DNA from: an uncultured Gammaproteobacteria bacterium
Lineage (GTDB): Bacteria; Pseudomonadota; Gammaproteobacteria; Pseudomonadales; Pseudohongiellaceae
NCBI GenBank assembly: GCA_903837345.1
Contig: CAILUG010000059.1
Span: forward strand, 1 to 63,693
Direction of reading: 5' to 3'
DNA: 63,693 bases
Below are positions 1 through 63,693 of this stretch, piece after piece. Under the pieces are notes generated by a model. It saw nothing but the letters and a program-made list of their open reading frames with translations. It made no database searches and was not told the origin of the DNA. Made by a program: the position numbers and the translations under genes. Within the stretch, counting starts at the first letter, position 1. Every line of letters starts with the position of its first letter.

Positions 1-1
1 C

Positions 2-88
2 ATTACCCATCATTGCGACATCCTGGAAACCGGCAATGACTCTTACCGCTTCAAACACCATAAAAGTGGTGCCAAGAAAGGTCGCTAG
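2..88 (+). CDS. istB: IS21-family helper ATPase (IstB), C-terminal end only
   Basis: The frame open from the left edge encodes 28 residues ending in a TAG at 86-88. The tail reads HHCDILETGNDSYRFKHH, which resembles the C-terminal tail of IS21-family IstB transposition helpers (a conserved block of the type ETGN(D/E)SYRFK). Only the last part of the gene is inside the window, so the ATPase motifs cannot be seen. The two direct repeats immediately after the stop codon fit the right end of such an element. Recognition rests on a short tail, so confidence is moderate. Confidence 0.5.
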   Translation: MTHHCDILETGNDSYRFKHHKSGAKKGR

Positions 89-90
89 AC

Positions 91-140
91 TGGAAAGTTT
101 TGGACGCTGACAGGTGGAAAGTTTTGGGCGCTGATTGACA
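91..140 (+). mobile_element. Right terminal repeats of an IS21-like element
   Basis: Two near-identical direct repeats start TGGAAAGTTTTGG at 91 and at 115, each running into CGCTGA and ending GACA at 112 and 140. IS21-family ends typically carry several such repeats (transposase-binding sites) and terminate in CA, so 140 is a plausible element boundary. The boundary lies 52 bp upstream of the next start codon, so the insertion has replaced or become part of that gene's promoter region. No target duplication can be tested because the left end is outside the window. Confidence 0.5.
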
Positions 141-192
141 GCACGGCCTTTCTCAATGGTCGCTGCTGTCGTGATGCGGTAAGCTGCCAACC

Positions 193-2316
193 ATGATTTC
201 CTGGTCCCTCAATGATGTCTATCTGATCAGTTCGGCAGTTTTGCTGCTACTGGCGGTTATCCTGCTGGCCGGGCGCAGGAGTTTCCAGGTATGGCAGCTC
301 GGTCTGGCCATGATGTCCCTGTCCGTCTGGAACGTCTGTATTTACCTTGTCGATGAGAGAATGCTGTTTGAGCATGTCTCTTTGGTGTCGAGAGTACAGT
401 TGGTGGCGATCCTGCTGTTTGGCACTTTTCTGTTCAATTTCTGCTCTTCATTTCCCGACATCCCTCCCAATCGCTGGCAAGGTTCAGTTGCATTGGTGAC
501 GGCAGGTTTCACTCTCGCACTGCTATTTACCAGGGCGGTATCCGATGCAGTCTACGAAACCAGTGGCATCCACTACATCGAGGGGGCCAGCTTTACTTTA
601 TATACTGTCTATCTCTGCATCATGGCGGTGCTGGTTTTCGCTTTCCTCTACCGGGCATGGCGCAATTTCCCCCAGCAGCGCAGCAAAATCCGGTTCTTCA
701 TTGCAGGTGTTGGATGTTTCGTAGTCTGTGGCAGCCTGTTCAATCTGGTGCTGCCGATATGGGGCATTTATGAATATCTGCCCATCGGCAGGTTGAGTTG
801 CACCGTGGCGGCGCTGTTGTTCTTCTATGCAATCGCGAAGCATGAATTTCTCGATATCAGTGTCATCATCAACAAGTATGTGGCGTGGGGAGTGAGTCTG
901 CTGGTGCTGGGAGCTTTGGCCTTGCTTGCCTATCAGCTGGCGGCCGGCAACACCCGCCTCGAAATAGTTGCGATGCTGGCGATGGCGTGGATTTCTGCGT
1001 TGGTTGCAGTGCCTTTGCAGCAGTTCCTGTTGACATCTGCCAAGCGAAAATTCATCAAAGGCTGGTATGAGCCGGACGAGGTTTTCAGGCGCCTTGGCAG
1101 CAACATCACCCAGGAGAGCAGTCGTGAGACCATTTTCCGGAGGACGCTGAATACCCTTGATGAAGTATTCGAACTGGAAGACGCGGTTTCAATCGTGGCG
1201 CTGCGGGAGCATATGAAGCTGACCGGCTACCGGGTGCAGCAAAGCCTGAAAAACCTTGGCCAGGCTGATCCATTGCTGGCTGGCTGCAAGGACAGCCGCA
1301 CGGCAATACAGATGGAAGACCTCGACAGGGACGGTCGTCAACAGTTGAAGGAATTATTGCCAAAATCACAGGACAAAGCCGTTCTCATTCCGTTCCATTC
1401 CCCGGAATTCCTGGAGGGAGTGCTGGTGCTGGGCCCAAAAAGTTCAGGCGCCGGCTTCAATGACTCGGACCTGCTTTTTTTCAACAACCTGATCAATTTC
1501 CTGTCACCGGTATTGTATCGGCTGACACCCATTGAAACGCTGGAACGGCTTTACAACGAAAACCAGAAAAAATTGCACGATGCCGAGATCCAGTTGCTGC
1601 GGGCACAGAAAATCGAATCAATCATCCACGCTACCCGCCAATGCCATCATGAAATCCGCACACCGCTCAACATCATCAAGCTGGGAATCGGCCGCATAAA
1701 AACCATGGAAGATCTGGAAAATTACAAGGTGATTGCCAGGGAAGAAATCAATCATGCCATCGAAATCGTTGAAGAAACGCTGTCAATCTCCGACGAATCG
1801 AAACCGGTCAGACGGGCATTCACCAACATCAATATCAATGAGGTGATCACTCGTTGTCTGCGTCTGATTGACCGCAGCAGATATATGGTCAACCTTGAGC
1901 TGGCGGACGGACTGCCCCTGATCAAAGGCATCAGCAGCGACATGCAGGTGGTGATCACCAATCTCATCCATAACGCGCTGGAAGCAATGCCGGATGGCGG
2001 TACGTTGTCCTTTTCCACCAAAGCCGTGGGCAGCAACGTACAAATTCGGGTGGAGGACACCGGCCCCGGCATAGCGACGGAACTGCGCAGCAGGGTGTGG
2101 GAACCCTATTTCAGCGGCAAAGGGGGCAATGTTGGCAATACAACCGGCGGCAGGGGTTGGGGCTTGACCATCGTCAACCGCATCATCAATGAACATGCCG
2201 GCACCATACAGCTGAGCAGCGAAGAGGGGGTTGGCACCTGTTTCGTGATTACACTGGCTAGCGCGAGCGCTCTTTCAACTGCTTCAGGCGCTGCTCCAAC
2301 AGCAATTCGCGCATGA
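193..2316 (+). CDS. Membrane sensor histidine kinase with 7TM-type N-terminus
   Basis: Autophosphorylating sensor kinase of the inner membrane. Residues 1-280 hold about eight or nine hydrophobic segments resembling the 7TM sensor module of histidine kinases. A poorly conserved GAF-like region follows (about 300-450), then a coiled-coil linker and the dimerisation/phosphoacceptor helix with CHHEIRTP, phospho-His at 486. The ATPase domain shows the N box (TNLIHNALEAM), G1 (VEDTGPGI) and G2 (GRGWGLTIV). The 3' end overlaps the converging response regulator by 59 bp, which suggests the two form a pair. An IS21 end sits just upstream. The ligand is unknown. Confidence 0.85.
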   Translation: MISWSLNDVYLISSAVLLLLAVILLAGRRSFQVWQLGLAMMSLSVWNVCIYLVDERMLFEHVSLVSRVQLVAILLFGTFLFNFCSSFPDIPPNRWQGSVALVTAGFTLALLFTRAVSDAVYETSGIHYIEGASFTLYTVYLCIMAVLVFAFLYRAWRNFPQQRSKIRFFIAGVGCFVVCGSLFNLVLPIWGIYEYLPIGRLSCTVAALLFFYAIAKHEFLDISVIINKYVAWGVSLLVLGALALLAYQLAAGNTRLEIVAMLAMAWISALVAVPLQQFLLTSAKRKFIKGWYEPDEVFRRLGSNITQESSRETIFRRTLNTLDEVFELEDAVSIVALREHMKLTGYRVQQSLKNLGQADPLLAGCKDSRTAIQMEDLDRDGRQQLKELLPKSQDKAVLIPFHSPEFLEGVLVLGPKSSGAGFNDSDLLFFNNLINFLSPVLYRLTPIETLERLYNENQKKLHDAEIQLLRAQKIESIIHATRQCHHEIRTPLNIIKLGIGRIKTMEDLENYKVIAREEINHAIEIVEETLSISDESKPVRRAFTNININEVITRCLRLIDRSRYMVNLELADGLPLIKGISSDMQVVITNLIHNALEAMPDGGTLSFSTKAVGSNVQIRVEDTGPGIATELRSRVWEPYFSGKGGNVGNTTGGRGWGLTIVNRIINEHAGTIQLSSEEGVGTCFVITLASASALSTASGAAPTAIRA

Positions 2317-2770
2317 TTTCGGCTTCGTTGTCGTAGGTGATGCGCTTGAGCACATGCAGCAATTCGCTTTCATCTATGGGTTTGGTCAGATATGCAGACG
2401 CCAGTCCATGACTTGAATCTTCCGCCTTCAGGCGCAGTTCGTTGTCACCATAGGCGGAGACGATTACCACCGGTGTATGCCGTTTGAACGGACTCTTCAG
2501 TTCCTTGGTGCGCAAATCCCGCAGAAACCGGGATCCATCCATCAGCGGCATCTGCCAGTCGAGCAGGATGCAGGCAATACCGTTGGTCAGAAAGTCGAAG
2601 CCGCGCTCGTGCCGGGCCAATTCCCTGAAGGCTTCTTCGCCGTTGTGGGCGATGTGGATTTCATAAAGGTTGCTGTCGGCAATGACAGATGCTGTCAGTT
2701 CGGCCTGCAATTCGTTGTCTTCAACAAGCAATATTTTGGGCTTTTTGGCGTTGGCGGAAATCTTGGTCAT
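2258..2770 (-). CDS. Response regulator, REC plus short coiled tail
   Basis: A phosphoacceptor receiver protein with no DNA-binding output domain. The REC fold is visible from about residue 11: acidic pair in VEDNE, phospho-Asp in LLDWQMPLMDG, the switch Ser in VIVSAYG and the conserved Lys in YLTKPI. A charged helical tail of about 40 residues follows. The gene converges on the upstream kinase and overlaps its last 59 bp, so it is probably its partner. Without an output domain it should act through protein contacts or in a phosphorelay. Start ATG at 2770. Confidence 0.82.
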   Translation of the reverse strand: MTKISANAKKPKILLVEDNELQAELTASVIADSNLYEIHIAHNGEEAFRELARHERGFDFLTNGIACILLDWQMPLMDGSRFLRDLRTKELKSPFKRHTPVVIVSAYGDNELRLKAEDSSHGLASAYLTKPIDESELLHVLKRITYDNEAEIMRELLLEQRLKQLKERSR

Positions 2771-2780
2771 AACAGTACTT

Positions 2781-3197
2781 TCAGCGGTTCAGATAGTGGT
2801 TGCGGGCCTGCATTTGCTGCCTGAAAACATGGATAGGTCCCATGATCATGCCGGTTACCGCCATGTAGGGAACAATGAACAGCATAAAAACCGTATTGGC
2901 AATTATTCTCAGAAAAGGAAAAGGTTCACTGGGATGGTTTTGCTCGATTTTCCCCCTGGTATATTCCGCCAACTCGACCGGCAGGCCCTTTATCTGGCTG
3001 GCCCAGATTGAACTTATGTATTTCTGGTAGCTGCGCTGCGGATACTTTTTCCACAGGATATAGTGGTATCTGTTGATGGCAACCCAGTTTTCATAAACAG
3101 CCACCAACTTGAATACGACACCAGCCACGACACCATAGACCAGACACCACACCAGCAATGCAGGATAAAAAATGATGGCAGGCGCTTTGGCTAGCAT
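2781..3197 (-). CDS. Small membrane protein of unknown function
   Basis: A 138-residue protein with a long hydrophobic segment near the N-terminus (about 8-35) and another near the C-terminus (about 98-128), separated by a basic, aromatic-rich region. It ends 11 bp upstream of the response regulator start on the same strand, so the two are probably co-transcribed. I do not recognise a family. ATG at 3197 is preferred over an in-frame TTG six bases earlier; neither has a clear Shine-Dalgarno sequence. Confidence 0.6.
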   Translation of the reverse strand: MLAKAPAIIFYPALLVWCLVYGVVAGVVFKLVAVYENWVAINRYHYILWKKYPQRSYQKYISSIWASQIKGLPVELAEYTRGKIEQNHPSEPFPFLRIIANTVFMLFIVPYMAVTGMIMGPIHVFRQQMQARNHYLNR

Positions 3198-3264
3198 GGT
3201 CAAGAGTGATTGATAACTACGTCAAGCCAGTATACAACATGCCAATTCCGGCACGTACGAGCGG

Positions 3265-4758
3265 TTGAGTGAACTTATGAGCATCATGTCTGATCGCAAC
3301 AGGCTCTACCTGATCCTGATGTATTTTTCATTGTCGTTCTTCTACATCGCTCTGGTGTTGAACGACCAGCAGGATCCTGTACCGGTGCTTGGCTACATGA
3401 TGGGACTTATCGTGTTCGTGGTAGCCACCCACGACACCCTGCTCAGAATCATCAGCCAGGCCACGGGCTATACCGGCACCATCAGTGAGCTGAATTTCTT
3501 CTCGGCACTGCTCGAATTGAACCGCAAGATCCACAATCTGCTGGAAGCAGATGACGTGCTGACACTGGTCAACGACACGCTCAAGGAAAAAGTCCATGTA
3601 ATACAAGCCCACTACTTCCTCGGCAAGGGTCTGCCTACCCGCATGCATTTTGACAATATTGGAAGCAGGGAAGAGCCGGGTCTTTACTATTGGTCCGAGC
3701 TTAAACCGTTGACAGTATCGTTGAAAGACCTGGAGCAAGAGGCGCTGAAACGCCAGAAGCTGGTGACGCTCGCTGATGCTTCAGCAACCATGAAAACCAT
3801 ATTCGAAGCCAGCAACACCAGCTTGATGGTTCCGATCATCCAGAACGGCAACCTGCTGGCTGTGCTGTTGCTTGGGCGCACTGACAACAACAAGCCCTAC
3901 TCGGATTTTGAAATACAGATGTTCAACTTTCTCGCCAACCAGTTGACAATCATTCTTGACCGCATACGCGTCTACACCAAAATCCTCCACAAGACCGCAA
4001 TGGACCATGCCGAAAAACTGCAGGTCATGCAAAGTCTGAGTGCCAACATTGCCCATGAAATGCGGACACCCCTGTCAGGCATCAGGGCGAGCATTACCGG
4101 CATTGAGGAATACCTGCCGCAATTGCTGGAGAGCTACCAGTGGTGTGAGGAGCACGAGAAAGGCAAGTTTGCCCCGATCAGGGAAAGCCATCTCAATGTG
4201 TTGATCAATACACCCCGCCGCATCAAGCTGATGATAGACCAGGCCAATACCGTCATCGACATGCTGCTGATGAACCTGCGCGAAAATGCGCTCGACCGCA
4301 AACAGTTCAACGTGATCTCGGCAGCAGAGATCATCGAACAGGGAGTTGACCGTTATCCGTTCAAAACCGGCCAGCGGGAAAAGCTACATTTGTCGCTGGA
4401 GCAGGATTTCACTTTTCTTGGCATCGAGAGCCTGTGCATCTACATTTTTTTCAATCTGCTCAAAAACGCCTACTACTCGTTGCAGGGTGCGCAGAAGGGT
4501 GAAATCACCATCGCGCTGGAACGGCAGGATTTGCGCGGGGTGATCCGGTTCCGTGATACTGGACTGGGAATAGACCCGGCCATCATCAGCAAGATTTTCG
4601 AAGGGTTTTTCACTACCAAGAAAGAGGGTACCGGTGCCGGACTGGCCTTTTGCAAACGCACAGTGGAAAGTTTCAACGGCACCATCAATTGCACTTCCAA
4701 CCTCAAGGAGTTTGCCGAGTTCGAGATTGTGCTGCCAATCTATACAGTCACGCACTGA
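3265..4758 (+). CDS. Histidine kinase with GAF domain, CqsS/LqsS-like core
   Basis: Sensor kinase with two N-terminal membrane helices (about 15-30 and 40-58), a GAF-like domain (about 80-235) and a kinase core. The phosphoacceptor motif is IAHEMRTPLSGIR, His264 counted from the TTG at 3265. The core looks like that of CqsS/LqsS quorum-sensing kinases: a long insert after the H box, a region close to RIKLMIDQANTVIDMLL, then YPFK, an N box (FFNLLKNAYYSL) and GTGAGLAFCK. Unlike CqsS, the membrane part is only two helices, so the ligand may differ. ATGs at 3277 and 3286 are alternative starts. It faces a response regulator 39 bp downstream. Confidence 0.8.
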   Translation: MSELMSIMSDRNRLYLILMYFSLSFFYIALVLNDQQDPVPVLGYMMGLIVFVVATHDTLLRIISQATGYTGTISELNFFSALLELNRKIHNLLEADDVLTLVNDTLKEKVHVIQAHYFLGKGLPTRMHFDNIGSREEPGLYYWSELKPLTVSLKDLEQEALKRQKLVTLADASATMKTIFEASNTSLMVPIIQNGNLLAVLLLGRTDNNKPYSDFEIQMFNFLANQLTIILDRIRVYTKILHKTAMDHAEKLQVMQSLSANIAHEMRTPLSGIRASITGIEEYLPQLLESYQWCEEHEKGKFAPIRESHLNVLINTPRRIKLMIDQANTVIDMLLMNLRENALDRKQFNVISAAEIIEQGVDRYPFKTGQREKLHLSLEQDFTFLGIESLCIYIFFNLLKNAYYSLQGAQKGEITIALERQDLRGVIRFRDTGLGIDPAIISKIFEGFFTTKKEGTGAGLAFCKRTVESFNGTINCTSNLKEFAEFEIVLPIYTVTH

Positions 4759-4797
4759 TGGGATTGGCTGGTATTCAACTGCTTGATGCACAACTTG

Positions 4798-5841
4798 CTA
4801 ATGCACAACGTGCTGCACCAGCGTGTTGGTTTCCAGGAAGTTGTTGTACGACATGATGGTCTTGCCATGCAGGCTGGGCAGGTATTCGTCGGCAGTCATC
4901 GAAACATAATAGGTATGGCCGGCCGAAACGATTTTCCTGGCCGGATAGTAAAACAGATCAACATTGGCGAGCGCCGGATGCCCGGGGGTAAGCGGCGTTT
5001 TCTGGGTATCGAAGATCGGAATCACTGCTCCCGCCTTCACTTCCCCCAGCAATAACGGCGATGCTCCTGCAGCTTTCAGCTGCTGGTAGTGTTCATCCAG
5101 AGACTCCTGCGTATAAATCAGCAAGCATTGCCGGTTGCCATCGGCATCCACCAGCAGGAAGCCGCTGTGTGGCACGTCCAGCATGTAGTACTCCACACAC
5201 TTCAACTGGTGACGTACTTCTTCGAAAAAAGTCTGGAATTCAGGGTTTATCAGGAAGGCATCGGCATTGTTGGCCAGGATAGGATCGGTGATCAATTTGT
5301 AACTGCGATGGAAATACTGGTCCTGGAACGACGTAATGGTAGCATTCAGTTTCTGCTTGAGACGCGGATCATGCTTGTCGATGAACTGGTCGATCAGTTG
5401 CTGGTTGAATGCTTTTACTGCCAGTTCCATGTCGGCCTGGCCGGTCAGCAGCACTTTGCGAATGAACGGATTGCGCAGGTTCATCAGGAATTCCAGCCCG
5501 TTCATCTCCGGCATCGAATAATCGACGATCACGGTGGAACTGGTCTGGAAGCGGAAAGCATTGAGAACTTCCAGGTGCACTTTGCCGATATCGATGTGGG
5601 TGATGGAATCGGATTCCAGCGGGCCGGTTTTATAGCTGCTGTAGCAGCGCTGGATCATGTTGACCTGCAAATGTGCCTCATTCACATACTTGAGGGCACT
5701 GCTGGCCGACTGGAACAGTTTGTAGCTGAGATTCTTGTTGAGCATCAGGCTGATGCCCTCCAGAAAATCAGGGTCGTCATCCACCAGCACGGCCTGGGTG
5801 GGAAAGTAAAACGGATGGCCTACGCGAATTTTATCGTCCAT
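4798..5841 (-). CDS. Response regulator with expanded REC and unusual C-terminal domain
   Basis: The receiver shows VDDDPDF, phospho-Asp107 in VIVDYSMPEMNG, the switch Thr in VLLTGQAD and the conserved Lys in FIDKHDP. About 45 extra residues (roughly 57-100) sit between the second and third strands. Residues 170-347 form a mixed alpha/beta domain that I cannot assign to a DNA-binding, GGDEF or HD family; a segment around LDVPHSGFLLVDADG looks like a small sensor or effector domain. The gene lies 15 bp after the cyclase-like gene on the same strand and converges on the CqsS/LqsS-like kinase, so it is the likely partner of that kinase. Confidence 0.75.
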   Translation of the reverse strand: MDDKIRVGHPFYFPTQAVLVDDDPDFLEGISLMLNKNLSYKLFQSASSALKYVNEAHLQVNMIQRCYSSYKTGPLESDSITHIDIGKVHLEVLNAFRFQTSSTVIVDYSMPEMNGLEFLMNLRNPFIRKVLLTGQADMELAVKAFNQQLIDQFIDKHDPRLKQKLNATITSFQDQYFHRSYKLITDPILANNADAFLINPEFQTFFEEVRHQLKCVEYYMLDVPHSGFLLVDADGNRQCLLIYTQESLDEHYQQLKAAGASPLLLGEVKAGAVIPIFDTQKTPLTPGHPALANVDLFYYPARKIVSAGHTYYVSMTADEYLPSLHGKTIMSYNNFLETNTLVQHVVH

Positions 5842-5856
5842 TGGGTTTCTGCTGTT

Positions 5857-7227
5857 TCAGCTGGTTGATCCCGTTGTGTTGTCCTGGACCCGGTTTTGTT
5901 CGGGCAGCAAATGCTGGCATTGTTTCTCCAGCAGTTCCTTGTGGGCACCACAATCGGCGGGGATGTTGTAGGTAAGGATAGTCCGCTTGTCGGTCTGGAT
6001 GCCAGCACCAGGGGGCACCGGAAAACGCAAGTTGCCGTTGGCCAGATCAAAACTCAGCTCGCTTGCCAGGATCTGGTCAGTGGTGGCATGGGCCAGCAGC
6101 TCCTGTACCAGGCTGACTGTATGGCCGATCATGGTCTCACGGCGCGAACTGTCCTTGTCCTGTTTGGGGCTTTTCCACAAGGGCGAGAAGAAAACATCGC
6201 CACTGTGTACAGCCAGCCTGAATTCAAGCTCCTGTGCATTTCTGCTGCGTTGCAGCGCGGCCAGTCTTTGCATCAATTGCAGGAACAGCTGGCCGCAACA
6301 TATCGCATTGAAGGCATGTTCGTCCTGGCACTGGCGCACATCAAACGCGACCATGGCCCGGTCACCACTGATCTGGGTGACAACGCCGCGGTACAGCCGC
6401 GAGGCCTGCCGCAGATAGAACTGGTATTGCTGCAGCAGGGTGGAAAGGGTGGCCGGATGCAGCAGTTCCACCGCCGAGGTGCTGTTGACCATTTCGATAA
6501 CCAGCAAGGAAGCCATGCGACGCTCGGGCCGCTGCACCTGCACGTCGGACTCTTCGGAGTCGGGCACGCCGGTGACTGCCAGCTGTTCCTGCAGGCGATG
6601 CTGGTGATGGACAAGCTCGGCAACCCGTTGTTGCAGCAAGCCCACTTCATCGTCACGGTCCACGGTAATGGTGGCATTTTCATCACCTACTTCAAAATCT
6701 TCGGCCTGATCCAGCAACAGCAGGATGGGCGTGGTGATCTGTTCACACAAGCGCCAGGCCAACACGCCGGTGACCAGCAGTGCAGCCGCCAGAATGCTGG
6801 CATACAGATAGAGCAGGCGGGCGCGAGGCTCATCCATCTGCGAATCATCAAATACAAAGATGACCTGCCCGGCCACCGAGTCCTGCACAGTGATGGGTGC
6901 CGAGTAAATCCTGCCGGTAGTGGGAACCGCCGAGCCGGCCGGCAAGGTGGAAGCCAGGATGTGACGGTCGACATCAGTAATGGTGGCGCTGACAAAGCCG
7001 GGTTCATGCGTCAGTTGGCCCAGTACCACGTTCAGGCCCAACAGATCGTTGGCGAGCACCAGTTCAGTCACGGAATCCGCCGTTTGTTTGGCGATGATTT
7101 TTGCGAAATTGCTGGCCTGTTGTTCCAGCGTGCGCTGGAACTGCTGTTGCGCGAGAAACGCGAACACACTCACCGACAAAATCACGAGGAGGCTGAAACT
7201 GATGGTGAATTTTTGTTTTATGCTCAT
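5857..7227 (-). CDS. Membrane HAMP protein with degenerate class III cyclase domain
   Basis: A 456-residue inner-membrane protein: TM1 (about 10-28), a periplasmic sensor region (30-140), TM2 (about 145-167), HAMP linker (165-215), then a domain of the adenylyl/guanylyl cyclase fold (about 250-400). The usual metal-binding Asp region is replaced by VIEMVNSTS, although SGDRAMVAF and HSGDVFF resemble class III landmarks, so catalysis is doubtful. ATG at 7227 has GGAAG six bases upstream; an extended start inside the previous gene is unlikely. It sits between the FimX-like gene and the response regulator, all on the minus strand. Confidence 0.72.
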   Translation of the reverse strand: MSIKQKFTISFSLLVILSVSVFAFLAQQQFQRTLEQQASNFAKIIAKQTADSVTELVLANDLLGLNVVLGQLTHEPGFVSATITDVDRHILASTLPAGSAVPTTGRIYSAPITVQDSVAGQVIFVFDDSQMDEPRARLLYLYASILAAALLVTGVLAWRLCEQITTPILLLLDQAEDFEVGDENATITVDRDDEVGLLQQRVAELVHHQHRLQEQLAVTGVPDSEESDVQVQRPERRMASLLVIEMVNSTSAVELLHPATLSTLLQQYQFYLRQASRLYRGVVTQISGDRAMVAFDVRQCQDEHAFNAICCGQLFLQLMQRLAALQRSRNAQELEFRLAVHSGDVFFSPLWKSPKQDKDSSRRETMIGHTVSLVQELLAHATTDQILASELSFDLANGNLRFPVPPGAGIQTDKRTILTYNIPADCGAHKELLEKQCQHLLPEQNRVQDNTTGSTS

Positions 7228-7291
7228 GTAACTTCCGGATACAACCACAAGGGCAATAATTGGTGCAATGGTTGATGGCTGGTAATCGAAA

Positions 7292-9373
7292 TCATTGTTG
7301 CGCTGCAGAAAGGGTGATTTCCTCTTCCTGCATGAAAGCATAATTCATGTCTTTGGCTGGCGCCTGCAAACAATAGCCCTGCACGAAGTCCGCCCCTACG
7401 CTCCACAGTATCGGCAATACATCCATGTCTTCCACCTGCGGAGCCGCCACTTTGATGCCGCGCTTGTGCAGGGATTCTATCAGCGTTTGCAAATTGGCCT
7501 TCTGGTGAGTGCTGTAAACGATGTCGCGTACTACCGATTCATCAAGAATCACAAAATCCGGCTGCAAATTGTCAAGAATGGCAAAGGGTTCCACTGCAGT
7601 GCCAAAGTGGCTGATTGCCGTTCGCAGCCCCAGTTTGCCGGCGTCGCGCGAGAACGCCAAAGCGCTGCCGTCATTGCCGTGGAAATCAATTTCACTCAGA
7701 TCCAGCACCAGCCGGTGGGCCGGAAAGCGGTAGTTGACCAGTTGTTCACCCAGCCACGACAGAAAGGTGTGACTGGTGAGAGTGTTGCTGGTGATGTTGA
7801 CAATGAGCGAGTCGGAATTGGAAGTGATTGCGCGTGAATCCAGCACCAGACTTGCCACCATGCGATCGATGGCTTCACCCATGCCATTGAGAACCGCCAG
7901 CGGCAGGAACGCACCGGGGCGTATCTCATTGTCTTCCTTGTCAAGCATGCGGATCAGCACTTCATAACCGTGATTGCTGCCGCCCTTGATCGGCACTATC
8001 GGCTGGTAATACAGCGTGAAACGTTTTTCCCGCAATGCTTCTGCCAGATAGTCCAGCATCTCCCTGGCATTGGGAGCTGTGACATCCAGCACTTCCTGTT
8101 GCATGGAGTTTTCCGTGTAATTGGTGCCCGTATTGAGCCAGTGGCGGGCACGCAACAGGATCGTGTCGGAATTGGGAGCGTGACCATTGATCAGCGCCAT
8201 GCCGACTTCACAATGCAAGGTCAGCGAATTCGGCATCGCCGCCGACAGATAGCTGTTGCAGCGTTCCTTGATCAGCGATACCAGCTGCAGGGTTTCATCC
8301 GGGTTGCCGGTGGCCATCAGCAAACCGAACTCTGCATCAGCCAGCCTGCCGACCTGGTTGCCCTCGCCGGGCAGTGCCTGCAGGAACTGGGCGATGTCAT
8401 TGAGCAGAAAATTGGTGTTGGAGATGCCGATGGCTGCCTTCAGGTCATCAAAATCCGCCAGCTCGATCACGATCAGCGTGCTGAACATGCCGAGTTGCAC
8501 GGCTTTGCGGATCGCCCCGTCCAGCATCGCGATGAAATGTTCATGGTTGGCAACGCGGGTCACCAGATCCTGGTTGCTGAGACGGGCAACTGCTTCGGTA
8601 TAGGCCGGATTGCCGGCAGTCTGTGCCACTCGCAGCTGCAGGCATTGCTTGCCATGGTAGTCCACCGGCACCAGATGCAGTTCTGCGGTTTGTTCACTCT
8701 GGTCAGCACGCAATATGCGCACTGTCAGGCTCTGCTCCGCCAACGCTGCCTGCCTCAGTGCCGATTTCACGGGTTCGCGTTCAGCAACAGCCAGCAGGTT
8801 CAGAAATGGTTTTATCCTGACGGCTGCTGCATTTTCATAGCCAAAGAAGCGTGCGTATTCGTCATTGCAGTACAAATGCACGCCATCCTGGATATAGCTG
8901 AGCGGTGTGGTGCTGGTGGTCAGCAGCGTGTCATAACGTTGCTCGAGTTCGTGCTGTGACATTTCCAGGCGGCGCAGCTGGCGCAGCAACTGGTAGTGGC
9001 GGGCCGCACGTTGCACGCTGAGTACGAGGTAGCGGGACTGTGCCAGTGGCACTACATCATGCACGCCGAGACGGAACAGCGGCAGCGGATCAGTAATGGC
9101 GGAAGTGGTGGTGACAAACACCAGTGGAATGTCCTGTTCGTGTTTGCCAAGCAGTGCAATGACGCTTTCGAGTGCAATGCGGCCATTGTCATAACATACC
9201 AGCACATCCCATTGATCCTGGGTGAGCAGGAGCGAAAGCTCCGCTTCCGACAATGCATTGGCAGCCCGCAATGACACATGCTCCTGCCGCAGCGAACTTA
9301 TCAACAGGTTGGCAGTCTGGTGTTCATCCGCGACCACCAGCAAATGTGTAATGGCGAGTTTGGCGCTTTCCAT
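7292..9373 (-). CDS. fimX: FimX-like REC-PAS-GGDEF-EAL protein, degenerate catalytic motifs
   Basis: A four-domain protein with the FimX order: REC-like (1-130), PAS (about 145-250), GGDEF (about 260-430), EAL (about 445-680). The REC phospho-Asp position is lost (DVLVCYDN), GGDEF reads RLADAEF, and EAL reads EVL in HGYEVLIRM. P. aeruginosa FimX has the same kinds of degeneracy and works as a c-di-GMP receptor controlling type IV pilus twitching; that role here is inference. FimX also lies near psd and the rhodanese gene in Pseudomonas. The gene starts 44 bp after epmB on the same strand and leads into the cyclase-like gene. Confidence 0.75.
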   Translation of the reverse strand: MESAKLAITHLLVVADEHQTANLLISSLRQEHVSLRAANALSEAELSLLLTQDQWDVLVCYDNGRIALESVIALLGKHEQDIPLVFVTTTSAITDPLPLFRLGVHDVVPLAQSRYLVLSVQRAARHYQLLRQLRRLEMSQHELEQRYDTLLTTSTTPLSYIQDGVHLYCNDEYARFFGYENAAAVRIKPFLNLLAVAEREPVKSALRQAALAEQSLTVRILRADQSEQTAELHLVPVDYHGKQCLQLRVAQTAGNPAYTEAVARLSNQDLVTRVANHEHFIAMLDGAIRKAVQLGMFSTLIVIELADFDDLKAAIGISNTNFLLNDIAQFLQALPGEGNQVGRLADAEFGLLMATGNPDETLQLVSLIKERCNSYLSAAMPNSLTLHCEVGMALINGHAPNSDTILLRARHWLNTGTNYTENSMQQEVLDVTAPNAREMLDYLAEALREKRFTLYYQPIVPIKGGSNHGYEVLIRMLDKEDNEIRPGAFLPLAVLNGMGEAIDRMVASLVLDSRAITSNSDSLIVNITSNTLTSHTFLSWLGEQLVNYRFPAHRLVLDLSEIDFHGNDGSALAFSRDAGKLGLRTAISHFGTAVEPFAILDNLQPDFVILDESVVRDIVYSTHQKANLQTLIESLHKRGIKVAAPQVEDMDVLPILWSVGADFVQGYCLQAPAKDMNYAFMQEEEITLSAAQQ

Positions 9374-9417
9374 GTGATGTTCTGTCTCGCGTTATTGTGA
9401 AAGAGTCCGTTCCGCAC

Positions 9418-10419
9418 TCACAACAAAAGTTTGTGGCGTTCGTGCGGCAGCTCTCTTGCCAGTTTCGGGACCAGATAGCCTGGCAGGCGGGTCTGCATGG
9501 TGCCAATCAGGGCCAGCGCTTGCGTGTCCGGCACTTCAAAATGGGCAGCTCCGTTGACCTTGTCCAGCATGTGAAGATAGTACGGAAGCACACCTGCTGC
9601 AAACAATCGTAGACTCAATTCACACAGGGCCCCGGCATTGTCGTTGATGCCGCCCAGCAGCACGCTCTGGTTGAGCATGTGCACGCCGCATTCACGCAGT
9701 TTCCGGCAGGCTGCATCCACAGCGGCATCGAATTCCTGCGCGTGGTTGGCGTGTATCACCATCACCACCTGCTGGGGCAGTTCGCCCAGCAGAGTCAGCA
9801 GGGTCTGGTCGATGCGGTCCGGCAACAAGAGTGGCAAGCGGGTATGCAAGCGTATGCGTTTGAGATGCGGGACACTCGCCAGCCGTTGCAGCAGATAGTC
9901 GAGATGACTGTTGGAGATCGCCAGCGGGTCACCGCCGCTGAGGATCACTTCTTCTATCGAGGGGTCTCCCAGGATGTAGTCAAGGCTTTGCTCCCAGCCG
10001 GCGCGGCTGGGCCGGTTGTCGGCATAGGGGAAATGCCGGCGAAAGCAGTAGCGGCAATGGATCGCGCAGTTCTGGGTGGTGATCAACAGCACCCGCCCCT
10101 GGTATTTGTGCAACAGGCCCGGTACCGGATTGGCACTGTTTTCTGCCAGTGGATCATCCACATAGCCGGGCAGAGTGTGCAATTCGGCGGCCAGCGGCAG
10201 AACCTGCAGCAGCAGGGGGTCGCGCGGATTGCCCTTTTGCATGCGCCCTGCATAGGCACGGGTTACCCGCAGCGGAAAATCCTGCAGGGCCTGCATGGAA
10301 TAGCCGGCCTCTGCCGGTGTTAACTGCACCAGCGCCAGCAATTCCAGCGGATCCGTCAACAGATCGGCCAGTTGTTCCTGCCAGCTGGGCCGGGAGGTGA
10401 GGGGGATTGTTCGCAACAT
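9418..10419 (-). CDS. epmB: EF-P lysine 2,3-aminomutase EpmB
   Basis: Radical-SAM enzyme that converts (S)-alpha-lysine to (R)-beta-lysine for modification of EF-P. The cluster motif CAIHCRYCFRR (CxxxCxxC) is intact, followed by ILSGGDP and the PLP-binding C-terminal region of the KamA family. The length of 333 residues is normal for EpmB. The ATG at 10419 begins MLRTIPLTSR; the reading frame stays open for another 101 codons upstream but that part is antisense to efp. It is divergent from efp with an 88 bp gap, and epmA follows efp, so all three modification genes are together. Confidence 0.93.
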   Translation of the reverse strand: MLRTIPLTSRPSWQEQLADLLTDPLELLALVQLTPAEAGYSMQALQDFPLRVTRAYAGRMQKGNPRDPLLLQVLPLAAELHTLPGYVDDPLAENSANPVPGLLHKYQGRVLLITTQNCAIHCRYCFRRHFPYADNRPSRAGWEQSLDYILGDPSIEEVILSGGDPLAISNSHLDYLLQRLASVPHLKRIRLHTRLPLLLPDRIDQTLLTLLGELPQQVVMVIHANHAQEFDAAVDAACRKLRECGVHMLNQSVLLGGINDNAGALCELSLRLFAAGVLPYYLHMLDKVNGAAHFEVPDTQALALIGTMQTRLPGYLVPKLARELPHERHKLLL

Positions 10420-10507
10420 CCCTGCATTATAGTCGGCTGGCTGGCTTCCACCCATGGCCGCAGGTATCATGCGCCCCTTTATTTGTCCGCGTAATGCCGA
10501 GGTCCGC

Positions 10508-11083
10508 ATGGCCGTTTTCTCCACCAACGAATTCAAGCCTGGTTTGAAAGTACTGCTGGATGGTGATCCTTGCTCCATCCTCGAAAACGAAATGGTCAAG
10601 CCCGGCAAAGGCCAGGCTTTCAACCGTGTGCGTTTGCGCAACCTGCTTAACGGCCGCGTGTGGGAGCGTACCTTCAAATCCGGCGAAACCCTGGATGGTG
10701 CGGATATCTCCGAATCCAGCATGGAATATCTCTACAACGACGGCGAGTTCTATCATTTCATGAAAACCGACGGCAGCTTCGAGCAGATCGCCGCCGACAA
10801 GAACGCTGTGGCCGAAGCGCTGAACTGGCTGAAAGAGCAGGACCAGTACATTGTGATGGTGTGGAATGACGTGCCGATTTCGGTCACTCCGCCCAACTTC
10901 GTCGAAATGGAAGTGGTTGAGACCGACCCGGGTCTGCGCGGTGATACTGCCACCGGCGGCACCAAACCGGCCAAACTGGCGTCGGGGGCGATGGTGAAGG
11001 TGCCGTTGTTCGTTGAGCGCGGTGACATCCTGAAGGTCGACACCCGCACCGGCGAATACGTAAGCCGCGCCAAGAAATCCTGA
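10508..11083 (+). CDS. efp: Translation elongation factor P
   Basis: A 191-residue EF-P that relieves ribosome stalling at polyproline stretches. All three domains are present: KOW-like N-terminus, central OB domain and C-terminal OB domain ending in the signature [12 protein letters not shown]. Lys34 lies in KPGKGQAF, the site beta-lysylated by EpmA/EpmB in E. coli. The ATG at 10508 has GAGG (10498-10502 region) as its ribosome binding site; an in-frame ATG at 10454 would add 18 non-homologous residues. A 12 bp inverted repeat separates it from epmA. Confidence 0.96.
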
Positions 11084-11101
11084 CGGCCGGGGTGCATGGG
11101 G

Positions 11102-11159
11102 GCAGAGTAAACCCCCGCTGCAGCTTGCCAACAAGCGACTGATTACTGGTTTACTCTGC
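11102..11159 (+). promoter_or_regulatory. Inverted repeat between efp and epmA covering the epmA ribosome-binding region
   Basis: Perfect 12-nt arms GCAGAGTAAACC (11102-11113) and GGTTTACTCTGC (11148-11159) enclose 34 nt. The second arm ends four bases before the epmA ATG, where a Shine-Dalgarno sequence would lie, and none is otherwise visible. An alternative hairpin, GGGGG (11098-11102) with CCCCC (11112-11116), would use part of the first arm, so the two structures exclude each other. There is no T run, so simple termination is less likely than control of epmA translation or partial attenuation. Confidence 0.45.
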
Positions 11160-11163
11160 GCCG

Positions 11164-12135
11164 ATGAGCACTGACTGGCAACCCACCGCAAGCAAGGCCA
11201 TGCTGGCAGCGCGAGCTGCAGTGAATGCACAAATCCGCAGTTTTTTTGCCGCTCGCGGCGTGCTCGAAGTCGACACGCCGTTGCTGTGCCATGCCAGTGG
11301 CACTGATCCCAATCTGCATCCTGTTACGGCTGGCTACCAGAGCCATCCGCAGGCACACCCGCAAACACTGTATTTGCAAACCTCGCCTGAATTTGCGATG
11401 AAGCGATTGCTGGCTGCCGGCAGCGGCGCCATCTTTCAGCTGTGCAAAGCCTTTCGCAATGGCGAGAGCGGCAGCCGCCATAATCCCGAATTCACGATGC
11501 TGGAGTGGTACCGCCCCGGCTTTACACTGACGCAGTTGATGGATGAAGTGGAAGCGTTGGTGAAGTCGGTGCTGCCACCGGGTTCAGCGGTGCAGCGGCT
11601 CAGTTATCGCCAGCTGTTCCAGCAAGCCTTGGCCATCGATCCGCACACGCTGCCGTTGGTGCAATTGCAGGCGCTGACTTTGCAGCGAGTGCCGGTGTCG
11701 CCGACTGTGCTGGGCAGCAGGGCGGCGTGCCTGGACTTGCTCTATGGTCATGTCATCGAGCCGACGCTGCAGGCTCCGGTGTTTATATATCACTATCCCG
11801 CCGCACAGGCGGCATTGGCGCGCGTGGTCAACGACGAACTGGGCCAGCCAGTGGCCTTGCGCTTTGAGCTGGTGATGCAAGGCATGGAGCTGGCCAACGG
11901 TTATGACGAACTGGTGGATGCCGCCGAACAGGCGCGACGTTTCGCCGCCGATCAGCAGGCACGACAACAGCAACAGCTGCCCGCCATCGCCATCGATCAG
12001 CGGCTGCTGGCAGCTTTACAGGCCGGCATGCCGGCCTGTGCCGGCGTAGCACTTGGGGTTGATCGCTTGCTGATGTTGCAGACTGGCGCCATCCACATTG
12101 ATGATGTGCTGGCGTTTCCGCTGGAACGTGCCTGA
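11164..12135 (+). CDS. epmA: EF-P--(R)-beta-lysine ligase EpmA (GenX/PoxA)
   Basis: A truncated class II lysyl-tRNA synthetase paralogue that attaches (R)-beta-lysine to Lys34 of EF-P. Class II motif 2 (FRNGESGSRHNPEFTMLEWY) and motif 3 (GVALGVDRLLML) are intact, and the N-terminal anticodon-binding domain of LysRS is absent. The length of 323 residues is typical for EpmA. It lies 80 bp after efp on the same strand, with an inverted repeat between them. It converges on psd with only three bases between the stop codons. Confidence 0.94.
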   Translation: MSTDWQPTASKAMLAARAAVNAQIRSFFAARGVLEVDTPLLCHASGTDPNLHPVTAGYQSHPQAHPQTLYLQTSPEFAMKRLLAAGSGAIFQLCKAFRNGESGSRHNPEFTMLEWYRPGFTLTQLMDEVEALVKSVLPPGSAVQRLSYRQLFQQALAIDPHTLPLVQLQALTLQRVPVSPTVLGSRAACLDLLYGHVIEPTLQAPVFIYHYPAAQAALARVVNDELGQPVALRFELVMQGMELANGYDELVDAAEQARRFAADQQARQQQQLPAIAIDQRLLAALQAGMPACAGVALGVDRLLMLQTGAIHIDDVLAFPLERA

Positions 12136-12138
12136 GAT

Positions 12139-12996
12139 TCAGTCGGTGGTTGCCAAGGTGCCCAACTGCTGGCCCATGCGCACGCCAGGGCCCTGACTCA
12201 GATCCATCTGCCATTGCACCATGCCGGGCCCGAACAGGATGATCGCGGTGGAACCCAGCAAAAAGCGGCCGATTTCGCCCCCTTTGGCTATCTGTACCTG
12301 CTGGGGCTTGTAACTCTTCACGGTCACACCATCAAACCCCGGCGCCACGCGTCCGGCCCACACGGTTTCAATCGCCGCCACGATCATTGCGCCCACCAGC
12401 ACCACGGCCATCGGGCCGTGCGCGGTATCGAAAATACAGACAACCCGTTCGTTGATCGCAAACAGGTTGTCGATATGCTCGGCGGTGGTCTGGTTCACCG
12501 AATACAGTTTGCCAGGCACATACACCATTTCGCGCAAACTGCACGCCAGCGGACTGTGCACCCGGTGATAGTCCTTGGGTGACAGATAGACAGTGGCAAA
12601 CGTGCCGTTGTGGAAACGCTCGGCCCGCAGGGCGTCACCACCCAACAGTGCAGTGGCAGTGTAGGTTTTGCCCTTGGCCTGGATCAGCGTGTCGGCATTG
12701 ATATTGCCAATCGCACTGGCCACGCCATCGGCCGGGCACACCACTGCTGCTGGCGCCTCTGCCAGCGGGCGCACGTGTGGTTTGAGTGCGCGTGTAAAAA
12801 ATTCATTGAAGCTGCGGTAGTGGGCGGGGTCCTCATGCAGGGCTTCCTGCATATTGACGCCGTACCTGGCGATGAACCGGTTGATCATCTGCTGCTTCAG
12901 CCACGGTTTTTCGCTGGCGGCCAGCTTGCCCGCCATGCGGGTGAGCGCCTTTTGCGGCACCCACTCCTGCAGCGTGATGAAAAAAGGTTGCTTCAT
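12139..12996 (-). CDS. psd: Phosphatidylserine decarboxylase proenzyme
   Basis: Makes phosphatidylethanolamine from phosphatidylserine at the inner membrane. The self-cleavage motif LGST is present with Ser249 as the future pyruvoyl residue of the alpha chain; the expected His and Asp regions (CPADGVAS, SPKDYHRVHSP) are intact. The length of 285 residues is normal for the bacterial proenzyme. It is the last gene of a minus-strand string rsgA-rhdA-psd, the same set seen together in Pseudomonas, and is 14 bp after rhdA. Confidence 0.95.
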   Translation of the reverse strand: MKQPFFITLQEWVPQKALTRMAGKLAASEKPWLKQQMINRFIARYGVNMQEALHEDPAHYRSFNEFFTRALKPHVRPLAEAPAAVVCPADGVASAIGNINADTLIQAKGKTYTATALLGGDALRAERFHNGTFATVYLSPKDYHRVHSPLACSLREMVYVPGKLYSVNQTTAEHIDNLFAINERVVCIFDTAHGPMAVVLVGAMIVAAIETVWAGRVAPGFDGVTVKSYKPQQVQIAKGGEIGRFLLGSTAIILFGPGMVQWQMDLSQGPGVRMGQQLGTLATTD

Positions 12997-13010
12997 GGTG
13001 CTCCCGCAAA

Positions 13011-13829
13011 TCAGGCTATGTTTTCAATTGGCACGTTGGGGTCGTTGCCCCATTCACCAAAGGAGCCATGATAGCCCAACACCTTGTAGCCCAGCGCTTT
13101 CGCGACGACATAAGTGAGGCCGGAACGGTGATGGCTGTGGCAGTGGGTGATGATGGTACTGCCGGTTGTTATGCCCAGTTTTTCCAGTTTCTGCTGCAGC
13201 ACAGGCAGCGGCAGCAGTCGCAGGTTATGGTTTTTGTCCATTACCTCCAGCCAATCGAGATTGACTGCGCCGGGAATGTGACCGGCACGCGCCGCGCCCG
13301 ACCGCAAGCCCAGATATTCTTCACGCGAACGCGCATCCCAGATTTTTACATTGGGATCGTGCAGTGAGTTCAGCACAGTGTCGAGTTCGGCGATCACGTC
13401 GGTGTGCAGCGCCAGGTTCACCGGAGTGGATTCCACTTCACGTATCTCACTGGTAACCGGATGTTGTTCCTTGTACCAGCTGTGCAAACCGCCATTAAGC
13501 AGGGAATAGTGCCGGTGACCGATCACATCCAGCGTCCAGATAAAGCGGCCGGTCCAGCCGCCACCTTCGTCGTCATAGACCACGATGTGCTGGTCGGGGC
13601 GATAACCGATGCGGGAGAACAGGTCGTTGAGTTGCGCAAGCGTTGGCAGTTTGCCGGCCGCGGGCGGAATGCCGCACACAAGTTCGCCCGGATGCACGTG
13701 CACAGCCGCGGGAATATGCAGCTGCTGCCAGTTCTGTGGCTGGCAAAGATCGACTATCAGAAGATCAGGATGGTCGAGCACTGCTGCAAGCGCGGCCGGT
13801 TCGACAATGAGTGGCAAATCAACAGGCAT
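13011..13829 (-). CDS. rhdA: Thiosulfate sulfurtransferase (rhodanese), RhdA type
   Basis: Two rhodanese domains, the first inactive and the second carrying the active-site loop HCHSHHRSG with Cys230, close to the HCQTHHRSG loop of Azotobacter/Pseudomonas RhdA. Transfers sulfane sulfur from thiosulfate to an acceptor such as cyanide or a protein thiol in the cytoplasm. ATG at 13829 (MPVDLPLIVEP) gives 272 residues; the frame is open for 33 more codons upstream but these lie inside rsgA and look non-homologous. It lies 11 bp after rsgA in the rsgA-rhdA-psd string. Confidence 0.92.
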   Translation of the reverse strand: MPVDLPLIVEPAALAAVLDHPDLLIVDLCQPQNWQQLHIPAAVHVHPGELVCGIPPAAGKLPTLAQLNDLFSRIGYRPDQHIVVYDDEGGGWTGRFIWTLDVIGHRHYSLLNGGLHSWYKEQHPVTSEIREVESTPVNLALHTDVIAELDTVLNSLHDPNVKIWDARSREEYLGLRSGAARAGHIPGAVNLDWLEVMDKNHNLRLLPLPVLQQKLEKLGITTGSTIITHCHSHHRSGLTYVVAKALGYKVLGYHGSFGEWGNDPNVPIENIA

Positions 13830-13840
13830 AATCGGAAACC

Positions 13841-14857
13841 TTAGCCCAGTGTGCTGCGAATGAACAAATAACTCGCAAGCCGCTGCGGAGAAATGGCGCC
13901 ATTCTCCACAGCAATGCGCAGCTGGCAACCCGGCTCGCGGTCGTGCTTGCAGTCGCGAAAGCGGCAGCCGGCCAGAAACGGCCGGAATTCCACGAACGAG
14001 TGCAGCAATTGCTCCTGGTCGATGTGCCAGAGGCCGAATTCCCGGATGCCGGGCGAGTCAATGAGGTTGCCACCTGCCGGCATGTGAAACAGCCGGGCTG
14101 AAGTGGTGGTATGGCGGCCTTTGGTTTCGCCGGTCGACAACTCGCCTTCCAGCGTGTTGACGCCTGGCAGCAGTGCATTCACCAATGCCGATTTGCCGAC
14201 GCCGCTCTGGCCCACGAACACGCTGTTGTTGTCAGCCAGGATGAGCTGCAGTTGTGCCAGCCCCTGCTGTTTTTTGCTGGAGACCTGCAAGGTGGTATAG
14301 CCGAGGTTGGCATAGAGCAGCATCATGTCTGCCAGCGGTTGGCGATTGCTGTCGTCGATCAGATCGATCTTGTTGAGCACCAGCAAGGGCCGGCACCCCA
14401 TCAATTCGGCCGCAACGATATAACGATCAATCAGGTTGTAATGCGGTTCCGGAAACGGGGCCACCACTACCGCTATGTAGTCAATGTTGGCTGCTACCGG
14501 TTTCAACTCGTTGAAAGTGTTGGGCCGCTTGAGCACACTGCGCCGCTCCAGACCGGCCACCACCACGCCAAGCGGATCACCCGGCTGCCAGATCACTTCA
14601 TCGCCGGTGACCAGCGGCTCCAGATTGCTGCGCTGAAAACAGCGGAAAATTCCGCCTTTGAACTCGCCTTCCAGTGCCTCGATATCCAGCTGTTGCCCGT
14701 AATGCGAAATCACCAGTCCGCGCTGTTCCGCCCCCAGCTCGGTGGTCTGCAAAGTCGCTTCCGCTCGTGCCTCCTTGCGGGAGGCGCGCTCGGCATAGGC
14801 ATCCTGCACCTGCTGGATGCGCTTGAGCTGACGCTGATTCAACTGCTTCTTCTTCAT
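13841..14857 (-). CDS. rsgA: Ribosome small-subunit-dependent GTPase A
   Basis: Circularly permuted GTPase that helps late maturation of the 30S subunit. An N-terminal OB-fold is followed by the GTPase motifs in permuted order: G4 (LNKIDL), then G1 (GQSGVGKSALVN), the G2 region (GETKGRHTTT) and G3 (DSPG). The C-terminal zinc-binding module is present with Cys-rich CRFRDCKHDREPGC. The length of 338 residues is normal. It is first in the rsgA-rhdA-psd string and divergent from orn, with two palindromic elements in the gap; copy 1 begins 33 bp upstream of its ATG. Confidence 0.95.
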   Translation of the reverse strand: MKKKQLNQRQLKRIQQVQDAYAERASRKEARAEATLQTTELGAEQRGLVISHYGQQLDIEALEGEFKGGIFRCFQRSNLEPLVTGDEVIWQPGDPLGVVVAGLERRSVLKRPNTFNELKPVAANIDYIAVVVAPFPEPHYNLIDRYIVAAELMGCRPLLVLNKIDLIDDSNRQPLADMMLLYANLGYTTLQVSSKKQQGLAQLQLILADNNSVFVGQSGVGKSALVNALLPGVNTLEGELSTGETKGRHTTTSARLFHMPAGGNLIDSPGIREFGLWHIDQEQLLHSFVEFRPFLAGCRFRDCKHDREPGCQLRIAVENGAISPQRLASYLFIRSTLG

Positions 14858-14890
14858 ATCCCCATATTACACGCTCAGGCATGAATTTTG

Positions 14891-14997
14891 GCCTCTGGCC
14901 GGCACAGTGTTCCGCGACCGCCGCGAGTACATCCCTGTAGGCTTAGTCTTCGGCATCCATGCCTCAGATGTCGCTACACACTGTGCCGGCCAGAGGC
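14891..14997 (+). repeat. Structured palindromic element, copy 1
   Basis: A 107 bp element. The outer arms 14891-14910 and 14978-14997 are perfect 20-nt inverted complements beginning GCCTCTGGCC. A further inner pairing GCGAC (14914-14918) / GTCGC (14970-14974) is possible. The interior holds CGAGTACATCCCTGTAG, in which TACA-TCCC-TGTA can form a small hairpin, then a second hairpin GGCAT-CC-ATGCC and CCTCAGA. Copy 2 (15054-15163) and copy 3 (from 63605) share this interior and the GCCT ends. It lies in the rsgA/orn gap upstream of both genes. Confidence 0.85.
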
Positions 14998-15053
14998 TTC
15001 GGACATCCAGGTGAGTTCAAAACGACTGAAAGAATTACGCGTTGAAACTGAGA

Positions 15054-15163
15054 GCCTTGGGCAGGTAAGTACTTCTGAAACCGTCGGAGGCCATGGATGG
15101 CCGGAGGCGAGCCTACAGGGATGTACTCGTGGCGTGTTTCAGAAGTACTTACCTGCCCAAGGC
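15054..15163 (-). repeat. Structured palindromic element, copy 2 (inverted orientation)
   Basis: A 110 bp element. The outer arms 15054-15081 and 15136-15163 are perfect 28-nt inverted complements. Read on the minus strand the interior runs ACGCCACGAGTACATCCC, then TGTAGG, the hairpin GGCCAT-CC-ATGGCC, and CCTCCGA. Compared with copy 1 the internal hairpin gains a C:G pair on both sides at once, and compared with copy 3 the outer arm changes T:A to G:C (TCTGAAAC/GTTTCAGA versus TCGGAAAC/GTTTCCGA). It lies 108 bp upstream of orn and in the opposite orientation to copy 1. Confidence 0.87.
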
Positions 15164-15211
15164 GGTGCACTAATCTTCATGGAACAGCCGCAACTCCGCA
15201 CCCATTTAAAG

Positions 15212-15240
15212 TTACTCCTGCCTCTCTGAAGCGTTACAAT
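15212..15240 (+). promoter_or_regulatory. Possible sigma-70 promoter of orn
   Basis: TACAAT at 15235-15240 matches the -10 consensus at five of six positions; TTACTC at 15212-15217 is a weak -35 with 17 bp spacing. Transcription would begin about 25 bp upstream of the orn ATG. This lies downstream of palindrome copy 2, so the element would not be in the orn transcript from this promoter. Weak evidence because of the poor -35. Confidence 0.3.
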
Positions 15241-15271
15241 CCCAAGCAAGCTCACAAGTGGAATTCCAGCA

Positions 15272-15826
15272 ATGGACAAAAAGCAGCACCTCATCTGGAT
15301 CGATCTGGAAATGACAGGCTTGTTGCCCGACACCGATCGCATCATCGAGATTGCCACCATTGTCACCAACACCGATCTGCAAGTGATTGCCGAAGGTCCG
15401 GTGCTGGCGGTGCATCAGTCCAAGATGGTGATGGAGGGCATGGATGACTGGAACCAGAAACATCATGGCCAGAACGGTTTGATCGAACGCGTGCGGCACA
15501 GCCCTTACAGCGAGCCGGAAGTGGAACAGATCACCATCAATTTCCTGCAGCAGTATTGTGAGCGGGGTTTTTCACCGATGTGCGGCAACAGCATTTGCCA
15601 GGACCGTCGTTTTCTCGCCCGCTACATGCCGCGGCTGGAGTCGTTCTTCCATTACCGCAACATGGATGTGAGCACACTCAAGGAGCTGGCGCGCCGCTGG
15701 CGGCCTGATCTGATGGATGCGTTGAAGAAGGAGAGCTCCCACAAGGCGCTCGAAGACATACGCGAGTCCATCAAGGAACTGCAGTACTACCGCGAACATT
15801 TCATCAAGACCAAACGACCTGCCTGA
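15272..15826 (+). CDS. orn: Oligoribonuclease
   Basis: DEDDh-type 3'-5' exonuclease that degrades short RNAs, including pGpG from c-di-GMP breakdown in Pseudomonas, which matters here given the many c-di-GMP proteins in the window. Motifs seen: IDLEMTGL (first DE), the [10 protein letters not shown] region and the C-terminal HKALEDI with His and Asp. The length of 184 residues is normal. Divergent from rsgA as in related genomes; the HPP-family gene follows 22 bp downstream on the same strand and could share its transcript. Confidence 0.96.
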
Positions 15827-15848
15827 CGGCGGCTCTGCGACTTCATCC

Positions 15849-16811
15849 ATGAAATCCTCTTCCTCCCGGGCCCACGCGCTGGCAGCGCTGTTGGGCATTG
15901 AGCTCAACGTCACCAGTCATTTCGAGAAATTCATTGCCAGTCTTGGCGCTCTGCTTGGCGTGCTGGTGGTGGCAGTGGTTTCGCTCGCGGTCAGCAGTGG
16001 CACCACGGCCGGGTTGATGACCGCGTCGATGGGGGCTTCCGCGGTGCTGTTGTTTGTGGTGCCGCACGGCGCCTTGTCGCAGCCGTGGCCGGTGGTAGGC
16101 GGGCATGTGGTGTCAGCGGCAGTGGGGGTGGCCTGCCAACAGTGGCTGCCGGCAGGCTTGCTGACACCGGCACTGGCGGTGGCCTTGTCGATAGTGCTGA
16201 TGCAATACTTGCGCTGCGTGCATCCACCCGGTGGTGCTACTGCGTTGATGGCAGTAATAAGCGGCAATGAAATTCACCGGCTGGGTTTCGGCTACGTCCT
16301 CAACCCGGTGCTGCTCAATGTGCTCAGCATGCTGGTGCTGGCCTTGCTGTTCAACAACGCATTTCCATGGCGCCGTTATCCGGCCGCCTTGATGAAACGT
16401 CATCACCATGTGCAAGCCAGCGGTCGCCTGCCGGAACAATCCGAACTGACGCAGGAAGATTTTGAAGCCGCGATGCACAAGCTCAACACCTTCGTTGATA
16501 TCAGTAGCGAGGATCTGATCGAGCTGGTGGATCTGGCCAGGGAGCATGCCGAAGAACGCCAGCCTCACCCGTATGCGATAGAGCTCGGCCGCAGCTACAG
16601 CAATGGCCGCCTGGGCCGCCACCGGAGTGTGCGGCAGATCATCGATCAGCAGCAGGGCAACAAAAAACACCAGGACAAGGTGATTTACAAGACCCTGGCC
16701 GGAGCTGGTGCGTGGGAAACAGGTATTTGCGATGCCGAGGAGTTCCGGCTATGGGCGCGTTTCGAAGTGGAATCCAGGGACGGCCGCTGGGTGAAAGTGA
16801 AGCCTCAATAA
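15849..16811 (+). CDS. HPP-family integral membrane protein
   Basis: Four or five hydrophobic segments in residues 28-180 with the family motif VHPPGGATAL at about 124-133. The C-terminal 130 residues are soluble and charged and do not look like the CBS domains often attached to HPP proteins. HPP proteins of cyanobacteria and plant chloroplasts have been linked to nitrite transport; this gene converges on a nitrate reductase unit across a terminator, so a role with nitrite or nitrogen oxyanions is a reasonable inference but unproved. It follows orn by 22 bp. Confidence 0.75.
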   Translation: MKSSSSRAHALAALLGIELNVTSHFEKFIASLGALLGVLVVAVVSLAVSSGTTAGLMTASMGASAVLLFVVPHGALSQPWPVVGGHVVSAAVGVACQQWLPAGLLTPALAVALSIVLMQYLRCVHPPGGATALMAVISGNEIHRLGFGYVLNPVLLNVLSMLVLALLFNNAFPWRRYPAALMKRHHHVQASGRLPEQSELTQEDFEAAMHKLNTFVDISSEDLIELVDLAREHAEERQPHPYAIELGRSYSNGRLGRHRSVRQIIDQQQGNKKHQDKVIYKTLAGAGAWETGICDAEEFRLWARFEVESRDGRWVKVKPQ

Positions 16812-16820
16812 AACTTTAGT

Positions 16821-16849
16821 AAAAAACTGCCCCGCCGTGAGGCGGGGCA
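16821..16849 (-). terminator. Rho-independent terminator of the nitrate reductase unit
   Basis: Stem TGCCCCGCC (16828-16836), loop GTGA, stem GGCGGGGCA (16841-16849). Read on the minus strand the hairpin is followed by a run of six T (the A run at 16821-16826), so it terminates the leftward nitrate reductase transcript. It lies just after the HPP gene stop and may also act weakly rightward. Confidence 0.8.
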
Positions 16850-16955
16850 CAAGAGGGGGATGCGACCCGAAGCGTGTAACAACAATTATTTTCCCCTGTG
16901 GGAATAATTAACGTCGTGTTGCACCAAAGCTTGAGAGGTTAATCCGCGTTTTTGC

Positions 16956-18896
16956 TCAATGATTGAGCCTGACCACCCCAACCTGGGGCATCGCTGCCAA
17001 CCCGATATCGCGGGCGTGCTGCTCAAATCCCTTGTTTTTCCAGAAGAAGGCGCCTGGCATCGTGGTGGGAACCACCAGCACGTAGAACAGCGCACGCCCC
17101 ACCACACTGGTGCAGAACAGGCTTGTCAGCAGCACCGCCGCCACGCCCACCCCGATCAATGCAGTGTTGGCCAGCAGCATTACCGCAATGGCCAGAATCA
17201 GGTTGAGGCCGAGGCTGGCATTGCGGGCAATATAAGTCTTGCCGAAGGTGGTGGTCTGTATGTAATGGGAGGCAGCGCCTTCGTGCTCCTTGTCGGTCAT
17301 GTCTGTCGCATGCGCACGCAGGCCAATCGCATGCAGGAACTGGCCCAGCAGGATGCCGGCGGCGGCCACGATCAGCAACGTTGAATAGTCCGCACCCTGC
17401 ACCAGCGCCATCGTCACTGTTGCAATGCCTACCAGGGCTGAACCCAGTGCCAGTGCATGGCCGCCAAAATCAGTCGCCACCTGCCAGTGGTTCCAGAACG
17501 GCCGTGCTTTGATGCGGTAGCAGCGGTACATGTAATAGAGACCACCAGCAGCACCGAGCACGGCCGTCACGCCGAAGCCTGTGGCGAAGGCGGATAGCGC
17601 ACTCGTCGCCAACGGTCTCACATCCCAACCCAACACACTCTGCGCCACACTCTGGAACAGCGTATTGGCCGGTAATGAACACAGGATATGCAGCCCGAGC
17701 ATGCCAATGAAGATGGTGATGCCAAGTCCTTCGCGGCACACCGGCGAATAGCGCAGATTGTTGAAGCCGCGATAGAAGCGGAATGGTTTGCCCAGATGGG
17801 TGGTGCTCAGGAACATGCCGAACGACACCATCGCAAAGCTGACGATGCACAGCAGTGCATAGGCAGGAGACGCATGCAGATCCTGCAGAAACTTCACACC
17901 CAGCAGCTGACCGCCGAAGGCCAGTGCAAACGCACCGATAGCGGCTTGTGTCAGCAGCGTGAACAACACCAGCGGATTTTCACGCGAACTCAATTTGTTG
18001 ATGTGCCAGTAGCGCACCTTGCCGTCTTTCGGGTCGACCGTGGGCTGGTAATTGCCTTTCTCGTCCTTGTGGTATTTCACCGGCATCGAGTCGGTGCGGG
18101 TCACTTCTTCCGGCAGGTTTTTGGTCTGCTGGAAGCGGATGTTGGGATGAGTAATTGAAGGATCCGGGAAGCCGGGGATGCTGATCTTGGCTTCTTCGCG
18201 GTTTTCGGGAATGTTCTCGATCACGCCGAAGTCGAGAGCGTTGCCAAGACAGGCTGACACACACGCGGGTTTGAGGCCCACTTCCAGGCGGTCCACACAC
18301 ATGTTGCATTTGGATACCTGGCCTTTGATCGGATCCAGCTGCGGCGCGTTGTAAGGGCACACCCAAGTGCAGTAACCACAGCCGAAACAGGTTTCCGGAT
18401 CCTGCAGTACGGCGCCATATTCAGTGTGCTTGGTATAGGCATTGGTGGGGCAGCCTTTCATGCACACCGGGTCATCACAGTGGTTGCAGGCCATTGAGAT
18501 GTTCATGCGCTTGTAATCGGGATAGCAGCCGCCTTCGACATAGCCCACCGAGCGGAACGCGATATGGCCAGGGTTGTCGTTCTTTTCCGAACACGCAGCC
18601 TCGCACGCGTGACAACCGATGCAGTTGTCGGCAGTGAAAAAGAAGCCATGCTGCTTGTTGCGATTGGGATTGGTGCCCACTTCCGGATTGCCGTTGATGT
18701 AGAGCGGCTGGCCTTCGGCCCACTGCGGATTGATTTCACGCAGATTGATTTTCAGGCCATAGCGGTTTTCCGATTGACTCTCGGGATCATTCAGGAACGC
18801 ATAGGGGCGCTCCTCGGGACGAACTTCCCACAAGGTGCTGGGCTTGGGTTCTGTCTTGGGTTGCTCGGCGGGATCGAACTCGACTACTTGATTCAT
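16956..18896 (-). CDS. Fused DmsB-type iron-sulfur / DmsC-type membrane subunit of nitrate reductase
   Basis: Residues about 80-230 carry four ferredoxin-type Cys groups in the DmsB order: CIGCHACEAAC, CNHCDDPVCMKGCP, CFGCGYCTWVCP, and CNMC...CVSAC. From about residue 300 there are eight hydrophobic segments like the DmsC quinol-oxidising anchor. DmsB and DmsC are normally separate proteins. It starts 15 bp after the molybdenum subunit, so it should pass electrons from membrane quinol to that subunit. Neither subunit has a Tat signal, so the active site is expected in the cytoplasm, consistent with assimilation rather than periplasmic respiration. Confidence 0.85.
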   Translation of the reverse strand: MNQVVEFDPAEQPKTEPKPSTLWEVRPEERPYAFLNDPESQSENRYGLKINLREINPQWAEGQPLYINGNPEVGTNPNRNKQHGFFFTADNCIGCHACEAACSEKNDNPGHIAFRSVGYVEGGCYPDYKRMNISMACNHCDDPVCMKGCPTNAYTKHTEYGAVLQDPETCFGCGYCTWVCPYNAPQLDPIKGQVSKCNMCVDRLEVGLKPACVSACLGNALDFGVIENIPENREEAKISIPGFPDPSITHPNIRFQQTKNLPEEVTRTDSMPVKYHKDEKGNYQPTVDPKDGKVRYWHINKLSSRENPLVLFTLLTQAAIGAFALAFGGQLLGVKFLQDLHASPAYALLCIVSFAMVSFGMFLSTTHLGKPFRFYRGFNNLRYSPVCREGLGITIFIGMLGLHILCSLPANTLFQSVAQSVLGWDVRPLATSALSAFATGFGVTAVLGAAGGLYYMYRCYRIKARPFWNHWQVATDFGGHALALGSALVGIATVTMALVQGADYSTLLIVAAAGILLGQFLHAIGLRAHATDMTDKEHEGAASHYIQTTTFGKTYIARNASLGLNLILAIAVMLLANTALIGVGVAAVLLTSLFCTSVVGRALFYVLVVPTTMPGAFFWKNKGFEQHARDIGLAAMPQVGVVRLNH

Positions 18897-18911
18897 GACT
18901 GCTGCAACTTC

Positions 18912-21101
18912 CTAATATTTGCGACGTTCCAGATTGAGCTGGGCGGCTTCGGTCTGGTCCACATGTTCTATTTTTACGCAGCACTGCTTGAAAGCCGGCT
19001 GACGCGAATAGGGATCAAGCAAGCCGAGCGTTAGACGGTTGACGCAATCGTGGTAGTGGAAAGGAATGAATACCATGTTGGGTGGCACGCGCTGGGTGAG
19101 CTGCACCATCACCACGGCGTCGCCGCGTTTGGACACCACGCGCACATATTGCTGATGCACAAAGCCGAGTTTTTTGGCGGCATCCGGATTCATTTCCATA
19201 AACGGGGTCGGGCTGAACTTGTTGCCGTTGGCGATCTTGCCGGTGCGCGTGCGAGTGTGGAAATGTTCCACCAGCCGGCCGCTGTTGAGCCAGAACGGGA
19301 ATTCCTGGTCGGGCTTTTCGTTGTTGTCCTTGAACTTCACCACAATCAGGTTGGCGCGGCCGTTGCCGGTCGGGAACTTGCCATCGCCATACAGTCGCGG
19401 CTCGCCCTTGAGTCCTTCGGTGCCTTCGCGGAACGGCCACTGGATGCCGCGTGCGGCTTCAATCTTGTCGTAGGTCATACCACTGATGTCGAGGGTACGA
19501 TCAGCGCCTTTCGACAACACCTTCATTTCTTCAAACACCTCTTCCGGCTTCTGCGGGAATCTTATTTTCTGGCCATTGGGAAACCGTTTGGCCATTTCAT
19601 TGAAGATCCAGAAATCCGGTTTGGAATTGCCGAGCGGTTTCACCGCATTGCGCGTCAGATTGACGCGGCGTTCGGTGTTGGTATGGCAGCCTTCTTTCTC
19701 GGCCCACACGGCGGCCGGAAAATAGGCATGCGAGAACTGGTTGGTTTCCACATCAACATAGCAATCCTGCACCACCAGAAAATCGAGCTTCTCCATCATC
19801 TTGCGGATGCGGCCGGTGTTGGCCATGGAGGTCATCGGGTTGGTGGCCACCAGCCACATGCCCTTGATCGCGCCGCTTTCGATGGCCGGGAAGATGTCGG
19901 TCTGTGCCAGACCGCGCGATTTGGGGAAGAACTCGGGATCGATGCCCCAGAAGTCGGCAATTTCCTGGCGATGTTGTTCATTCTCGAGTGTGCGGTAACC
20001 CGGCAAGCCGGAACAGGACGACCATTCACGCGTGCCCATCGCATTGCACTGGCCGGTGATCGACAAGCTGGTGCCACCGGGTTTGCCGATATTGCCGGTG
20101 CAGAGGTTGAGATTGTTGATATTGCAGACCCCATCGGAACCGTGCGTGCTCTGGTTGATGCCCATGGTCCAGATGCACATTGCAGCCGGAGCCTTGGCAT
20201 ACAGGCGTGCCACCTGGCGTATCGTGTCTTCATCAATGCCACAGATATGCTGGGCCTTGACCGGGTCGTAGTCCTGCACGTTCTGGTACAGCTCTTCATA
20301 GTTGTTGGTGTGAGCGGCGATATAGCCCTTGTCTTGCAGGTTCTCCCTGAAGATCACATACAGCATCGCATTCAGCAGCACTACATCAGTCCCGGGCGTG
20401 ATCGGCAGATGGATGTCGGCAAACTGCGCGAACATGGTGACGCGCGGATCAATCACTATTAGCGGGAACTTGCGTTTTTCCCGCGCTTCTTTCAGGCGCC
20501 AGTAGATCACCGGATGTTGCTCCGGCAGGTTGGAGCCGAACGCCATCATGCAATGGGTGTGTTCGAAATCGTCGTAGCAGCCGGGCGGACCATCAAGCCC
20601 GAACGAGCGTTTGTAGCCCGAGACCGCCGAGGCCATGCACAGCGTGGTGTTGCCATCGTAATTGTTGGTGCCTATGCAGCCGCGGGTCAGTTTGCCGAGT
20701 GTGTAGAATTCTTCAGTGAGCAACTGGCCGGTGGAAACAATCGCAAAGGAATCCCGCCCGTATTTCTGCTGGATGCGTTTGATGTTGGCGGCGGTGTAGT
20801 CGAGCGCTGCATCCCAACTGACATTCTGGAATTCTTCCTGATAGCGGTTGCGGATCATCGGCTCGGTGCCGCGACCGGCCGAGGTGAACAGTTCATGTTC
20901 CTGCAAACCCTTGATGCACAGCTTGCCGCGGTTCACATCAGCGCCGGCATGACCGCGACTGGTGATCACAGCACCCTTGTCGTCAAGCCCCAGCTCTATC
21001 GAACAACCGGTTGAACAATAATTGCATACTGAATACTTCCACTCCTTTACTTGCTTGGGTGGAATTACGATGGGTTTTCTGTCGGTGCGGCCGAATAACA
21101 T
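18912..21101 (-). CDS. Molybdopterin nitrate reductase catalytic subunit (assimilatory, NarB/NapA clade)
   Basis: Mo-bisMGD oxidoreductase reducing nitrate to nitrite. With the ATG at 21101, the N-terminal 4Fe-4S ligands are Cys26, Cys29, Cys33 and Cys62 (CNYCSTGC ... GKLCIKG), and the Mo ligand is Cys155 in TTLCMASAVSGYKRSFG, which is typical of assimilatory and periplasmic nitrate reductases. 729 residues, with no C-terminal [2Fe-2S] extension and no Tat signal. The ATG has GGAG eight bases upstream; a GTG at 21122 is less likely because the predicted transcript starts near 21134. Divergent from nirB. Confidence 0.88.
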   Translation of the reverse strand: MLFGRTDRKPIVIPPKQVKEWKYSVCNYCSTGCSIELGLDDKGAVITSRGHAGADVNRGKLCIKGLQEHELFTSAGRGTEPMIRNRYQEEFQNVSWDAALDYTAANIKRIQQKYGRDSFAIVSTGQLLTEEFYTLGKLTRGCIGTNNYDGNTTLCMASAVSGYKRSFGLDGPPGCYDDFEHTHCMMAFGSNLPEQHPVIYWRLKEAREKRKFPLIVIDPRVTMFAQFADIHLPITPGTDVVLLNAMLYVIFRENLQDKGYIAAHTNNYEELYQNVQDYDPVKAQHICGIDEDTIRQVARLYAKAPAAMCIWTMGINQSTHGSDGVCNINNLNLCTGNIGKPGGTSLSITGQCNAMGTREWSSCSGLPGYRTLENEQHRQEIADFWGIDPEFFPKSRGLAQTDIFPAIESGAIKGMWLVATNPMTSMANTGRIRKMMEKLDFLVVQDCYVDVETNQFSHAYFPAAVWAEKEGCHTNTERRVNLTRNAVKPLGNSKPDFWIFNEMAKRFPNGQKIRFPQKPEEVFEEMKVLSKGADRTLDISGMTYDKIEAARGIQWPFREGTEGLKGEPRLYGDGKFPTGNGRANLIVVKFKDNNEKPDQEFPFWLNSGRLVEHFHTRTRTGKIANGNKFSPTPFMEMNPDAAKKLGFVHQQYVRVVSKRGDAVVMVQLTQRVPPNMVFIPFHYHDCVNRLTLGLLDPYSRQPAFKQCCVKIEHVDQTEAAQLNLERRKY

Positions 21102-21144
21102 GCAGACTCCGTGCGGAAACACAAATCACGCGCGAGAAAGTAGC

Positions 21145-21161
21145 TGCACGAATCACGCCAA
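21145..21161 (-). promoter_or_regulatory. Sigma-54 promoter of the nitrate reductase unit
   Basis: On the minus strand TTGGCGTGATTCGTGCA has the invariant GG and GC exactly ten bases apart and agrees with the -24/-12 consensus at 14 of 17 positions. Predicted start near 21134, giving a leader of about 33 nt to the ATG at 21101. It mirrors the second sigma-54 site driving nirB in the same gap. Confidence 0.65.
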
Positions 21162-21190
21162 TTCGGAGTCACGTTTTTGCTTGGGAAAAG

Positions 21191-21207
21191 CGCACTCAAA
21201 GGATGCG
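21191..21207. promoter_or_regulatory. NtrC-like activator site
   Basis: CGCACTCAAAGGATGCG fits the dyad TGCACT-N5-GGTGCA at nine of twelve half-site positions. It lies between the two sigma-54 promoters. Further partial half sites occur nearby (CGCACCAA at 21211-21218 and TTGGTGCG at 21251-21258). Binding by NtrC or another enhancer protein is inferred. Confidence 0.4.
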
Positions 21208-21341
21208 GAACGCACCAAAACTTCACATGTTGCAGAATGAGGGTGTCAACTTGGTGCGATGGTGTCGCGCACTTGCGCCATTGCGATGAACAAAGCCCAG
21301 CAAAGCCAAGGGCAAGGTTCCAAAAGCAGACAGGTGTGGTG

Positions 21342-21358
21342 TTGGCATCGACTTTGCT
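21342..21358 (+). promoter_or_regulatory. Sigma-54 promoter of nirB-nirD-narK
   Basis: TTGGCATCGACTTTGCT matches the -24/-12 consensus at 15 of 17 positions with GG-N10-GC spacing. Predicted start near 21369, which leaves about 29 nt of leader before the ATG at 21398 and rules against the GTG at 21368 as the nirB start codon. Confidence 0.72.
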
Positions 21359-21397
21359 CTGTGCACTGTGAACATCCTGAATACCAAACCAGTAACC

Positions 21398-23932
21398 ATG
21401 GCAAAGCAACGTGTAGTAGTCGTCGGCAACGGCATGGTGGGGCATCGCTTCATCGAATACCTGCTGGAATCCCCGGCAGCCGGTCAGTTTGAAATCATCA
21501 CATTCTCGGAAGAGTCGCGGCTGGCCTACGACCGTGTGCATCTGAGTGCGTATTTTACCGGTTCCACCGCTGCCGATCTGGCGCTCACCACGCGTGAGTA
21601 TTATCGCGACAAGGGTGTGAACTTTGTGCTGAATGACAAAGTCATCAGCATTGATGAGCCCAATAAATGTGTGGTGACCCAATCGGGTCGTCGGGAACCC
21701 TACGACAAACTCATCCTGGCGACCGGCTCCTATCCGTTCGTGCCGCCGGTGCCGGGCAAAGAGAAAGAGCATTGCCTGGTCTATCGCACCATTGACGATC
21801 TGGGCCGCATCAAGGTCAGTGGTTCGCAAAGCAAAGTAGGAGTAGTGATAGGCGGCGGCCTGTTGGGCCTTGAAGCCGCCAATGCATTGAAAGGCATGGG
21901 ACTCGAAACCCACGTGATCGAGTTCGCCTCCAGGCTGATGGCTGTGCAGCTCGATGATGGCGGTTCCAAACTGTTGCGCCGCAAGATCGAAGCGTTGGGT
22001 GTAAAGGTTCATACCGGCAAGAACACCAGGGAAATCGTGGAAGGTACCACTTGCCGTTATCGCCTCAATTTTACCGACGGCAGCTTTCTGGAAACCGACC
22101 TGGTGCTGTTCTCGGCCGGCATCCGGCCGCAGGATGAGCTGGCCCTTACCTGCAACCTCGGTGTCGGCACCCGTGGCGGCTTCACGATCAACAACAACTG
22201 CAAGACCTCGGAACAGGACATTTACGCGATCGGTGAATGCGCAGCCTGGAACAATCAATGTTTCGGCCTGGTAGCGCCCGGTTACCAGATGGCACGGGTG
22301 GTGGTGTCGCAGCTCACCGGCGGCAGCGAACAATTCCTCGGTGCCGACATGAGCACCAAACTGAAACTGCTGGGCATCGATGTGGCCTCGGTTGGTGATT
22401 CCACTGCCAGAACACAGGGCGCACGCACCTACTGTTACAACGACGATTTTGCCGAGCAATACAAATGCCTGGTGGTGAGCGAAGACGGCAAACTGCTGCT
22501 GGGTGCGGTTTTGGTGGGTGACACCGAAGATTTCGGCAACTTCCAGCAGATGATGCTGAACAAGATGGCATTGCCGGCCAATCCGCAGGGCATGATCCTG
22601 CCGGGCATTGAGGGTGGCAAGGTCGGTCTTGGCGTTGATGCCCTGCCGGATACCGCACAAATCTGTTCCTGCCACAGTGTCAGCAAAGGCTCGATCTGTT
22701 CACTGGTACAAAGTGGCACTACTAGCGTGGCCGGCATCAAGGCTGCGACCAAGGCCGGTACCGGCTGCGGTGGTTGTGCGGTGTTGCTCAAGCAGGTGGT
22801 GGATGCGGAACTCACCAAACTCGGTGTTGAAGTCAGCAACAGCATTTGCGAACACTTCGCCTACACGCGACGAGAGCTGGCCGACCTGATTCGCGTCAAT
22901 CGCATCCGCACCTTCCCGGAAATGCTGAATGCGCATGGCAAGGGCCATGGTTGCGATATCTGCAAGCCGGCCATTGGTTCGATTCTGGCTTCGTTCTGGA
23001 ATGACTACGTGTTGAAGCCGGAGCATGTCGGTTTGCAGGACACCAATGACGCCTTTCTTGGCAACCTGCAGAAAGATGGCACCTACTCGGTGGTGCCACG
23101 CATAGCCGGCGGCGAGATTACACCTGACAAACTCATCATGCTCGGCCAGGTCGCCAAGGCATTCAACCTCTACACCAAGATCACCGGTGGTCAACGCGTT
23201 GATTTGTTCGGTGCGCGGATCGATCAGTTGCCGGCCATCTGGAAGCTGCTGGTGGAAGCCGGCTTTGAAACCGGCCACGCCTACGGCAAGGCTGTACGCA
23301 CCGTGAAATCGTGTGTTGGCTCCACCTGGTGTCGCTATGGCGTGGACGACAGCGTCGGTTTCGCGATTGCAATCGAAGAGCGCTACAAAGGCCTGCGTTC
23401 CCCGCACAAACTCAAGTTTGCAGTGTCAGGCTGCACACGTGAATGCGCTGAAGCCCAGTCGAAAGATGTGGGTGTGATCGCCACCGAGCATGGCTGGAAC
23501 CTGTATGTGTGTGGCAACGGCGGCATGCGGCCGCGCCATGCCGATCTGCTGGCATCCGGCCTTGACCGCGCCACGTTGATCAAATATGTGGATCGCTTCC
23601 TGATGTTCTACTGCCGCACTGCCGACCGTTTGCAGCGCACTTCAGTGTGGCTGGAAAACATGGAAGGTGGCCTTGATTACCTGAAGAGTGTGGTAGTGGA
23701 TGACAAGCTGGGCCTTGGCGCTGAACTCGAAGCCGGCATGGCTGCAGTAATCGCCACCTATCAGTGCGAGTGGCTTACCACGCTGGAAAATCCGGAACAG
23801 CTCAAACGTTTCCGCCAGTTCGTCAATTGCCCCGGCAAGGATCAGGATCTTGCCTATGTAGTTGAGCGTGGCCAGCGGCGCCCGGCCACGGCCGAAGAAC
23901 GCAAGATCGCGCTGGTGAATCTGGAGGAATGA
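21398..23932 (+). CDS. nirB: NAD(P)H-dependent assimilatory nitrite reductase, large subunit
   Basis: Reduces nitrite to ammonium with siroheme. Domains in order: FAD and NAD(P)H binding (GNGMVGHRF at the N-terminus, VIGGGLLGLEAA near 160), a BFD-type [2Fe-2S] domain (CSCHSVSKGSIC ... GTGCGGC), and the siroheme/4Fe-4S sulfite-reductase fold with CVGSTWCRYG and GCTRECAEAQ. 844 residues, normal for NirB. First gene of the rightward unit; nirD follows without a gap. The predicted sigma-54 start point favours the ATG at 21398 over the GTG at 21368. Confidence 0.95.
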   Translation: MAKQRVVVVGNGMVGHRFIEYLLESPAAGQFEIITFSEESRLAYDRVHLSAYFTGSTAADLALTTREYYRDKGVNFVLNDKVISIDEPNKCVVTQSGRREPYDKLILATGSYPFVPPVPGKEKEHCLVYRTIDDLGRIKVSGSQSKVGVVIGGGLLGLEAANALKGMGLETHVIEFASRLMAVQLDDGGSKLLRRKIEALGVKVHTGKNTREIVEGTTCRYRLNFTDGSFLETDLVLFSAGIRPQDELALTCNLGVGTRGGFTINNNCKTSEQDIYAIGECAAWNNQCFGLVAPGYQMARVVVSQLTGGSEQFLGADMSTKLKLLGIDVASVGDSTARTQGARTYCYNDDFAEQYKCLVVSEDGKLLLGAVLVGDTEDFGNFQQMMLNKMALPANPQGMILPGIEGGKVGLGVDALPDTAQICSCHSVSKGSICSLVQSGTTSVAGIKAATKAGTGCGGCAVLLKQVVDAELTKLGVEVSNSICEHFAYTRRELADLIRVNRIRTFPEMLNAHGKGHGCDICKPAIGSILASFWNDYVLKPEHVGLQDTNDAFLGNLQKDGTYSVVPRIAGGEITPDKLIMLGQVAKAFNLYTKITGGQRVDLFGARIDQLPAIWKLLVEAGFETGHAYGKAVRTVKSCVGSTWCRYGVDDSVGFAIAIEERYKGLRSPHKLKFAVSGCTRECAEAQSKDVGVIATEHGWNLYVCGNGGMRPRHADLLASGLDRATLIKYVDRFLMFYCRTADRLQRTSVWLENMEGGLDYLKSVVVDDKLGLGAELEAGMAAVIATYQCEWLTTLENPEQLKRFRQFVNCPGKDQDLAYVVERGQRRPATAEERKIALVNLEE

Positions 23933-24283
23933 GTGAACGCAATAAGTAGTAACTGGGTAACAGTGTGCAGTGAAGACGATCTTGTGTGCGGCAGTGGTGT
24001 ATGTGCGCTGATTGAAACCGGTGGCAAGCCGCAGCAGGTCGCGTTGTTTCGCGAAACTGCCGCCGGCCCCGTGTATGCATTGGACAATCATGACCCGATT
24101 GGCAATGCCAACGTGCTAAGCCGCGGCATCATCGGTTCGCAGGGTGACAAGCTGGTGGTGGCTTCGCCTCTGTACAAACAGCATTTTGACCTGCAGACCG
24201 GCGAATGCCTTGAAGACAAGACCGTCAAAGTGCCGGCATGGAAAACCAGAATCCACGAAGGCCAGGTCCAATTGAAAATCTGA
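23933..24283 (+). CDS. nirD: Nitrite reductase small subunit
   Basis: A 116-residue Rieske-fold protein of the NirD type. It keeps the landmarks DPIGNANVLSRGIIG and ASPLYKQHFDLQTGECLED, but the Cys-His pairs that would bind a Rieske cluster are absent, as in E. coli NirD. The GTG start follows the nirB stop directly, and the Shine-Dalgarno GGAGG lies inside the last nirB codons, so the two are translationally coupled. Confidence 0.92.
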   Translation: MNAISSNWVTVCSEDDLVCGSGVCALIETGGKPQQVALFRETAAGPVYALDNHDPIGNANVLSRGIIGSQGDKLVVASPLYKQHFDLQTGECLEDKTVKVPAWKTRIHEGQVQLKI

Positions 24284-24332
24284 AAAGAAATTGGTGTCGC
24301 CTATGAATCTCGAATGAGCCAGGTGCGGCGAG

Positions 24333-24376
24333 CCGGTCGCGCCAGGTAGGAGCGGCAGCGACGGATGCGCGACCGG
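24333..24376 (+). repeat. Inverted repeat between nirD and narK
   Basis: Nine-base arms CCGGTCGCG (24333-24341) and CGCGACCGG (24368-24376) enclose 26 nt. No T run follows, so it is more likely an RNA-stabilising or processing hairpin that sets nirD and narK expression apart than a full terminator. It sits 78 bp before the narK ATG. Confidence 0.4.
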
Positions 24377-24454
24377 GGAGCGCAAGCACTTGGCGGCAGC
24401 GCTGAACCAATAGCAACCAATTTATCAAACCAATGCATTTACCAGGAATATTTC

Positions 24455-25921
24455 ATGGCCACAGAAAAGTTCGACCTGCTCAGCTTCAAAGGCAAGATGA
24501 AAATCCTGCACATGAGCTGGTTCGTGTTCTTCATCACGTTCGTGGTGTGGTTCAACGCGGCGCCGCTGATGCAGGCGATTGCGGCGAGTCTCGGTGTGAG
24601 TGCCCAGCAGCTGGTGGTACTGGCTACTGTCAACGTGGCGATTGCAGTGCCGTCTCGTGTGCTGATCGGCATGCTCACCGACAAATACGGCCCGCGTCTT
24701 ATGTATTCGTTGCTGCTGATCATCGGCTCGCTGCCGTGTTTCTGGTTTGCGATGGCCACCACGCTGGAACAGGCGGCACTGGCCCGCTTCTTCTGCGGAT
24801 TCATCGGGGCCGGTTTCGTGATTGGCATACGTCTGGTGAGTGAGTGGTTCCCGGCCAATGAGCTGGGCACTGCCGAAGGCATCTACGGCGGCTGGGGCAA
24901 CTTTGGTTCCGCAGTCGCAGCCTTCACTCTGCCTACCATCGCACTCTGGTTTGGTGGCGCCGATGGCTGGCGTTATTCGATCGCGTTGACCGGCTTGATG
25001 GCCTTCATAGGCGGCTTCGTGTTTTATTTCAACGTCACCGACACCCCCAGGGGCTCCACCTATTTCAAGCCCAAATCGATGGGAGCGATGGAAGTGACCA
25101 GCGTGCCCGACCTGTGGATGCTGCTGTTGATGAAGCTGCCGATGTATATCTGCCTGGCACTGCTGGCCTGGCGCTTGTCACCGGCCGGGTTCAAACTGAT
25201 CAACCAGGCTTTCACCTATGCAATCTATGTAGTGCTGGTGATCGTGCTGGCCATTGATTACCGCAAGGTATGGCAAACCAACAGTCATCTGCTGAAGGCG
25301 CCAGTGCCGGAGTTGCATCGCTACAAGTTCAAGCAGGTGGCGATACTCAACATCATGTATTTCTGCAATTTCGGTTCGGAGCTGGCGGTGGTGTCGGTGT
25401 TGCCGCTGTTCTTCGCCAGCACGTTCAAACTGACACCGATCATGGCAGGTGTGATTGCTTCCACGCATGCGTTTCTCAATCTGCTGTCGCGGCCGGGTGG
25501 CGGCTGGATCTCCGACAAGGTGGGCCGCAAGAAGAGCCTGCTGGTGCTGACACTCGGCCTGTCGATTACCTATTTCATCACCAGCCAGATCAGGAGTGAC
25601 TGGTCGCTGGTGGTAGCCACCGCCCTGGTGATGTGTTGTGCGTTCTTCGTGCAGGCAGGCGAGGGCGCGGTATTCGCTACCGTACCGTTGATCAAGCGCC
25701 GCCTCACCGGTCAGATTGCCGGCATGACCGGCGCCTATGGCAACGTCGGTGCGGTGATTTACCTGCTGATCCTGACCTTCGTCAGTTACTCCACCTTCTT
25801 CATGGTGATCGGTGCTGCCGCCTTCCTCGGTTTCATTGCACTGTTGTTCATGGAAGAGCCGAAAGGCCACATCGCCGAAGTGAATGAAGATGGTTCGGTG
25901 GAATTGATTCAGGTAGGCTGA
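24455..25921 (+). CDS. narK: Nitrate/nitrite transporter, MFS NarK family
   Basis: Twelve-helix major facilitator protein of 488 residues. The nitrate signature GIYGGWGNFGSAVAAF is present in the N-terminal half and GMTGAYGNVGAVIYLL in the C-terminal half, with the arginines expected for NarK-type binding sites. The ATG at 24455 has AGGA eight bases upstream; the longer open frame would add 30 non-homologous residues. In this cluster it is the importer feeding the nitrate and nitrite reductases. Followed six bases later by the phosphatase-kinase gene. Confidence 0.92.
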   Translation: MATEKFDLLSFKGKMKILHMSWFVFFITFVVWFNAAPLMQAIAASLGVSAQQLVVLATVNVAIAVPSRVLIGMLTDKYGPRLMYSLLLIIGSLPCFWFAMATTLEQAALARFFCGFIGAGFVIGIRLVSEWFPANELGTAEGIYGGWGNFGSAVAAFTLPTIALWFGGADGWRYSIALTGLMAFIGGFVFYFNVTDTPRGSTYFKPKSMGAMEVTSVPDLWMLLLMKLPMYICLALLAWRLSPAGFKLINQAFTYAIYVVLVIVLAIDYRKVWQTNSHLLKAPVPELHRYKFKQVAILNIMYFCNFGSELAVVSVLPLFFASTFKLTPIMAGVIASTHAFLNLLSRPGGGWISDKVGRKKSLLVLTLGLSITYFITSQIRSDWSLVVATALVMCCAFFVQAGEGAVFATVPLIKRRLTGQIAGMTGAYGNVGAVIYLLILTFVSYSTFFMVIGAAAFLGFIALLFMEEPKGHIAEVNEDGSVELIQVG

Positions 25922-25927
25922 GCCGCC

Positions 25928-27685
25928 ATGGCTCAAGCAACCTGTCTCAGCATCGCCTATGGCGGCCACTCCTCGGCCGGCGTCAAGGAACGCAATGAAG
26001 ATGCGTTCGCTGCCATACTGCCTTCCGGCCAGGCGCGGCAGAGCAAAGGCGCGCTGGCCAGTATTGCCGACGGTGTCAGTTGCAGTGAAAACGCCCGTAT
26101 CGCCAGCCAGACTGCGGTGGGTACGTTCATCCAGGATTATCTGAGCACACCGGAAACCTGGGACGCCAAGACTTCTGCCTCGCGGGTGCTGTCGTCGCTG
26201 AATTCGTGGCTTTATTACCAGGGTCAGACCGCTCTGACCCGCCACAACGGTTTTGTCACAACTTTCAGCACCGTCATTGTCAAATCCACCACGGCCCATG
26301 TACTGCACTGCGGCGACAGCCGCATCTATCGCTGGCGCGACGGACAATTGCTGCAGCTGACGGCCGATCACACGCTGGTGCAAAATGGCGGCACAGTCAC
26401 GCTGACGCGCGCGCTCGGCATGGATACCGAACTGAAAGTGGATTACCAGCAGCGCAGTGTGCGTCAGGGTGACGTGCTGATGCTGACCACGGATGGCGTT
26501 CATGAAAAACTCAAGTCGCCCCAACTAAGCCAGTTGCTGCAGCAACTGCCGCTGGATGGCGCCCGCCAGGCCGGTGAAGGGCGCAACAGTGTGCTGGAGA
26601 AAATGGCACAAACCATCGTCGACCAGGCGCTGGCGGCGCACAGCACCGACAATCTCACCTGCCTGCTGCTGCTGGTGCTGGCAGTGCCGGTGGAAGATCT
26701 CGAAGAGTCGCACCGCAAACTCACTGAACTGGCGATACCACCGGCCTTGCAGCCCGGCCAGCGGCTGGACGGTTACCAGATCCAGCGCGTGCTGCACAGC
26801 GGCGCGCGTTCGCATGTGTATCTGGCTACGCATCCGCGCTACCGGCAAATGTTTGTGATCAAGGCGCCTTCGGTCAATTTCAGCGAAGATCCGCAATATC
26901 TGGAAGCTTTCATCCGCGAACAGTGGGTGGGCCGGCGGGTCGACAACCCGGCGCTGATGAAGATCCATGAGCCGGTGCCTGATACCAGATTCCTGTATCA
27001 CGTGTGCGAATACATTGAAGGCAGCACGCTCAGACAGTGGATCTATGATCATCCGCAGGCAGAACTGCAGGCAGTGCGCAGCCTGGCCAGGCAGATCGCC
27101 AACTGCCTGCGCGTGCTGCAGCGCCAGGGCATGCTGCACCGCGATCTCAAGCCCGACAACATCATGGTGACGCCCGCCGGTGAAGTGAAGCTGATCGACT
27201 TCGGCACCGTGCAGGTGAGCGGGCTCAAGGACATCGCCAACCCGGTGCTGGAAACCATCCCGGTGGGCACGGCCGATTACATGGCGCCGGAATACCTGTT
27301 CGGTGAAAAGAGCGCGGCTCGCTCCGACATTTTCTCGTTCGGTGTCATCGTCTATGAAATGTTGACCGGCGCCTTGCCCTACAAGCCGCCACCCAATGAC
27401 ACCTCCCGCGTGCGCGATTACGGCTTCTGGAAATACCAGAGTGCCTGCGACAAACGCAAGGAGCTGCCGCGCTGGCTCGACCTGGCACTGCGCAAGGCCT
27501 GTGCGCCCAGGCCCAGCGAACGCTACGCCGCGTTGTCAGAATTCATCCATGATCTCGAAGTGCCGAATACGCAGTTGCTCGACAACTTCCAGAATCAGCC
27601 GCTGATCGAGAAGCATCCGGTGAGGTTTTGGCAGGGGGTTTCGTTGGTGCTTATTCTTATTTTAATTGTGAAAATAATAGTCTGA
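25928..27685 (+). CDS. Bifunctional PP2C phosphatase / Ser-Thr protein kinase with C-terminal membrane anchor
   Basis: Residues 1-250 are a PP2C phosphatase with metal-binding acidic motifs (RNEDAF, SIADGVS, HCGDSR, DNLTC). Residues about 270-545 are a Hanks-type kinase: VIK with the catalytic Lys, HRDLKPDN, DFG in LIDFGTVQV, and MAPEYL. The glycine loop is degenerate (LHSGARSHV). The last 20 residues form one transmembrane helix. The same fusion lies beside nasA/nirB in Pseudomonas, so it probably controls nitrate uptake or reduction by protein phosphorylation; its substrate is unknown. Six bases after narK. Confidence 0.9.
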   Translation: MAQATCLSIAYGGHSSAGVKERNEDAFAAILPSGQARQSKGALASIADGVSCSENARIASQTAVGTFIQDYLSTPETWDAKTSASRVLSSLNSWLYYQGQTALTRHNGFVTTFSTVIVKSTTAHVLHCGDSRIYRWRDGQLLQLTADHTLVQNGGTVTLTRALGMDTELKVDYQQRSVRQGDVLMLTTDGVHEKLKSPQLSQLLQQLPLDGARQAGEGRNSVLEKMAQTIVDQALAAHSTDNLTCLLLLVLAVPVEDLEESHRKLTELAIPPALQPGQRLDGYQIQRVLHSGARSHVYLATHPRYRQMFVIKAPSVNFSEDPQYLEAFIREQWVGRRVDNPALMKIHEPVPDTRFLYHVCEYIEGSTLRQWIYDHPQAELQAVRSLARQIANCLRVLQRQGMLHRDLKPDNIMVTPAGEVKLIDFGTVQVSGLKDIANPVLETIPVGTADYMAPEYLFGEKSAARSDIFSFGVIVYEMLTGALPYKPPPNDTSRVRDYGFWKYQSACDKRKELPRWLDLALRKACAPRPSERYAALSEFIHDLEVPNTQLLDNFQNQPLIEKHPVRFWQGVSLVLILILIVKIIV

Positions 27686-27711
27686 TGAACCTTCTTGTTG
27701 GAAAATAAAAA

Positions 27712-28203
27712 TTATCTTATAAACATCAATATATAATGATAGAAATTATGTAGCGCGTGAATAGAAAGAGATGATTCGAAAGCGAGCTTTTTTGATTGGC
27801 ATCTGTTGAGCCAGTAAAAATATGAGAAGTTGAGAACTAAACCAGTGAATAAGGTATTAATTGCTGAAAGAAAGCTATTACTCAGATGACCTAGTGAAAA
27901 TAATACAGTGTTGATAATAATGATCCATTTCTCTGGTATTTTTCCTTTTTGCAGCAAGTTAATAAGTAGCCATTGATCTATTATCGTTTCAAATAATGGA
28001 TGGAAAAATACCGCAAGATAAAATTTCTGGATAGGGTGGCTAGGAATAATGAAAAAAAGAGGAAATGAAAATATATTAAAACCATCAACAAAATATCTGT
28101 AAAACCAGCCAACCAAAATTGATACAAAAAACGTAATAAATGCAGCAACAAAAGTGAATCTATAAAAGCTGAATCTATTCAAGATAGTTGCAAGTCTCAT
28201 CAT
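27712..28203 (-). CDS. CPBP-like membrane protein next to a double-glycine peptide
   Basis: A 163-residue membrane protein with about four or five helices. It resembles the CPBP family (Abi/CAAX protease-like, often bacteriocin self-immunity): a first motif FETIIDQ, a second FSLGH and a third HALHNF. Motif 1 is degenerate (canonical EExxxR), so protease activity is uncertain. ATG at 28203 is chosen because a hairpin at 28214-28231 lies between it and the peptide gene; an ATG at 28269 would place that hairpin inside the coding region and overlap the peptide gene. The gene is clearly AT-rich compared with its neighbours, which suggests transfer. Confidence 0.6.
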   Translation of the reverse strand: MMRLATILNRFSFYRFTFVAAFITFFVSILVGWFYRYFVDGFNIFSFPLFFIIPSHPIQKFYLAVFFHPLFETIIDQWLLINLLQKGKIPEKWIIIINTVLFSLGHLSNSFLSAINTLFTGLVLNFSYFYWLNRCQSKKLAFESSLSIHALHNFYHYILMFIR

Positions 28204-28213
28204 TGTTGCAGAT

Positions 28214-28231
28214 GGCCCTCTTTCGAGGGCC
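28214..28231 (-). terminator. Intercistronic hairpin between peptide and CPBP-like genes
   Basis: Perfect seven-base stem GGCCCTC (28214-28220) and GAGGGCC (28225-28231) around TTTC, placed between the peptide stop at 28239 and the downstream ATG at 28203. No long T run follows on the minus strand, so partial termination or mRNA stabilisation, giving more peptide than CPBP-like protein, is plausible. Confidence 0.5.
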
Positions 28232-28238
28232 AAATATT

Positions 28239-28436
28239 TCAACAATTGTGGGTCATGTTGTAGAGCCATACACCAAGATCACTTCCGAGTTGGTTCAGGC
28301 CTGAGAAGAAGTCACCAATTTCACTGATGACTTGTTGGCTAAGGCCATCGATTTTGGCTGCAAAAGCAGGATTATCACAGGTCAAATCCCCACCCCCACT
28401 CACCATCCCAGTCTCCATTTCATTCAACACTTTCAT
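28239..28436 (-). CDS. Double-glycine-leader peptide, bacteriocin-like precursor
   Basis: A 65-residue precursor. The first 15 residues MKVLNEMETGMVSGG fit a double-glycine leader, with Leu at -12, Glu at -8 and Val at -4, cut after Gly15. The remaining 50 residues begin GDLTCDNP and end MTHNC; Cys20 and the last residue Cys65 could form a disulfide, and the middle is a Gly-containing amphipathic stretch typical of class II bacteriocins or microcins. The Shine-Dalgarno AAAGGAG (28444-28449 region) is strong. A CPBP-like gene follows. No peptidase-containing ABC exporter lies in the window, so export would rely on a distant system. Confidence 0.65.
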   Translation of the reverse strand: MKVLNEMETGMVSGGGDLTCDNPAFAAKIDGLSQQVISEIGDFFSGLNQLGSDLGVWLYNMTHNC

Positions 28437-28456
28437 ATCAATCTCCTTTGATTGTA

Positions 28457-28489
28457 GAAGTTGCCGGCCGTCCTGTGGCCGGCAGCTTC
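28457..28489 (-). promoter_or_regulatory. Leader hairpin upstream of the peptide gene
   Basis: Arms 28457-28469 and 28477-28489 pair over 13 bases with one G-U, with GCCGGCC at the core. It lies directly before the strong ribosome binding site of the double-glycine peptide and has no T run on either side. It could be an mRNA-stabilising leader structure or a remnant terminator. Confidence 0.4.
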
Positions 28490-28586
28490 AACATAGTAGA
28501 TGCTGGAATTTCTGCCACTATTTTTCTGGCATTATGAAACTGGTTGACTGATTGTTCCTGGCCATTCGTGTGGCAAGGTTGCAGTC

Positions 28587-30557
28587 TCAATGCAGGTTGT
28601 TGCCCAGAAATTTGAAAATCTCCGTATAAAGTTTTTCCCGGTTCACCGGCAGTGCAAAGCCATGGCCGGCACTGTCCACATAAAACCATTCGTATTTGAC
28701 GTGGGCTGCATCCAGCGCGCTCTTGAAGCGTTCGGCGTTCTTGATCGGGGCGCGTCTGTCTTCGCCGCCATGCGCCAGGAACACCGGCACCTTGATGGCG
28801 CCGGCCAGTTTCACCGGTGAATTGGCGTCGAGATCCTGCTGGTCGGTGCCGAGCACCATGTCCAGGTAATCCTTGCCGCCGGGGATGAAGGGCACATCGC
28901 TCTTGCGCATCAGGTCGAGATCATAGACGCCGGAGATACCGACTCCGCATTTGAACATATCCGGGTAGCGGGCCAGTGCCATCATCGTGGCGTAACCGCC
29001 GTAACTGCCACCCATCACGCACATCTGGTCGGCTTTCACCAGGCCTTTGCCTGCCACATCGCGGGTGACATCGATGATGTCGTCAATCATGGTAGTGCCC
29101 CAGTGCTTGTAGCCGGCTTCCTGGAAAGGCAGGCCGTAGCCACCGGAGCCACGGTAGTTCACCTGCAGCACCGAGTAGCCGCGCGAGGCCAGCAGTTTCA
29201 CTTCCGGATTGAAATTGGGAACATCGTGAATGCCGTGCGGGCCGCCATGGATCAGCACGATAAGCGGAGCAGGACCATTCGCACCGGCTGCTCTGGTCAG
29301 AAATGCTTCGATCGGGGTGCCATCACGCGCACTCACGTGCAGGGTTTCGGGTTTGGTCATCGGCGAACCCTGCAGCTTGGGCAAGGCCGAAAACACCGGC
29401 TTGAAGCTGCCGGTATCGCGGTCCAGCAGGAACAGCGCCGGCGGCATCGCCGGGCTGCTCACCATCGCCAGCCCCTTGCGATGGTTCTGCGTGAAATTGA
29501 GAAAGTCGATGTTGTAGCCGGGCAGCGCCTTGTCCAGGTCCTTGTGGAAAGCGATATCGGGATTGTCGGCAATATAGTGCGGCCCATCCAGCCTCACACC
29601 GATGATTTCCTTTTCGTCACTGGACCAGATCAGCGAACCCTCAGTCACATCCAGTCTGTCTTGGGAGTAAAGCAATTTGCTTTCACCGCTCGGGATGTCA
29701 AACAGCGAAAGCCCGACCGTCCCTTGCGGGCTGCGCGACAGGTAATAGATGCCGGTGTCAGCGCTGTTGAAACCGACCGGATGACCGAGCGGGCTGGCGA
29801 GATCGTTGCCGGCTTCCAGAAACGACGCCACATCCTTCCACTGGTTGTCCTGCAACACCTTGACCTGCAATTTGCCATCTTCGGCCGGAGCCCAGGCCAG
29901 GCGCAGCGTGCCGCTGTTGTCAGTGGCCACCTCACCCCAGGGCAGCGGGCTGTTCACCTGCTTGATGATGTTGCTGGTGCTGATGCGACTGTTCGGGTTC
30001 ACCAGCTCCTTGTAGATATTGATGGTGAGCACTTCCGGATGCGCCTTGGCAATGCTGCGGTTGCTGATGGATTTGCGCACCACCAGGATGTTGTCGTGAT
30101 CGTTTTCCAGGGTATTCAGCACCTGAAAGGCATCAGCCACACCGGTGGAAGGCCCTGCCAGCACCATGCGCTTGCTGCCATCGGCATTGATGGCATAGAG
30201 ATCGCCGGTGAGCAGAATCTGGTCATCGCCGTCGACGTGGATGGTGGGTTCGAACACGATGCGCTCTTCGTTAGCCCACCAGTAGCGGTAGATCATGTTG
30301 TTCTTGCGGGTTTCGAAGGAGGCCTTGGTCTGGCGGGTGGCGGCATCGAGGATCACCAGGGTCTCGGTGTCATCCTTGGGAACAATCATCGCGATGTTGG
30401 CGCCGTCAGGCGAAATTTTGGCGCTTCTGATGGCAGGATGATTGACGTAATCCATCACCGACGGCAGGGCCGGCGTTTGTGCCAGACTGGTGCCGCAGAG
30501 CAGGATAGAGAACAGGGCGGGAAAGGAAGTTTTAAAAGAGAAATTGAACAGGGTCAT
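28587..30557 (-). CDS. Secreted S9-family prolyl oligopeptidase-like peptidase
   Basis: A 656-residue serine peptidase with an N-terminal signal peptide (hydrophobic core FPALFSILLCG, likely cleavage after SLAQ). A beta-propeller region (about 35-390) is followed by an alpha/beta hydrolase domain: nucleophile in GGSYGGYATM, the Asp near HGGEDRRAP and the His in DSAGHGF. Family S9C (acylaminoacyl-peptidase/DPP-like) is the best match. It probably trims peptides in the periplasm. AAGGATA lies eight bases before the ATG. Confidence 0.88.
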   Translation of the reverse strand: MTLFNFSFKTSFPALFSILLCGTSLAQTPALPSVMDYVNHPAIRSAKISPDGANIAMIVPKDDTETLVILDAATRQTKASFETRKNNMIYRYWWANEERIVFEPTIHVDGDDQILLTGDLYAINADGSKRMVLAGPSTGVADAFQVLNTLENDHDNILVVRKSISNRSIAKAHPEVLTINIYKELVNPNSRISTSNIIKQVNSPLPWGEVATDNSGTLRLAWAPAEDGKLQVKVLQDNQWKDVASFLEAGNDLASPLGHPVGFNSADTGIYYLSRSPQGTVGLSLFDIPSGESKLLYSQDRLDVTEGSLIWSSDEKEIIGVRLDGPHYIADNPDIAFHKDLDKALPGYNIDFLNFTQNHRKGLAMVSSPAMPPALFLLDRDTGSFKPVFSALPKLQGSPMTKPETLHVSARDGTPIEAFLTRAAGANGPAPLIVLIHGGPHGIHDVPNFNPEVKLLASRGYSVLQVNYRGSGGYGLPFQEAGYKHWGTTMIDDIIDVTRDVAGKGLVKADQMCVMGGSYGGYATMMALARYPDMFKCGVGISGVYDLDLMRKSDVPFIPGGKDYLDMVLGTDQQDLDANSPVKLAGAIKVPVFLAHGGEDRRAPIKNAERFKSALDAAHVKYEWFYVDSAGHGFALPVNREKLYTEIFKFLGNNLH

Positions 30558-30715
30558 GGGGCAATATCCTTATATTATTATGGGAGCGCGCGAAATATCG
30601 CCAAAGTTGCCAGCGAAAACAAGCAGCAGAAGAGTCGTGAATTGCAAATTTATTTTTGGAACGCCTCGCTCACGGTCTATGCTGGCATTGCTCACAAAAT
30701 AAAAGAGGGGGTTTT

Positions 30716-31051
30716 ATGAAGCTGCGATTGTTGTTGGTGCTATGCGCCAGCCTGGTCTGCGCTCTGCCTGCCCTGGCAGCATCCAGGGTCGAACAGCACT
30801 TGCAAAACCCTGACCGGAAATTCCAAAGTTATGGGGTGTCCGAAGTGAAGCTTCCAGGGTTTGCTATGGCCTCACCATTGCCATTCATAGCTGTTTTCTT
30901 CGGCTGGAATGCTGTCCGGCACAGCCTCGTCATTTGCAGGCTGATAATTGTCAAACCAGCCCACACGCGGGCTTTTGATCGCTGCAATCACAAGCTTCTT
31001 GCCTTTCACCTGCAAGTCGATCGCATCAGTGAGCTCGCAGCTGGCCAGTAA
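30716..31051 (+). pseudogene. Truncated secreted protein, N-terminal remnant
   Basis: The start is convincing: AGAGGGGG about five bases before ATG 30716 and a good signal peptide (MKLRLLLVLCASLVCALPA then LAA/SR). About 30 further residues look like a mature protein start. From roughly 30872 on, the frame is antisense to the MazE-type antitoxin gene and its composition no longer looks like a protein (CNHKLLAFHLQVDR). I read this as the 5' end of a gene cut off when the antitoxin segment arrived. It could instead be a genuine short secreted protein. Confidence 0.4.
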
Positions 31052-31108
31052 TGCCGCTGGAATGATGACCCCTGTGGACTTGCCAATTTTCACCAGATTT
31101 ATACGCAT
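30872..31108 (-). CDS. MazE/AbrB-type antitoxin, no toxin partner
   Basis: A 78-residue protein. Residues 1-45 form a swapped-hairpin AbrB fold (MRINLVKIGKSTGVIIPAAL), and the acidic C-terminal tail ends in NSYEWQW, as in MazE antitoxins that bind MazF through the tail. ATG 31108 has AAAGGA about 13 bases upstream; the frame is open further upstream but without homology. No MazF-like frame lies downstream (towards lower coordinates), where it would normally overlap, so this is an orphan antitoxin or transcription factor. Its 3' end overlaps the truncated secreted gene on the other strand. Confidence 0.72.
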   Translation of the reverse strand: MRINLVKIGKSTGVIIPAALLASCELTDAIDLQVKGKKLVIAAIKSPRVGWFDNYQPANDEAVPDSIPAEENSYEWQW

Positions 31109-31193
31109 TTGCTGTTGGATCCTTTCAAAACCGGATAATGACAATGTTTTTCCGTGCAGTTGGTAGTGTGCAGAATCAAATGAGGCTGCCAGC

Positions 31194-32813
31194 TCAAACC
31201 ACCCGCAATTGCGGCTGCTCACCAGTACTAACCGGCACCTCCCCAATCCCCGAATGATAAACCGTACTGCGGTTACGGCCACTGCGTTTGGCGTGATAGA
31301 GCGCCTTGTCGGCCAGTTGCACGGTTTGTTCGAAGCTGAGGTTCAGCTGGTAACCAGCCAGACCAATGCTGACGGTCACGTGTCTGTCATCCATGCCGCT
31401 GACCATCATCGCCGCCACACGCTGACGGATGCGTTCGGCCAGTGCCTGCGCCTGCACCAGATCGGTGTTGCCGGCGATCAGCAGGAATTCTTCGCCGCCG
31501 ATGCGGCCCAGCGTGTCGGTCTGCCGCATCATGTCGCTGATGGTAGCAGTCAGCGCTTTCAATACTTCATCACCCTGGGCATGGCCAAAAGTGTCGTTGA
31601 TGGATTTGAAATGGTCCACATCGAAGGCGAGGCAAGTCACTGGTTGCACATAGCGTTTGGCGCGCTGCCATTCCTGGCGGCCGGCTTCCATGATGGCGCG
31701 GCGGTTGAATACGCCGGTGAGTTCGTCAGTGGTGGCCAGGCTGTGCAGTTGTCGCGCTGTGCGTGAGCCGCGCCAGAGCATGTAACCAAGACAAGCTGCC
31801 AACGCCACCACCAGCACCAGCACCCACAGCTGCAATTCCAGCAGATGCTGCCGTTGTTCGAGCAGGCTCTGCTGCGAGGCACTGAGCAGTTCCAGTTTGT
31901 TGTTGCTGTCCATGTAGTGGCGCAAATCCAGTTCTTCGCGCAAGCGCTGGGTGGAGGCATTGTTGATCTGCTCCAGTTCTGATTGCAGCAACTCCGAATA
32001 AGTGCGCTGCATCTTGAGCGCTGTGATGTATTCATTCAGTTGTTCATAGGCCTGGCTGAGGCCGCGATAGCAGCGGATCACGGCGCCGCTGAGTCCGGCA
32101 TCCAGCAACAGCGGCACTGCCTGCTGGTAATAGGCAATGGCTTGTTTGGGTTCATGCAGCAGCAGCGTCACATCACCGAGGTTGCGCAGCGTGGCGGCGC
32201 GTTGGCGGTCGTCATGCAGCGCGGCAAACTGGGTCTCGGCTTTCATCAGCAGGCTTTGTGCCTTGGGCAGATCGCCCTTGGCCTGCGCATTTACTCCCAG
32301 CGCCTTGATGGCATAGGCCTCGCCGCTGGGGTCATTCAGTTTCACACTGAGCTTATAGGCTTGCTGGAACAATGCCTGGGCCGCATCGAACTGCTGCTGG
32401 GAAGCGCTGACATGGCCGAGATTGAAATATGACACCGACAGCGCCTGTTCATCACCGCTGTTTTCATCGAGCGCGATCAGCTTGCGGTAATACTGGCCGG
32501 CCTGCACCAGCTGGTTATTGTTGTAAAACAGTGTCGCCAGCGAATTGAGCACGTTGCGTTCCAGTTTCGGATCATTGGCGAGTTCGAGCAAATTGTAGGC
32601 ATCGGTGAGGCGGGCGGCGGCGAGGTCATATTGGGTTTTGGCAGTGGCCGCATCTGCGGCAGTCACCAGTTCGATGATTTGATGGGCAGCTTGTTCGGCG
32701 GTCACTGGTGTGCCGGGTGCCACCGCTTGCACGGGTTGCGCCTGTGATACCGCGATGGTGCCAGCCAGCAGCAGGCAACTGGCAAACACACGCAACGCAG
32801 CGCGCAGTGTCAT
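31194..32813 (-). CDS. Membrane diguanylate cyclase with periplasmic TPR sensor
   Basis: A signal peptide (residues 1-25) leads into TPR-like repeats (about 40-290), a transmembrane helix (about 328-347, VLVLVVALAACLGYMLW) and a GGDEF domain with GRIGGEEFLLIAG, an active-type GGEEF. Makes c-di-GMP from two GTP; no RxxD inhibitory site is obvious. TPR-TM-GGDEF proteins are common in gammaproteobacteria and sense unknown periplasmic signals. It ends 85 bp upstream of the MazE gene and follows the HDOD gene by two bases, so those two are co-transcribed. Confidence 0.9.
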   Translation of the reverse strand: MTLRAALRVFASCLLLAGTIAVSQAQPVQAVAPGTPVTAEQAAHQIIELVTAADAATAKTQYDLAAARLTDAYNLLELANDPKLERNVLNSLATLFYNNNQLVQAGQYYRKLIALDENSGDEQALSVSYFNLGHVSASQQQFDAAQALFQQAYKLSVKLNDPSGEAYAIKALGVNAQAKGDLPKAQSLLMKAETQFAALHDDRQRAATLRNLGDVTLLLHEPKQAIAYYQQAVPLLLDAGLSGAVIRCYRGLSQAYEQLNEYITALKMQRTYSELLQSELEQINNASTQRLREELDLRHYMDSNNKLELLSASQQSLLEQRQHLLELQLWVLVLVVALAACLGYMLWRGSRTARQLHSLATTDELTGVFNRRAIMEAGRQEWQRAKRYVQPVTCLAFDVDHFKSINDTFGHAQGDEVLKALTATISDMMRQTDTLGRIGGEEFLLIAGNTDLVQAQALAERIRQRVAAMMVSGMDDRHVTVSIGLAGYQLNLSFEQTVQLADKALYHAKRSGRNRSTVYHSGIGEVPVSTGEQPQLRVV

Positions 32814-32815
32814 GG

Positions 32816-33625
32816 TCAGGCACTCCGTGCCAGTGTATCGGGATGGTGGGTAATGCCGAGCTTGTTGAAAGCCGGAATCGCCTTGAGGTTCCTGATGCCT
32901 TGCAAGTCAGCCTTTTTGTGATCACTCAACAAGTTGGCAACGATGATCACATCGACGTAATCAGGCAGACCTTCGCTTTCGTATTGCAAATCCTCGTGAT
33001 GGGCCGCCACGGCGATGAGTTCGGGGCTGAATTCCCAATGCTTCATGATGGCAGTGCCGATCTCCAGATGGGCTTTCTGGATCAGGCGATCGAGCTGGGC
33101 TTCGTCGATCAACAGCTGCGGGTAATCTTCCGCCAGCGCGATGATCGGCAGCACACCGATGTCGTGCAAGAGTCCGCCCAGCATGGCCTGGTCTATCTGC
33201 AGATGCTTGTGGTCACGCGCCAGTTCCATGGCTTTCTCGGACACTTCGGTGGCATGGTTCCAGTAAGTGCGCAGCTTGTTGTCAGTCAACTCGGTGGTGG
33301 ACTGGAACAGTTGCTGCATTACCATGCCGGTGACAATGTTTTTCACCATCTTGCCACCCAGCCGCATCACTGCCATGTCCACCGAGTTGAACGGGTGGCG
33401 CATGCGGAAGGCCGGACTGTTGGCAATTTGTACCAGGCGGGCGGCCAGCGCCGGGTCCTTGTTGATGACCTTGCTGATATCGGCCAGCGAGCTGGTTTCG
33501 TCCTCGGCCAGATCACGGATGCGCAACGCGATTTCCGGCATGCTGGGCAGTACCAGCGTATTGTGCGAAAGCATCGAATACAGCTCATCGAGGAATACGG
33601 TTTCTACATTGTCATGCGCGCTCAT
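32816..33625 (-). CDS. HDOD-domain signalling protein
   Basis: A 269-residue HDOD protein (a metal-poor relative of HD-GYP). The core runs from about residue 20 to 215: VLPSMPEIALRIRDLA at the start, LLHDIGVLPIIALAE with a partial HD, and AAHHEDLQYE near the end. HDOD proteins usually act as regulators of c-di-GMP or chemotaxis signalling rather than as phosphohydrolases. ATG at 33625 with GGGA before it is preferred to the upstream in-frame ATG at 33652. It precedes the TPR-GGDEF gene by two bases in the same unit. Confidence 0.85.
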   Translation of the reverse strand: MSAHDNVETVFLDELYSMLSHNTLVLPSMPEIALRIRDLAEDETSSLADISKVINKDPALAARLVQIANSPAFRMRHPFNSVDMAVMRLGGKMVKNIVTGMVMQQLFQSTTELTDNKLRTYWNHATEVSEKAMELARDHKHLQIDQAMLGGLLHDIGVLPIIALAEDYPQLLIDEAQLDRLIQKAHLEIGTAIMKHWEFSPELIAVAAHHEDLQYESEGLPDYVDVIIVANLLSDHKKADLQGIRNLKAIPAFNKLGITHHPDTLARSA

Positions 33626-33653
33626 AGGGTCCCGCTTTGCATCAAGCCACAAT

Positions 33654-33682
33654 TTGCCCAGAGCCTGGGATTTGTTGATACT
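33654..33682 (+). promoter_or_regulatory. Possible sigma-70 promoter for the ABM/M13 genes
   Basis: TTGCCC (33654-33659) and GATACT (33677-33682) are 17 bp apart and lie about 60 bp before the ABM-monooxygenase ATG. Both hexamers match the consensus partly (four of six each). It would drive rightward transcription away from the HDOD gene. Confidence 0.35.
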
Positions 33683-33744
33683 CTCTATAACGACAGAATC
33701 GTTAAAAAACTTCAGCCGTTTAGCGGCGCTGCCGGGAGGTGTTT

Positions 33745-34038
33745 ATGCGTGTTGGCGTATTGGCAAAACTGACAATAAAACCGGGGGTAAATGCCGGGTT
33801 TGAGGCGGCGTTCAGGCGCTTCCAGCAAACGGTCCGCAGCCAGGAGCCGGGGGTGGTATATTTCGGCTTGCACCGCTCAAAAACCGATGCCACCGCCTAT
33901 ACTGTGGTGGAGCAATACCAGGATGCTGCTGCGTTGGACTTTCACCGGCAGACACCGCATTACCAGGCCATTCCAGCTACTTTCAGCACCTTCATGGCAG
34001 GTCCCCCGCACATTGAAGAACTGGACGCGATTGAATAA
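33745..34038 (+). CDS. Antibiotic biosynthesis monooxygenase (ABM) family protein
   Basis: A 97-residue dimeric alpha/beta barrel protein. Key landmarks: MRVGVLAKLTIKPG at the N-terminus, RSQEPGVVYFGLHRS in the middle and a C-terminal HRQTPHYQAI region. Family members are small cofactor-free monooxygenases or quinol-related enzymes; the substrate cannot be told. The ATG at 33745 has GGGAGG five bases upstream; the GTG at 33739 is less likely. The M13 peptidase gene follows 24 bp later. Confidence 0.82.
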   Translation: MRVGVLAKLTIKPGVNAGFEAAFRRFQQTVRSQEPGVVYFGLHRSKTDATAYTVVEQYQDAAALDFHRQTPHYQAIPATFSTFMAGPPHIEELDAIE

Positions 34039-34062
34039 CGAATTTTGCCCTGAGGATTCACC

Positions 34063-36126
34063 ATGTTTCGTCACTGTTTGCTTCCCTGCGTCATCGTGCT
34101 GGCGTTAAGCGCCTGCAGTCCTGCCACCGACAAGGCACCGGAGTCCAAAGCGGCTGCTGTTGCTGCGGCGCCGGCACTGGGTTCAGGGGTGGAATCGGCC
34201 AATTTCGACACTGCCATTGCGCCCGGAGATGACTTCTACCGCTATGTGAACGGCAGTTGGTTGCGTAACACACCGATTCCGGCCGAGAAATCCAATTACG
34301 GCGCCTTTACCGTGCTGGCCGATGAAGCCGAAGCCAACTTGCGCACCCTGATAGAAACAGCCGGCGCCACCACTGCGCCTGCCGGCAGTGACACCCAGAA
34401 AGTAGGCGACTTCTTCAAGAGCTTCATGGATGAGCCCAGGCTGGAAACGCTGGGAGCGAAGCCGGTCCAGCCCTTGATGCAACAGATTGCCGCTACCAAA
34501 ACCCGCGAAGAATTGCTGGTGCTCAGTGCCGATCTCAACCGCATTGGCGTACAGATACCGGCCGGTATCTTCATCGACAACGACGCCAAGCAGTCCGACC
34601 ACTACATCACCTATCTGACCCAGTCGGGTCTGGGGCTGCCGGATCGTGACTGGTATCTGAATACCGACAACAAGTCCTACAAGTCGGCCCGCGTTGCCTA
34701 TGCCACCTATATCACCAAGATCCTGACTTTGGCTGGCTACAGCCGCGCGATCGCGGCATCCGACGCGGTGCTGAACATTGAAACCCGGCTGGCGGAAGCG
34801 CAGTGGGACAAGGTGAAGAACCGTCAGGCAGAACTCACCTACAACAAGAAGACCCTCGACGACCTGCACAGCCTGGCCGGCAGCATCGACTGGCAGAAAC
34901 TGTTGCAGGGCCTGGGCGTCAAGGAAACCAGTCTGGTGGTGCAACAGCCCAGCTTCATCGAAAAACTCGGCAAGATCTGGAGCGAGGTGCCGCTGCAGCA
35001 ATGGCAGGACTATTTCATGTTCAAGGCCGTGGATGCCTTTGCCGGCGATCTCAATGATGCTTTCGTGCAGGCGCAATTCGAATTCGAGGGACGTGTGCTC
35101 AATGGCCAGCAGGCAATCAAGCCGCGCTGGAAGCGTGGTGTGAATGCCATTGACGAGGCACTGGGCGAAGTAGTCGGCAAACTCTATGTCGAAAACTATT
35201 TCAAGGAAGCGTCCAAGCAGCGCATGGATCAGCTGGTGGAAAACCTGCGCGGTGCGTTCAAGGCCGGCATCGACCAACTGGAGTGGATGACGCCGGAAAC
35301 CAGAACAGCAGCACAGGAGAAGCTGGCCAGGTTCAACACCAAAATCGGCTATCCCAAAAAATGGAAAGACTATTCGGCACTCACCGTAGATGTCACCGAT
35401 CTGGTCGGCAACGTGATGCGCTCGCGTCGCGTCGAACATCAGCGTTCCATCGACAAACTCGGCAAGCCGATCAATCGCGATGAATGGCTGATGACGCCTT
35501 ATACCGTCAATGCCTATTACAACCCGCCGATGAATGAAGTGGTGTTTCCGGCGGCAATTCTGCAGCCGCCGTTCTTCAACGTGGCGGCCAATGATGCCAT
35601 CAACTACGGCGGTATCGGCGCGGTGATCGGCCACGAATTCAGCCATGGCTTTGATGACCAGGGCCGCAAATACGATGGCGACGGCAATCTGCGCGAGTGG
35701 TGGACCGAAGCCGATGCCAAGGCCTTTTCCGAACGCGCCAACAAGCTGGTGGCGCAATACAGCAAGTTCGAAGTGCTGCCAGGCAAATTCCTCAATGGCG
35801 AGTTCACACTTGGTGAGAACATCGGCGATCTGAGCGGATTGGCGGTGGCTTATCGGGCCTACAAGATGTCGCTCAATGGCAAGGAAGATGCGGTGATTGA
35901 CGGCTTTACCGGTGACCAGCGCTTCTTCATCGGCTGGGCACAGGTGTGGCGCCGGCTCTACCGCCCGGAAAACCTGGAAGTGCGGCTGACTTCCGACCCG
36001 CACTCGCCCAGTGAAAACCGGGCCAACGGGATAGTGCGCAATTTCGAACCCTGGTACCAGGCCTTCAAGATCCAGCCAGAGAACAAGCTGTATCTGAAAC
36101 CGGAAGAGCGGGTGAAGATCTGGTGA
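34063..36126 (+). CDS. pepO: M13-family zinc metallopeptidase, lipoprotein
   Basis: A 687-residue neprilysin/PepO-like endopeptidase. The signal sequence ends in a lipobox LSAC, so it is probably an outer- or inner-membrane lipoprotein of the periplasm. Zinc motif HEFSH at 524-528 and the third-ligand motif ENIGDLSG are intact, and NAYYNPPMNEVVFPA is the usual substrate-binding loop. The N-terminal region (about 45-440) is the M13_N domain. GAGGA lies before the ATG. A bidirectional terminator closes the gene. Confidence 0.92.
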   Translation: MFRHCLLPCVIVLALSACSPATDKAPESKAAAVAAAPALGSGVESANFDTAIAPGDDFYRYVNGSWLRNTPIPAEKSNYGAFTVLADEAEANLRTLIETAGATTAPAGSDTQKVGDFFKSFMDEPRLETLGAKPVQPLMQQIAATKTREELLVLSADLNRIGVQIPAGIFIDNDAKQSDHYITYLTQSGLGLPDRDWYLNTDNKSYKSARVAYATYITKILTLAGYSRAIAASDAVLNIETRLAEAQWDKVKNRQAELTYNKKTLDDLHSLAGSIDWQKLLQGLGVKETSLVVQQPSFIEKLGKIWSEVPLQQWQDYFMFKAVDAFAGDLNDAFVQAQFEFEGRVLNGQQAIKPRWKRGVNAIDEALGEVVGKLYVENYFKEASKQRMDQLVENLRGAFKAGIDQLEWMTPETRTAAQEKLARFNTKIGYPKKWKDYSALTVDVTDLVGNVMRSRRVEHQRSIDKLGKPINRDEWLMTPYTVNAYYNPPMNEVVFPAAILQPPFFNVAANDAINYGGIGAVIGHEFSHGFDDQGRKYDGDGNLREWWTEADAKAFSERANKLVAQYSKFEVLPGKFLNGEFTLGENIGDLSGLAVAYRAYKMSLNGKEDAVIDGFTGDQRFFIGWAQVWRRLYRPENLEVRLTSDPHSPSENRANGIVRNFEPWYQAFKIQPENKLYLKPEERVKIW

Positions 36127-36143
36127 GTTGAAAAGCAGTGAAT

Positions 36144-36170
36144 AAAAAAGGGGCAATTTGCCCCTTTTTT
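36144..36170. terminator. Bidirectional rho-independent terminator
   Basis: AAAAAAGGGGC (36144-36154) and GCCCCTTTTTT (36160-36170) form a stem with an A/T loop, with T runs read in both directions. It separates the convergent M13 peptidase and spermidine-synthase-like genes. Confidence 0.9.
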
Positions 36171-36190
36171 ATTGGTTTTGAATTGCAGTC

Positions 36191-37123
36191 TCAATTATTC
36201 AGCTGGTTCACCGGCGAGTATTGATCGGTGATGACGCGTTCTTTCAGATCCCAGTCGGGATCGGTGTGGATGTACTGGGTCATGTCGCTGAGCTTCATAT
36301 CGAAGCGGCTCAACCGGTCGCCCATGGCAGCCGCACGTTGCTCCAGCATGGCGCGATCAGGCAGTGGCTGCGGGGAGGCAACCACGATGCGGTTGCCGGC
36401 AGTGGCCATATGGATATTGAAAAATTTGCCGAACACCTTGGCATAGGTTTGTGACTCGGCGGAATAGAGGCGGCTGCCGGAAAAAGTATTGGCCACCACC
36501 ATGCCGTTGTCGGGCAGCAGTTTTTTTACTTCTTCCAGGAATTCGGCGGTCATCAGGTGTTCGGGGATGTAGTCACCGTTGAATGCGTCGAGGATCACCA
36601 GGTCGAACTTGTCAGCGCGCAGTCCGGCCCGCTTGACGTAGATGCGGCCGTCTTCGGTGGCCACCTTGATCTTGTTGGTGGTGGCAAAGTCAAAATAGGT
36701 GCCTGCCACCCGCACCACCGCTTCGTCGATCTCGGCTATGACGATGTCCGCTTGCGGAAACAGCAGGCTGTAGGTGTGCACCAGCGTGCCACCACCGAGA
36801 CCGATAATCAGGATGCGTTTGGGGTTGTCCTGCACCAGCAGGCTGGTCAGCACCATTTTCGCGTACGGAAATACCAGCTTGTCGTGATCGCGCTGAAACC
36901 GGCAGCTCTGGTTCTGGCCGCTTAATTCTGCCACCGTGAAACGCATGCAGCGGCGTGTCGAATCTTCAGTGACCATGATGTTGCGGTAGAGCGAGCGCTC
37001 CTGATGGATGGTTTTGACGTCTTGCGCCTGCAGGGCACCGGTGCCGGCAACACACAGCAACAGCACAGTGCAAAGTGACTTGAGCATGGAGGGTTTGGCA
37101 GCAGAAACAATCATGGGCAACAT
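36191..37123 (-). CDS. Spermidine-synthase-like methyltransferase-fold protein
   Basis: A 310-residue protein with a Rossmann fold of the spermine/spermidine synthase family: ILIIGLGGGTLVHTYS, an acidic strand end (IAEIDEAVV) and DAFNGDYIPEHLM. The polyamine synthase active-site loop is only partly kept, so the substrate is uncertain. The N-terminal part contains a hydrophobic stretch (MLKSLCTVLLLCVAGTGA), which suggests a signal peptide or anchor; the ATG at 37087 is an alternative start just before it. The upstream gene encodes the membrane domain that is fused to it in many bacteria. Confidence 0.75.
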   Translation of the reverse strand: MLPMIVSAAKPSMLKSLCTVLLLCVAGTGALQAQDVKTIHQERSLYRNIMVTEDSTRRCMRFTVAELSGQNQSCRFQRDHDKLVFPYAKMVLTSLLVQDNPKRILIIGLGGGTLVHTYSLLFPQADIVIAEIDEAVVRVAGTYFDFATTNKIKVATEDGRIYVKRAGLRADKFDLVILDAFNGDYIPEHLMTAEFLEEVKKLLPDNGMVVANTFSGSRLYSAESQTYAKVFGKFFNIHMATAGNRIVVASPQPLPDRAMLEQRAAAMGDRLSRFDMKLSDMTQYIHTDPDWDLKERVITDQYSPVNQLNN

Positions 37124-37142
37124 CGCATCAGTAAGGTCAGGT

Positions 37143-37802
37143 TCAGGAAGAGACCGCCAAGGCAAGATTCGACTTGCGGCCCACCACAATGGCCAGCGCA
37201 CCCGACAACAACAGCGCCAGCGCCATCGTCAGCAGGATCTGGTTCACTTCAAACCACAGCACCAGATAGAACGAGGTGGCAAGCGTGCCAATCGCACTGC
37301 CCAGTGTGGAAATGAAATAGAGCAGGCCGGCAATGTGACCGCTGCGTTCACGCTCCACCACCAGCAATCGCACCGAATAGGGCGCGATCATTCCCATCAC
37401 GGCCGTGGGCAGGAAGAACAGCAGCATCGATACCAGCAGTGAACCATAGCGTGGATCTTCAATGCGCAGAAACAGCGCTTCCATGATGGCATTGCCTGAC
37501 AGCACCAGCGGCAACAACAGCACCGCGGCAGCGATATAGAAAGAGCCGTAAAGGGTCAGCCGTGGCTCACGCAAAGACAAGCGGCCACCTGCCAGATAGC
37601 CTAGCGACAACGACAGCATGAACACCGTGATGATGCTGCCCCACACGTAGATGCTGCTGCCGAAATAGGGCGCCAGAATACGACCGCCCAGCAGCTCGAT
37701 GGCCATGACGATAAAGCCGCTGATAAAAGCCAGGCACAACACCAGTGTGTTGTGGTGGCGCGGGCGCGCTGACAGGGGGCTGGTATTGGACGAAACAGGC
37801 AT
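37143..37802 (-). CDS. Membrane protein, N-terminal half of fused MFS/spermidine-synthase type
   Basis: About six transmembrane helices over 219 residues, beginning with FISGFIVMAIELLGGRILAP, which is characteristic of the membrane domain of fused spermidine-synthase transporters. The catalytic half is the next gene downstream, 19 bp away, so the usual fusion is split in two. The pair might make and move a polyamine-like compound; no function is proved. ATG at 37802. Confidence 0.75.
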   Translation of the reverse strand: MPVSSNTSPLSARPRHHNTLVLCLAFISGFIVMAIELLGGRILAPYFGSSIYVWGSIITVFMLSLSLGYLAGGRLSLREPRLTLYGSFYIAAAVLLLPLVLSGNAIMEALFLRIEDPRYGSLLVSMLLFFLPTAVMGMIAPYSVRLLVVERERSGHIAGLLYFISTLGSAIGTLATSFYLVLWFEVNQILLTMALALLLSGALAIVVGRKSNLALAVSS

Positions 37803-37867
37803 GTAACGGGGTTCCAGTGAATCCTTGGCAGTATAGCAAAGCTTATGAGCCCTCCTTAGTGTTCAGG

Positions 37868-37896
37868 TTGTATTCATTTTCTTTTGCTCCTATAGG
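37868..37896 (+). promoter_or_regulatory. Possible sigma-70 promoter for the DUF1592-like/DUF1501 genes
   Basis: TTGTAT (37868-37873) and TATAGG (37891-37896) are 17 bp apart in the 237 bp gap upstream of the gene starting at 38040. It would leave a leader of about 140 nt. Nothing else recognisable lies in that gap. Confidence 0.35.
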
Positions 37897-38039
37897 CCCA
37901 AGGCTGTGCTCGGAAACAGCGATACAGCTGAATTAACCAGGTTTTCGTGAGTCACTTCAAAGTTCCGTGTATAAAAGTCAACCCGTGGGGGCTTATGACG
38001 TTAGTATGCCCACACAAGAACAATTCCGTTGGAGGCCGC

Positions 38040-41000
38040 ATGCTGCGGCGTATTGTCTGGATTACCCTCTGGCTGCTGGCCAGCCCGGTGTGGGCTGTGA
38101 CTGGCGGACCCGGGGTGTTGCCCGCAGCTGCCACCGACAACAAGAGCTACAACGCAACCTTCTCCATCGGCCTGACCGTCGATGGCGGCAAAAGCTGGCA
38201 AACTGCAGCCAATCTCAACCAGACCATCACCATCAAAGCCACTCTCAATCCCGATCCGGCCCATGTCGGCCAGAAGGGTGACGTGTTTGTGGTGGAGTGG
38301 TATGGCGGCAAGTTCACCCAGCTCACCAGCAGCGGCTGGCAAGCGTGGTCGGGCAAAGTCACCGATCTGAAACCACTGCTTGATACCGTGGTGCTCAGCG
38401 CCACCCAGGATGTCACGATCTACCAGGGTGGCATCGCTACCGCAGGTGAGCACCGGTTATATGTCGGTTATCTGCCGGTCACCTCAACCGCATTGATTTA
38501 CAGCGGCACACCGGCGATTTTCCAGTTTGCCACCGCACCCGCCGATCCGCTCACCTATTTTGATACCAAGGTGTTCGACAACATTGTGATGACCAAGTGC
38601 ACGCTGTGCCACGTCGACAATGGCGTGGCCGCCAGCAGCAGATTGCATTTCATCAAGGATTCCAATCTCGGCCAGCAGAATTACGACATCTTCAAGGCGT
38701 TTTACAGCCAGCTGCCGGATGGCTACAACTATGTATTGGGCAAGGTGAGTGGTGGCAATGGTCATCTGGGTGGCATCCAGCTGCCGCTGGGCGGCACCGA
38801 TTACCAGACGCTGGCCGGTTTTCTCGATCTGCTTGATGGCGGCAGCACAACTGTGTCGGCACAGACCACACAATCCCTGCTCGACGGCGTTACCACCCAG
38901 GCTGCAACGGACACTTTGCGCGATGCAGCGCTGTTGCTGGCCGGGCGCCTGCCCACTGCTGCCGAAACTGCAACAGTTGCTGCCGGCGGTGACAGTGCTC
39001 TCAAAACAGTGCTGATCGCGCTGATGCAGGGCGACCATTTTCACAAGTTTCTCAAGGACGGTGCCGAGGATCGCCTGTTTCTGCGTGGTAACGAAAACAA
39101 GAATCTGCAGGATGATTGCAACACCTGTTTCCCGCCGCTCAATGCCCAGTACTGGAGTCTGAAAGACAAAGCTGACGCAAGCGGCTCCAATGTCGACAGG
39201 GCAGCGCTCAGTCTGTGGAGGAGTCAGTTGAACTACAGCATGGTGGAATCGCCGCTGGAACTGATTGCCTACGTAGCGGAGAACAACAAACCCTATTCGG
39301 AAATTCTCACCGCCGACTACGACATGCTGACACCGGTACTGAATGCAGTGGTGGGTGGCACTGCAGTATTTCCCCCGGGTGCCGGGGCAGTGGACTTCCA
39401 GCCGGGTCGCATCCAGGGCTATTACCTGCGTGATGCCGGAACGGTGTTGCAACAAGTGACAGGCGCTGCACTGCCGCGCATTACCACGCCTCCCAAACTG
39501 GTAGTCAGTTATCCGCATGTGGGGTTGCTCAACAGCAAATCCTTCCTCAGTCGAAATCCCAGTACTGCTACCAATCGCAATCGCGCGCGTGCACGCTGGA
39601 CCTATTTCAATTTTCTGGGTGTTGATATTGAAGCCATGGCCAAGCGCACCACTGATCCGGTGGCATTGGCGGATACCAACAATCCGACCATGAACAATCC
39701 GGCCTGTACGGTTTGTCACAGTGTGCTGGATCCGGTGGCGGGTACGTTCCAGGATTACGCCGATAGCGGCATTTACAAGAGCTCACTCAACGGCACCGAT
39801 TCGCTCGACCGCTTTTACAAGGCGCAAACCTCACCCAGGCTTTATGTGAATGGCGACACCTGGTACCGCGACATGCGCCCACCCGGTTTTGAAGGAACCC
39901 AGGCCGGCACCGGCAATACACTGCGCTGGCTGGCCAGCCAGATCGTCAAGGACAAACGCTTTGCCAATGCTGCGGTGCGCTTCTGGTGGCCGGCTGTCAT
40001 CGGCGCTGAAGTGATGAATGCGCCAGAGGCGGTCGAAGACCTGGACTATCCAGCCAAACTGGCAGCCTATGAAGCCCAGCAAAACGAGATCAACGCACTC
40101 ACAGACAAGTTTGTGCAATCAGGCTTGTCATTGAAAAACCTGCTGGCTGATCTGGTATTGAGTCAGTGGTATCGCGCTGACAAGCTCAATGGCACACAGG
40201 GGAACAACTTGCTGAGCAGTGCACGCACAGCTGCAGCGCTCACAGACGAAAAATTGCTTACACCGGAAGAGTTGGCGCGCAAAACCCATGCTCTGACGGG
40301 CTTCAACTGGAATGCCCAGCCCGATGCCGTCACCGGCACAACTGTCAGTGGACTGGAAGGGAGTTACGGCGTTTACTACGGTGGGATTGACGGTTTTGAC
40401 CTTAAAGTGAGAGCCCGTTCAATGACGCCGCTGATGAGTAATGTTGCGACTGGCAATGCGCTGGAATCCTCGTGCCCGATTGTGCTGGGTGATTTTATCA
40501 GGGCCGATGACAAGCGGTTGTTGTTTGCCGGACTGAGCCCGTGGATCACGCCTTTGACAGAGCAGGCGGGCACCCAGCTGATGACCAGCAAGAGTGAGAC
40601 CGATTTCCAGCCGGTTGTGATGATTGCAAACTTGCAGCCCGGCCTGCACCAGGTTGTAGTGAGCGAGCTGAATGACGGCTGCGATTACAGCAGCACTGCC
40701 AGCACCTGCAGGGCCGACAAGAATCTGGTGATTGATTCGCTTACCATCAAACGGCCCGGCGGGCAGTTGACCCAACTGGGCGGTGTCGCCGGCACTTACG
40801 GTACCTGCGCAGCAGCCACTGGCAGCGGCCGCATTACTCTCTATAGTTCATGCACTGCCACCTACAATTTCAGTGCAGATATACCAGGTACCTACACCAT
40901 CACCGTCAGTGCTGCTGCCAGACAAAGCAGTACCGATCCGGTACTGGCAGGTCTCAATGTGGAAGCAACAGTTTCTCCTTCTGTTTCAACCACCATGGGC

Positions 41001-41366
41001 GCCATGCTGATCAGGAACAAACTGGTGGAGCTGCACAGCAAGTTGCTGGGACAGACAGTCACAACCACCTCGCCGGAAGTGCTCGCGTCCTATGATCTGC
41101 TGGTGCAAACCTGGCAGAGCCGCAAGGCCGGAGGCAGTGCACCCTCATTGTTCCAGAAGACCCTGGCTTGTGACTGGTCGAATGATATCGGGTTTATCGG
41201 TACGTTGCCGTATCCGGGCAATCCGTTGCAATCAAACGGAAGTTACAACAGCACGGCAGTAACCAACTGGCTTGCTCCGTTGGCGCAGGATCCGTTGTTG
41301 ATGAAGCAGACCTGGGTAGTGGTGATGACCTACTTGTTGAGCCACTACGATTACCTGCACGAGTAA
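38040..41366 (+). CDS. Large secreted protein with two c-type haem motifs (DUF1592/DUF1588-like)
   Basis: A 1108-residue exported protein: signal peptide (RRIVWITLWLLASPVWA), a haem-binding motif CTLCH (Cys187, Cys190, His191), a region typical of DUF1588/DUF1592 proteins (RNRARARWTYFNFLGVD) and a second haem motif CTVCH (Cys556, Cys559, His560). The C-terminal third is beta-rich. The ATG at 38040 has GGAGG; a longer open frame starts at 37947. Family members are usually paired with DUF1501 proteins, as here, and their role is unknown; an electron-transfer or extracellular-polymer oxidation function is only inference. Confidence 0.82.
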   Translation: MLRRIVWITLWLLASPVWAVTGGPGVLPAAATDNKSYNATFSIGLTVDGGKSWQTAANLNQTITIKATLNPDPAHVGQKGDVFVVEWYGGKFTQLTSSGWQAWSGKVTDLKPLLDTVVLSATQDVTIYQGGIATAGEHRLYVGYLPVTSTALIYSGTPAIFQFATAPADPLTYFDTKVFDNIVMTKCTLCHVDNGVAASSRLHFIKDSNLGQQNYDIFKAFYSQLPDGYNYVLGKVSGGNGHLGGIQLPLGGTDYQTLAGFLDLLDGGSTTVSAQTTQSLLDGVTTQAATDTLRDAALLLAGRLPTAAETATVAAGGDSALKTVLIALMQGDHFHKFLKDGAEDRLFLRGNENKNLQDDCNTCFPPLNAQYWSLKDKADASGSNVDRAALSLWRSQLNYSMVESPLELIAYVAENNKPYSEILTADYDMLTPVLNAVVGGTAVFPPGAGAVDFQPGRIQGYYLRDAGTVLQQVTGAALPRITTPPKLVVSYPHVGLLNSKSFLSRNPSTATNRNRARARWTYFNFLGVDIEAMAKRTTDPVALADTNNPTMNNPACTVCHSVLDPVAGTFQDYADSGIYKSSLNGTDSLDRFYKAQTSPRLYVNGDTWYRDMRPPGFEGTQAGTGNTLRWLASQIVKDKRFANAAVRFWWPAVIGAEVMNAPEAVEDLDYPAKLAAYEAQQNEINALTDKFVQSGLSLKNLLADLVLSQWYRADKLNGTQGNNLLSSARTAAALTDEKLLTPEELARKTHALTGFNWNAQPDAVTGTTVSGLEGSYGVYYGGIDGFDLKVRARSMTPLMSNVATGNALESSCPIVLGDFIRADDKRLLFAGLSPWITPLTEQAGTQLMTSKSETDFQPVVMIANLQPGLHQVVVSELNDGCDYSSTASTCRADKNLVIDSLTIKRPGGQLTQLGGVAGTYGTCAAATGSGRITLYSSCTATYNFSADIPGTYTITVSAAARQSSTDPVLAGLNVEATVSPSVSTTMGAMLIRNKLVELHSKLLGQTVTTTSPEVLASYDLLVQTWQSRKAGGSAPSLFQKTLACDWSNDIGFIGTLPYPGNPLQSNGSYNSTAVTNWLAPLAQDPLLMKQTWVVVMTYLLSHYDYLHE

Positions 41367-41382
41367 TGTTGAGTACAAGACA

Positions 41383-42684
41383 ATGAGCTATACAAACCGC
41401 TTCACACGAAGACATTTTCTGCAGAGCCTGGCCTGTGCCGGTGCTGCCGGCATGTTGAGCGGTGTCCCTGGCCGGGCAACTGCGGCGGGCAGCTACAACG
41501 GCAAATTGCTGGTGAATCTGCAGCTGGTCGGCGCGATGGATGTCACCAGTTTTGCTGATCCGAAAGTCAACATTGCCGGCAAGCCTGTGATAAACGATTG
41601 GGCCAAAACCGCCCCTGCAGCCAAGGCCGGCAACATAGCCTATGCCCCGTTTGCAGCCAATGCCGCCTTCTTCGACAAATACTTCCAAAACATACTGGTG
41701 ATCAACGGAGTTGACGCGCAAACCAATTCACACAGTGTCGGTGTGTTGCACAACTGGAGTGGACGCAATACCGAAGGCTTCCCGTCGCTTACTGCGCTGT
41801 TTGCAGCAGTCAAACAAGGCGGCATGCCGATGCCTTACCTGAATTTCGGCGGCTTTGGTGCCACCCAGGGAGTTACTTCTGTCACCCAGGTCGGCAAGAT
41901 CTCGGTACTACAGAATCTGGTGAAGCCCGATCTGGCCGTGAGCAGCAACAAACTGTATCTGCCCGATGCCGACTGGCAACGCATTGTGGCGATGCACAGT
42001 GCCGGGCTTGACTCGCGCAGTGCTGATCCCGCCACGCTGGAAGGTGCACGCCAGCAACAACAGTTGTATGTGGATGCACTTTCACGTTCGGATGCCATCA
42101 GCAATTTTGCCAGCCTGTTGCCGACTACGGCGAATCTGGAACCCACACGCAGAGCCGGCACCGTTACATCCAGCCTGCATCAGCAAATGCAGGTAAGCCT
42201 GTTGGCGTTCAAGGCCGGTGTGTCATTGTCAGCTGATGTATTCGAGCCTGGCTTTGATACCCACCAGGATCAGGACACCCGTTTGACTGCTGCGCTTTCC
42301 AACGTCACGGATGCCATCGATTATTTCTGGAACTATGCTGCTTCACTCGGCATCGCTGATCGGGTGGTGCTGGTGATGGGAAGTGATTTTGGTCGTACGC
42401 CGTATTACAACTCCGGCAGTGGCAAGGATCACTGGCCGATCTGCAGCGTGATGGTGATGGAGCAAAATGCCGGCTACACCAACCGGGTGGTAGGGCTGAC
42501 CGATTCCGGCCATAACGTGATTCCGATAAATCCGGTGACCTTGCAGGCTGACAGCGTCAAGGGCGTGACCATGAAGCCTGAGCATGTGCACAAGGCACTG
42601 CGCAAATATCTTGGCATCGACACTGCGGCCGTCACCCAGCAGTTCCCTTTCACCACAACCGAAGACGTTGCCATCTTCGGCTGA
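41383..42684 (+). CDS. Tat-exported DUF1501 protein
   Basis: A 433-residue protein with a twin-arginine signal (TRRHFLQSLACAGAAGML, cleavage near AAG) and the DUF1501 domain, distantly related to alkaline-phosphatase/sulfatase folds: GVDAQTNSHSVG near the N-terminus, MGSDFGRTPYYN near residue 325 and GKDHWPICS. It starts 16 bp after the di-haem gene on the same strand. Such pairs are common in marine gammaproteobacteria and planctomycetes, but the joint function is unknown. Confidence 0.87.
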   Translation: MSYTNRFTRRHFLQSLACAGAAGMLSGVPGRATAAGSYNGKLLVNLQLVGAMDVTSFADPKVNIAGKPVINDWAKTAPAAKAGNIAYAPFAANAAFFDKYFQNILVINGVDAQTNSHSVGVLHNWSGRNTEGFPSLTALFAAVKQGGMPMPYLNFGGFGATQGVTSVTQVGKISVLQNLVKPDLAVSSNKLYLPDADWQRIVAMHSAGLDSRSADPATLEGARQQQQLYVDALSRSDAISNFASLLPTTANLEPTRRAGTVTSSLHQQMQVSLLAFKAGVSLSADVFEPGFDTHQDQDTRLTAALSNVTDAIDYFWNYAASLGIADRVVLVMGSDFGRTPYYNSGSGKDHWPICSVMVMEQNAGYTNRVVGLTDSGHNVIPINPVTLQADSVKGVTMKPEHVHKALRKYLGIDTAAVTQQFPFTTTEDVAIFG

Positions 42685-42737
42685 TCGCTGCCACTTTCGC
42701 TATATACTCGCGCTATGACATTGGCGAGGAACTTCTG

Positions 42738-43997
42738 ATGGATCGTCTACTGACCAGGCTGATCGTGGTGGGCATGGTGCTGGGCATGCTGACCGGCTAT
42801 ACGCTGCATGAAAATCTGCCTGCATCCAGCATAGGCGTCATAATTCCCTGGTTCAAACTGCTCTCCGACATCTTCCTCAATCTGATCAGGATGGTGGTGG
42901 CGCCGCTGGTGTTTGCCACCATCGTGGTTGGCATCGTCAACATGGGCGACACCGCTGCACTGGGTCGTATCGGTTTGCGGGCGCTGGGGTGGTTCATCGG
43001 TGCCAGTCTGATCTCGATCAGTCTAGGGCTGGTGTTGGTCAACCTGTTGCAGCCTGGCGTTGGGCAAAGTCTGGAAGCGGTGGCAAAAGCACCGGAGGTC
43101 GCCCCGCTCGACCCCGTCGTGTTCCTGCTCAACATCGTACCGAAAAATTTCTTCGAAGCGATGGCCACCAACAATATCCTGCAGATTCTGGTGCTGGCGT
43201 TGTTCGCGGGTGTGGCGCTGTCGGCACTTGGCAGGAAAGGGGAACCGCTGGTGCGTGTGTGCGAGTCGCTGTCGGAAGTCATGTTGCAGGTTACCGGCTA
43301 TGTGATGCGTTATGCCCCGATTGCGGTGTTTGGCGCGCTCGCCAACGTGGTGGCCGATCATGGCCCGGAGATACTGTACAAACTGTGGAAACTGGTGCTG
43401 GAATTTTTCCTGGGGCTGGCCATTCTGTGGGCCATCCTGATTGGCTTGGGTGCACTGGTGCTCAAGCAAAAGATCTGGCATCTGCTGCGCTTTATCCGTG
43501 AGCCCCTGATGATAGGGTTTTCCACGGCCTCTTCCGAAGCCGCGCTGCCGCGTCTGCTGGAACAGCTGGATCGCTTCGGTGTGCCGCGTCGCATCTCGGG
43601 CTTTGTGCTGCCGCTCGGCTACAGCTTCAATCTCGACGGCACCATGATGTTCATGAGTTTTGCGGTGATATTCATTGCCCAGGTCTATGGCATTGAGCTG
43701 CACTGGACCCGCCAGATCGCCATCCTGCTCACGCTGATGATCAGTTCCAAAGGTGTGGCCGGCGTACCCCGGGCCAGCACTGTGATCATCGCGGCCACGC
43801 TGGGCATGTTCGGATTGCCGGTGGAAGGGATTACGCTGATTTTCGGGGTCGACTGGTTCCTCGACATGGGCCGCACGGCCACCAATGTGCTCGGCAATTC
43901 CATTGCCACGGCGGTGATTACCAAGTGGGAAGGACAGATCGCGATGGAGGGCATGGAATATGTCGAACATCCGCATGCGCCGGCCCACAAGTCTTAA
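42738..43997 (+). CDS. Dicarboxylate/amino acid:cation symporter (DAACS family)
   Basis: A 419-residue inner-membrane carrier of the GltP/DctA/GltPh type. It shows the serine-rich re-entrant loop (STASSEAALPRLLEQL), the NLDGTMMF motif of TM7 (YSFNLDGT) and the GVDWFLDMGRTATNVLGN signature of TM8. It should take up C4-dicarboxylates, glutamate or aspartate with protons or sodium; the exact substrate is not determined. GAGGAAC precedes the ATG. Converges on the esterase gene with a four-base gap. Confidence 0.92.
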   Translation: MDRLLTRLIVVGMVLGMLTGYTLHENLPASSIGVIIPWFKLLSDIFLNLIRMVVAPLVFATIVVGIVNMGDTAALGRIGLRALGWFIGASLISISLGLVLVNLLQPGVGQSLEAVAKAPEVAPLDPVVFLLNIVPKNFFEAMATNNILQILVLALFAGVALSALGRKGEPLVRVCESLSEVMLQVTGYVMRYAPIAVFGALANVVADHGPEILYKLWKLVLEFFLGLAILWAILIGLGALVLKQKIWHLLRFIREPLMIGFSTASSEAALPRLLEQLDRFGVPRRISGFVLPLGYSFNLDGTMMFMSFAVIFIAQVYGIELHWTRQIAILLTLMISSKGVAGVPRASTVIIAATLGMFGLPVEGITLIFGVDWFLDMGRTATNVLGNSIATAVITKWEGQIAMEGMEYVEHPHAPAHKS

Positions 43998-44001
43998 GGG
44001 T

Positions 44002-44910
44002 TCAGCGGTGATACTGGCTGAAGAAGCTCCAGATCAATTCGTTGGCGTTGACGGCCTGGGTAGGCTGCGCTGCTTGTTTACGTGGTGCCGTTCCTCCTGG
44101 CCAGGCGTGGCCGTTGTGTTTCACCACATAACTCTGCACTGCTGACGAGTTGCGGCAATCGTCATAGCTGCGCAGATCAAAATTTTCCGTGCTGTTGGTG
44201 GTGTAGTGAGTACAGCCATTTACCCTGGCCCAGTATTCACTCTGGCTGACTATCGGCAACACAGGTTTGTCTGCAGCAGCCTGGCGTCCAAGTGGCCCGG
44301 ACAGTGCGGCAATTTTCAATTCCCCGCCTTGCGGCTTCACGGTCTCATCATCAGCGCCGTTGATGATGAGTGTAGGCAGCTTGAACTCGTGCACAGGTTC
44401 ATCGCCAAACAGGCTGGAAATCACCGGTGCAATCGCCGCCAGCTTGTCGTGCAGGGCGATGCCAAGCTTGTGCGTCATCATGCCGCCATTGGACAGGCCG
44501 GTGACATAAACCCGTGTCGGGTCGACTTTGCCGGAAGCGACCAGCTCATCAATCAGCATTGAAATGAAATGTACGTCATCGATCTTGCCGGTCATCGCAT
44601 AGGCACAGCAGTGGCCGGCATTCCAGGTCAGCAGTCTTTCGTTGAACAGTCTGTTGCTGCCATAGGGATAGGCTGTGACCAGTCCTTCCCGCTTTGCCAG
44701 TTCATCAAAGCCGGTCTGGCCGGCCATGTTGTCACCGCTGCCGCCGCCACCATGCAGCAGGATCACCAGCGGTGCCGGCTTGCCATGCGAGAAGTCATGC
44801 AGCAGATACAGGCGTGCATTGCCATCCACCTTGAGGGTTTGTAGTTCGGTGTTGGCAGCAGCTGCAAAAGTTGACAGCAACAGCAGCACACACAGACATG
44901 AAAATTTCAT
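44002..44910 (-). CDS. Secreted PHB-depolymerase-family esterase
   Basis: A 302-residue alpha/beta hydrolase with a signal peptide (residues 1-18). The oxyanion motif is LLHGGGGSGDNM, the nucleophile lies in GLSNGGMMTH, the Asp in INGADDETV and the His in HNGHAWPGG. It belongs to the LpqC/PHB-depolymerase esterase family, which also includes feruloyl and acetylxylan esterases, so the true substrate may be a polyester or a hemicellulose ester. An exported enzyme is consistent with the signal peptide. Confidence 0.85.
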   Translation of the reverse strand: MKFSCLCVLLLLSTFAAAANTELQTLKVDGNARLYLLHDFSHGKPAPLVILLHGGGGSGDNMAGQTGFDELAKREGLVTAYPYGSNRLFNERLLTWNAGHCCAYAMTGKIDDVHFISMLIDELVASGKVDPTRVYVTGLSNGGMMTHKLGIALHDKLAAIAPVISSLFGDEPVHEFKLPTLIINGADDETVKPQGGELKIAALSGPLGRQAAADKPVLPIVSQSEYWARVNGCTHYTTNSTENFDLRSYDDCRNSSAVQSYVVKHNGHAWPGGTAPRKQAAQPTQAVNANELIWSFFSQYHR

Positions 44911-45110
44911 GGGTTGGTTCCTGGTACCTCAGTGTCAGTTATAACGCAGCTCACACGGGCAAGTTTACAACCCGAAGCAGGGTGAAGCTTGAAAACAGCC
45001 AAAAATGCGATCCAAAACAGTGCAAGGCGCACCAGGTTTGGGAGAAAAAACACCTTCAGAATCAATCAAAAAGCGACGTAACCGGAAGTAGTGACCTTTG
45101 GAACATTTCC

Positions 45111-47357
45111 ATGAACATGTTCATCGGCAATACCCTTGCCGCAACCAAACAGACTGAACGCGAGCAGATGCTGGAAATGCTGCTGTCGGAACTCGACGGC
45201 ATCGTATACCGCTGCCGCCATGACGAACACTGGACCATGGAATTTGTCAGCGATGGCTGTTTCAAGCTGACGGGCTACTTGCCGGAAGAGCTGATCGGCA
45301 ACGCCAGACTTTCCTACGAAAGCATCACGCATCCGGAAGATCGTTTGATGGTGCGGCAGAAAATCACCCAGGCTTTGCAGACCAATGCTGCCTTCAGCAT
45401 CGAGTATCGGCTGTTGCATGCCGATGGCTCGGTGGTGTGGGTGTGGGAGCGCGGCTCCGGCCTGATGGTGGATCGGTTGGTGGATGAACCAGTAGTCCTG
45501 ATCCATGGTTTCATCCAGGATATCACCCAGCGTCATCTGCAGGAAAAAGCCCTGCGTGAGGCCGAGTTTCGCTACCGCAGCATTTTTGAAAATGCCAACG
45601 AGGGTATTTTCCAGACCACAGCTGATGGCCAATATCTGGAGGTGAATCCGGCACTGGCGGCGATTTATGGCTATGCCACGCCGGAGGAGTTGCGGTGGGC
45701 ACTGGTGGATATAGGCCAGCAACTGTATGTCGATCCCGACCGCCGCCACGAATTCACGGAACTGATGCAGCAGGACGGCATGGTCAACAACTTCGAGTCG
45801 CGGGTGTACACCAGGAACCGCACCATCATCTGGATTTCCGAAAATGCCCACAGCGTGCGCGACGCCGAAGGCAACATTCTCTACTACGAAGGTACAGTCG
45901 AGAACATTACCGCCCGCAAGGATTATGAGCAGCGCATTGCATTCCAGGCCACGCACGATGAGCTTACCGGCTTGCCCAACCGCGCGCTGCTGCTGGAGCG
46001 GATTGAAAGCTCCATCCTGCAGTCGGCCCGCCACAACAGCGGCTTCGCAGTGGTATTCATCGACATCGATCATTTCAAGGGCATCAATGACACGCTGGGC
46101 CATGCGGTCGGTGATGTGCTGATCAAGCTGGTTGCCGAGCGTCTGGTACTGGCGCTGCGCAATGTCGACACGGTGGCGCGTATTGGTGGCGATGAGTTCG
46201 TGCTGCTGCTGCAGGATGTACAACAGGGTTGCGAATTCATCACCTGCATCATTGATCGGGTGATGCAGGCCATCCGCACCCCCTGCACACTCGGCGGCCG
46301 GGAGTTCATGCTCAGTTGCAGCATGGGAATCTGTCTGCATCCGGTGGATGGCATGAATGCAGACACCTTGCTGAAGAACGCCGACATTGCGATGTACCAG
46401 GCCAAGGAGGCAGGACGCAACAACTACCAGTTCTTCACGCAGGAGTTCAATCGCATCGTGATGGAAAACCACGAGCTTGAGCAGCAGCTGCGCCAGGCCA
46501 TTCAAAACCGCAGTTTTGAAATGTACTACCAGCCCATCGTCGACGCGGCGAGCGGTGTGCTGGTGAAGGCAGAAGCGCTGTTGCGCTGGTCACGCGATGG
46601 CCAGCAGTTCGTGTCGCCGGCCCGTTTCATACCAGTGGCAGAAAATACCGGGCTGATCGAGCCTATCGGCGCCTGGGTGATGGATGCAGTCTGCAAACAG
46701 CTGGCCGCCTGGCAAGCCGGCAGCCTGGCCGGCATCCCGGTGTCGATCAATATCTCGCCACGCCAGTTCAATCACTCGGACCTGATTGGCACCATCCGGC
46801 AGGTGCTGGAGCGCTATGGTGTGGCTCCGGCATTGCTGGAACTGGAAATCACCGAAAATTGCCTGGTCAGGGACAAGAAGAAGTTTCTGGAAACGCTGGC
46901 CGGGCTGAAAGCGCTGGGACTCAAAGTGGCCATTGATGATTTCGGCAGCGGTTATTCCAATCTCGACAGCCTCCGATCAATGCACTTCGCATCGCTGAAA
47001 ATAGACCGTTCGTTTGTCACAGGAGTTGAAACCGAAAGCAACCAGCGCGCCATTTGCCGCGCACTGATTTCGATGGCACACAATCTCAGCCTGGCCGTGG
47101 TGGCAGAAGGCGTGGAAACGCGCGAGCAGGTGGACTTCCTGATCGAAAACAATTGCGACATGATCCAGGGCTATTACTTCAGCCGCCCGCTTGATGCCGG
47201 CAAGTTTGAGGAATTCTGTCGCGCCAACGCCCATTCCACATGCTCCCTGACCAGCGTGGAAGGGTGTGAGAGTCGTGCTTCCAGCGCTGCGATGGCCATG
47301 GGCGAGGCTGGTGCGTTGCCAATCGCCACCGCCAGATTGCGCAGCCAGCATTCATAA
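45111..47357 (+). CDS. PAS-PAS-GGDEF-EAL c-di-GMP turnover protein
   Basis: A 748-residue cytoplasmic protein: PAS (about 20-140, ending FIQDITQR), second PAS (about 150-270, ending TVENITARKDY), GGDEF with an intact ARIGGDEFVLLL, and EAL with an intact VKAEALLRW and DDFGSGYSNL. Both catalytic motifs are complete. ATG at 45111 is chosen because upstream residues are not PAS-like. The normal EAL end is near FSRPLDAGKFEEF; the frame then runs about 45 residues into queG on the other strand, giving a convergent overlap of 184 bp. Confidence 0.88.
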   Translation: MNMFIGNTLAATKQTEREQMLEMLLSELDGIVYRCRHDEHWTMEFVSDGCFKLTGYLPEELIGNARLSYESITHPEDRLMVRQKITQALQTNAAFSIEYRLLHADGSVVWVWERGSGLMVDRLVDEPVVLIHGFIQDITQRHLQEKALREAEFRYRSIFENANEGIFQTTADGQYLEVNPALAAIYGYATPEELRWALVDIGQQLYVDPDRRHEFTELMQQDGMVNNFESRVYTRNRTIIWISENAHSVRDAEGNILYYEGTVENITARKDYEQRIAFQATHDELTGLPNRALLLERIESSILQSARHNSGFAVVFIDIDHFKGINDTLGHAVGDVLIKLVAERLVLALRNVDTVARIGGDEFVLLLQDVQQGCEFITCIIDRVMQAIRTPCTLGGREFMLSCSMGICLHPVDGMNADTLLKNADIAMYQAKEAGRNNYQFFTQEFNRIVMENHELEQQLRQAIQNRSFEMYYQPIVDAASGVLVKAEALLRWSRDGQQFVSPARFIPVAENTGLIEPIGAWVMDAVCKQLAAWQAGSLAGIPVSINISPRQFNHSDLIGTIRQVLERYGVAPALLELEITENCLVRDKKKFLETLAGLKALGLKVAIDDFGSGYSNLDSLRSMHFASLKIDRSFVTGVETESNQRAICRALISMAHNLSLAVVAEGVETREQVDFLIENNCDMIQGYYFSRPLDAGKFEEFCRANAHSTCSLTSVEGCESRASSAAMAMGEAGALPIATARLRSQHS

Positions 47358-48259
47358 CCGATGCGGCGTATCGCCGAGCCTTCGGTATTGCGCAGGAATT
47401 CGTCTTCGCTCCAGTTGAACAGATCCAGCAGAGCCGCGCGATCCAGCTGATGGCGCGGCGTGAAATCACTTTCCCGGGTCGGTGACGAAAACTTGTTCCA
47501 CGGACAGCACAGCTGACAATCATCACAGCCGAATACGCGATTGCCTATCAGTGGGCGCAGATCGGGTGGAATGCTGCCGCGCAGCTCGATGGTCAGGTAG
47601 GAAATACAGCGGCGCGCATCCAGCAGGTTGGGACCGACAAAGGCCTGCGTCGGGCAAATATCCAGACAGGCTGTGCAGGTGCCGCAGTGGAATTCGGCTT
47701 TTGCATCCGGCTCCAGCGGCAAATCCGTAAACAGTTCACCCAGAAAAAACCAGGAACCGGCGCGCTTGTTGATCAGCATCGTATTCTTGCCGATCCAGCC
47801 AAGACCGGCTTTTTCGGCGAAGGCGCGCTCCAGCACCGGCGCGCTGTCGACAAAGGCGCGGTAGCCGAAGGTGCCCACTTCCTGTTCGATGCGCGCGGCC
47901 AGTTGCTGCAATCGCCGGCGTATGAGTTTGTGGTAGTCACGACCAAGCGCATAGCGCGACAAATAGGCCTGCTGCGGATTTTGCAGCACCTTGATGGTTT
48001 CCGTTGCGGCCGGCAGATAATCCATGCGCACCGAAATCACCCGCAAGGTGCCAGGTACCAGCTGCGCCGGTTCGCTGCGCAGCCCGGCATGCTTTTCCAT
48101 GTAGTTCATTTCGCCGTGGTATTGCTGCTCCAGCCACTTGCGCAGGTAAGCGGCATGTTCCTGCACATCCACATCAGCAATGCCCACTTCCTGAAAGCCA
48201 AGCTCACGGCCCCAGGTTTTTACCTGGCCGGTAAGGGTTTTGAAGTCAGGCAAAAGCAT
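47174..48259 (-). CDS. queG: Epoxyqueuosine reductase
   Basis: Cobalamin-dependent iron-sulfur enzyme that performs the last step of queuosine synthesis in tRNA. Two [4Fe-4S] motifs are visible: CGTCTACLDICP and CDDCQLCCPWN. The catalytic Asp region (RAFVDSAPVLER) and a C-terminal HEAT-like part are present. The length of 361 residues is normal. It overlaps the 3' end of the GGDEF-EAL gene by 184 bp. Start ATG at 48259. Confidence 0.94.
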   Translation of the reverse strand: MLLPDFKTLTGQVKTWGRELGFQEVGIADVDVQEHAAYLRKWLEQQYHGEMNYMEKHAGLRSEPAQLVPGTLRVISVRMDYLPAATETIKVLQNPQQAYLSRYALGRDYHKLIRRRLQQLAARIEQEVGTFGYRAFVDSAPVLERAFAEKAGLGWIGKNTMLINKRAGSWFFLGELFTDLPLEPDAKAEFHCGTCTACLDICPTQAFVGPNLLDARRCISYLTIELRGSIPPDLRPLIGNRVFGCDDCQLCCPWNKFSSPTRESDFTPRHQLDRAALLDLFNWSEDEFLRNTEGSAIRRIGYECWLRNLAVAIGNAPASPMAIAALEARLSHPSTLVREHVEWALARQNSSNLPASSGRLK

Positions 48260-48341
48260 GATGCAACCGCAACCTTGCAGCGAAGTGGTGGCGATTGTGA
48301 AGCAGGTTGCGGTGCGAAGCTACTGGGCAGCCGGATGTGGC

Positions 48342-48959
48342 TCACTCATCCATGTCTATCGTCACCACCTTGGTGACTCCGTTCTCGCCCGGGAAGTTGG
48401 TGAACAGTGCCGTGATCAGATAAGGCATGACCTCCGGCAACATGTTCTGCTGGCCCCGGCTCTGGACGCGTCCTTCGAACACATGCGGTTTGCCTTCGGT
48501 GTTTTTCACAATGATCATCGACAAATTGCGCAGGTAGTTGGGAGTGGTGACTATATCGCGCGGCCATTCATCATCCAGACCGAAGTAATAAGGATCGTAA
48601 TAGCGGCCATAATAAAAATGGTAATGCACAAAAGGCCGCATCGGGGGGTCCAGCCGCACTTCCGTCGGCCCCTGTGTCACCGAGTAGTCCACCTGGGCTA
48701 TCAGGGCGGTTTGGGCGGCGGGGTCATCGACGAAGGAATAACCCAGCTTGTCCAGCTTGGCACCGATCAGGCGCGCATAGTTGCGGAATTCCAGGCTCTG
48801 CGTTTTTGCCGCATCACGGGCTTCAACCCTTATCGTTTCGCCTTTGGGAAGGCTGCCTTCATGAAAGGTCACCATATCACTGCGCAGGATCGAGGTACAG
48901 CCTGGCAGCAATACAAACAACAACAGTAACATCAGCTCTGCAAAATAACGTTTGATCAT
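48342..48959 (-). CDS. DUF4136 lipoprotein
   Basis: A 205-residue lipoprotein with signal sequence MIKRYFAELMLLLLFVLLPG and the lipid-modified Cys in LPGCTS. The rest is a DUF4136-type domain with a Tyr-rich patch (HYHFYYGRYYDPYYFG). Family function is unknown. The ATG at 48959 has AGGAG eight bases before it; an in-frame start at 48992 is less likely. It lies between queG and glgC on the same strand. Confidence 0.82.
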   Translation of the reverse strand: MIKRYFAELMLLLLFVLLPGCTSILRSDMVTFHEGSLPKGETIRVEARDAAKTQSLEFRNYARLIGAKLDKLGYSFVDDPAAQTALIAQVDYSVTQGPTEVRLDPPMRPFVHYHFYYGRYYDPYYFGLDDEWPRDIVTTPNYLRNLSMIIVKNTEGKPHVFEGRVQSRGQQNMLPEVMPYLITALFTNFPGENGVTKVVTIDMDE

Positions 48960-48988
48960 GTGAATAACTCCTGTAGGCGAGGATGGAC

Positions 48989-50294
48989 TCACTCCTCAAA
49001 ATGAACCTGTTGCCCCATCATTTCTGCTGTCACCAGCACAACTCCGCCAGGACTTACATGGAATCGCTGGCTGTCCAGCACGGCGTTTTCGCCAATGGTG
49101 GTGTTGTCAGGAATGATGGTGCCACTGTTGATGATGGCGCGGTTGATCCGGCAGTTGCGCCCGATCACCACGCCATGCAGTATGACGGAATCGCGGATTT
49201 CCGAATGCGATTCCACTTTCACATCGTTGAACAGCAGTGAATGCTTGATATAGGCGCCTGAAACTATCGAGCCGCTTGAGATCATTGAATCCACGGCCAT
49301 GCCACGACGCTCATCATCGTCGAACACAAATTTGCAGGGCGGGCCCTGTTCCTGGTAGGTCCAGATCGGCCACTCGCGGTCGTAGAGATTGAGCTCCGGT
49401 GATACATCGACCAGTTCCATGTTGGCCTGCCAGTAGGCGTCAATGGTGCCGACATCGCGCCAGTAATCCATTCTGCCCCTGGCGAAACGGGTAGGCGAAT
49501 ACCCGTGACTGCCTGAGCAGCTTCGGAATGATGTCTTTGCCGAAGTCGTGGCTGGAAATATCTCCGAGCGCAGCATCTTGTTTCAACTGCTCAACCAGAA
49601 AGGCGGTATTGAAAACATAGATGCCCATGGACGCCATCGCCAGTTGTGCCTTGCCTGGGATCGGATCCGGGCAGGACGGTTTCTCGGCAAACGCGAGAAT
49701 TTCATTGTCAGGCCCTACCTGCATCACGCCAAAGGCGCTGGCGCTTGCGATGGGGATTTCGATGCAGGCAATGGTGAGGTCGGCGTTATTTTCCACATGC
49801 TGTGCCAACAACGGCCCATAATCCATCTTGTAGACATGGTCGGCGGCCAGTACCAGGATGTAGGCCGGGTGGTGATTGTTGATGATGTCGAGGTTTTGAT
49901 AGACCGCATCCGCAGTTCCTTTGTACCAGGAGCATTCAATCCGCTGCTGGGCCGGCAACAATTCGATGTATTCGTCGAACTCGCCGCGCAGGAAGCCCCA
50001 GCCTTTCTGGATATGACGAATCAGCGAATGGGCCTTGTACTGGGTCAGCACTCCGATGCGCCTGATCCCGGAGTTGATGCAGTTGGACAACGCGAAATCA
50101 ACGATGCGGAATTTTCCACCGAACGGCACGGCCGGTTTTGCATTCCATCTCGTCAGATCCAGCAAGCGCGTACCTTGGCCGCCGGCCAGGATCAATGCCA
50201 GGGTGCCTTTTGACAAGCGCGTGGCAAAGCGTGAGTTGTAAAGGGACGCACTCTGGCTGGCATTGGAATCAGCAGGTCCGGTCTGATAATCCAT
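48989..50294 (-). pseudogene. glgC: Glucose-1-phosphate adenylyltransferase with one frameshift
   Basis: Makes ADP-glucose for glycogen. The N-terminal part (from 50294) shows GGQGTRLLDLTRWNAKPAVPF, the activator/nucleotide loop KGTADAVYQN, LAADHVYKMDY and FAEKP. The C-terminal part, including WRDVGTIDAYW and the left-handed beta-helix, is in another frame. The two frames meet at an A run, 49485-49487: one base fewer would join AYPF to ARGRMDYWRDVG, as in intact family members. Together the parts give a normal length of about 434 residues. Either a recent inactivating indel or a sequencing error; no other glycogen gene lies nearby. Confidence 0.85.
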
Positions 50295-50321
50295 ACAGGT
50301 TTACTCCGGACTTGCTGTTGT

Positions 50322-50657
50322 TTACATGGAGGCCCGGATGCTTGCTGCTGATTCCGGTTGTGCCCTGATGGCGACCATGGGGTGAGGGACGTGTTCAGCC
50401 CACATCAGGCCGGTGAGCATATTGTTGAAATGCACAACAAGGGCTTTTATTTCCACGCTGCCGTTTGCCTCCATTTCATTGAAGCGCATCTTGACCGTCA
50501 CCAGGCTGTGCAATGCGAGGCTGGCGATTTTTCCTGAAATGGCCAGTCCGCCGGATCCAATGTCATGCACCGGATAGCTGCCCAGCACCACGCCTCTCTG
50601 GCTGAGGGTAACGAACAGGTTGCTAACGGGTTTGCGTGTTCCGATTCTGTGTTCCAT
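50322..50657 (-). CDS. PilZ-domain c-di-GMP-binding protein
   Basis: A 111-residue single PilZ domain. The c-di-GMP motifs RxxxR (RIGTRKP) at the N-terminus and D-x-G/S-x-GG (DIGSGGLAIS) about 27 residues later are present, so ligand binding is plausible. Effector of unknown target; the window also encodes several GGDEF and EAL proteins. It lies 27 bp upstream of the glgC start on the same strand, so it could be co-transcribed with glgC. ATG at 50657. Confidence 0.82.
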   Translation of the reverse strand: MEHRIGTRKPVSNLFVTLSQRGVVLGSYPVHDIGSGGLAISGKIASLALHSLVTVKMRFNEMEANGSVEIKALVVHFNNMLTGLMWAEHVPHPMVAIRAQPESAASIRASM

Positions 50658-50957
50658 GGCTTTGGTCTTCGCTGATAATGCGCAGTGATGAGGAAGCTGG
50701 AGGAGGGCATACTACGCCCGAACTTTGCTCCGATGTTGATCCTGGTCAACAAGAGGCATCGGACCGGTGCAGCTGTTAAGAAGCTGTTCATTTTAACGTC
50801 GCCGGAAGCGGGGCGTGACTTTGTGTGAGCAGCAGCGGTTACCGTGATGACATCACTTTGACGCTGGTTTTTGCCAAGTACCGACAAGGCAGTTTGTACA
50901 GGATCCGGTTTGTTACAAGGTAGAATCCCGGAAAATTGACAATTGAGAGGAGTTCCC
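50658..50957. other. Intergenic region without a gene
   Basis: Between the divergent PilZ and NTF2-like genes. I see no coding frame of convincing length. It should hold promoters for both. GAGAGGAGT just before 50958 is the ribosome binding site of the NTF2-like gene. I found no hairpin strong enough to name and no copy of the palindromic element. Confidence 0.5.
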
Positions 50958-51428
50958 ATGACAGAACAACGTCCCCCGTTCCCGCCCTTCAACGAAGCGA
51001 GTGCAAAACAAAAAGTGCGAGCTGCCGAAGACGGCTGGAACAACCGCAATCCTGAAAAGGTCGCACTCGCCTATACCATCGACAGCCACTGGCGCAACCG
51101 CGTGGAATTCCTGCAAGGTCGCTCTGCGATCGCCGACTTCCTCACACGTAAATGGAACCGGGAGCTCGACTACCGTCTGATCAAGGAACTGTGGGCCTTC
51201 ACCGATAACCGCATAGCTGTGCGGTTTGCCTACGAGTGGCATGACGACAGTGGCCAGTGGTATCGCTCTTACGGCAACGAAAACTGGGAGTTTGACGAGC
51301 ATGGCCTGATGAAGTTTCGCCGTGCCAGCATCAACGATATGCCAATCAGGGAAAGCGAACGCAAGTTCCACTGGCCGTTGGGACCGCGTCCGGCCGATCA
51401 TCCGGGCCTGGGCGAACTTGATCTATAG
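50958..51428 (+). CDS. NTF2-like protein, DUF1348 family
   Basis: A 156-residue cone-shaped alpha+beta (SnoaL/NTF2-like) protein; landmarks are [39 protein letters not shown] and [20 protein letters not shown], typical of DUF1348. No catalytic assignment is possible. Its Shine-Dalgarno sequence GAGAGGAG is strong. It converges with the AraC-Ada gene and overlaps it by six bases. Confidence 0.85.
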
Positions 51429-52241
51429 ACGTTCCCACAGCTGGAGCGCCTGCTTGCGCACCAGTCCCCAGCGGTAACCGCCAAGAGCGCCGCTTTGCCG
51501 GATCACCCGGTGGCACGGAATCAGGAATGCTACCGGGTTGGCACCCACTGCGGTGCCGACGGCGCGGGAGGCGTTGGGCGATCCCAGTTGTGCAGCCAGT
51601 GCTCCGTAACTAACCGCAGTTCCCGCCGGAATGCGCAGCAGGGCGCGCCACACGGCCAATTGAAAGTTGGTGCCATTGACGTGCAGGGTGAAATTCCCGT
51701 CCCTGGGATGTCTGGATGAAAACAGCTGGTCGGAAAATTTGCGGGCAATGTCATCATCCCGGAAGAATTGCGCTGCCGGCCATTGCGAAGCCAGCCCAGC
51801 CAGCCCGGATTCAATGCCTTCATCTTCAACAAAAGTGGCACTACAGATGCCACGCGTTGTTTGCGCGACCAACAGCAGTCCGAACACACTCTCATGCACG
51901 CCGTAGTGAATTACCAGGCCTTTGCCTTTCTGCTTGTACTCTCCTGGCGTCACTGCTTCCAGCTGCACGAAGTGATCATGCAGACGGGAGGCGCTGCTCA
52001 GCCCAACGCGGCCGGCCGTGTCGAGCAGCGGGTGATTGTGGTCGAGCAGGTTCTTGCCGAGTTCCAGCGTCAGTACCTGCAGAAAGCGTTTGGGTGTGGT
52101 GCCGGCCCAGCGCGTGAACAGGCGCTGGAAATGGTACGGACTCAGATGCACATGCTTTGCAATGTCGGTCAATTGCGGCTGCGCAGTGACATTGGCCTGG
52201 ATATAGGCGATGGCGCTGGCGATACGGTCATAGTCGGACAT
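51423..52241 (-). CDS. AraC-type regulator fused to O6-methylguanine-DNA methyltransferase (Ada-like)
   Basis: N-terminal AraC helix-turn-helix pair (about 5-100: [28 protein letters not shown]) and a C-terminal alkyltransferase with the active site IPCHRV and preceding [16 protein letters not shown]. The Ada N-terminal phosphotriester domain with its four Cys is missing, as in many short Ada-like proteins. Repairs O6-alkylguanine by transferring the alkyl group to its own Cys; the HTH may let it control its own gene. ATG at 52241 is preferred; an upstream TTG/ATG pair at 52286/52283 is possible. Confidence 0.87.
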
Positions 52242-52359
52242 TTGCTGTTGTCGTGGCTGGAGCCGGGTCAGGGAAAAAATCATCAATCAGGGCTGGCACT
52301 GAATTTACTCCGCTGTGGCCAGCACAGCGACCCGGATCTTGCTGTCTTTGCCGGGCGCA

Positions 52360-53682
52360 TCAGAAACTGTACTGCAAAGTCGCATCCACTGATCTGCGCG
52401 TGTACGAATTTTCACGTTTGAACTGGCTCCACGTGAGATAGAACACGAATGAGGTGCCCAGATTCTGCCGCCAATACACGCTGGTATTCTTGCTGTCGGT
52501 GGTAACCAGGTTTTCGGTTTCGGGGGCATCGCTGTAACTGCCGCCGATGCGGGTGGTGCCACTCATCTGCCAGTTGGCGCCAAGTCCCCAGGCGAATGTA
52601 TTGAGGCCATTCTGGTCGCGCACCACGCCGATGTTGGGCGTCAGCCAGACATCCGTGTGGGGCAGATAGTATTCGAGCCCGATCTGGGCACGTTTGGTGT
52701 CACCGTTGGCATAGGATGAATATTGCAAAAGGCCGGTCAGCAGCACAGTGCCTGCATCACCGGAGCCGTCAGTGATTGGTGTATTAGCCTGCACACGACC
52801 GAACCAGTGCGGCATGAAATGGTAATCCGGTGTCACCCCGACAGCTGCTTCCAGCGGCAAACGGCTTTTTTGCTGCAGTGCCAGGCCAGCTTCAACCATG
52901 GTGTCATTGGCACCGAAACGGTCATTGTGTTCTACCCGCAGATATTGCTGGTCGCCATCGGCCTGCAGATGGCGGTACTCGACAAAGCGGTCATGCCAGC
53001 TGTCCAGTCCGGGGATGTTGATGGTGCTGCGTGAATAGCCGGTGCTGATCTGGTGATGGGGCAGTGCATTGTATTGTTCAGGCCGCTGGCGGCTCTTTAC
53101 ATCAATGTGATCGGGGGCGATGCGCGCTGCGCGGTCAAGGTACAGTCTGGCTTTGTCACTTTGACCCTGCTGCATATAGCTGTCATAAAGCCCCAGCAGT
53201 GCATCGAGGTTGCCGGAATCCAGCGAGAGTGCCTGGTTGAAACGCTGCTGTGCCGCCACCGGGTGTTTCTGGTAGAAGGCGATACGTCCGGCCAGCGTAA
53301 GTGCTTCGGTGTTGTTCGGCTGTTTGGCCAGTACAGCTTCCACAGTCTCGCCTGCTTCCTGGTACACACCCTGGTATGACAGCACGGTGGCGCGCCCGAG
53401 CTGCAATTCGGTGTCATCCGGCTTGACCTTCAGTGCAGCGTTGAGCACCTCCATCGCATCGCCGTACTTTTGCTGGAATGCCAGTACCATTCCGAGGAGA
53501 TAGCTGGCTTCGGATTTGTCTTTGGCCAGGGTTTGCGCCTGCCTTAACAAAGGTTCGGCGGCGGGCATGTTGCACTGGTCACGCAGCTGCAAGGCTTGTT
53601 TGATCAAAGCCTCATAATCCTGCGCGAAGGCAGCAGGCGCCATCAACGCAAGCGAAAGCAATGTGATACTGAATTTGTTCAT
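52360..53682 (-). CDS. TPR protein with YaiO-like outer-membrane beta-barrel
   Basis: A signal peptide (MNKFSITLLSLALMAPAAFA), then about five TPR-like repeats (residues 22-200), then a C-terminal region of alternating beta strands ending in Phe (DATLQYSF), typical of outer-membrane barrels of the YaiO type. It could form the export channel for a polysaccharide, like the TPR-barrel exporters PgaA and BcsC. Five bases after the glycosyltransferase gene on the same strand. ATG at 53682 with AAGGG upstream. Confidence 0.82.
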   Translation of the reverse strand: MNKFSITLLSLALMAPAAFAQDYEALIKQALQLRDQCNMPAAEPLLRQAQTLAKDKSEASYLLGMVLAFQQKYGDAMEVLNAALKVKPDDTELQLGRATVLSYQGVYQEAGETVEAVLAKQPNNTEALTLAGRIAFYQKHPVAAQQRFNQALSLDSGNLDALLGLYDSYMQQGQSDKARLYLDRAARIAPDHIDVKSRQRPEQYNALPHHQISTGYSRSTINIPGLDSWHDRFVEYRHLQADGDQQYLRVEHNDRFGANDTMVEAGLALQQKSRLPLEAAVGVTPDYHFMPHWFGRVQANTPITDGSGDAGTVLLTGLLQYSSYANGDTKRAQIGLEYYLPHTDVWLTPNIGVVRDQNGLNTFAWGLGANWQMSGTTRIGGSYSDAPETENLVTTDSKNTSVYWRQNLGTSFVFYLTWSQFKRENSYTRRSVDATLQYSF

Positions 53683-53687
53683 TAGAA

Positions 53688-55115
53688 TTACCCTTGCTTC
53701 TTGATGCCGGCACCAAAACCCTTGCGATCCATCTTGCCCCACTCTTTCTTGCCGCGCAAAAAAGTATAGACCCCGTGCAGGCGCCACCAGGCATTGAGCT
53801 GACGATAGCCGAAACACTCCAGGACTGACAGCAGGAACAGCTGCGACAGATCACTGAAATTGGGATAACGCTTGAACGAAATCTCTTCCAGGCTGATCGC
53901 CAGGAACGAGAGGGCCATGCCCAGTACAAACGCAGACAGGAAAAAGCAGAAGGTCAGCAGAAAGGAACCCGGGCCACCGGTAAACAGCAGCCAGAAGAAC
54001 GCGAGAAAACCGGCAAATTCAAGGATGGGGCCAAGACCTTCCAGGATGAAGTAATACGGAAATGCCAGCCAGCCGATGCGGCCATAACGCGGATTCAGCA
54101 ACATGCCAAGATGGCGGGTGGTGGATTCCAGCAAACCCCGCTGCCAGCGCGAGCGCTGCCGGTGTAACACTTTCAATGACTCGGGACATTCAGTCCAGGC
54201 CACCGGGTCCGGCACGTAGGAAATCCTGTAGGGCCGTTTTTGTTCAAGACAAACCCGATGCAGACGTACCACCAGTTCAATGTCTTCACCGACGGTTTCA
54301 AATCCGGTGCGCTTGGTGGAATAGCCGCCGGCATCCACCACCGTCTGCCGGTGGAACAGGCCAAAGGCGCCTGAAATGATGAAGGTGCAGTTGAAAGCTT
54401 CCCAGCCCATGCGACCGGCCAGAAAGGCGCGGAAATATTCCAGCACCTGGAAACGTGCCAGCAGGTTGGGCGGCATGCGGATGTTGCTGACCACACCATC
54501 CTGCACTGTGCTGCCATTGATGATGCGGATGATGCCGCCCACCGCCACTGTCTCGCTGTTTTCAATGAAGGGCCGCACGATGCGGGTGAGAGCGGATTTT
54601 TCCAGCAGGCTGTCGGCATCCACTGCACAGAACAGCGGGCTCAGGGTGTAGTTGATGCCGGTGTTGAGCGAATCAGCCTTGCCGCCGTTCTCCTTGTCGA
54701 TCACCCACAGGTTGGGTGTGCGCCGGCTCTGGTAGATGCCGCGTATGCCGGCAGTGGGAAACGAACTGCTGGTCATGCGCGGTGCCGGTTTCAGGTCAAA
54801 GGCTTCCTGCATGCGGGCCAGGGTGGAGTCTTTCGAACCATCGTTGACGACCAGCACCTCGTATTCCGGATATTCCAGCGCCAGCAATGAATGTGTCGAT
54901 TCGACACAGGTGGCCTCTTCGTTGTAGGCGGGGGCAATGATGGTAATCGGTGGCAGAAAGCCGGATGACAAGAGCAGCGAATCCGGATAGGCATCAAGCG
55001 TGGTAGAAAATTCCCGCAACCGGCTGAAAGCTATGATGCTGGTGATGAAATAGACCAGGTTCAGCACCACGAAATAACCGATGGTCAGGAAGCTCAGTAT
55101 TTCGATCGGCGTCAT
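53688..55115 (-). CDS. Membrane GT2 polysaccharide synthase
   Basis: A 475-residue processive glycosyltransferase: one N-terminal helix, GT2 domain with APAYNEE, NDGSKDST, the DxD motif CAVDADSLL, the catalytic Asp in GEDIELV and the QxxRW motif as QRSRW, then about four C-terminal helices. Such enzymes make and extrude a linear polymer (cellulose, PNAG or hyaluronan type); the exact sugar cannot be told. It overlaps the HEAT gene start by four bases (ATGA) and precedes the YaiO-like gene by five bases, so they act together. Confidence 0.9.
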   Translation of the reverse strand: MTPIEILSFLTIGYFVVLNLVYFITSIIAFSRLREFSTTLDAYPDSLLLSSGFLPPITIIAPAYNEEATCVESTHSLLALEYPEYEVLVVNDGSKDSTLARMQEAFDLKPAPRMTSSSFPTAGIRGIYQSRRTPNLWVIDKENGGKADSLNTGINYTLSPLFCAVDADSLLEKSALTRIVRPFIENSETVAVGGIIRIINGSTVQDGVVSNIRMPPNLLARFQVLEYFRAFLAGRMGWEAFNCTFIISGAFGLFHRQTVVDAGGYSTKRTGFETVGEDIELVVRLHRVCLEQKRPYRISYVPDPVAWTECPESLKVLHRQRSRWQRGLLESTTRHLGMLLNPRYGRIGWLAFPYYFILEGLGPILEFAGFLAFFWLLFTGGPGSFLLTFCFFLSAFVLGMALSFLAISLEEISFKRYPNFSDLSQLFLLSVLECFGYRQLNAWWRLHGVYTFLRGKKEWGKMDRKGFGAGIKKQG

Positions 55116-56212
55116 GACGGCAACTCCGCGAGGATTTGGCGTGCCAACATGCAGCGTGGATGGTCATCCCGGGCTGCGAGCGCTTGCAGGTGCGCAACAT
55201 CGCCCAGATCGCGCAAGGCCATGGCAGCCTGCCGGGCCACCCAGGAATTCTTGTCATCCAGGGCTTTGCGAAACAGCGGCACGTCCGACTGCACTGCCAT
55301 TGCCCGCAAGGTACGCAGTGCAGTTATCTTCAATACTTCATCCGGAGAGTTGCACAACATGCGTATTGAATCAGTATGGCGACCCTGGCTGATATGGCCG
55401 AGCAGGTGCATGGTTGCCACCAGGACGTCGCGGTTGGTATCACTGCCCAGCACCAGCATTGCGGAATTCAGGGCTGAATAGGCATTGCAGCGCCCGAGCG
55501 CTTCGGCTATCACCACGCGTGTACGTGCAGGTTGGCGGACATCCAGATAGAAATTGATCATCATCGGGATGGCCTTGGGGCCGGAACGCACCAGCAAGTC
55601 GGCCAGCGCGTGGATGTTCCATTTGTTGAAGCGGTGAATCTGTTCAATGACCGGCACCACGAACCGCGTGCGCTGATGCGAGAGCAAGGTGCTGGCGGCA
55701 AACATTGCCACTGCCGGCGAGCGATCGGTCAGCAGGGCGGCGATGGCGTCTTCTTTTGCCGGCATGCCAAACAGGCCGAGAATGTTGATGGCCCAGATCC
55801 GGACCCCGGGGCTTTTGTGTTGCAGACGTTGCTCGACATGCGACAGATGCGGCTGAGCCAATTGCGAGAGGATGTCGAGATCGCTGCCGCGCAAACGATA
55901 GGCGAAAGGCGCCAGAAAACGGATGAAATCCAGTTGCTGTCCTGATTCCACCAGCATCCTGAAATCGTCGATGTCCCTGTCGCCGCTCAACACGTCCAGA
56001 ATGTCCTTGTCCCATTTGCTGTTCAGCATCTGCCAATAACGTTCGCGACGATTGAACTGCAGTCGCAGGATGATCGCCATCAACGCGAAAATTATCGTCA
56101 TCAGCGTCAGCAAGAGGATGGAGTCAGTCAGCATCAGCAAGACCCAATGCTGTGGCAACGCGGGATTGAATGCCCCGAAGTGTTCCAGCCAGCTTCTGAC
56201 GGGGTCTTTCAT
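55112..56212 (-). CDS. Membrane-anchored HEAT-repeat protein
   Basis: An N-terminal transmembrane helix (about 23-48, LLMLTDSILLLTLMTIIFALMAI), then a cytoplasmic region of HEAT/armadillo-like repeats from about residue 110 to the end (for example KSPGVRIWAINILGLFG, SPDEVLKITALRTLRAMA, SWVARQAAMALRDLG). No catalytic motif. The repeats should form a protein-binding scaffold that links the upstream response regulator to the synthase. Four-base overlap with the GT2 gene and a five-base gap to the response regulator. Confidence 0.85.
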   Translation of the reverse strand: MKDPVRSWLEHFGAFNPALPQHWVLLMLTDSILLLTLMTIIFALMAIILRLQFNRRERYWQMLNSKWDKDILDVLSGDRDIDDFRMLVESGQQLDFIRFLAPFAYRLRGSDLDILSQLAQPHLSHVEQRLQHKSPGVRIWAINILGLFGMPAKEDAIAALLTDRSPAVAMFAASTLLSHQRTRFVVPVIEQIHRFNKWNIHALADLLVRSGPKAIPMMINFYLDVRQPARTRVVIAEALGRCNAYSALNSAMLVLGSDTNRDVLVATMHLLGHISQGRHTDSIRMLCNSPDEVLKITALRTLRAMAVQSDVPLFRKALDDKNSWVARQAAMALRDLGDVAHLQALAARDDHPRCMLARQILAELPS

Positions 56213-56217
56213 GCCTG

Positions 56218-57300
56218 TTATCCGAGCCTGAACTGGTTCTTGACCTTGGCCAGCAGCTCGACTGGCGAAAAGGGTTTCAGCATATAGTCATTGGCGCCCA
56301 GATCGTAGCCGCGCACCACATCCTTTTCGCTGCCCAGCGCAGTGAGCATGATTACCGGGAATTCGGATTTGCTGCGTGTAGCCCGGACTCGTGTCAGCAC
56401 TTCGAAACCGTCCATCGCCGGCATCTTTACATCCAGTATCAACATGGAAAATTGTTGCTTGCCAAGTGCTTCGAGTGCGGAAACGCCATTGTTGACGTGG
56501 GCGACTTTGAAACCTTCGCGGCTCAAGCGATGCCTGATCACGCCGACCAGCAGATCGTCATCTTCGGCCACCAGGATCGGGAGCAGATCCTCCATGCTGA
56601 CTGCCTTGGCCTGGGCTGCGGTTTCAACTTTCGCAGCCGGAACCTGCGAGGGGGATTTGAGCTCTTCGGCAATGACAGTAGCGATTTGTTCAGGGTTGAA
56701 AGGTTTGGTGATGAACTGTTTGGCACCCAGCGCCAGACATTCATCACGAATCTCGGACTTGTTCACGCCCGACAGCACGAAGATGGCAGTGTCGCGCTGA
56801 GGTGAATCATGAATCTGCTGCAGGATGCGACGACCATCGGTATCCGGCAACAACAGGTCAAGCACAATGAGTGCAAACCTGCGGGCGGCCAGCAACTGGC
56901 CGGCTTCAGCACCATTGGCAGCGACTACCACCTGATGGTCAGGACATTTCTGCCCAAGCAGAGCGGTGAGCAAGCGGGTGATATCGGTATCGTCGTCGAT
57001 GATAAGGATGGCAGGGCGTGCAACCGGCAAGTCGCTTTGGGCAGCCGCCATCAATACCCTGATCAGATTGGCCAGTTGCTTGAGCAGTTCATCCGGCGCG
57101 GCATGTTCCACTGCTTTGGCGGCAGTGCTGATTTCCGGATAGCCAAACGTTGAGCCGGAGCCATGCAAGGTGTGGGCAATGTGGCGCAGGCGCTCGCTGG
57201 TGTCAGCCTTGCCGGCACGGATGTCCTGCAGCAATATCTTGATGGTGCTGATTTTTTCAGGCAGGGTCTGCTGATATTGTGCTTTCAGTTCTTCAAACAT
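56218..57300 (-). CDS. Hpt-REC-REC response regulator
   Basis: A 360-residue protein: Hpt domain at the N-terminus (His43 in AHTLHGSGSTFGY), REC1 (about 100-215: IIDDDTD, LIVLDLLLPDTDG, VLSGVN, ITKPFN) and REC2 (about 240-360: VAEDDD, LILDVKMPAMDG, IMLTALG, MLKPFS). Both phospho-Asp positions are intact. With both an Hpt and two receivers it can act as the relay hub between the upstream kinase and the membrane synthase genes. Sixteen bases after the kinase gene and five bases before HEAT. Confidence 0.9.
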   Translation of the reverse strand: MFEELKAQYQQTLPEKISTIKILLQDIRAGKADTSERLRHIAHTLHGSGSTFGYPEISTAAKAVEHAAPDELLKQLANLIRVLMAAAQSDLPVARPAILIIDDDTDITRLLTALLGQKCPDHQVVVAANGAEAGQLLAARRFALIVLDLLLPDTDGRRILQQIHDSPQRDTAIFVLSGVNKSEIRDECLALGAKQFITKPFNPEQIATVIAEELKSPSQVPAAKVETAAQAKAVSMEDLLPILVAEDDDLLVGVIRHRLSREGFKVAHVNNGVSALEALGKQQFSMLILDVKMPAMDGFEVLTRVRATRSKSEFPVIMLTALGSEKDVVRGYDLGANDYMLKPFSPVELLAKVKNQFRLG

Positions 57301-57315
57301 TATTACATGTTGGCA

Positions 57316-59004
57316 TCAGCTGTCTGACAGTGACAGATAGAAGAAAAACAAGGTGCCATCCCGGGTGGTGGAGGTGAAATCGAGCCGGCTCTGGTGCTCT
57401 GCCAGGATTTTCTGGCAAATATACAGGCCGAGTCCGCTGCCGCCTTTGGCGCGGGTGGCGGTGGAGTCGCGCTGGAAAAATTTGGTGAACAGTTTCTGGC
57501 GATCGCTGTCAGGGATCACTTCGCCGAAATTGTGCACACTGAGCTTGGCGCGGCCTCCGCTCTGCTCAAGACTGATGGTGACTGCAGAATCCGGGTGGGA
57601 AAACTTGATGGCGTTGGCAAGGATGTTGGTAAGCACCTGGAAAATACGATCGGGATCGATGGTGGCAATACAGGGAGTTTCCGGCAGATTGCTGACAAGC
57701 TTCAGATTGGTGTGAATAGCCAGGGATTCATTGGCTGCTACCACTTGCCGGATCAGCTTGCAGAGATCGTGCTTCCCAAAGCGGTAGTCCATGCGGCCGG
57801 ATTCCAGCTTCTCGACATCCAGAATGTCGTTGACCAGCATGTGCAGGCGGTTGGTGTTGGACAGCGCCATTTGCAGCAGATCTTCACTTTTTTCCGCATC
57901 ATCATCCATGATGCCGCTGGCGAGCAGGGCCAGGCTGCCTTTGATCGAAGTGACTGGTGTGCGCAGTTCATGACTGACGATGGAAATGAATTCCTGTTTG
58001 ATGCGCTCGTTCTCCAGTCGTTGGGTGACATTCTGTACCAGCGAAATCACCGCGATCACCTTGCCGTCGGCTTCGATCAGCGGCGTATTGAGCCATTCGC
58101 ATTGCAGCAGCGCGCCATTTTTGCAGCGATTTTCAAGAATCACCTGCTCGCTTGCGCGCTTGTTGAAAATGCTGGTCCACAGGTTGTCGAGCGCCGACTG
58201 GGACCGGGTGGAGGCAAGCAGGGTGGTCAGCTTCTGCCCTTCAGCTTCTGCGCGCGAGTAACCAAACATCTGTTCGGCGGCCGGGTTCCATTTCACAATT
58301 TCTGCCAGCGGGTTCAGCTCCAGCGCAGCCAGTGGCGTATCCTGGAAATACAGTGCCAGCCGCTGCTGGAAATTCTGCAGGTCCTGTTCGCGTTTGCGTG
58401 CTTCCAGCGTGAGCACGATATTGTGTTGGATATTGCGGCAGATGCGCACCGAACTCAGTGCCAGCATCACCAGCGCCACCGGCACCATCCAGATTGCATA
58501 CAAGCCCCTGAAGCCGTGCATCAACAGCAGTGACCCGGTCAAAGGTGTCAGCAGCAATAGCAGAAACAGGAGCACAAGATCAGTGCTGGGCGCCATCGTG
58601 GTAATTGCAAACGAGGCAATGCACACCAGCATCAGTGCCAGTACCAGCTGGTAGAGACTGTTGTCATACACGAACAGCAGGAAGCCGGAGCTGCCGACGA
58701 CTCCGGCCAGTACCAGACTGCCGATGCGGAACTGGTGGAACCAGACCTCGCAGGTGTCAGGACCGGGGTTGATTTGCCTGAACCTGCGGTAGTGCAGGTA
58801 GCGGCCCAGGGTCGTCACCAGCATCAGCATTATCCAGGGGTAAAGCCGCCAGGGACTGACCACATCCTTGTACATGAATACGGCCAGCAGGCAGCCAATG
58901 ACATTGGCAATGACACTGTTGGGAATGGCATTGAACAGCAGGTTGACCTGCTCGTTGAGCAACAAGGCCTTGTTGTCAGGATTTGCCCGCACACTTGTCT
59001 CCAT
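57316..59004 (-). CDS. Membrane histidine kinase with MASE-like sensor and PAS domain
   Basis: A 562-residue kinase: five or six hydrophobic segments (about 28-190), a PAS domain (about 210-325), the phosphoacceptor helix with IVSHELRTPVTSIKG, and the ATPase domain with TNILANAIKFSH and GGSGLGLYICQKIL. No receiver is attached, so phosphate passes to the Hpt-REC-REC protein encoded next. The ATG at 59004 is used; a GTG at 59013 is possible. First gene of the five-gene minus-strand operon, 128 bp from the divergent kinase gene. Confidence 0.88.
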   Translation of the reverse strand: METSVRANPDNKALLLNEQVNLLFNAIPNSVIANVIGCLLAVFMYKDVVSPWRLYPWIMLMLVTTLGRYLHYRRFRQINPGPDTCEVWFHQFRIGSLVLAGVVGSSGFLLFVYDNSLYQLVLALMLVCIASFAITTMAPSTDLVLLFLLLLLTPLTGSLLLMHGFRGLYAIWMVPVALVMLALSSVRICRNIQHNIVLTLEARKREQDLQNFQQRLALYFQDTPLAALELNPLAEIVKWNPAAEQMFGYSRAEAEGQKLTTLLASTRSQSALDNLWTSIFNKRASEQVILENRCKNGALLQCEWLNTPLIEADGKVIAVISLVQNVTQRLENERIKQEFISIVSHELRTPVTSIKGSLALLASGIMDDDAEKSEDLLQMALSNTNRLHMLVNDILDVEKLESGRMDYRFGKHDLCKLIRQVVAANESLAIHTNLKLVSNLPETPCIATIDPDRIFQVLTNILANAIKFSHPDSAVTISLEQSGGRAKLSVHNFGEVIPDSDRQKLFTKFFQRDSTATRAKGGSGLGLYICQKILAEHQSRLDFTSTTRDGTLFFFYLSLSDS

Positions 59005-59132
59005 ACACACCACAGCCTGCCATCATCACAATGACATGGCAGGCCCTGGGTGTGACTGCATTCTGACACAGCGTGCCAGAGAGGAGGAAATCTGTATTAC
59101 ACTTGGGCATCAGCAATACCTGCGGTTCGTAC

Positions 59133-61925
59133 ATGCCCCTGGATGACAAAGTGACCCGGCAATCAGCGCCCTTGCCGCCCAATGAGGCGGCGAGAATCAA
59201 GGCGTTGCAACAATTGGTCATTCTGGATACGCCGCCGGAGCAGCAGTTTGACGATATTGTGCAACTGGCTGCCGCCATTACCGGTTGTCCAATCGCGCTG
59301 GTGTCGCTGGTTGACACGAGCAGGCAGTGGTTCAAGGCCAAATGCGGGCTGGATGCCACAGAAACCGATCGTGGAATCGCTTTTTGCGCCCATGCCATAT
59401 TGGGGAAAGAACTGTTTGAGGTTTGCGACGCCAGCAGCGACCCCCGTTTCTCAGCCAATCCGCTGGTTACCGGTACCCTCAGCATCCGGTTCTATGCAGG
59501 CATGCCGCTGCTGTCGAAACAGGGCTTTGCCTATGGCACGCTCTGCGTCATCGATACCAAGCCCGGCCGACTCAATGATTTCCAGCGCCAGGCCATGGAA
59601 CGGCTGGCCCGGCAGGTGGTCTGGTGCATGGAGGCGCGCCTGCAGCATGAACAGGATGCAGGCGTATCAAAATCGCTGACCAGTCTGCTTGAATTTCTGC
59701 CCGACGGGCTCATCACCACCGATATTGAGGGCAATATCAAACATGTGAATTCCATTGCCCGCCGCTGGCATGGCATTGATCCGGCCACCATCAACCGGCA
59801 GGAGTGGCCACTTTACTTTGAACTGTTTGACCAGAGTGGCAAGCAGCGGCTGGCTCTGGCCGACACGCCTCTCACCAGGGTACTGCGTGGCGAGCAGGTA
59901 AAGGACCAGGAGCTGATCATTCGCAGCAAAGGCCAGCCCGAACGTCTGATGCTGTGCAATGCGGATTATCTGCGTGATTCGCAGGGGCGGCGCACTGGCG
60001 CGGTGGTGGTGATGAGGGACATCACCGCCAACCGGGATGCCTCGCGCAGCATAGCCGACAAGAACCGACGGCTTTCCGTGATACTCGAAGGCACCCGTGC
60101 CGGCACCTGGGAGTGCAACCTGCAGACCGGCGCCATGGAACTGAATGACCGCTGGGCCGATATCATCGGCTACCGGCTGGATGAATTATCGACCTTGAAT
60201 GTGGAGATGCTGGAGCGCTGGGTGCATCCCGATGATCTCGCCATGTGCCGGGAAGCCTTGCAGCAGCATTTGCGCGGAGAACTGCCGCTGTACGATGTCA
60301 CCATGCGCATGCGGCACAAGCACGGCCACTATGTGTGGGTGCACGACCTTGGCCGGGTGTTCGAATGGGGGCCGACGGGTCAGGCCCTGAAGATTGCGGG
60401 AACCCGGCTCGACATCAGTGCGATGAAACAGCGTGATGCGGAAGTGGCCAGTGCCCGCAACTATCTGCAGGAAATCATCAATGCAGCCGAAGAAGTTTCG
60501 ATCATTGCCACCGACGCCCAGGGCCTGATCACGTTGTTCAACTCCGGGGCGGAACGCATGCTGGGCTATTCCGCGAAGGATATGGTGGGCAAACAGACCC
60601 CGGCCATTTTCCATTTGCCGAAGCAGGTCGAACAGCGCGCCAAGGAGCTGAGCAGCCAGTACGACCGCAACATCAACGGTTTCGATACCTTTGTGCATGA
60701 AGTCAGGACTGGCGGCACTGATACCCGTCAATGGACCTATGTCTGCCGCGATGGCTCCCTCAAGCAGGTGAGGTTGTCGGTAAGTGCACTGCATGAAGGG
60801 CAGGGCAAGTTGATCGGCTTCCTGGGCATGTCGATGGATCTCACCCGCCAGCTGGAGGCGGAAGAATCGGCGCGTGTGAGCATTGAGCGGTTTGAGCGGG
60901 CATTTGCTGCCGCTGCACAGGGCATGGCACTGCTGTCGGTAACCGGCCACTGGATCGATGTCAATGACGCGCTGTGCCAGATGTTCGGCTATACACGCGA
61001 AGAGCTGCTGAAGATCGACCTTGACCAGCTCACCTATCCCGATGATCTCAACAAGGATCTGCAACTGGTGCGCCAGACCCTGGATGGCGCCATCAGCCAC
61101 TATCAAATGGAAAAACGCTATATCGACAGCGATGGCGCCCTCATTCACGGCATCCTGTCGGTATCGCTGGTGCGCGACAGTCGCGGCTGGCCCATGCATT
61201 TCGTACTGCAGATCCAGGACATCAGCGCCCTCAAGCACATGGAAACACTGAAGGATGAATTCGTCTCCACGGTTAGCCATGAATTGCGTACGCCATTGAC
61301 GTCAATTTCCGGGGCTCTGGGCCTGGTCTGTGGCGGCGTGCTGGGTGAAGTGCCGGAATCGATGCAGGAGATGCTGTCAGTGGCCAGCAACAATGCCTTG
61401 CGCCTGTCGGCACTGATCAATGATTTGCTCGACATGGAAAAACTGGTTGCCGGCAAAATGAATTTCAGTTTCCACGAAGTGGATTTGACAGCATTGCTGG
61501 ATGAAGCGCTGATCACCATGGAAAGCTATGCAGCACCGCTGGCCATCACGATACGCCGGGTCGGCACCGCCCCGGCCCGCATCAGTGTGGACCCCATGCG
61601 GCTTGGGCAGGTATTGAGCAATCTGCTGTCGAATGCCTGCAAATTCTCGCCGAAAGGTGCCGAGGTCAAGCTGGAACACAAACTTGTCGATAATATGGTG
61701 GAAGTCAGCGTAATAGACCAGGGCTCGGGCATTCCCGAGTCGTTCCGTGCGCGCATTTTCCAGAAATTTTCGCAGGCCGATGCCAGTACCGGACGCAGCA
61801 AAGGCGGCACCGGGCTCGGGCTGGTTATTTGCAAGGAGCTGATTGAACGCATGCACGGCGAAATCGGTTACGAATCATTTGAAGGCCAGGGCACACGCTT
61901 CTGGTTCAGACTGCCAGTGTTGTAG
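59133..61925 (+). CDS. Soluble GAF-multi-PAS histidine kinase
   Basis: About 930 residues, no membrane helices. A GAF domain (about 20-165: LDTPPEQQFDDIVQLAA, RQWFKAKCGLD, YAGMPL), then four PAS domains (roughly 185-300, 315-435, 445-570, 580-700), the phosphoacceptor helix with TVSHELRTPLTSISG and the ATPase domain with NLLSNACKFS, DQGSGIP and GGTGLGLVICKEL. It probably senses several cytoplasmic signals. ATG at 59133 is chosen since the GTG at 59073 would add unrelated residues. Divergent from the polysaccharide operon; a REC gene follows 37 bp later. Confidence 0.87.
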   Translation: MPLDDKVTRQSAPLPPNEAARIKALQQLVILDTPPEQQFDDIVQLAAAITGCPIALVSLVDTSRQWFKAKCGLDATETDRGIAFCAHAILGKELFEVCDASSDPRFSANPLVTGTLSIRFYAGMPLLSKQGFAYGTLCVIDTKPGRLNDFQRQAMERLARQVVWCMEARLQHEQDAGVSKSLTSLLEFLPDGLITTDIEGNIKHVNSIARRWHGIDPATINRQEWPLYFELFDQSGKQRLALADTPLTRVLRGEQVKDQELIIRSKGQPERLMLCNADYLRDSQGRRTGAVVVMRDITANRDASRSIADKNRRLSVILEGTRAGTWECNLQTGAMELNDRWADIIGYRLDELSTLNVEMLERWVHPDDLAMCREALQQHLRGELPLYDVTMRMRHKHGHYVWVHDLGRVFEWGPTGQALKIAGTRLDISAMKQRDAEVASARNYLQEIINAAEEVSIIATDAQGLITLFNSGAERMLGYSAKDMVGKQTPAIFHLPKQVEQRAKELSSQYDRNINGFDTFVHEVRTGGTDTRQWTYVCRDGSLKQVRLSVSALHEGQGKLIGFLGMSMDLTRQLEAEESARVSIERFERAFAAAAQGMALLSVTGHWIDVNDALCQMFGYTREELLKIDLDQLTYPDDLNKDLQLVRQTLDGAISHYQMEKRYIDSDGALIHGILSVSLVRDSRGWPMHFVLQIQDISALKHMETLKDEFVSTVSHELRTPLTSISGALGLVCGGVLGEVPESMQEMLSVASNNALRLSALINDLLDMEKLVAGKMNFSFHEVDLTALLDEALITMESYAAPLAITIRRVGTAPARISVDPMRLGQVLSNLLSNACKFSPKGAEVKLEHKLVDNMVEVSVIDQGSGIPESFRARIFQKFSQADASTGRSKGGTGLGLVICKELIERMHGEIGYESFEGQGTRFWFRLPVL

Positions 61926-61962
61926 GGCCGGAGTACGGCCGCTTTGCCAGGAGAAACCGACC

Positions 61963-62361
61963 ATGACTGAATTGAAACGGGTGCTGCACGTGGAAGACGA
62001 TCCTTCCATCAGGATGGTGGCAGGCATTGCACTGGAAAAAGTCGGCAATCTGGAAGTGCTCAGCTGTGAAAGCGGCCAGATGGCTCTGGAAAAAGCAGTC
62101 GCTTTTGATCCGCAGGTTTTGTTGCTGGATGTAATGATGCCGCAGATGGATGGCCCGGCCACCCTCAAGCAACTGCGGGAAATCCTCGACGTCGACAGCA
62201 AACTGGTGCTGTTCATGACCGCCAAGGTGCAACAAAAGGAAATCGATGAATACCTCGGCATCGGTGCCTTCGGCGTGATCATCAAACCGTTCGATCCGAT
62301 GACATTGGCGCGCCAGATCCAGGAACACTGGAAGAATTTCCAGCAGAGTCGCGCTGGCTGA
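61963..62361 (+). CDS. Single-domain response regulator
   Basis: A 132-residue REC-only protein: VEDDPS acidic pair, phospho-Asp in LLLDVMMPQMDG, switch Thr in LFMTAKV and conserved Lys in IIKPFDP. ATG 61963 has CAGGAG nine bases upstream; the frame is open further but upstream residues belong to the kinase region. It is the obvious partner of the preceding GAF-PAS kinase and may pass phosphate on to the Hpt-REC-REC protein. Confidence 0.93.
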   Translation: MTELKRVLHVEDDPSIRMVAGIALEKVGNLEVLSCESGQMALEKAVAFDPQVLLLDVMMPQMDGPATLKQLREILDVDSKLVLFMTAKVQQKEIDEYLGIGAFGVIIKPFDPMTLARQIQEHWKNFQQSRAG

Positions 62362-62398
62362 CGCTTTCCATCGATACCCGTTCAATCTCCGGACAGGC

Positions 62399-63472
62399 TC
62401 AGTCAGCCCAGCTGCGATCCGTAATGCGTTCCAGCAGGGTGAGCCCCACCTGCGATTGTTGCGCCCACTTGTATTTCACATGCTGCAGGAATTTTGAATT
62501 CCACGAACGGTGGATTTCATTGCGATCCTGCCAGTAGAGCACGAATTCCTTCACCTGCGCTTCGGCAAAATCGGCATCGATGTTGGCCATTGCCAATACA
62601 TCGAAACAGGCAGGATCCGGTTTGAAATCGCGCGGGATCGGCCTCGGAGTGTTGTCGCTTTCCAGCGCATGGGTATAGCGCTCCCACTGGCGGCGCACAT
62701 GCGCAATGAAACGGCTGTTCCATTCGCTGCCGCTGGTGCCCTTTTCACGCCAGTACAACACAAACTCCGGCACGGCTTCTTCAATGAAGCCGAGGCTGAT
62801 GCCGCCATGCTCGAGTATGCTGACGGCGTCGTCGCTGGGTTTCCAGTCCGCAGGCATGGTTGATTCGAGCACGCGTGTGTTCTGCAGACTGCGCTGCTTT
62901 TCCCAGCCGCTCACTACCCAGTTGAGAAAGGTGTGGTGCCATGAATACTGGCTCTTGCCGCGATCACGGTGATAAAGGATGAAGGCTGGCAGTTCACGTT
63001 CGACATAGTCGCGCGGAATATTGCGCTGGGAGCATTGGTCGAACAGTGCGGCATCCGGCTGCCAATTGGCCGGGATCGGCGCGGCAACACCGCTTTTGCT
63101 GGACACCGGCGAGTTGATGACAGCGGTACGCGCCTTGGTATCACGTGCAGACTTGGCCTTGCCGTTATGCTGCTGATTGATTGCCAGCAAGCAGGTATCG
63201 CCTTTGCCTGCCACCGGCTCGCTCAGCAACAAACCAAGATCCTGCAGGCTAAGCTGCACGCGTTTGATGTCTGGCAGGGTCCAGAATGGCAGCGCAGCAA
63301 TCAACGCTTCATCAGTCAGTTCGGCGTAGTGGCGCTTGTCCTTGATCACGGCGGGGTGCTGCAACAGCAATTCACTGACCACATGCAACAGCACTGCTTC
63401 CTCGAGGCCAATGGTGGCGGCAAGAGTTGGCGAGATAAGCAGCGGTCGTTCTGGAATGAGGGAGGTGGTCAT
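62399..63472 (-). CDS. Protein with three DnaT-like ssDNA-binding domains
   Basis: A 357-residue protein. Residues 1-100 resemble the N-terminal part of DnaT-like proteins. Three tandem copies of the DnaT C-terminal domain follow, at about 135-195, 208-266 and 284-346, each with the pattern P-x-(D/N)-(W/F)-(Q/K)-P near its start and a FI/VLYxRD...SxWxxxFLxxV core (FILYHRDRGKSQYSWHHTFL, FVLYWREKGTSGSEWNSRF, FVLYWQDRNEIHRSWNSKFL). DnaT helps load the replicative helicase; a single protein with three such domains suggests cooperative ssDNA binding. Start ATG at 63472. Confidence 0.85.
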   Translation of the reverse strand: MTTSLIPERPLLISPTLAATIGLEEAVLLHVVSELLLQHPAVIKDKRHYAELTDEALIAALPFWTLPDIKRVQLSLQDLGLLLSEPVAGKGDTCLLAINQQHNGKAKSARDTKARTAVINSPVSSKSGVAAPIPANWQPDAALFDQCSQRNIPRDYVERELPAFILYHRDRGKSQYSWHHTFLNWVVSGWEKQRSLQNTRVLESTMPADWKPSDDAVSILEHGGISLGFIEEAVPEFVLYWREKGTSGSEWNSRFIAHVRRQWERYTHALESDNTPRPIPRDFKPDPACFDVLAMANIDADFAEAQVKEFVLYWQDRNEIHRSWNSKFLQHVKYKWAQQSQVGLTLLERITDRSWAD

Positions 63473-63604
63473 GGTTGTGCGGCTGGCTGGTCGGACTGGG
63501 ATTCTATACTGCCTTTGCGTTCCCGGCGTGAGCTCGTCAGCAAATTTCTTTTGATAAGTTTATTGACCTTCTTTGAAGTTTCAAAATTTTTGCCTCAGTG
63601 CGCA

Positions 63605-63693
63605 GCCTTGGGCCGAGAGACGCTTCGGAAACACGCTCCGAGTACATCCCTGTAGCTTGTCTTCGGCCGTCCATGGCCTCAGACAGTTTCCGA
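63605..63693 (+). repeat. Structured palindromic element, copy 3 (cut by the window end)
   Basis: The left arm (63605-63632) begins GCCTTGGGC and ends TCGGAAAC, and the matching right arm starts GTTTCCGA at 63686 and runs off the window. The interior reads ACGCTCCGAGTACATCCC, TGTAG, then the hairpin GGCC-GTCC-ATGGCC, CCTCAGA. It shares the interior with copies 1 and 2 and the 28-nt arm length with copy 2, with compensated arm changes. It lies 133 bp upstream of the DnaT-like gene start. Confidence 0.8.

Follow-up and report, generated by a model that had tools for sequence, protein, structure and literature searches.

The window analysed here (63,693 nt, contig CAILUG010000059.1 of an uncultured gammaproteobacterium of the Pseudohongiellaceae) contains three copies of a dispersed repeat in which one strand is kept foldable as a three-way junction with two A-N-GGA-N loops, and in which the outer stem varies in sequence but pairs. 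At four loci, copies are present in this genome and the same site is empty in relatives. The repeat is best explained as a YPAL-like non-autonomous mobile element whose GGA-strand RNA would bind CsrA/RsmA through both loops, either as a sponge or as a cis mark, a reading to which a probability of roughly 0.57 is given. The kind of element is already known (YPAL); the CsrA reading is new, and for it we infer both the transcription of the GGA strand and the binding.

Copies in the window

A search of the window located the core CGAGTACATCCCTGTAG as exact matches at 14924-14940 (+), 15113-15129 (-) and 63639-63655 (+), in the places and orientations given by a first-pass annotation, and none of 100 shuffles held three core matches at up to three mismatches. 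The long outer stems described there are also present. The arms of copy 2 (15054-15081/15136-15163) are 28 nt long and 100% complementary, and those of copy 1 (14891-14918/14970-14997) are 28 nt long and 89% complementary, with the outer 20 perfect. The sequence likewise shows the stem changes described there: T:A in copy 2 is G:C in copy 3, and the inner hairpins of copies 1 and 2 differ by one added C:G pair. All three copies exist, but copy 3 is truncated by the contig end at 63693, which leaves just part of its 3' arm (core strand) in view. Copies 1 and 2 belong together as a single pair of 273 nt from outer arm to outer arm, located between the divergent genes rsgA and orn, and the DNA fold of 14880-15175 lies 10 standard deviations below its own shuffles. 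The features are as follows:

13841..14857 (-): rsgA (ribosome GTPase), left neighbour, transcribed away from the pair; Pfam RsgA_GTPase, 4.3e-50, gene name inferred
14890..14998, GGA (structured) strand (-): copy 1, from its arms and model R1 (82.9 bits); subfamily with outer stem GCCTCTGGCCGGCACAGTGT
14931..14936 (-): copy 1, hairpin 1 loop AGGGAU (A-N-GGA-N), stem UAC/GUA; from the sequence, with conserved A..GGA and variable N
14955..14960 (-): copy 1, hairpin 2 loop AUGGAU, stem GGC/GCC with a GA/GA internal loop beneath it; from the sequence
14999..15052 (no strand): pair centre, 54 nt between copies 1 and 2
15053..15164, GGA (structured) strand (+): copy 2, from its arms and model R1 (124.7 bits); subfamily with outer stem GCCTTGGGC...GAAAC, 28 bp perfect
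15093..15098 (+): copy 2, hairpin 2 loop AUGGAU; from the sequence
15117..15122 (+): copy 2, hairpin 1 loop AGGGAU; from the sequence
15272..15826 (+): orn (oligoribonuclease-type exonuclease), right neighbour, transcribed away from the pair; Pfam RNase_T, 3.4e-31, gene name inferred
63604..63693, structured strand (-): copy 3, cut by the contig end; model R1, 74.8 bits, model positions 22-112

The pair centre holds GAATTACGC, and by eye the same letters recur next to other copies. Neither a promoter or terminator consensus nor an intrinsic terminator (a stem followed by a T run) was found in 14700-15400, and the pair had no match in plasmid and phage records at E <= 0.001.

Fold and covariation

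Each copy is a three-way junction made of an outer stem, free in sequence, and two small hairpins. On the GGA strand, opposite to the core as first described, both loops read A-N-GGA-N and lie 23-24 nt apart; the first description lacked these loops because it was made on the UCC strand.

RNAalifold gave a poor consensus on 55 copies, which we think is due to misaligned subfamilies with unrelated outer stems. For this reason, model R1 was built from 31 copies, namely 28 of the 55 plus three of type D, leaving out 24 B-type copies, C48_5467, C57_87365 (odd hairpin 2) and C56_37455 (outer stem partly broken); the rearranged copy C1_38219 had been excluded earlier still. In the 31-copy alignment 97.0% of cells pair, a figure that the selection favours. 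The structure of the model was also named from one copy, and the pairing was therefore recounted on 65 copies of this genome, including the kinds that had been dropped. There, 95.5% of cells pair and double changes occur in 37 of 43 pairs. These 65 copies came from a search of 48 stretches, with a threshold set to exclude opposite-strand shadows that also loses the weakest copies. Double changes were found in 39/43 pairs among 37 copies from relatives and in 41/43 among 109 copies from titled genome records (77 of the 80 listed loci taken forward). Alignments A4, A5 and A6 were fitted to the model and are biased towards it. Across alignments, the 29 pairs of the outer stems are paired in 94-98% of cells. 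Covariation is thus strong in the copies of this genome, in relatives and in the titled records, which supports the earlier suggestion of selection on structure.

Regarding the loops, in hairpin 2 of the 109 copies the conserved positions are A in 99 of 99 non-gap rows, G in 109 of 109, G in 109 of 109 and A in 106 of 108, and all four bases are seen at both N positions; hairpin 2 was not fixed by the search pattern for these copies, although model R1 itself favours GGA. Of the 109 rows, 84 allowed the distance between the two loops to be measured, and it is 23 nt in 74 of these. A tandem GA is present as GA/GA in 15 and as GGA/GGA in 13 of the 31 copies of alignment A2, and three have neither form; in the window, copies 1 and 3 carry GA/GA and copy 2 GGA/GGA. 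By eye, the corresponding stem is paired throughout in most B-type copies. In the predicted minimum-energy fold, also judged by eye, hairpin 1 often pairs otherwise, partly covering its GGA.

Mismatches are distributed unevenly between the strands. On the GGA strand of the 109 copies, G.T and A.C stand at 206:51 (206 G.T in 4498 cells). The ratio was 26:6 in another alignment with one ambiguous pair excluded (38:6 including it), 32:12 in a further one, and 101:18 in the 65 copies of this genome, or 44:18 without the two pairs that hold 57 of the G.T; related copies are not independent in these counts. A purely DNA cruciform, as once proposed, leaves this excess unexplained, and a structured RNA, the other early proposal, stays a live reading. 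Single-stranded DNA hairpins likewise tolerate G.T, so the strand bias is no proof of RNA.

Copies in the genome

The covariance-model search of the genome, suggested in the first-pass annotation, gave 79 matches to model R1 after removal of opposite-strand shadows. They come from 150 candidates scored out of 1286, and the weakest may be chance; at least three copies truncated by contig ends (on C35, C46 and C56) lie outside the 79. The original observation is confirmed and is far more extensive than first described, and its interpretation is partly supported. Eighteen of the 79 are found no more than 300 nt from a contig end, and 36 form 18 close pairs with an identical head-to-head order in all 18, the gap between paired copies falling into two classes (44-58 and 85-89 nt).

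The core had been called invariant, which fails genome-wide since several readings occur. The commonest is GTACGTCCCTGTAG, at 40 of 77 places in the core search; the variant GAGTACATCCCTGTA has seven exact copies, and a separate core class carries CCCATCCCTGGG. Chance core matches (C1_31573, C34_46120, C52_6444, C57_84794) were removed before counting.

Mobility, position and distribution

The comparison of loci with and without copies, also suggested at the outset, showed that the window pair is absent from the same site in all 18 relatives examined, in which the rsgA-orn spacer measures 25-226 nt versus 414 nt here. Empty sites were found in relatives at three further loci. One locus looks different, in that loss of a copy from a relative seems to explain the empty site better than a copy that was never there. 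The filled and empty sites at four loci support the early reading as a non-autonomous mobile element. When read for a target duplication (3-26 bp in YPAL), the flanks of the empty-site genomes were only about 74-90% identical.

Of the 47 outer neighbours no further than 130 nt from the core, 35 are genes that end at the element, and at this distance the copy nearest the stop codon is usually co-directional with the UCC strand (35/47); the same preference over all distances (39/64, p 0.10) is not significant, and the window pair itself has divergent genes on its two sides. For YPAL, insertion just downstream of stop codons is reported (De Gregorio 2006). Furthermore, according to record titles the element occurs in many gammaproteobacterial genera, among them Xanthomonas, Stenotrophomonas, Marinobacter, Halopseudomonas and Microbulbifer, which bears out the early suggestion of similar palindromes in other gammaproteobacteria. 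The searches of relatives scored at most 40 or at most 20 candidates per genome.

No Y1_Tnp match, and hence no REP-type transposase, was found at E <= 0.001 in the assembled contigs, from which part of the genome may be missing; as a control, the search gave matches in five of the 14 named genomes. On C24 and C56, the four proteins encoded in the intervals that separate distant copies included no transposase by Pfam. One of the four had an antitoxin-like Pfam match.

CsrA reading and alternative explanations

CsrA can bridge two sites that are separated by 10-63 nt, with an optimum above 18, and its SELEX consensus is RUACARGGAUGU (PMC7652899, in the passages available). The element follows the resulting ligand rule for CsrA/RsmA, two A-N-GGA-N hexaloops 10-63 nt apart, and UACAGGGAUGU, around the hairpin 1 loop of copy 2, fits the SELEX consensus as given there save for the first R. 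CsrA is encoded in the source genome. Among genomes at least 90% complete, csrA is present in 26/26 that bear the element versus 35/42 without a listed match (Fisher p 0.038); across all 80 genomes at any completeness this association is gone (31/34 versus 38/46, p 0.34).

The element would enter between genes, frequently right behind a stop codon and in many cases as a head-to-head pair. Its GGA strand could be transcribed by read-through or antisense transcription, and this RNA may bind a CsrA/RsmA dimer through both loops. The outcome could be either a dispersed CsrA sponge or a cis mark on mRNA 3' ends affecting decay. In pairs, transcription from either side would run into one copy in the GGA orientation. 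As a more tentative extension, less likely than not, this would be a selfish element that spreads with a dual CsrA-binding module, its dozens of copies making up a distributed, insertion-tunable sponge across the gammaproteobacteria. On this extended reading, a transcript of a head-to-head pair would contain GGA loops together with complementary UCC loops; contacts between these loops could let the paired copies mask one another, and the sponge could thereby depend on the point at which transcription ends.

A rather unlikely alternative, although one to be taken seriously, is a mobile hairpin of the YPAL type that merely protects or terminates the upstream mRNA, with GGA loops that are ancestral and not CsrA sites. 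The frequency of genes ending at the element and the well-paired outer stems agree with it, as does the suggested effect of YPAL on the stability of upstream transcripts (PMC2229807, in part). The orientation also favours it, since the mRNA of the upstream gene first carries the complement of the CsrA-type sites. However, a protective hairpin requires no conserved loops, yet A and GGA are kept in both with two variable N positions, the strand distinguished by its G.T pairs is the one antisense to the proximal gene, and the terminator consensus is absent at the window pair.

The hairpins might instead be recognition sites of a mobilising enzyme acting on single-stranded DNA, comparable to REP/IS200-IS605 or attC, which would agree with a strand-specific fold tolerating G.T, with filled and empty sites and with the regular arrangement of pairs. 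We consider this improbable: it does not explain why the loops vary precisely where the CsrA motif allows any base, the assembled genome lacks a Y1_Tnp match, and no enzyme was recognised in the two gene-sized intervals between copies that were inspected. Neutral palindromes perfected by template switching (quasi-palindrome correction), with a structure under no selection, would account for unrelated outer stems that are near perfect with few G.T intermediates. This process acts alike on both strands, yet the G.T excess lies on one, and by itself it would not hold two hexaloops constant across many genera, which makes it very improbable. If CsrA does bind, as the preferred reading predicts, a mobile element could rewire or titrate a global regulator by copy-number change alone, and Ysr224 and similar sRNA annotations would need reinterpretation as portions of repeats.

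Comparison with known elements

In a literature search that left most subscription papers outside its scope, no paper was found that treats YPAL together with CsrA; "miniature inverted-repeat" and CsrA were co-mentioned only in unrelated passages of the texts available, and a text search did not find the core letters in published papers.

REP/REPIN elements with their RAYT are similarly palindromic, intergenic, mobile and often in inverted pairs. They differ in that the unit here is much bigger (about 110 nt, versus 20-40 bp for REPs according to part of PMC3733652), has an internal three-way junction and, by eye, carries neither a GTAG nor a CGTC tag at the palindrome foot. Given its size, the missing tag and the lack of a Y1_Tnp match, the REP/RAYT identity once proposed was rejected. 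The letters GTAG are present within the core (CTGTAG).

The closest likeness is to YPAL/RU-2, with which core sequence and fold are shared. The printed Yersinia element (167-168 bp; PMC2759123, Table 1b) contains two CANGGANG hairpins, 24 nt apart and in the same order, and YPAL is described as dispersed and intergenic, with filled and empty sites (PMC2229807). In contrast, its outer stem and flanks are unlike those found here, where units of about 110 nt often form divergent pairs. The literature passages available record YPAL from Yersinia and Erwinia, with three matches in E. coli (PMC2229807, PMC2759123, PMC2847712), and the element described here occurs in many more gammaproteobacterial genera than they give.

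Rfam at curated cut-offs gave no match in the window, and a permissive scan was therefore used. For each of the two copies of the window pair, its best-scoring full-length match lay on the GGA strand and was TwoAYGGAY (RF01731; 27.4 bits for copy 2 and 26.5 for copy 1, below the cut-off of 43). The cut-off was passed by one of 12 relatives' loci tested (45.0) and by none of 18 titled loci tested. The likeness lies in two GGA-hexaloop hairpins, a tandem GA in one stem and an outer stem. The passages seen on TwoAYGGAY give the tandem GA and predicted CsrA binding (PMC4333381), list it from human gut, gammaproteobacteria and Clostridiales (PMC2864571), and do not mention mobile repeats.

By eye, the consensus of Ysr224 (RF02770, Yersinia sRNA 224) matches the YPAL core when one of the two is reverse-complemented. 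A Sodalis copy passes this family (82.9 bits versus a cut-off of 70), and Ysr224 was absent among the window matches of the permissive scan at E <= 10. It differs in being annotated on the UCC strand. This strand, the sub-threshold TwoAYGGAY scores and the other pairing often predicted for hairpin 1 count against the CsrA reading. In Y. ruckeri, several copies with differing expression are reported (PMC12112432, in part).

Three separately catalogued things are thus joined, namely YPAL as a mobile repeat, Ysr224 as an Rfam sRNA and TwoAYGGAY as an RNA predicted to bind CsrA, and their range is widened to many gammaproteobacterial genera. CsrB/CsrC and RsmX/Y/Z each have an sRNA gene of their own, and their sites number from several to many. 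The element shares with them the repetition of GGA hairpin loops in one RNA (PMC7652899, in the part available), and differs in that it is repeated at dispersed places, each copy having two sites.

Palindromes in the window

The three palindrome copies reported in the first-pass annotation exist, each with an exact 17-base core (at 14924, at 15113 on the minus strand and at 63639), and three near-matches to this core were found in 0 of 100 shuffles of the window. Strands are given below for the structured (GGA) strand, which is opposite to the core; its complement is the UCC strand.

14890-14998, minus strand: copy 1
15053-15164, plus strand: copy 2
63604-63693, minus strand: copy 3, truncated by the contig end

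Copies 1 and 2 (the window pair) present 28-nt flanking arms, perfect in one and 89% in the other, and are flanked by rsgA and by orn, an exonuclease gene (both names inferred from Pfam domains). Compared with its own shuffles, 14880-15175 folds with a z of -10.2 (as DNA). The family is real and ordinary as a repeat of the YPAL type, whose founding paper is reportedly De Gregorio 2006. Its unusual trait is a putative strand-specific dual module for the global regulator CsrA, spanning Gammaproteobacteria.

Fold and covariation

On the GGA strand each copy is a three-way junction. The outer stem has about 29 pairs; hairpin 2 runs from a stem through an internal loop (GA/GA or GGA/GGA) and GGCC to a hexaloop; and hairpin 1 consists of GCC and UAC, its hexaloop, then GUA, a bulge of five bases and GGC. 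The compensating stem changes noted in the first pass were borne out in 37 of 43 pairs among 65 copies from this genome. These figures are preferred over those of the 31 copies used to build the covariance model because that set excluded a broken copy and an entire subfamily (B-type). None of 500 shuffles scored as high as the 65 copies. Hairpin 1 also covaries, UAC/GUA being replaced by CCC/GGG.

Pairing and covariation by set of copies; every alignment except the 31-copy one was fitted to the model and is biased towards it
Copies	Cells paired	Double changes	Score (partners slid)
31, model	97.0%	31/43	-
65, own genome	95.5%	37/43	0.471 (<=0.102)
37, relatives	95.2%	39/43	0.874 (<=0.146)
109, 77 titled loci	94.3%	41/43	0.841 (<=0.141)

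Moreover, among non-Watson-Crick pairs on the GGA strand, G.T exceeds A.C: 26:6 in the 31 model copies (one ambiguous pair omitted), 101:18 in the 65 own copies (44:18 minus the two heaviest pairs), 48:3 in the outer stems of 55 copies (many being a single inherited B-type pair), 32:12 in relatives and 206:51 in titled genomes, where, by pair, 27 lean to G.T and 7 to A.C. As related copies are non-independent, the p-values for the titled genomes are indicative only. Since cruciform function and template switching treat both strands alike, neither predicts this excess.

Copies across the genome

The genome (3.26 Mb, 63 contigs) holds the core pattern with up to 2 mismatches at 77 places, versus 6 for a reversed control. 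The covariance-model search proposed in the first pass gave at least 102 matches at E <=0.001 (150 of 1286 first-look candidates scored), or at least 79 after removing 23 opposite-strand shadows, and it also found matches in relatives. Contigs frequently terminate within or near a copy, with a contig end less than 300 nt away for 18 of the 79 matches (copy 3 and 17 others), and this repeat thus breaks up the assembly.

In 18 pairs, neighbouring copies are separated by less than 250 nt, and all 18 share one order, with the structured strand facing outwards on both sides; neighbouring copies also face outwards in 6/6 cases in relatives and in 26 of 33 among the titled-genome matches listed (6 inwards, 1 tandem). 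Gaps measure either 44-58 or 85-89 nt. On contig C10 the longer kind is, by eye, a B-type copy (locus L287, ~2180-2660; C10:10.2-10.6 kb) nested in the stem of another palindrome, AGCCTCTGGCGC...GCGCCAGTGGCT; this nesting would explain the longer spacing and suggests that the elements target palindromes. An apparent remnant arm of the nested copy is present in the relative G007. At L287 ~4260-4460 (C10:12.26-12.46 kb), hairpin 2 of a B-type copy is interrupted by ~95 nt with its own dyad. Outer arms seem to have been exchanged between C1_38219 (L018) and C12_36783 (L066), as if the two had been rearranged or misassembled with each other: in one of them the stem is unpaired and an arm corresponds to the other copy. 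G007 has an intact version of that stem (L111).

Mobility and distribution

The rsgA-orn spacer is 414 nt in this genome versus 25-226 nt in 18 relatives examined (out of 55 further genomes in which orn was matched), none of which has a model match there; it measures 106 and 104 nt in the two closest. The suggested comparison of loci with and without copies revealed three more empty sites: C61 3.88-4.15 kb (G007, G004) and C10 17.7-17.95 kb (G007), both with an intact pair in this genome, and C10 12.1-12.4 kb (G007, G004, G009), where the own copy has a split partner. Flanking sequence in the genomes with empty sites has diverged to about 74-90% identity. At two further loci G007 retains just one pair member; at one of them an apparent remnant arm of the other member (by eye) makes loss as likely as gain.

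The REP-type tyrosine transposase envisaged in the first pass did not appear, as there is no Y1_Tnp match in the genome, nor was a transposase recognised in two gene-sized intervals between copies. Gene-sized inserts bracketed by distant copies (C24:44149-44932, C56:2-1522) carry an HNH-like ORF (by eye; nothing in Pfam), another that resembles an antitoxin (Pfam Unstab_antitox), unknown ORFs, and ~250 nt, 75% identical, running into the right-hand copies.

In a set of 95 genomes, made up of this one and relatives, model matches occur in at least 56 genomes and at least 18 of 44 genera, and in at least 35 of 185 genomes of a class-wide draw, own included. A pattern scan of titled genomes found at least 117 stretches at no fewer than 80 loci, in agreement with the first-pass suggestion that such palindromes may occur in other gammaproteobacteria; the matches listed include Xanthomonas, Stenotrophomonas, Marinobacter, Halopseudomonas, Microbulbifer, Rheinheimera, Alteromonas, Oceanisphaera, Sodalis and others. 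The window pair had no match in plasmid and phage records. G003, a congeneric genome that is nearly complete, has no model match among the candidates scored, although most others in the genus have many; it is a natural element-free comparison.

Loops, gene context and possible function

Both hairpin loops follow an A-N-GGA-N rule. In hairpin 2 (109 copies, non-gap rows) A is present in 99/99, GG in 109/109 and A in 106/108, and both N positions show all four bases; the collection pattern left these letters free, and strongly altered loops could escape detection because the model itself favours GGA. Loop spacing could be measured in 84 of the 109 rows and is 23 nt in 74 of them; in the window copies, whose hairpin 1 is CUACAGGGAUGUAC, it is 24 nt. 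PMC7652899 gives RUACARGGAUGU as the SELEX consensus for CsrA, located mostly in hexaloops with AC/GU pairing; the protein bridges two sites separated by 10-63 nt, and does so best above 18 nt. CsrA is encoded in this genome and, among genomes at least 90% complete, in 26/26 bearing the element versus 35/42 without a listed match, a contrast that disappears without the completeness filter (31/34 versus 38/46).

Regarding gene context, 35 of 47 outer neighbours within 130 nt of the core are genes ending at the element (39/64 at all distances, p 0.10; genes were called with a simple codon score). The copy on the stop-codon side would then be transcribed as the UCC strand and the far copy of a pair as the GGA strand. 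A pair could present one GGA module to transcription arriving from either side. This orientation fits such a module and also a plain mRNA-protecting hairpin, although the latter reading seems rather unlikely. From sequence features, the family is a candidate CsrA-binding element, with a probability of about 0.57.

Comparison with known systems

TwoAYGGAY is the highest-scoring Rfam match for both window copies, full-length and on the GGA strand, below the cut-off, which was reached by 1 of 12 relatives' loci and 0 of 18 titled loci. PMC4333381 describes it as a predicted CsrA binder with tandem GA in a stem. A Sodalis copy passes the cut-off of another Rfam family, Ysr224, on the strand opposite to the GGA strand. 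PMC2759123 prints the sequence of RU-2, which it equates with YPAL, and both hairpins are found in it; the family is therefore YPAL-like. A literature search, with most subscription papers outside its reach, found no paper on YPAL together with CsrA. The core is already known in Yersinia; added here are its wide spread and a connection with TwoAYGGAY and CsrA.
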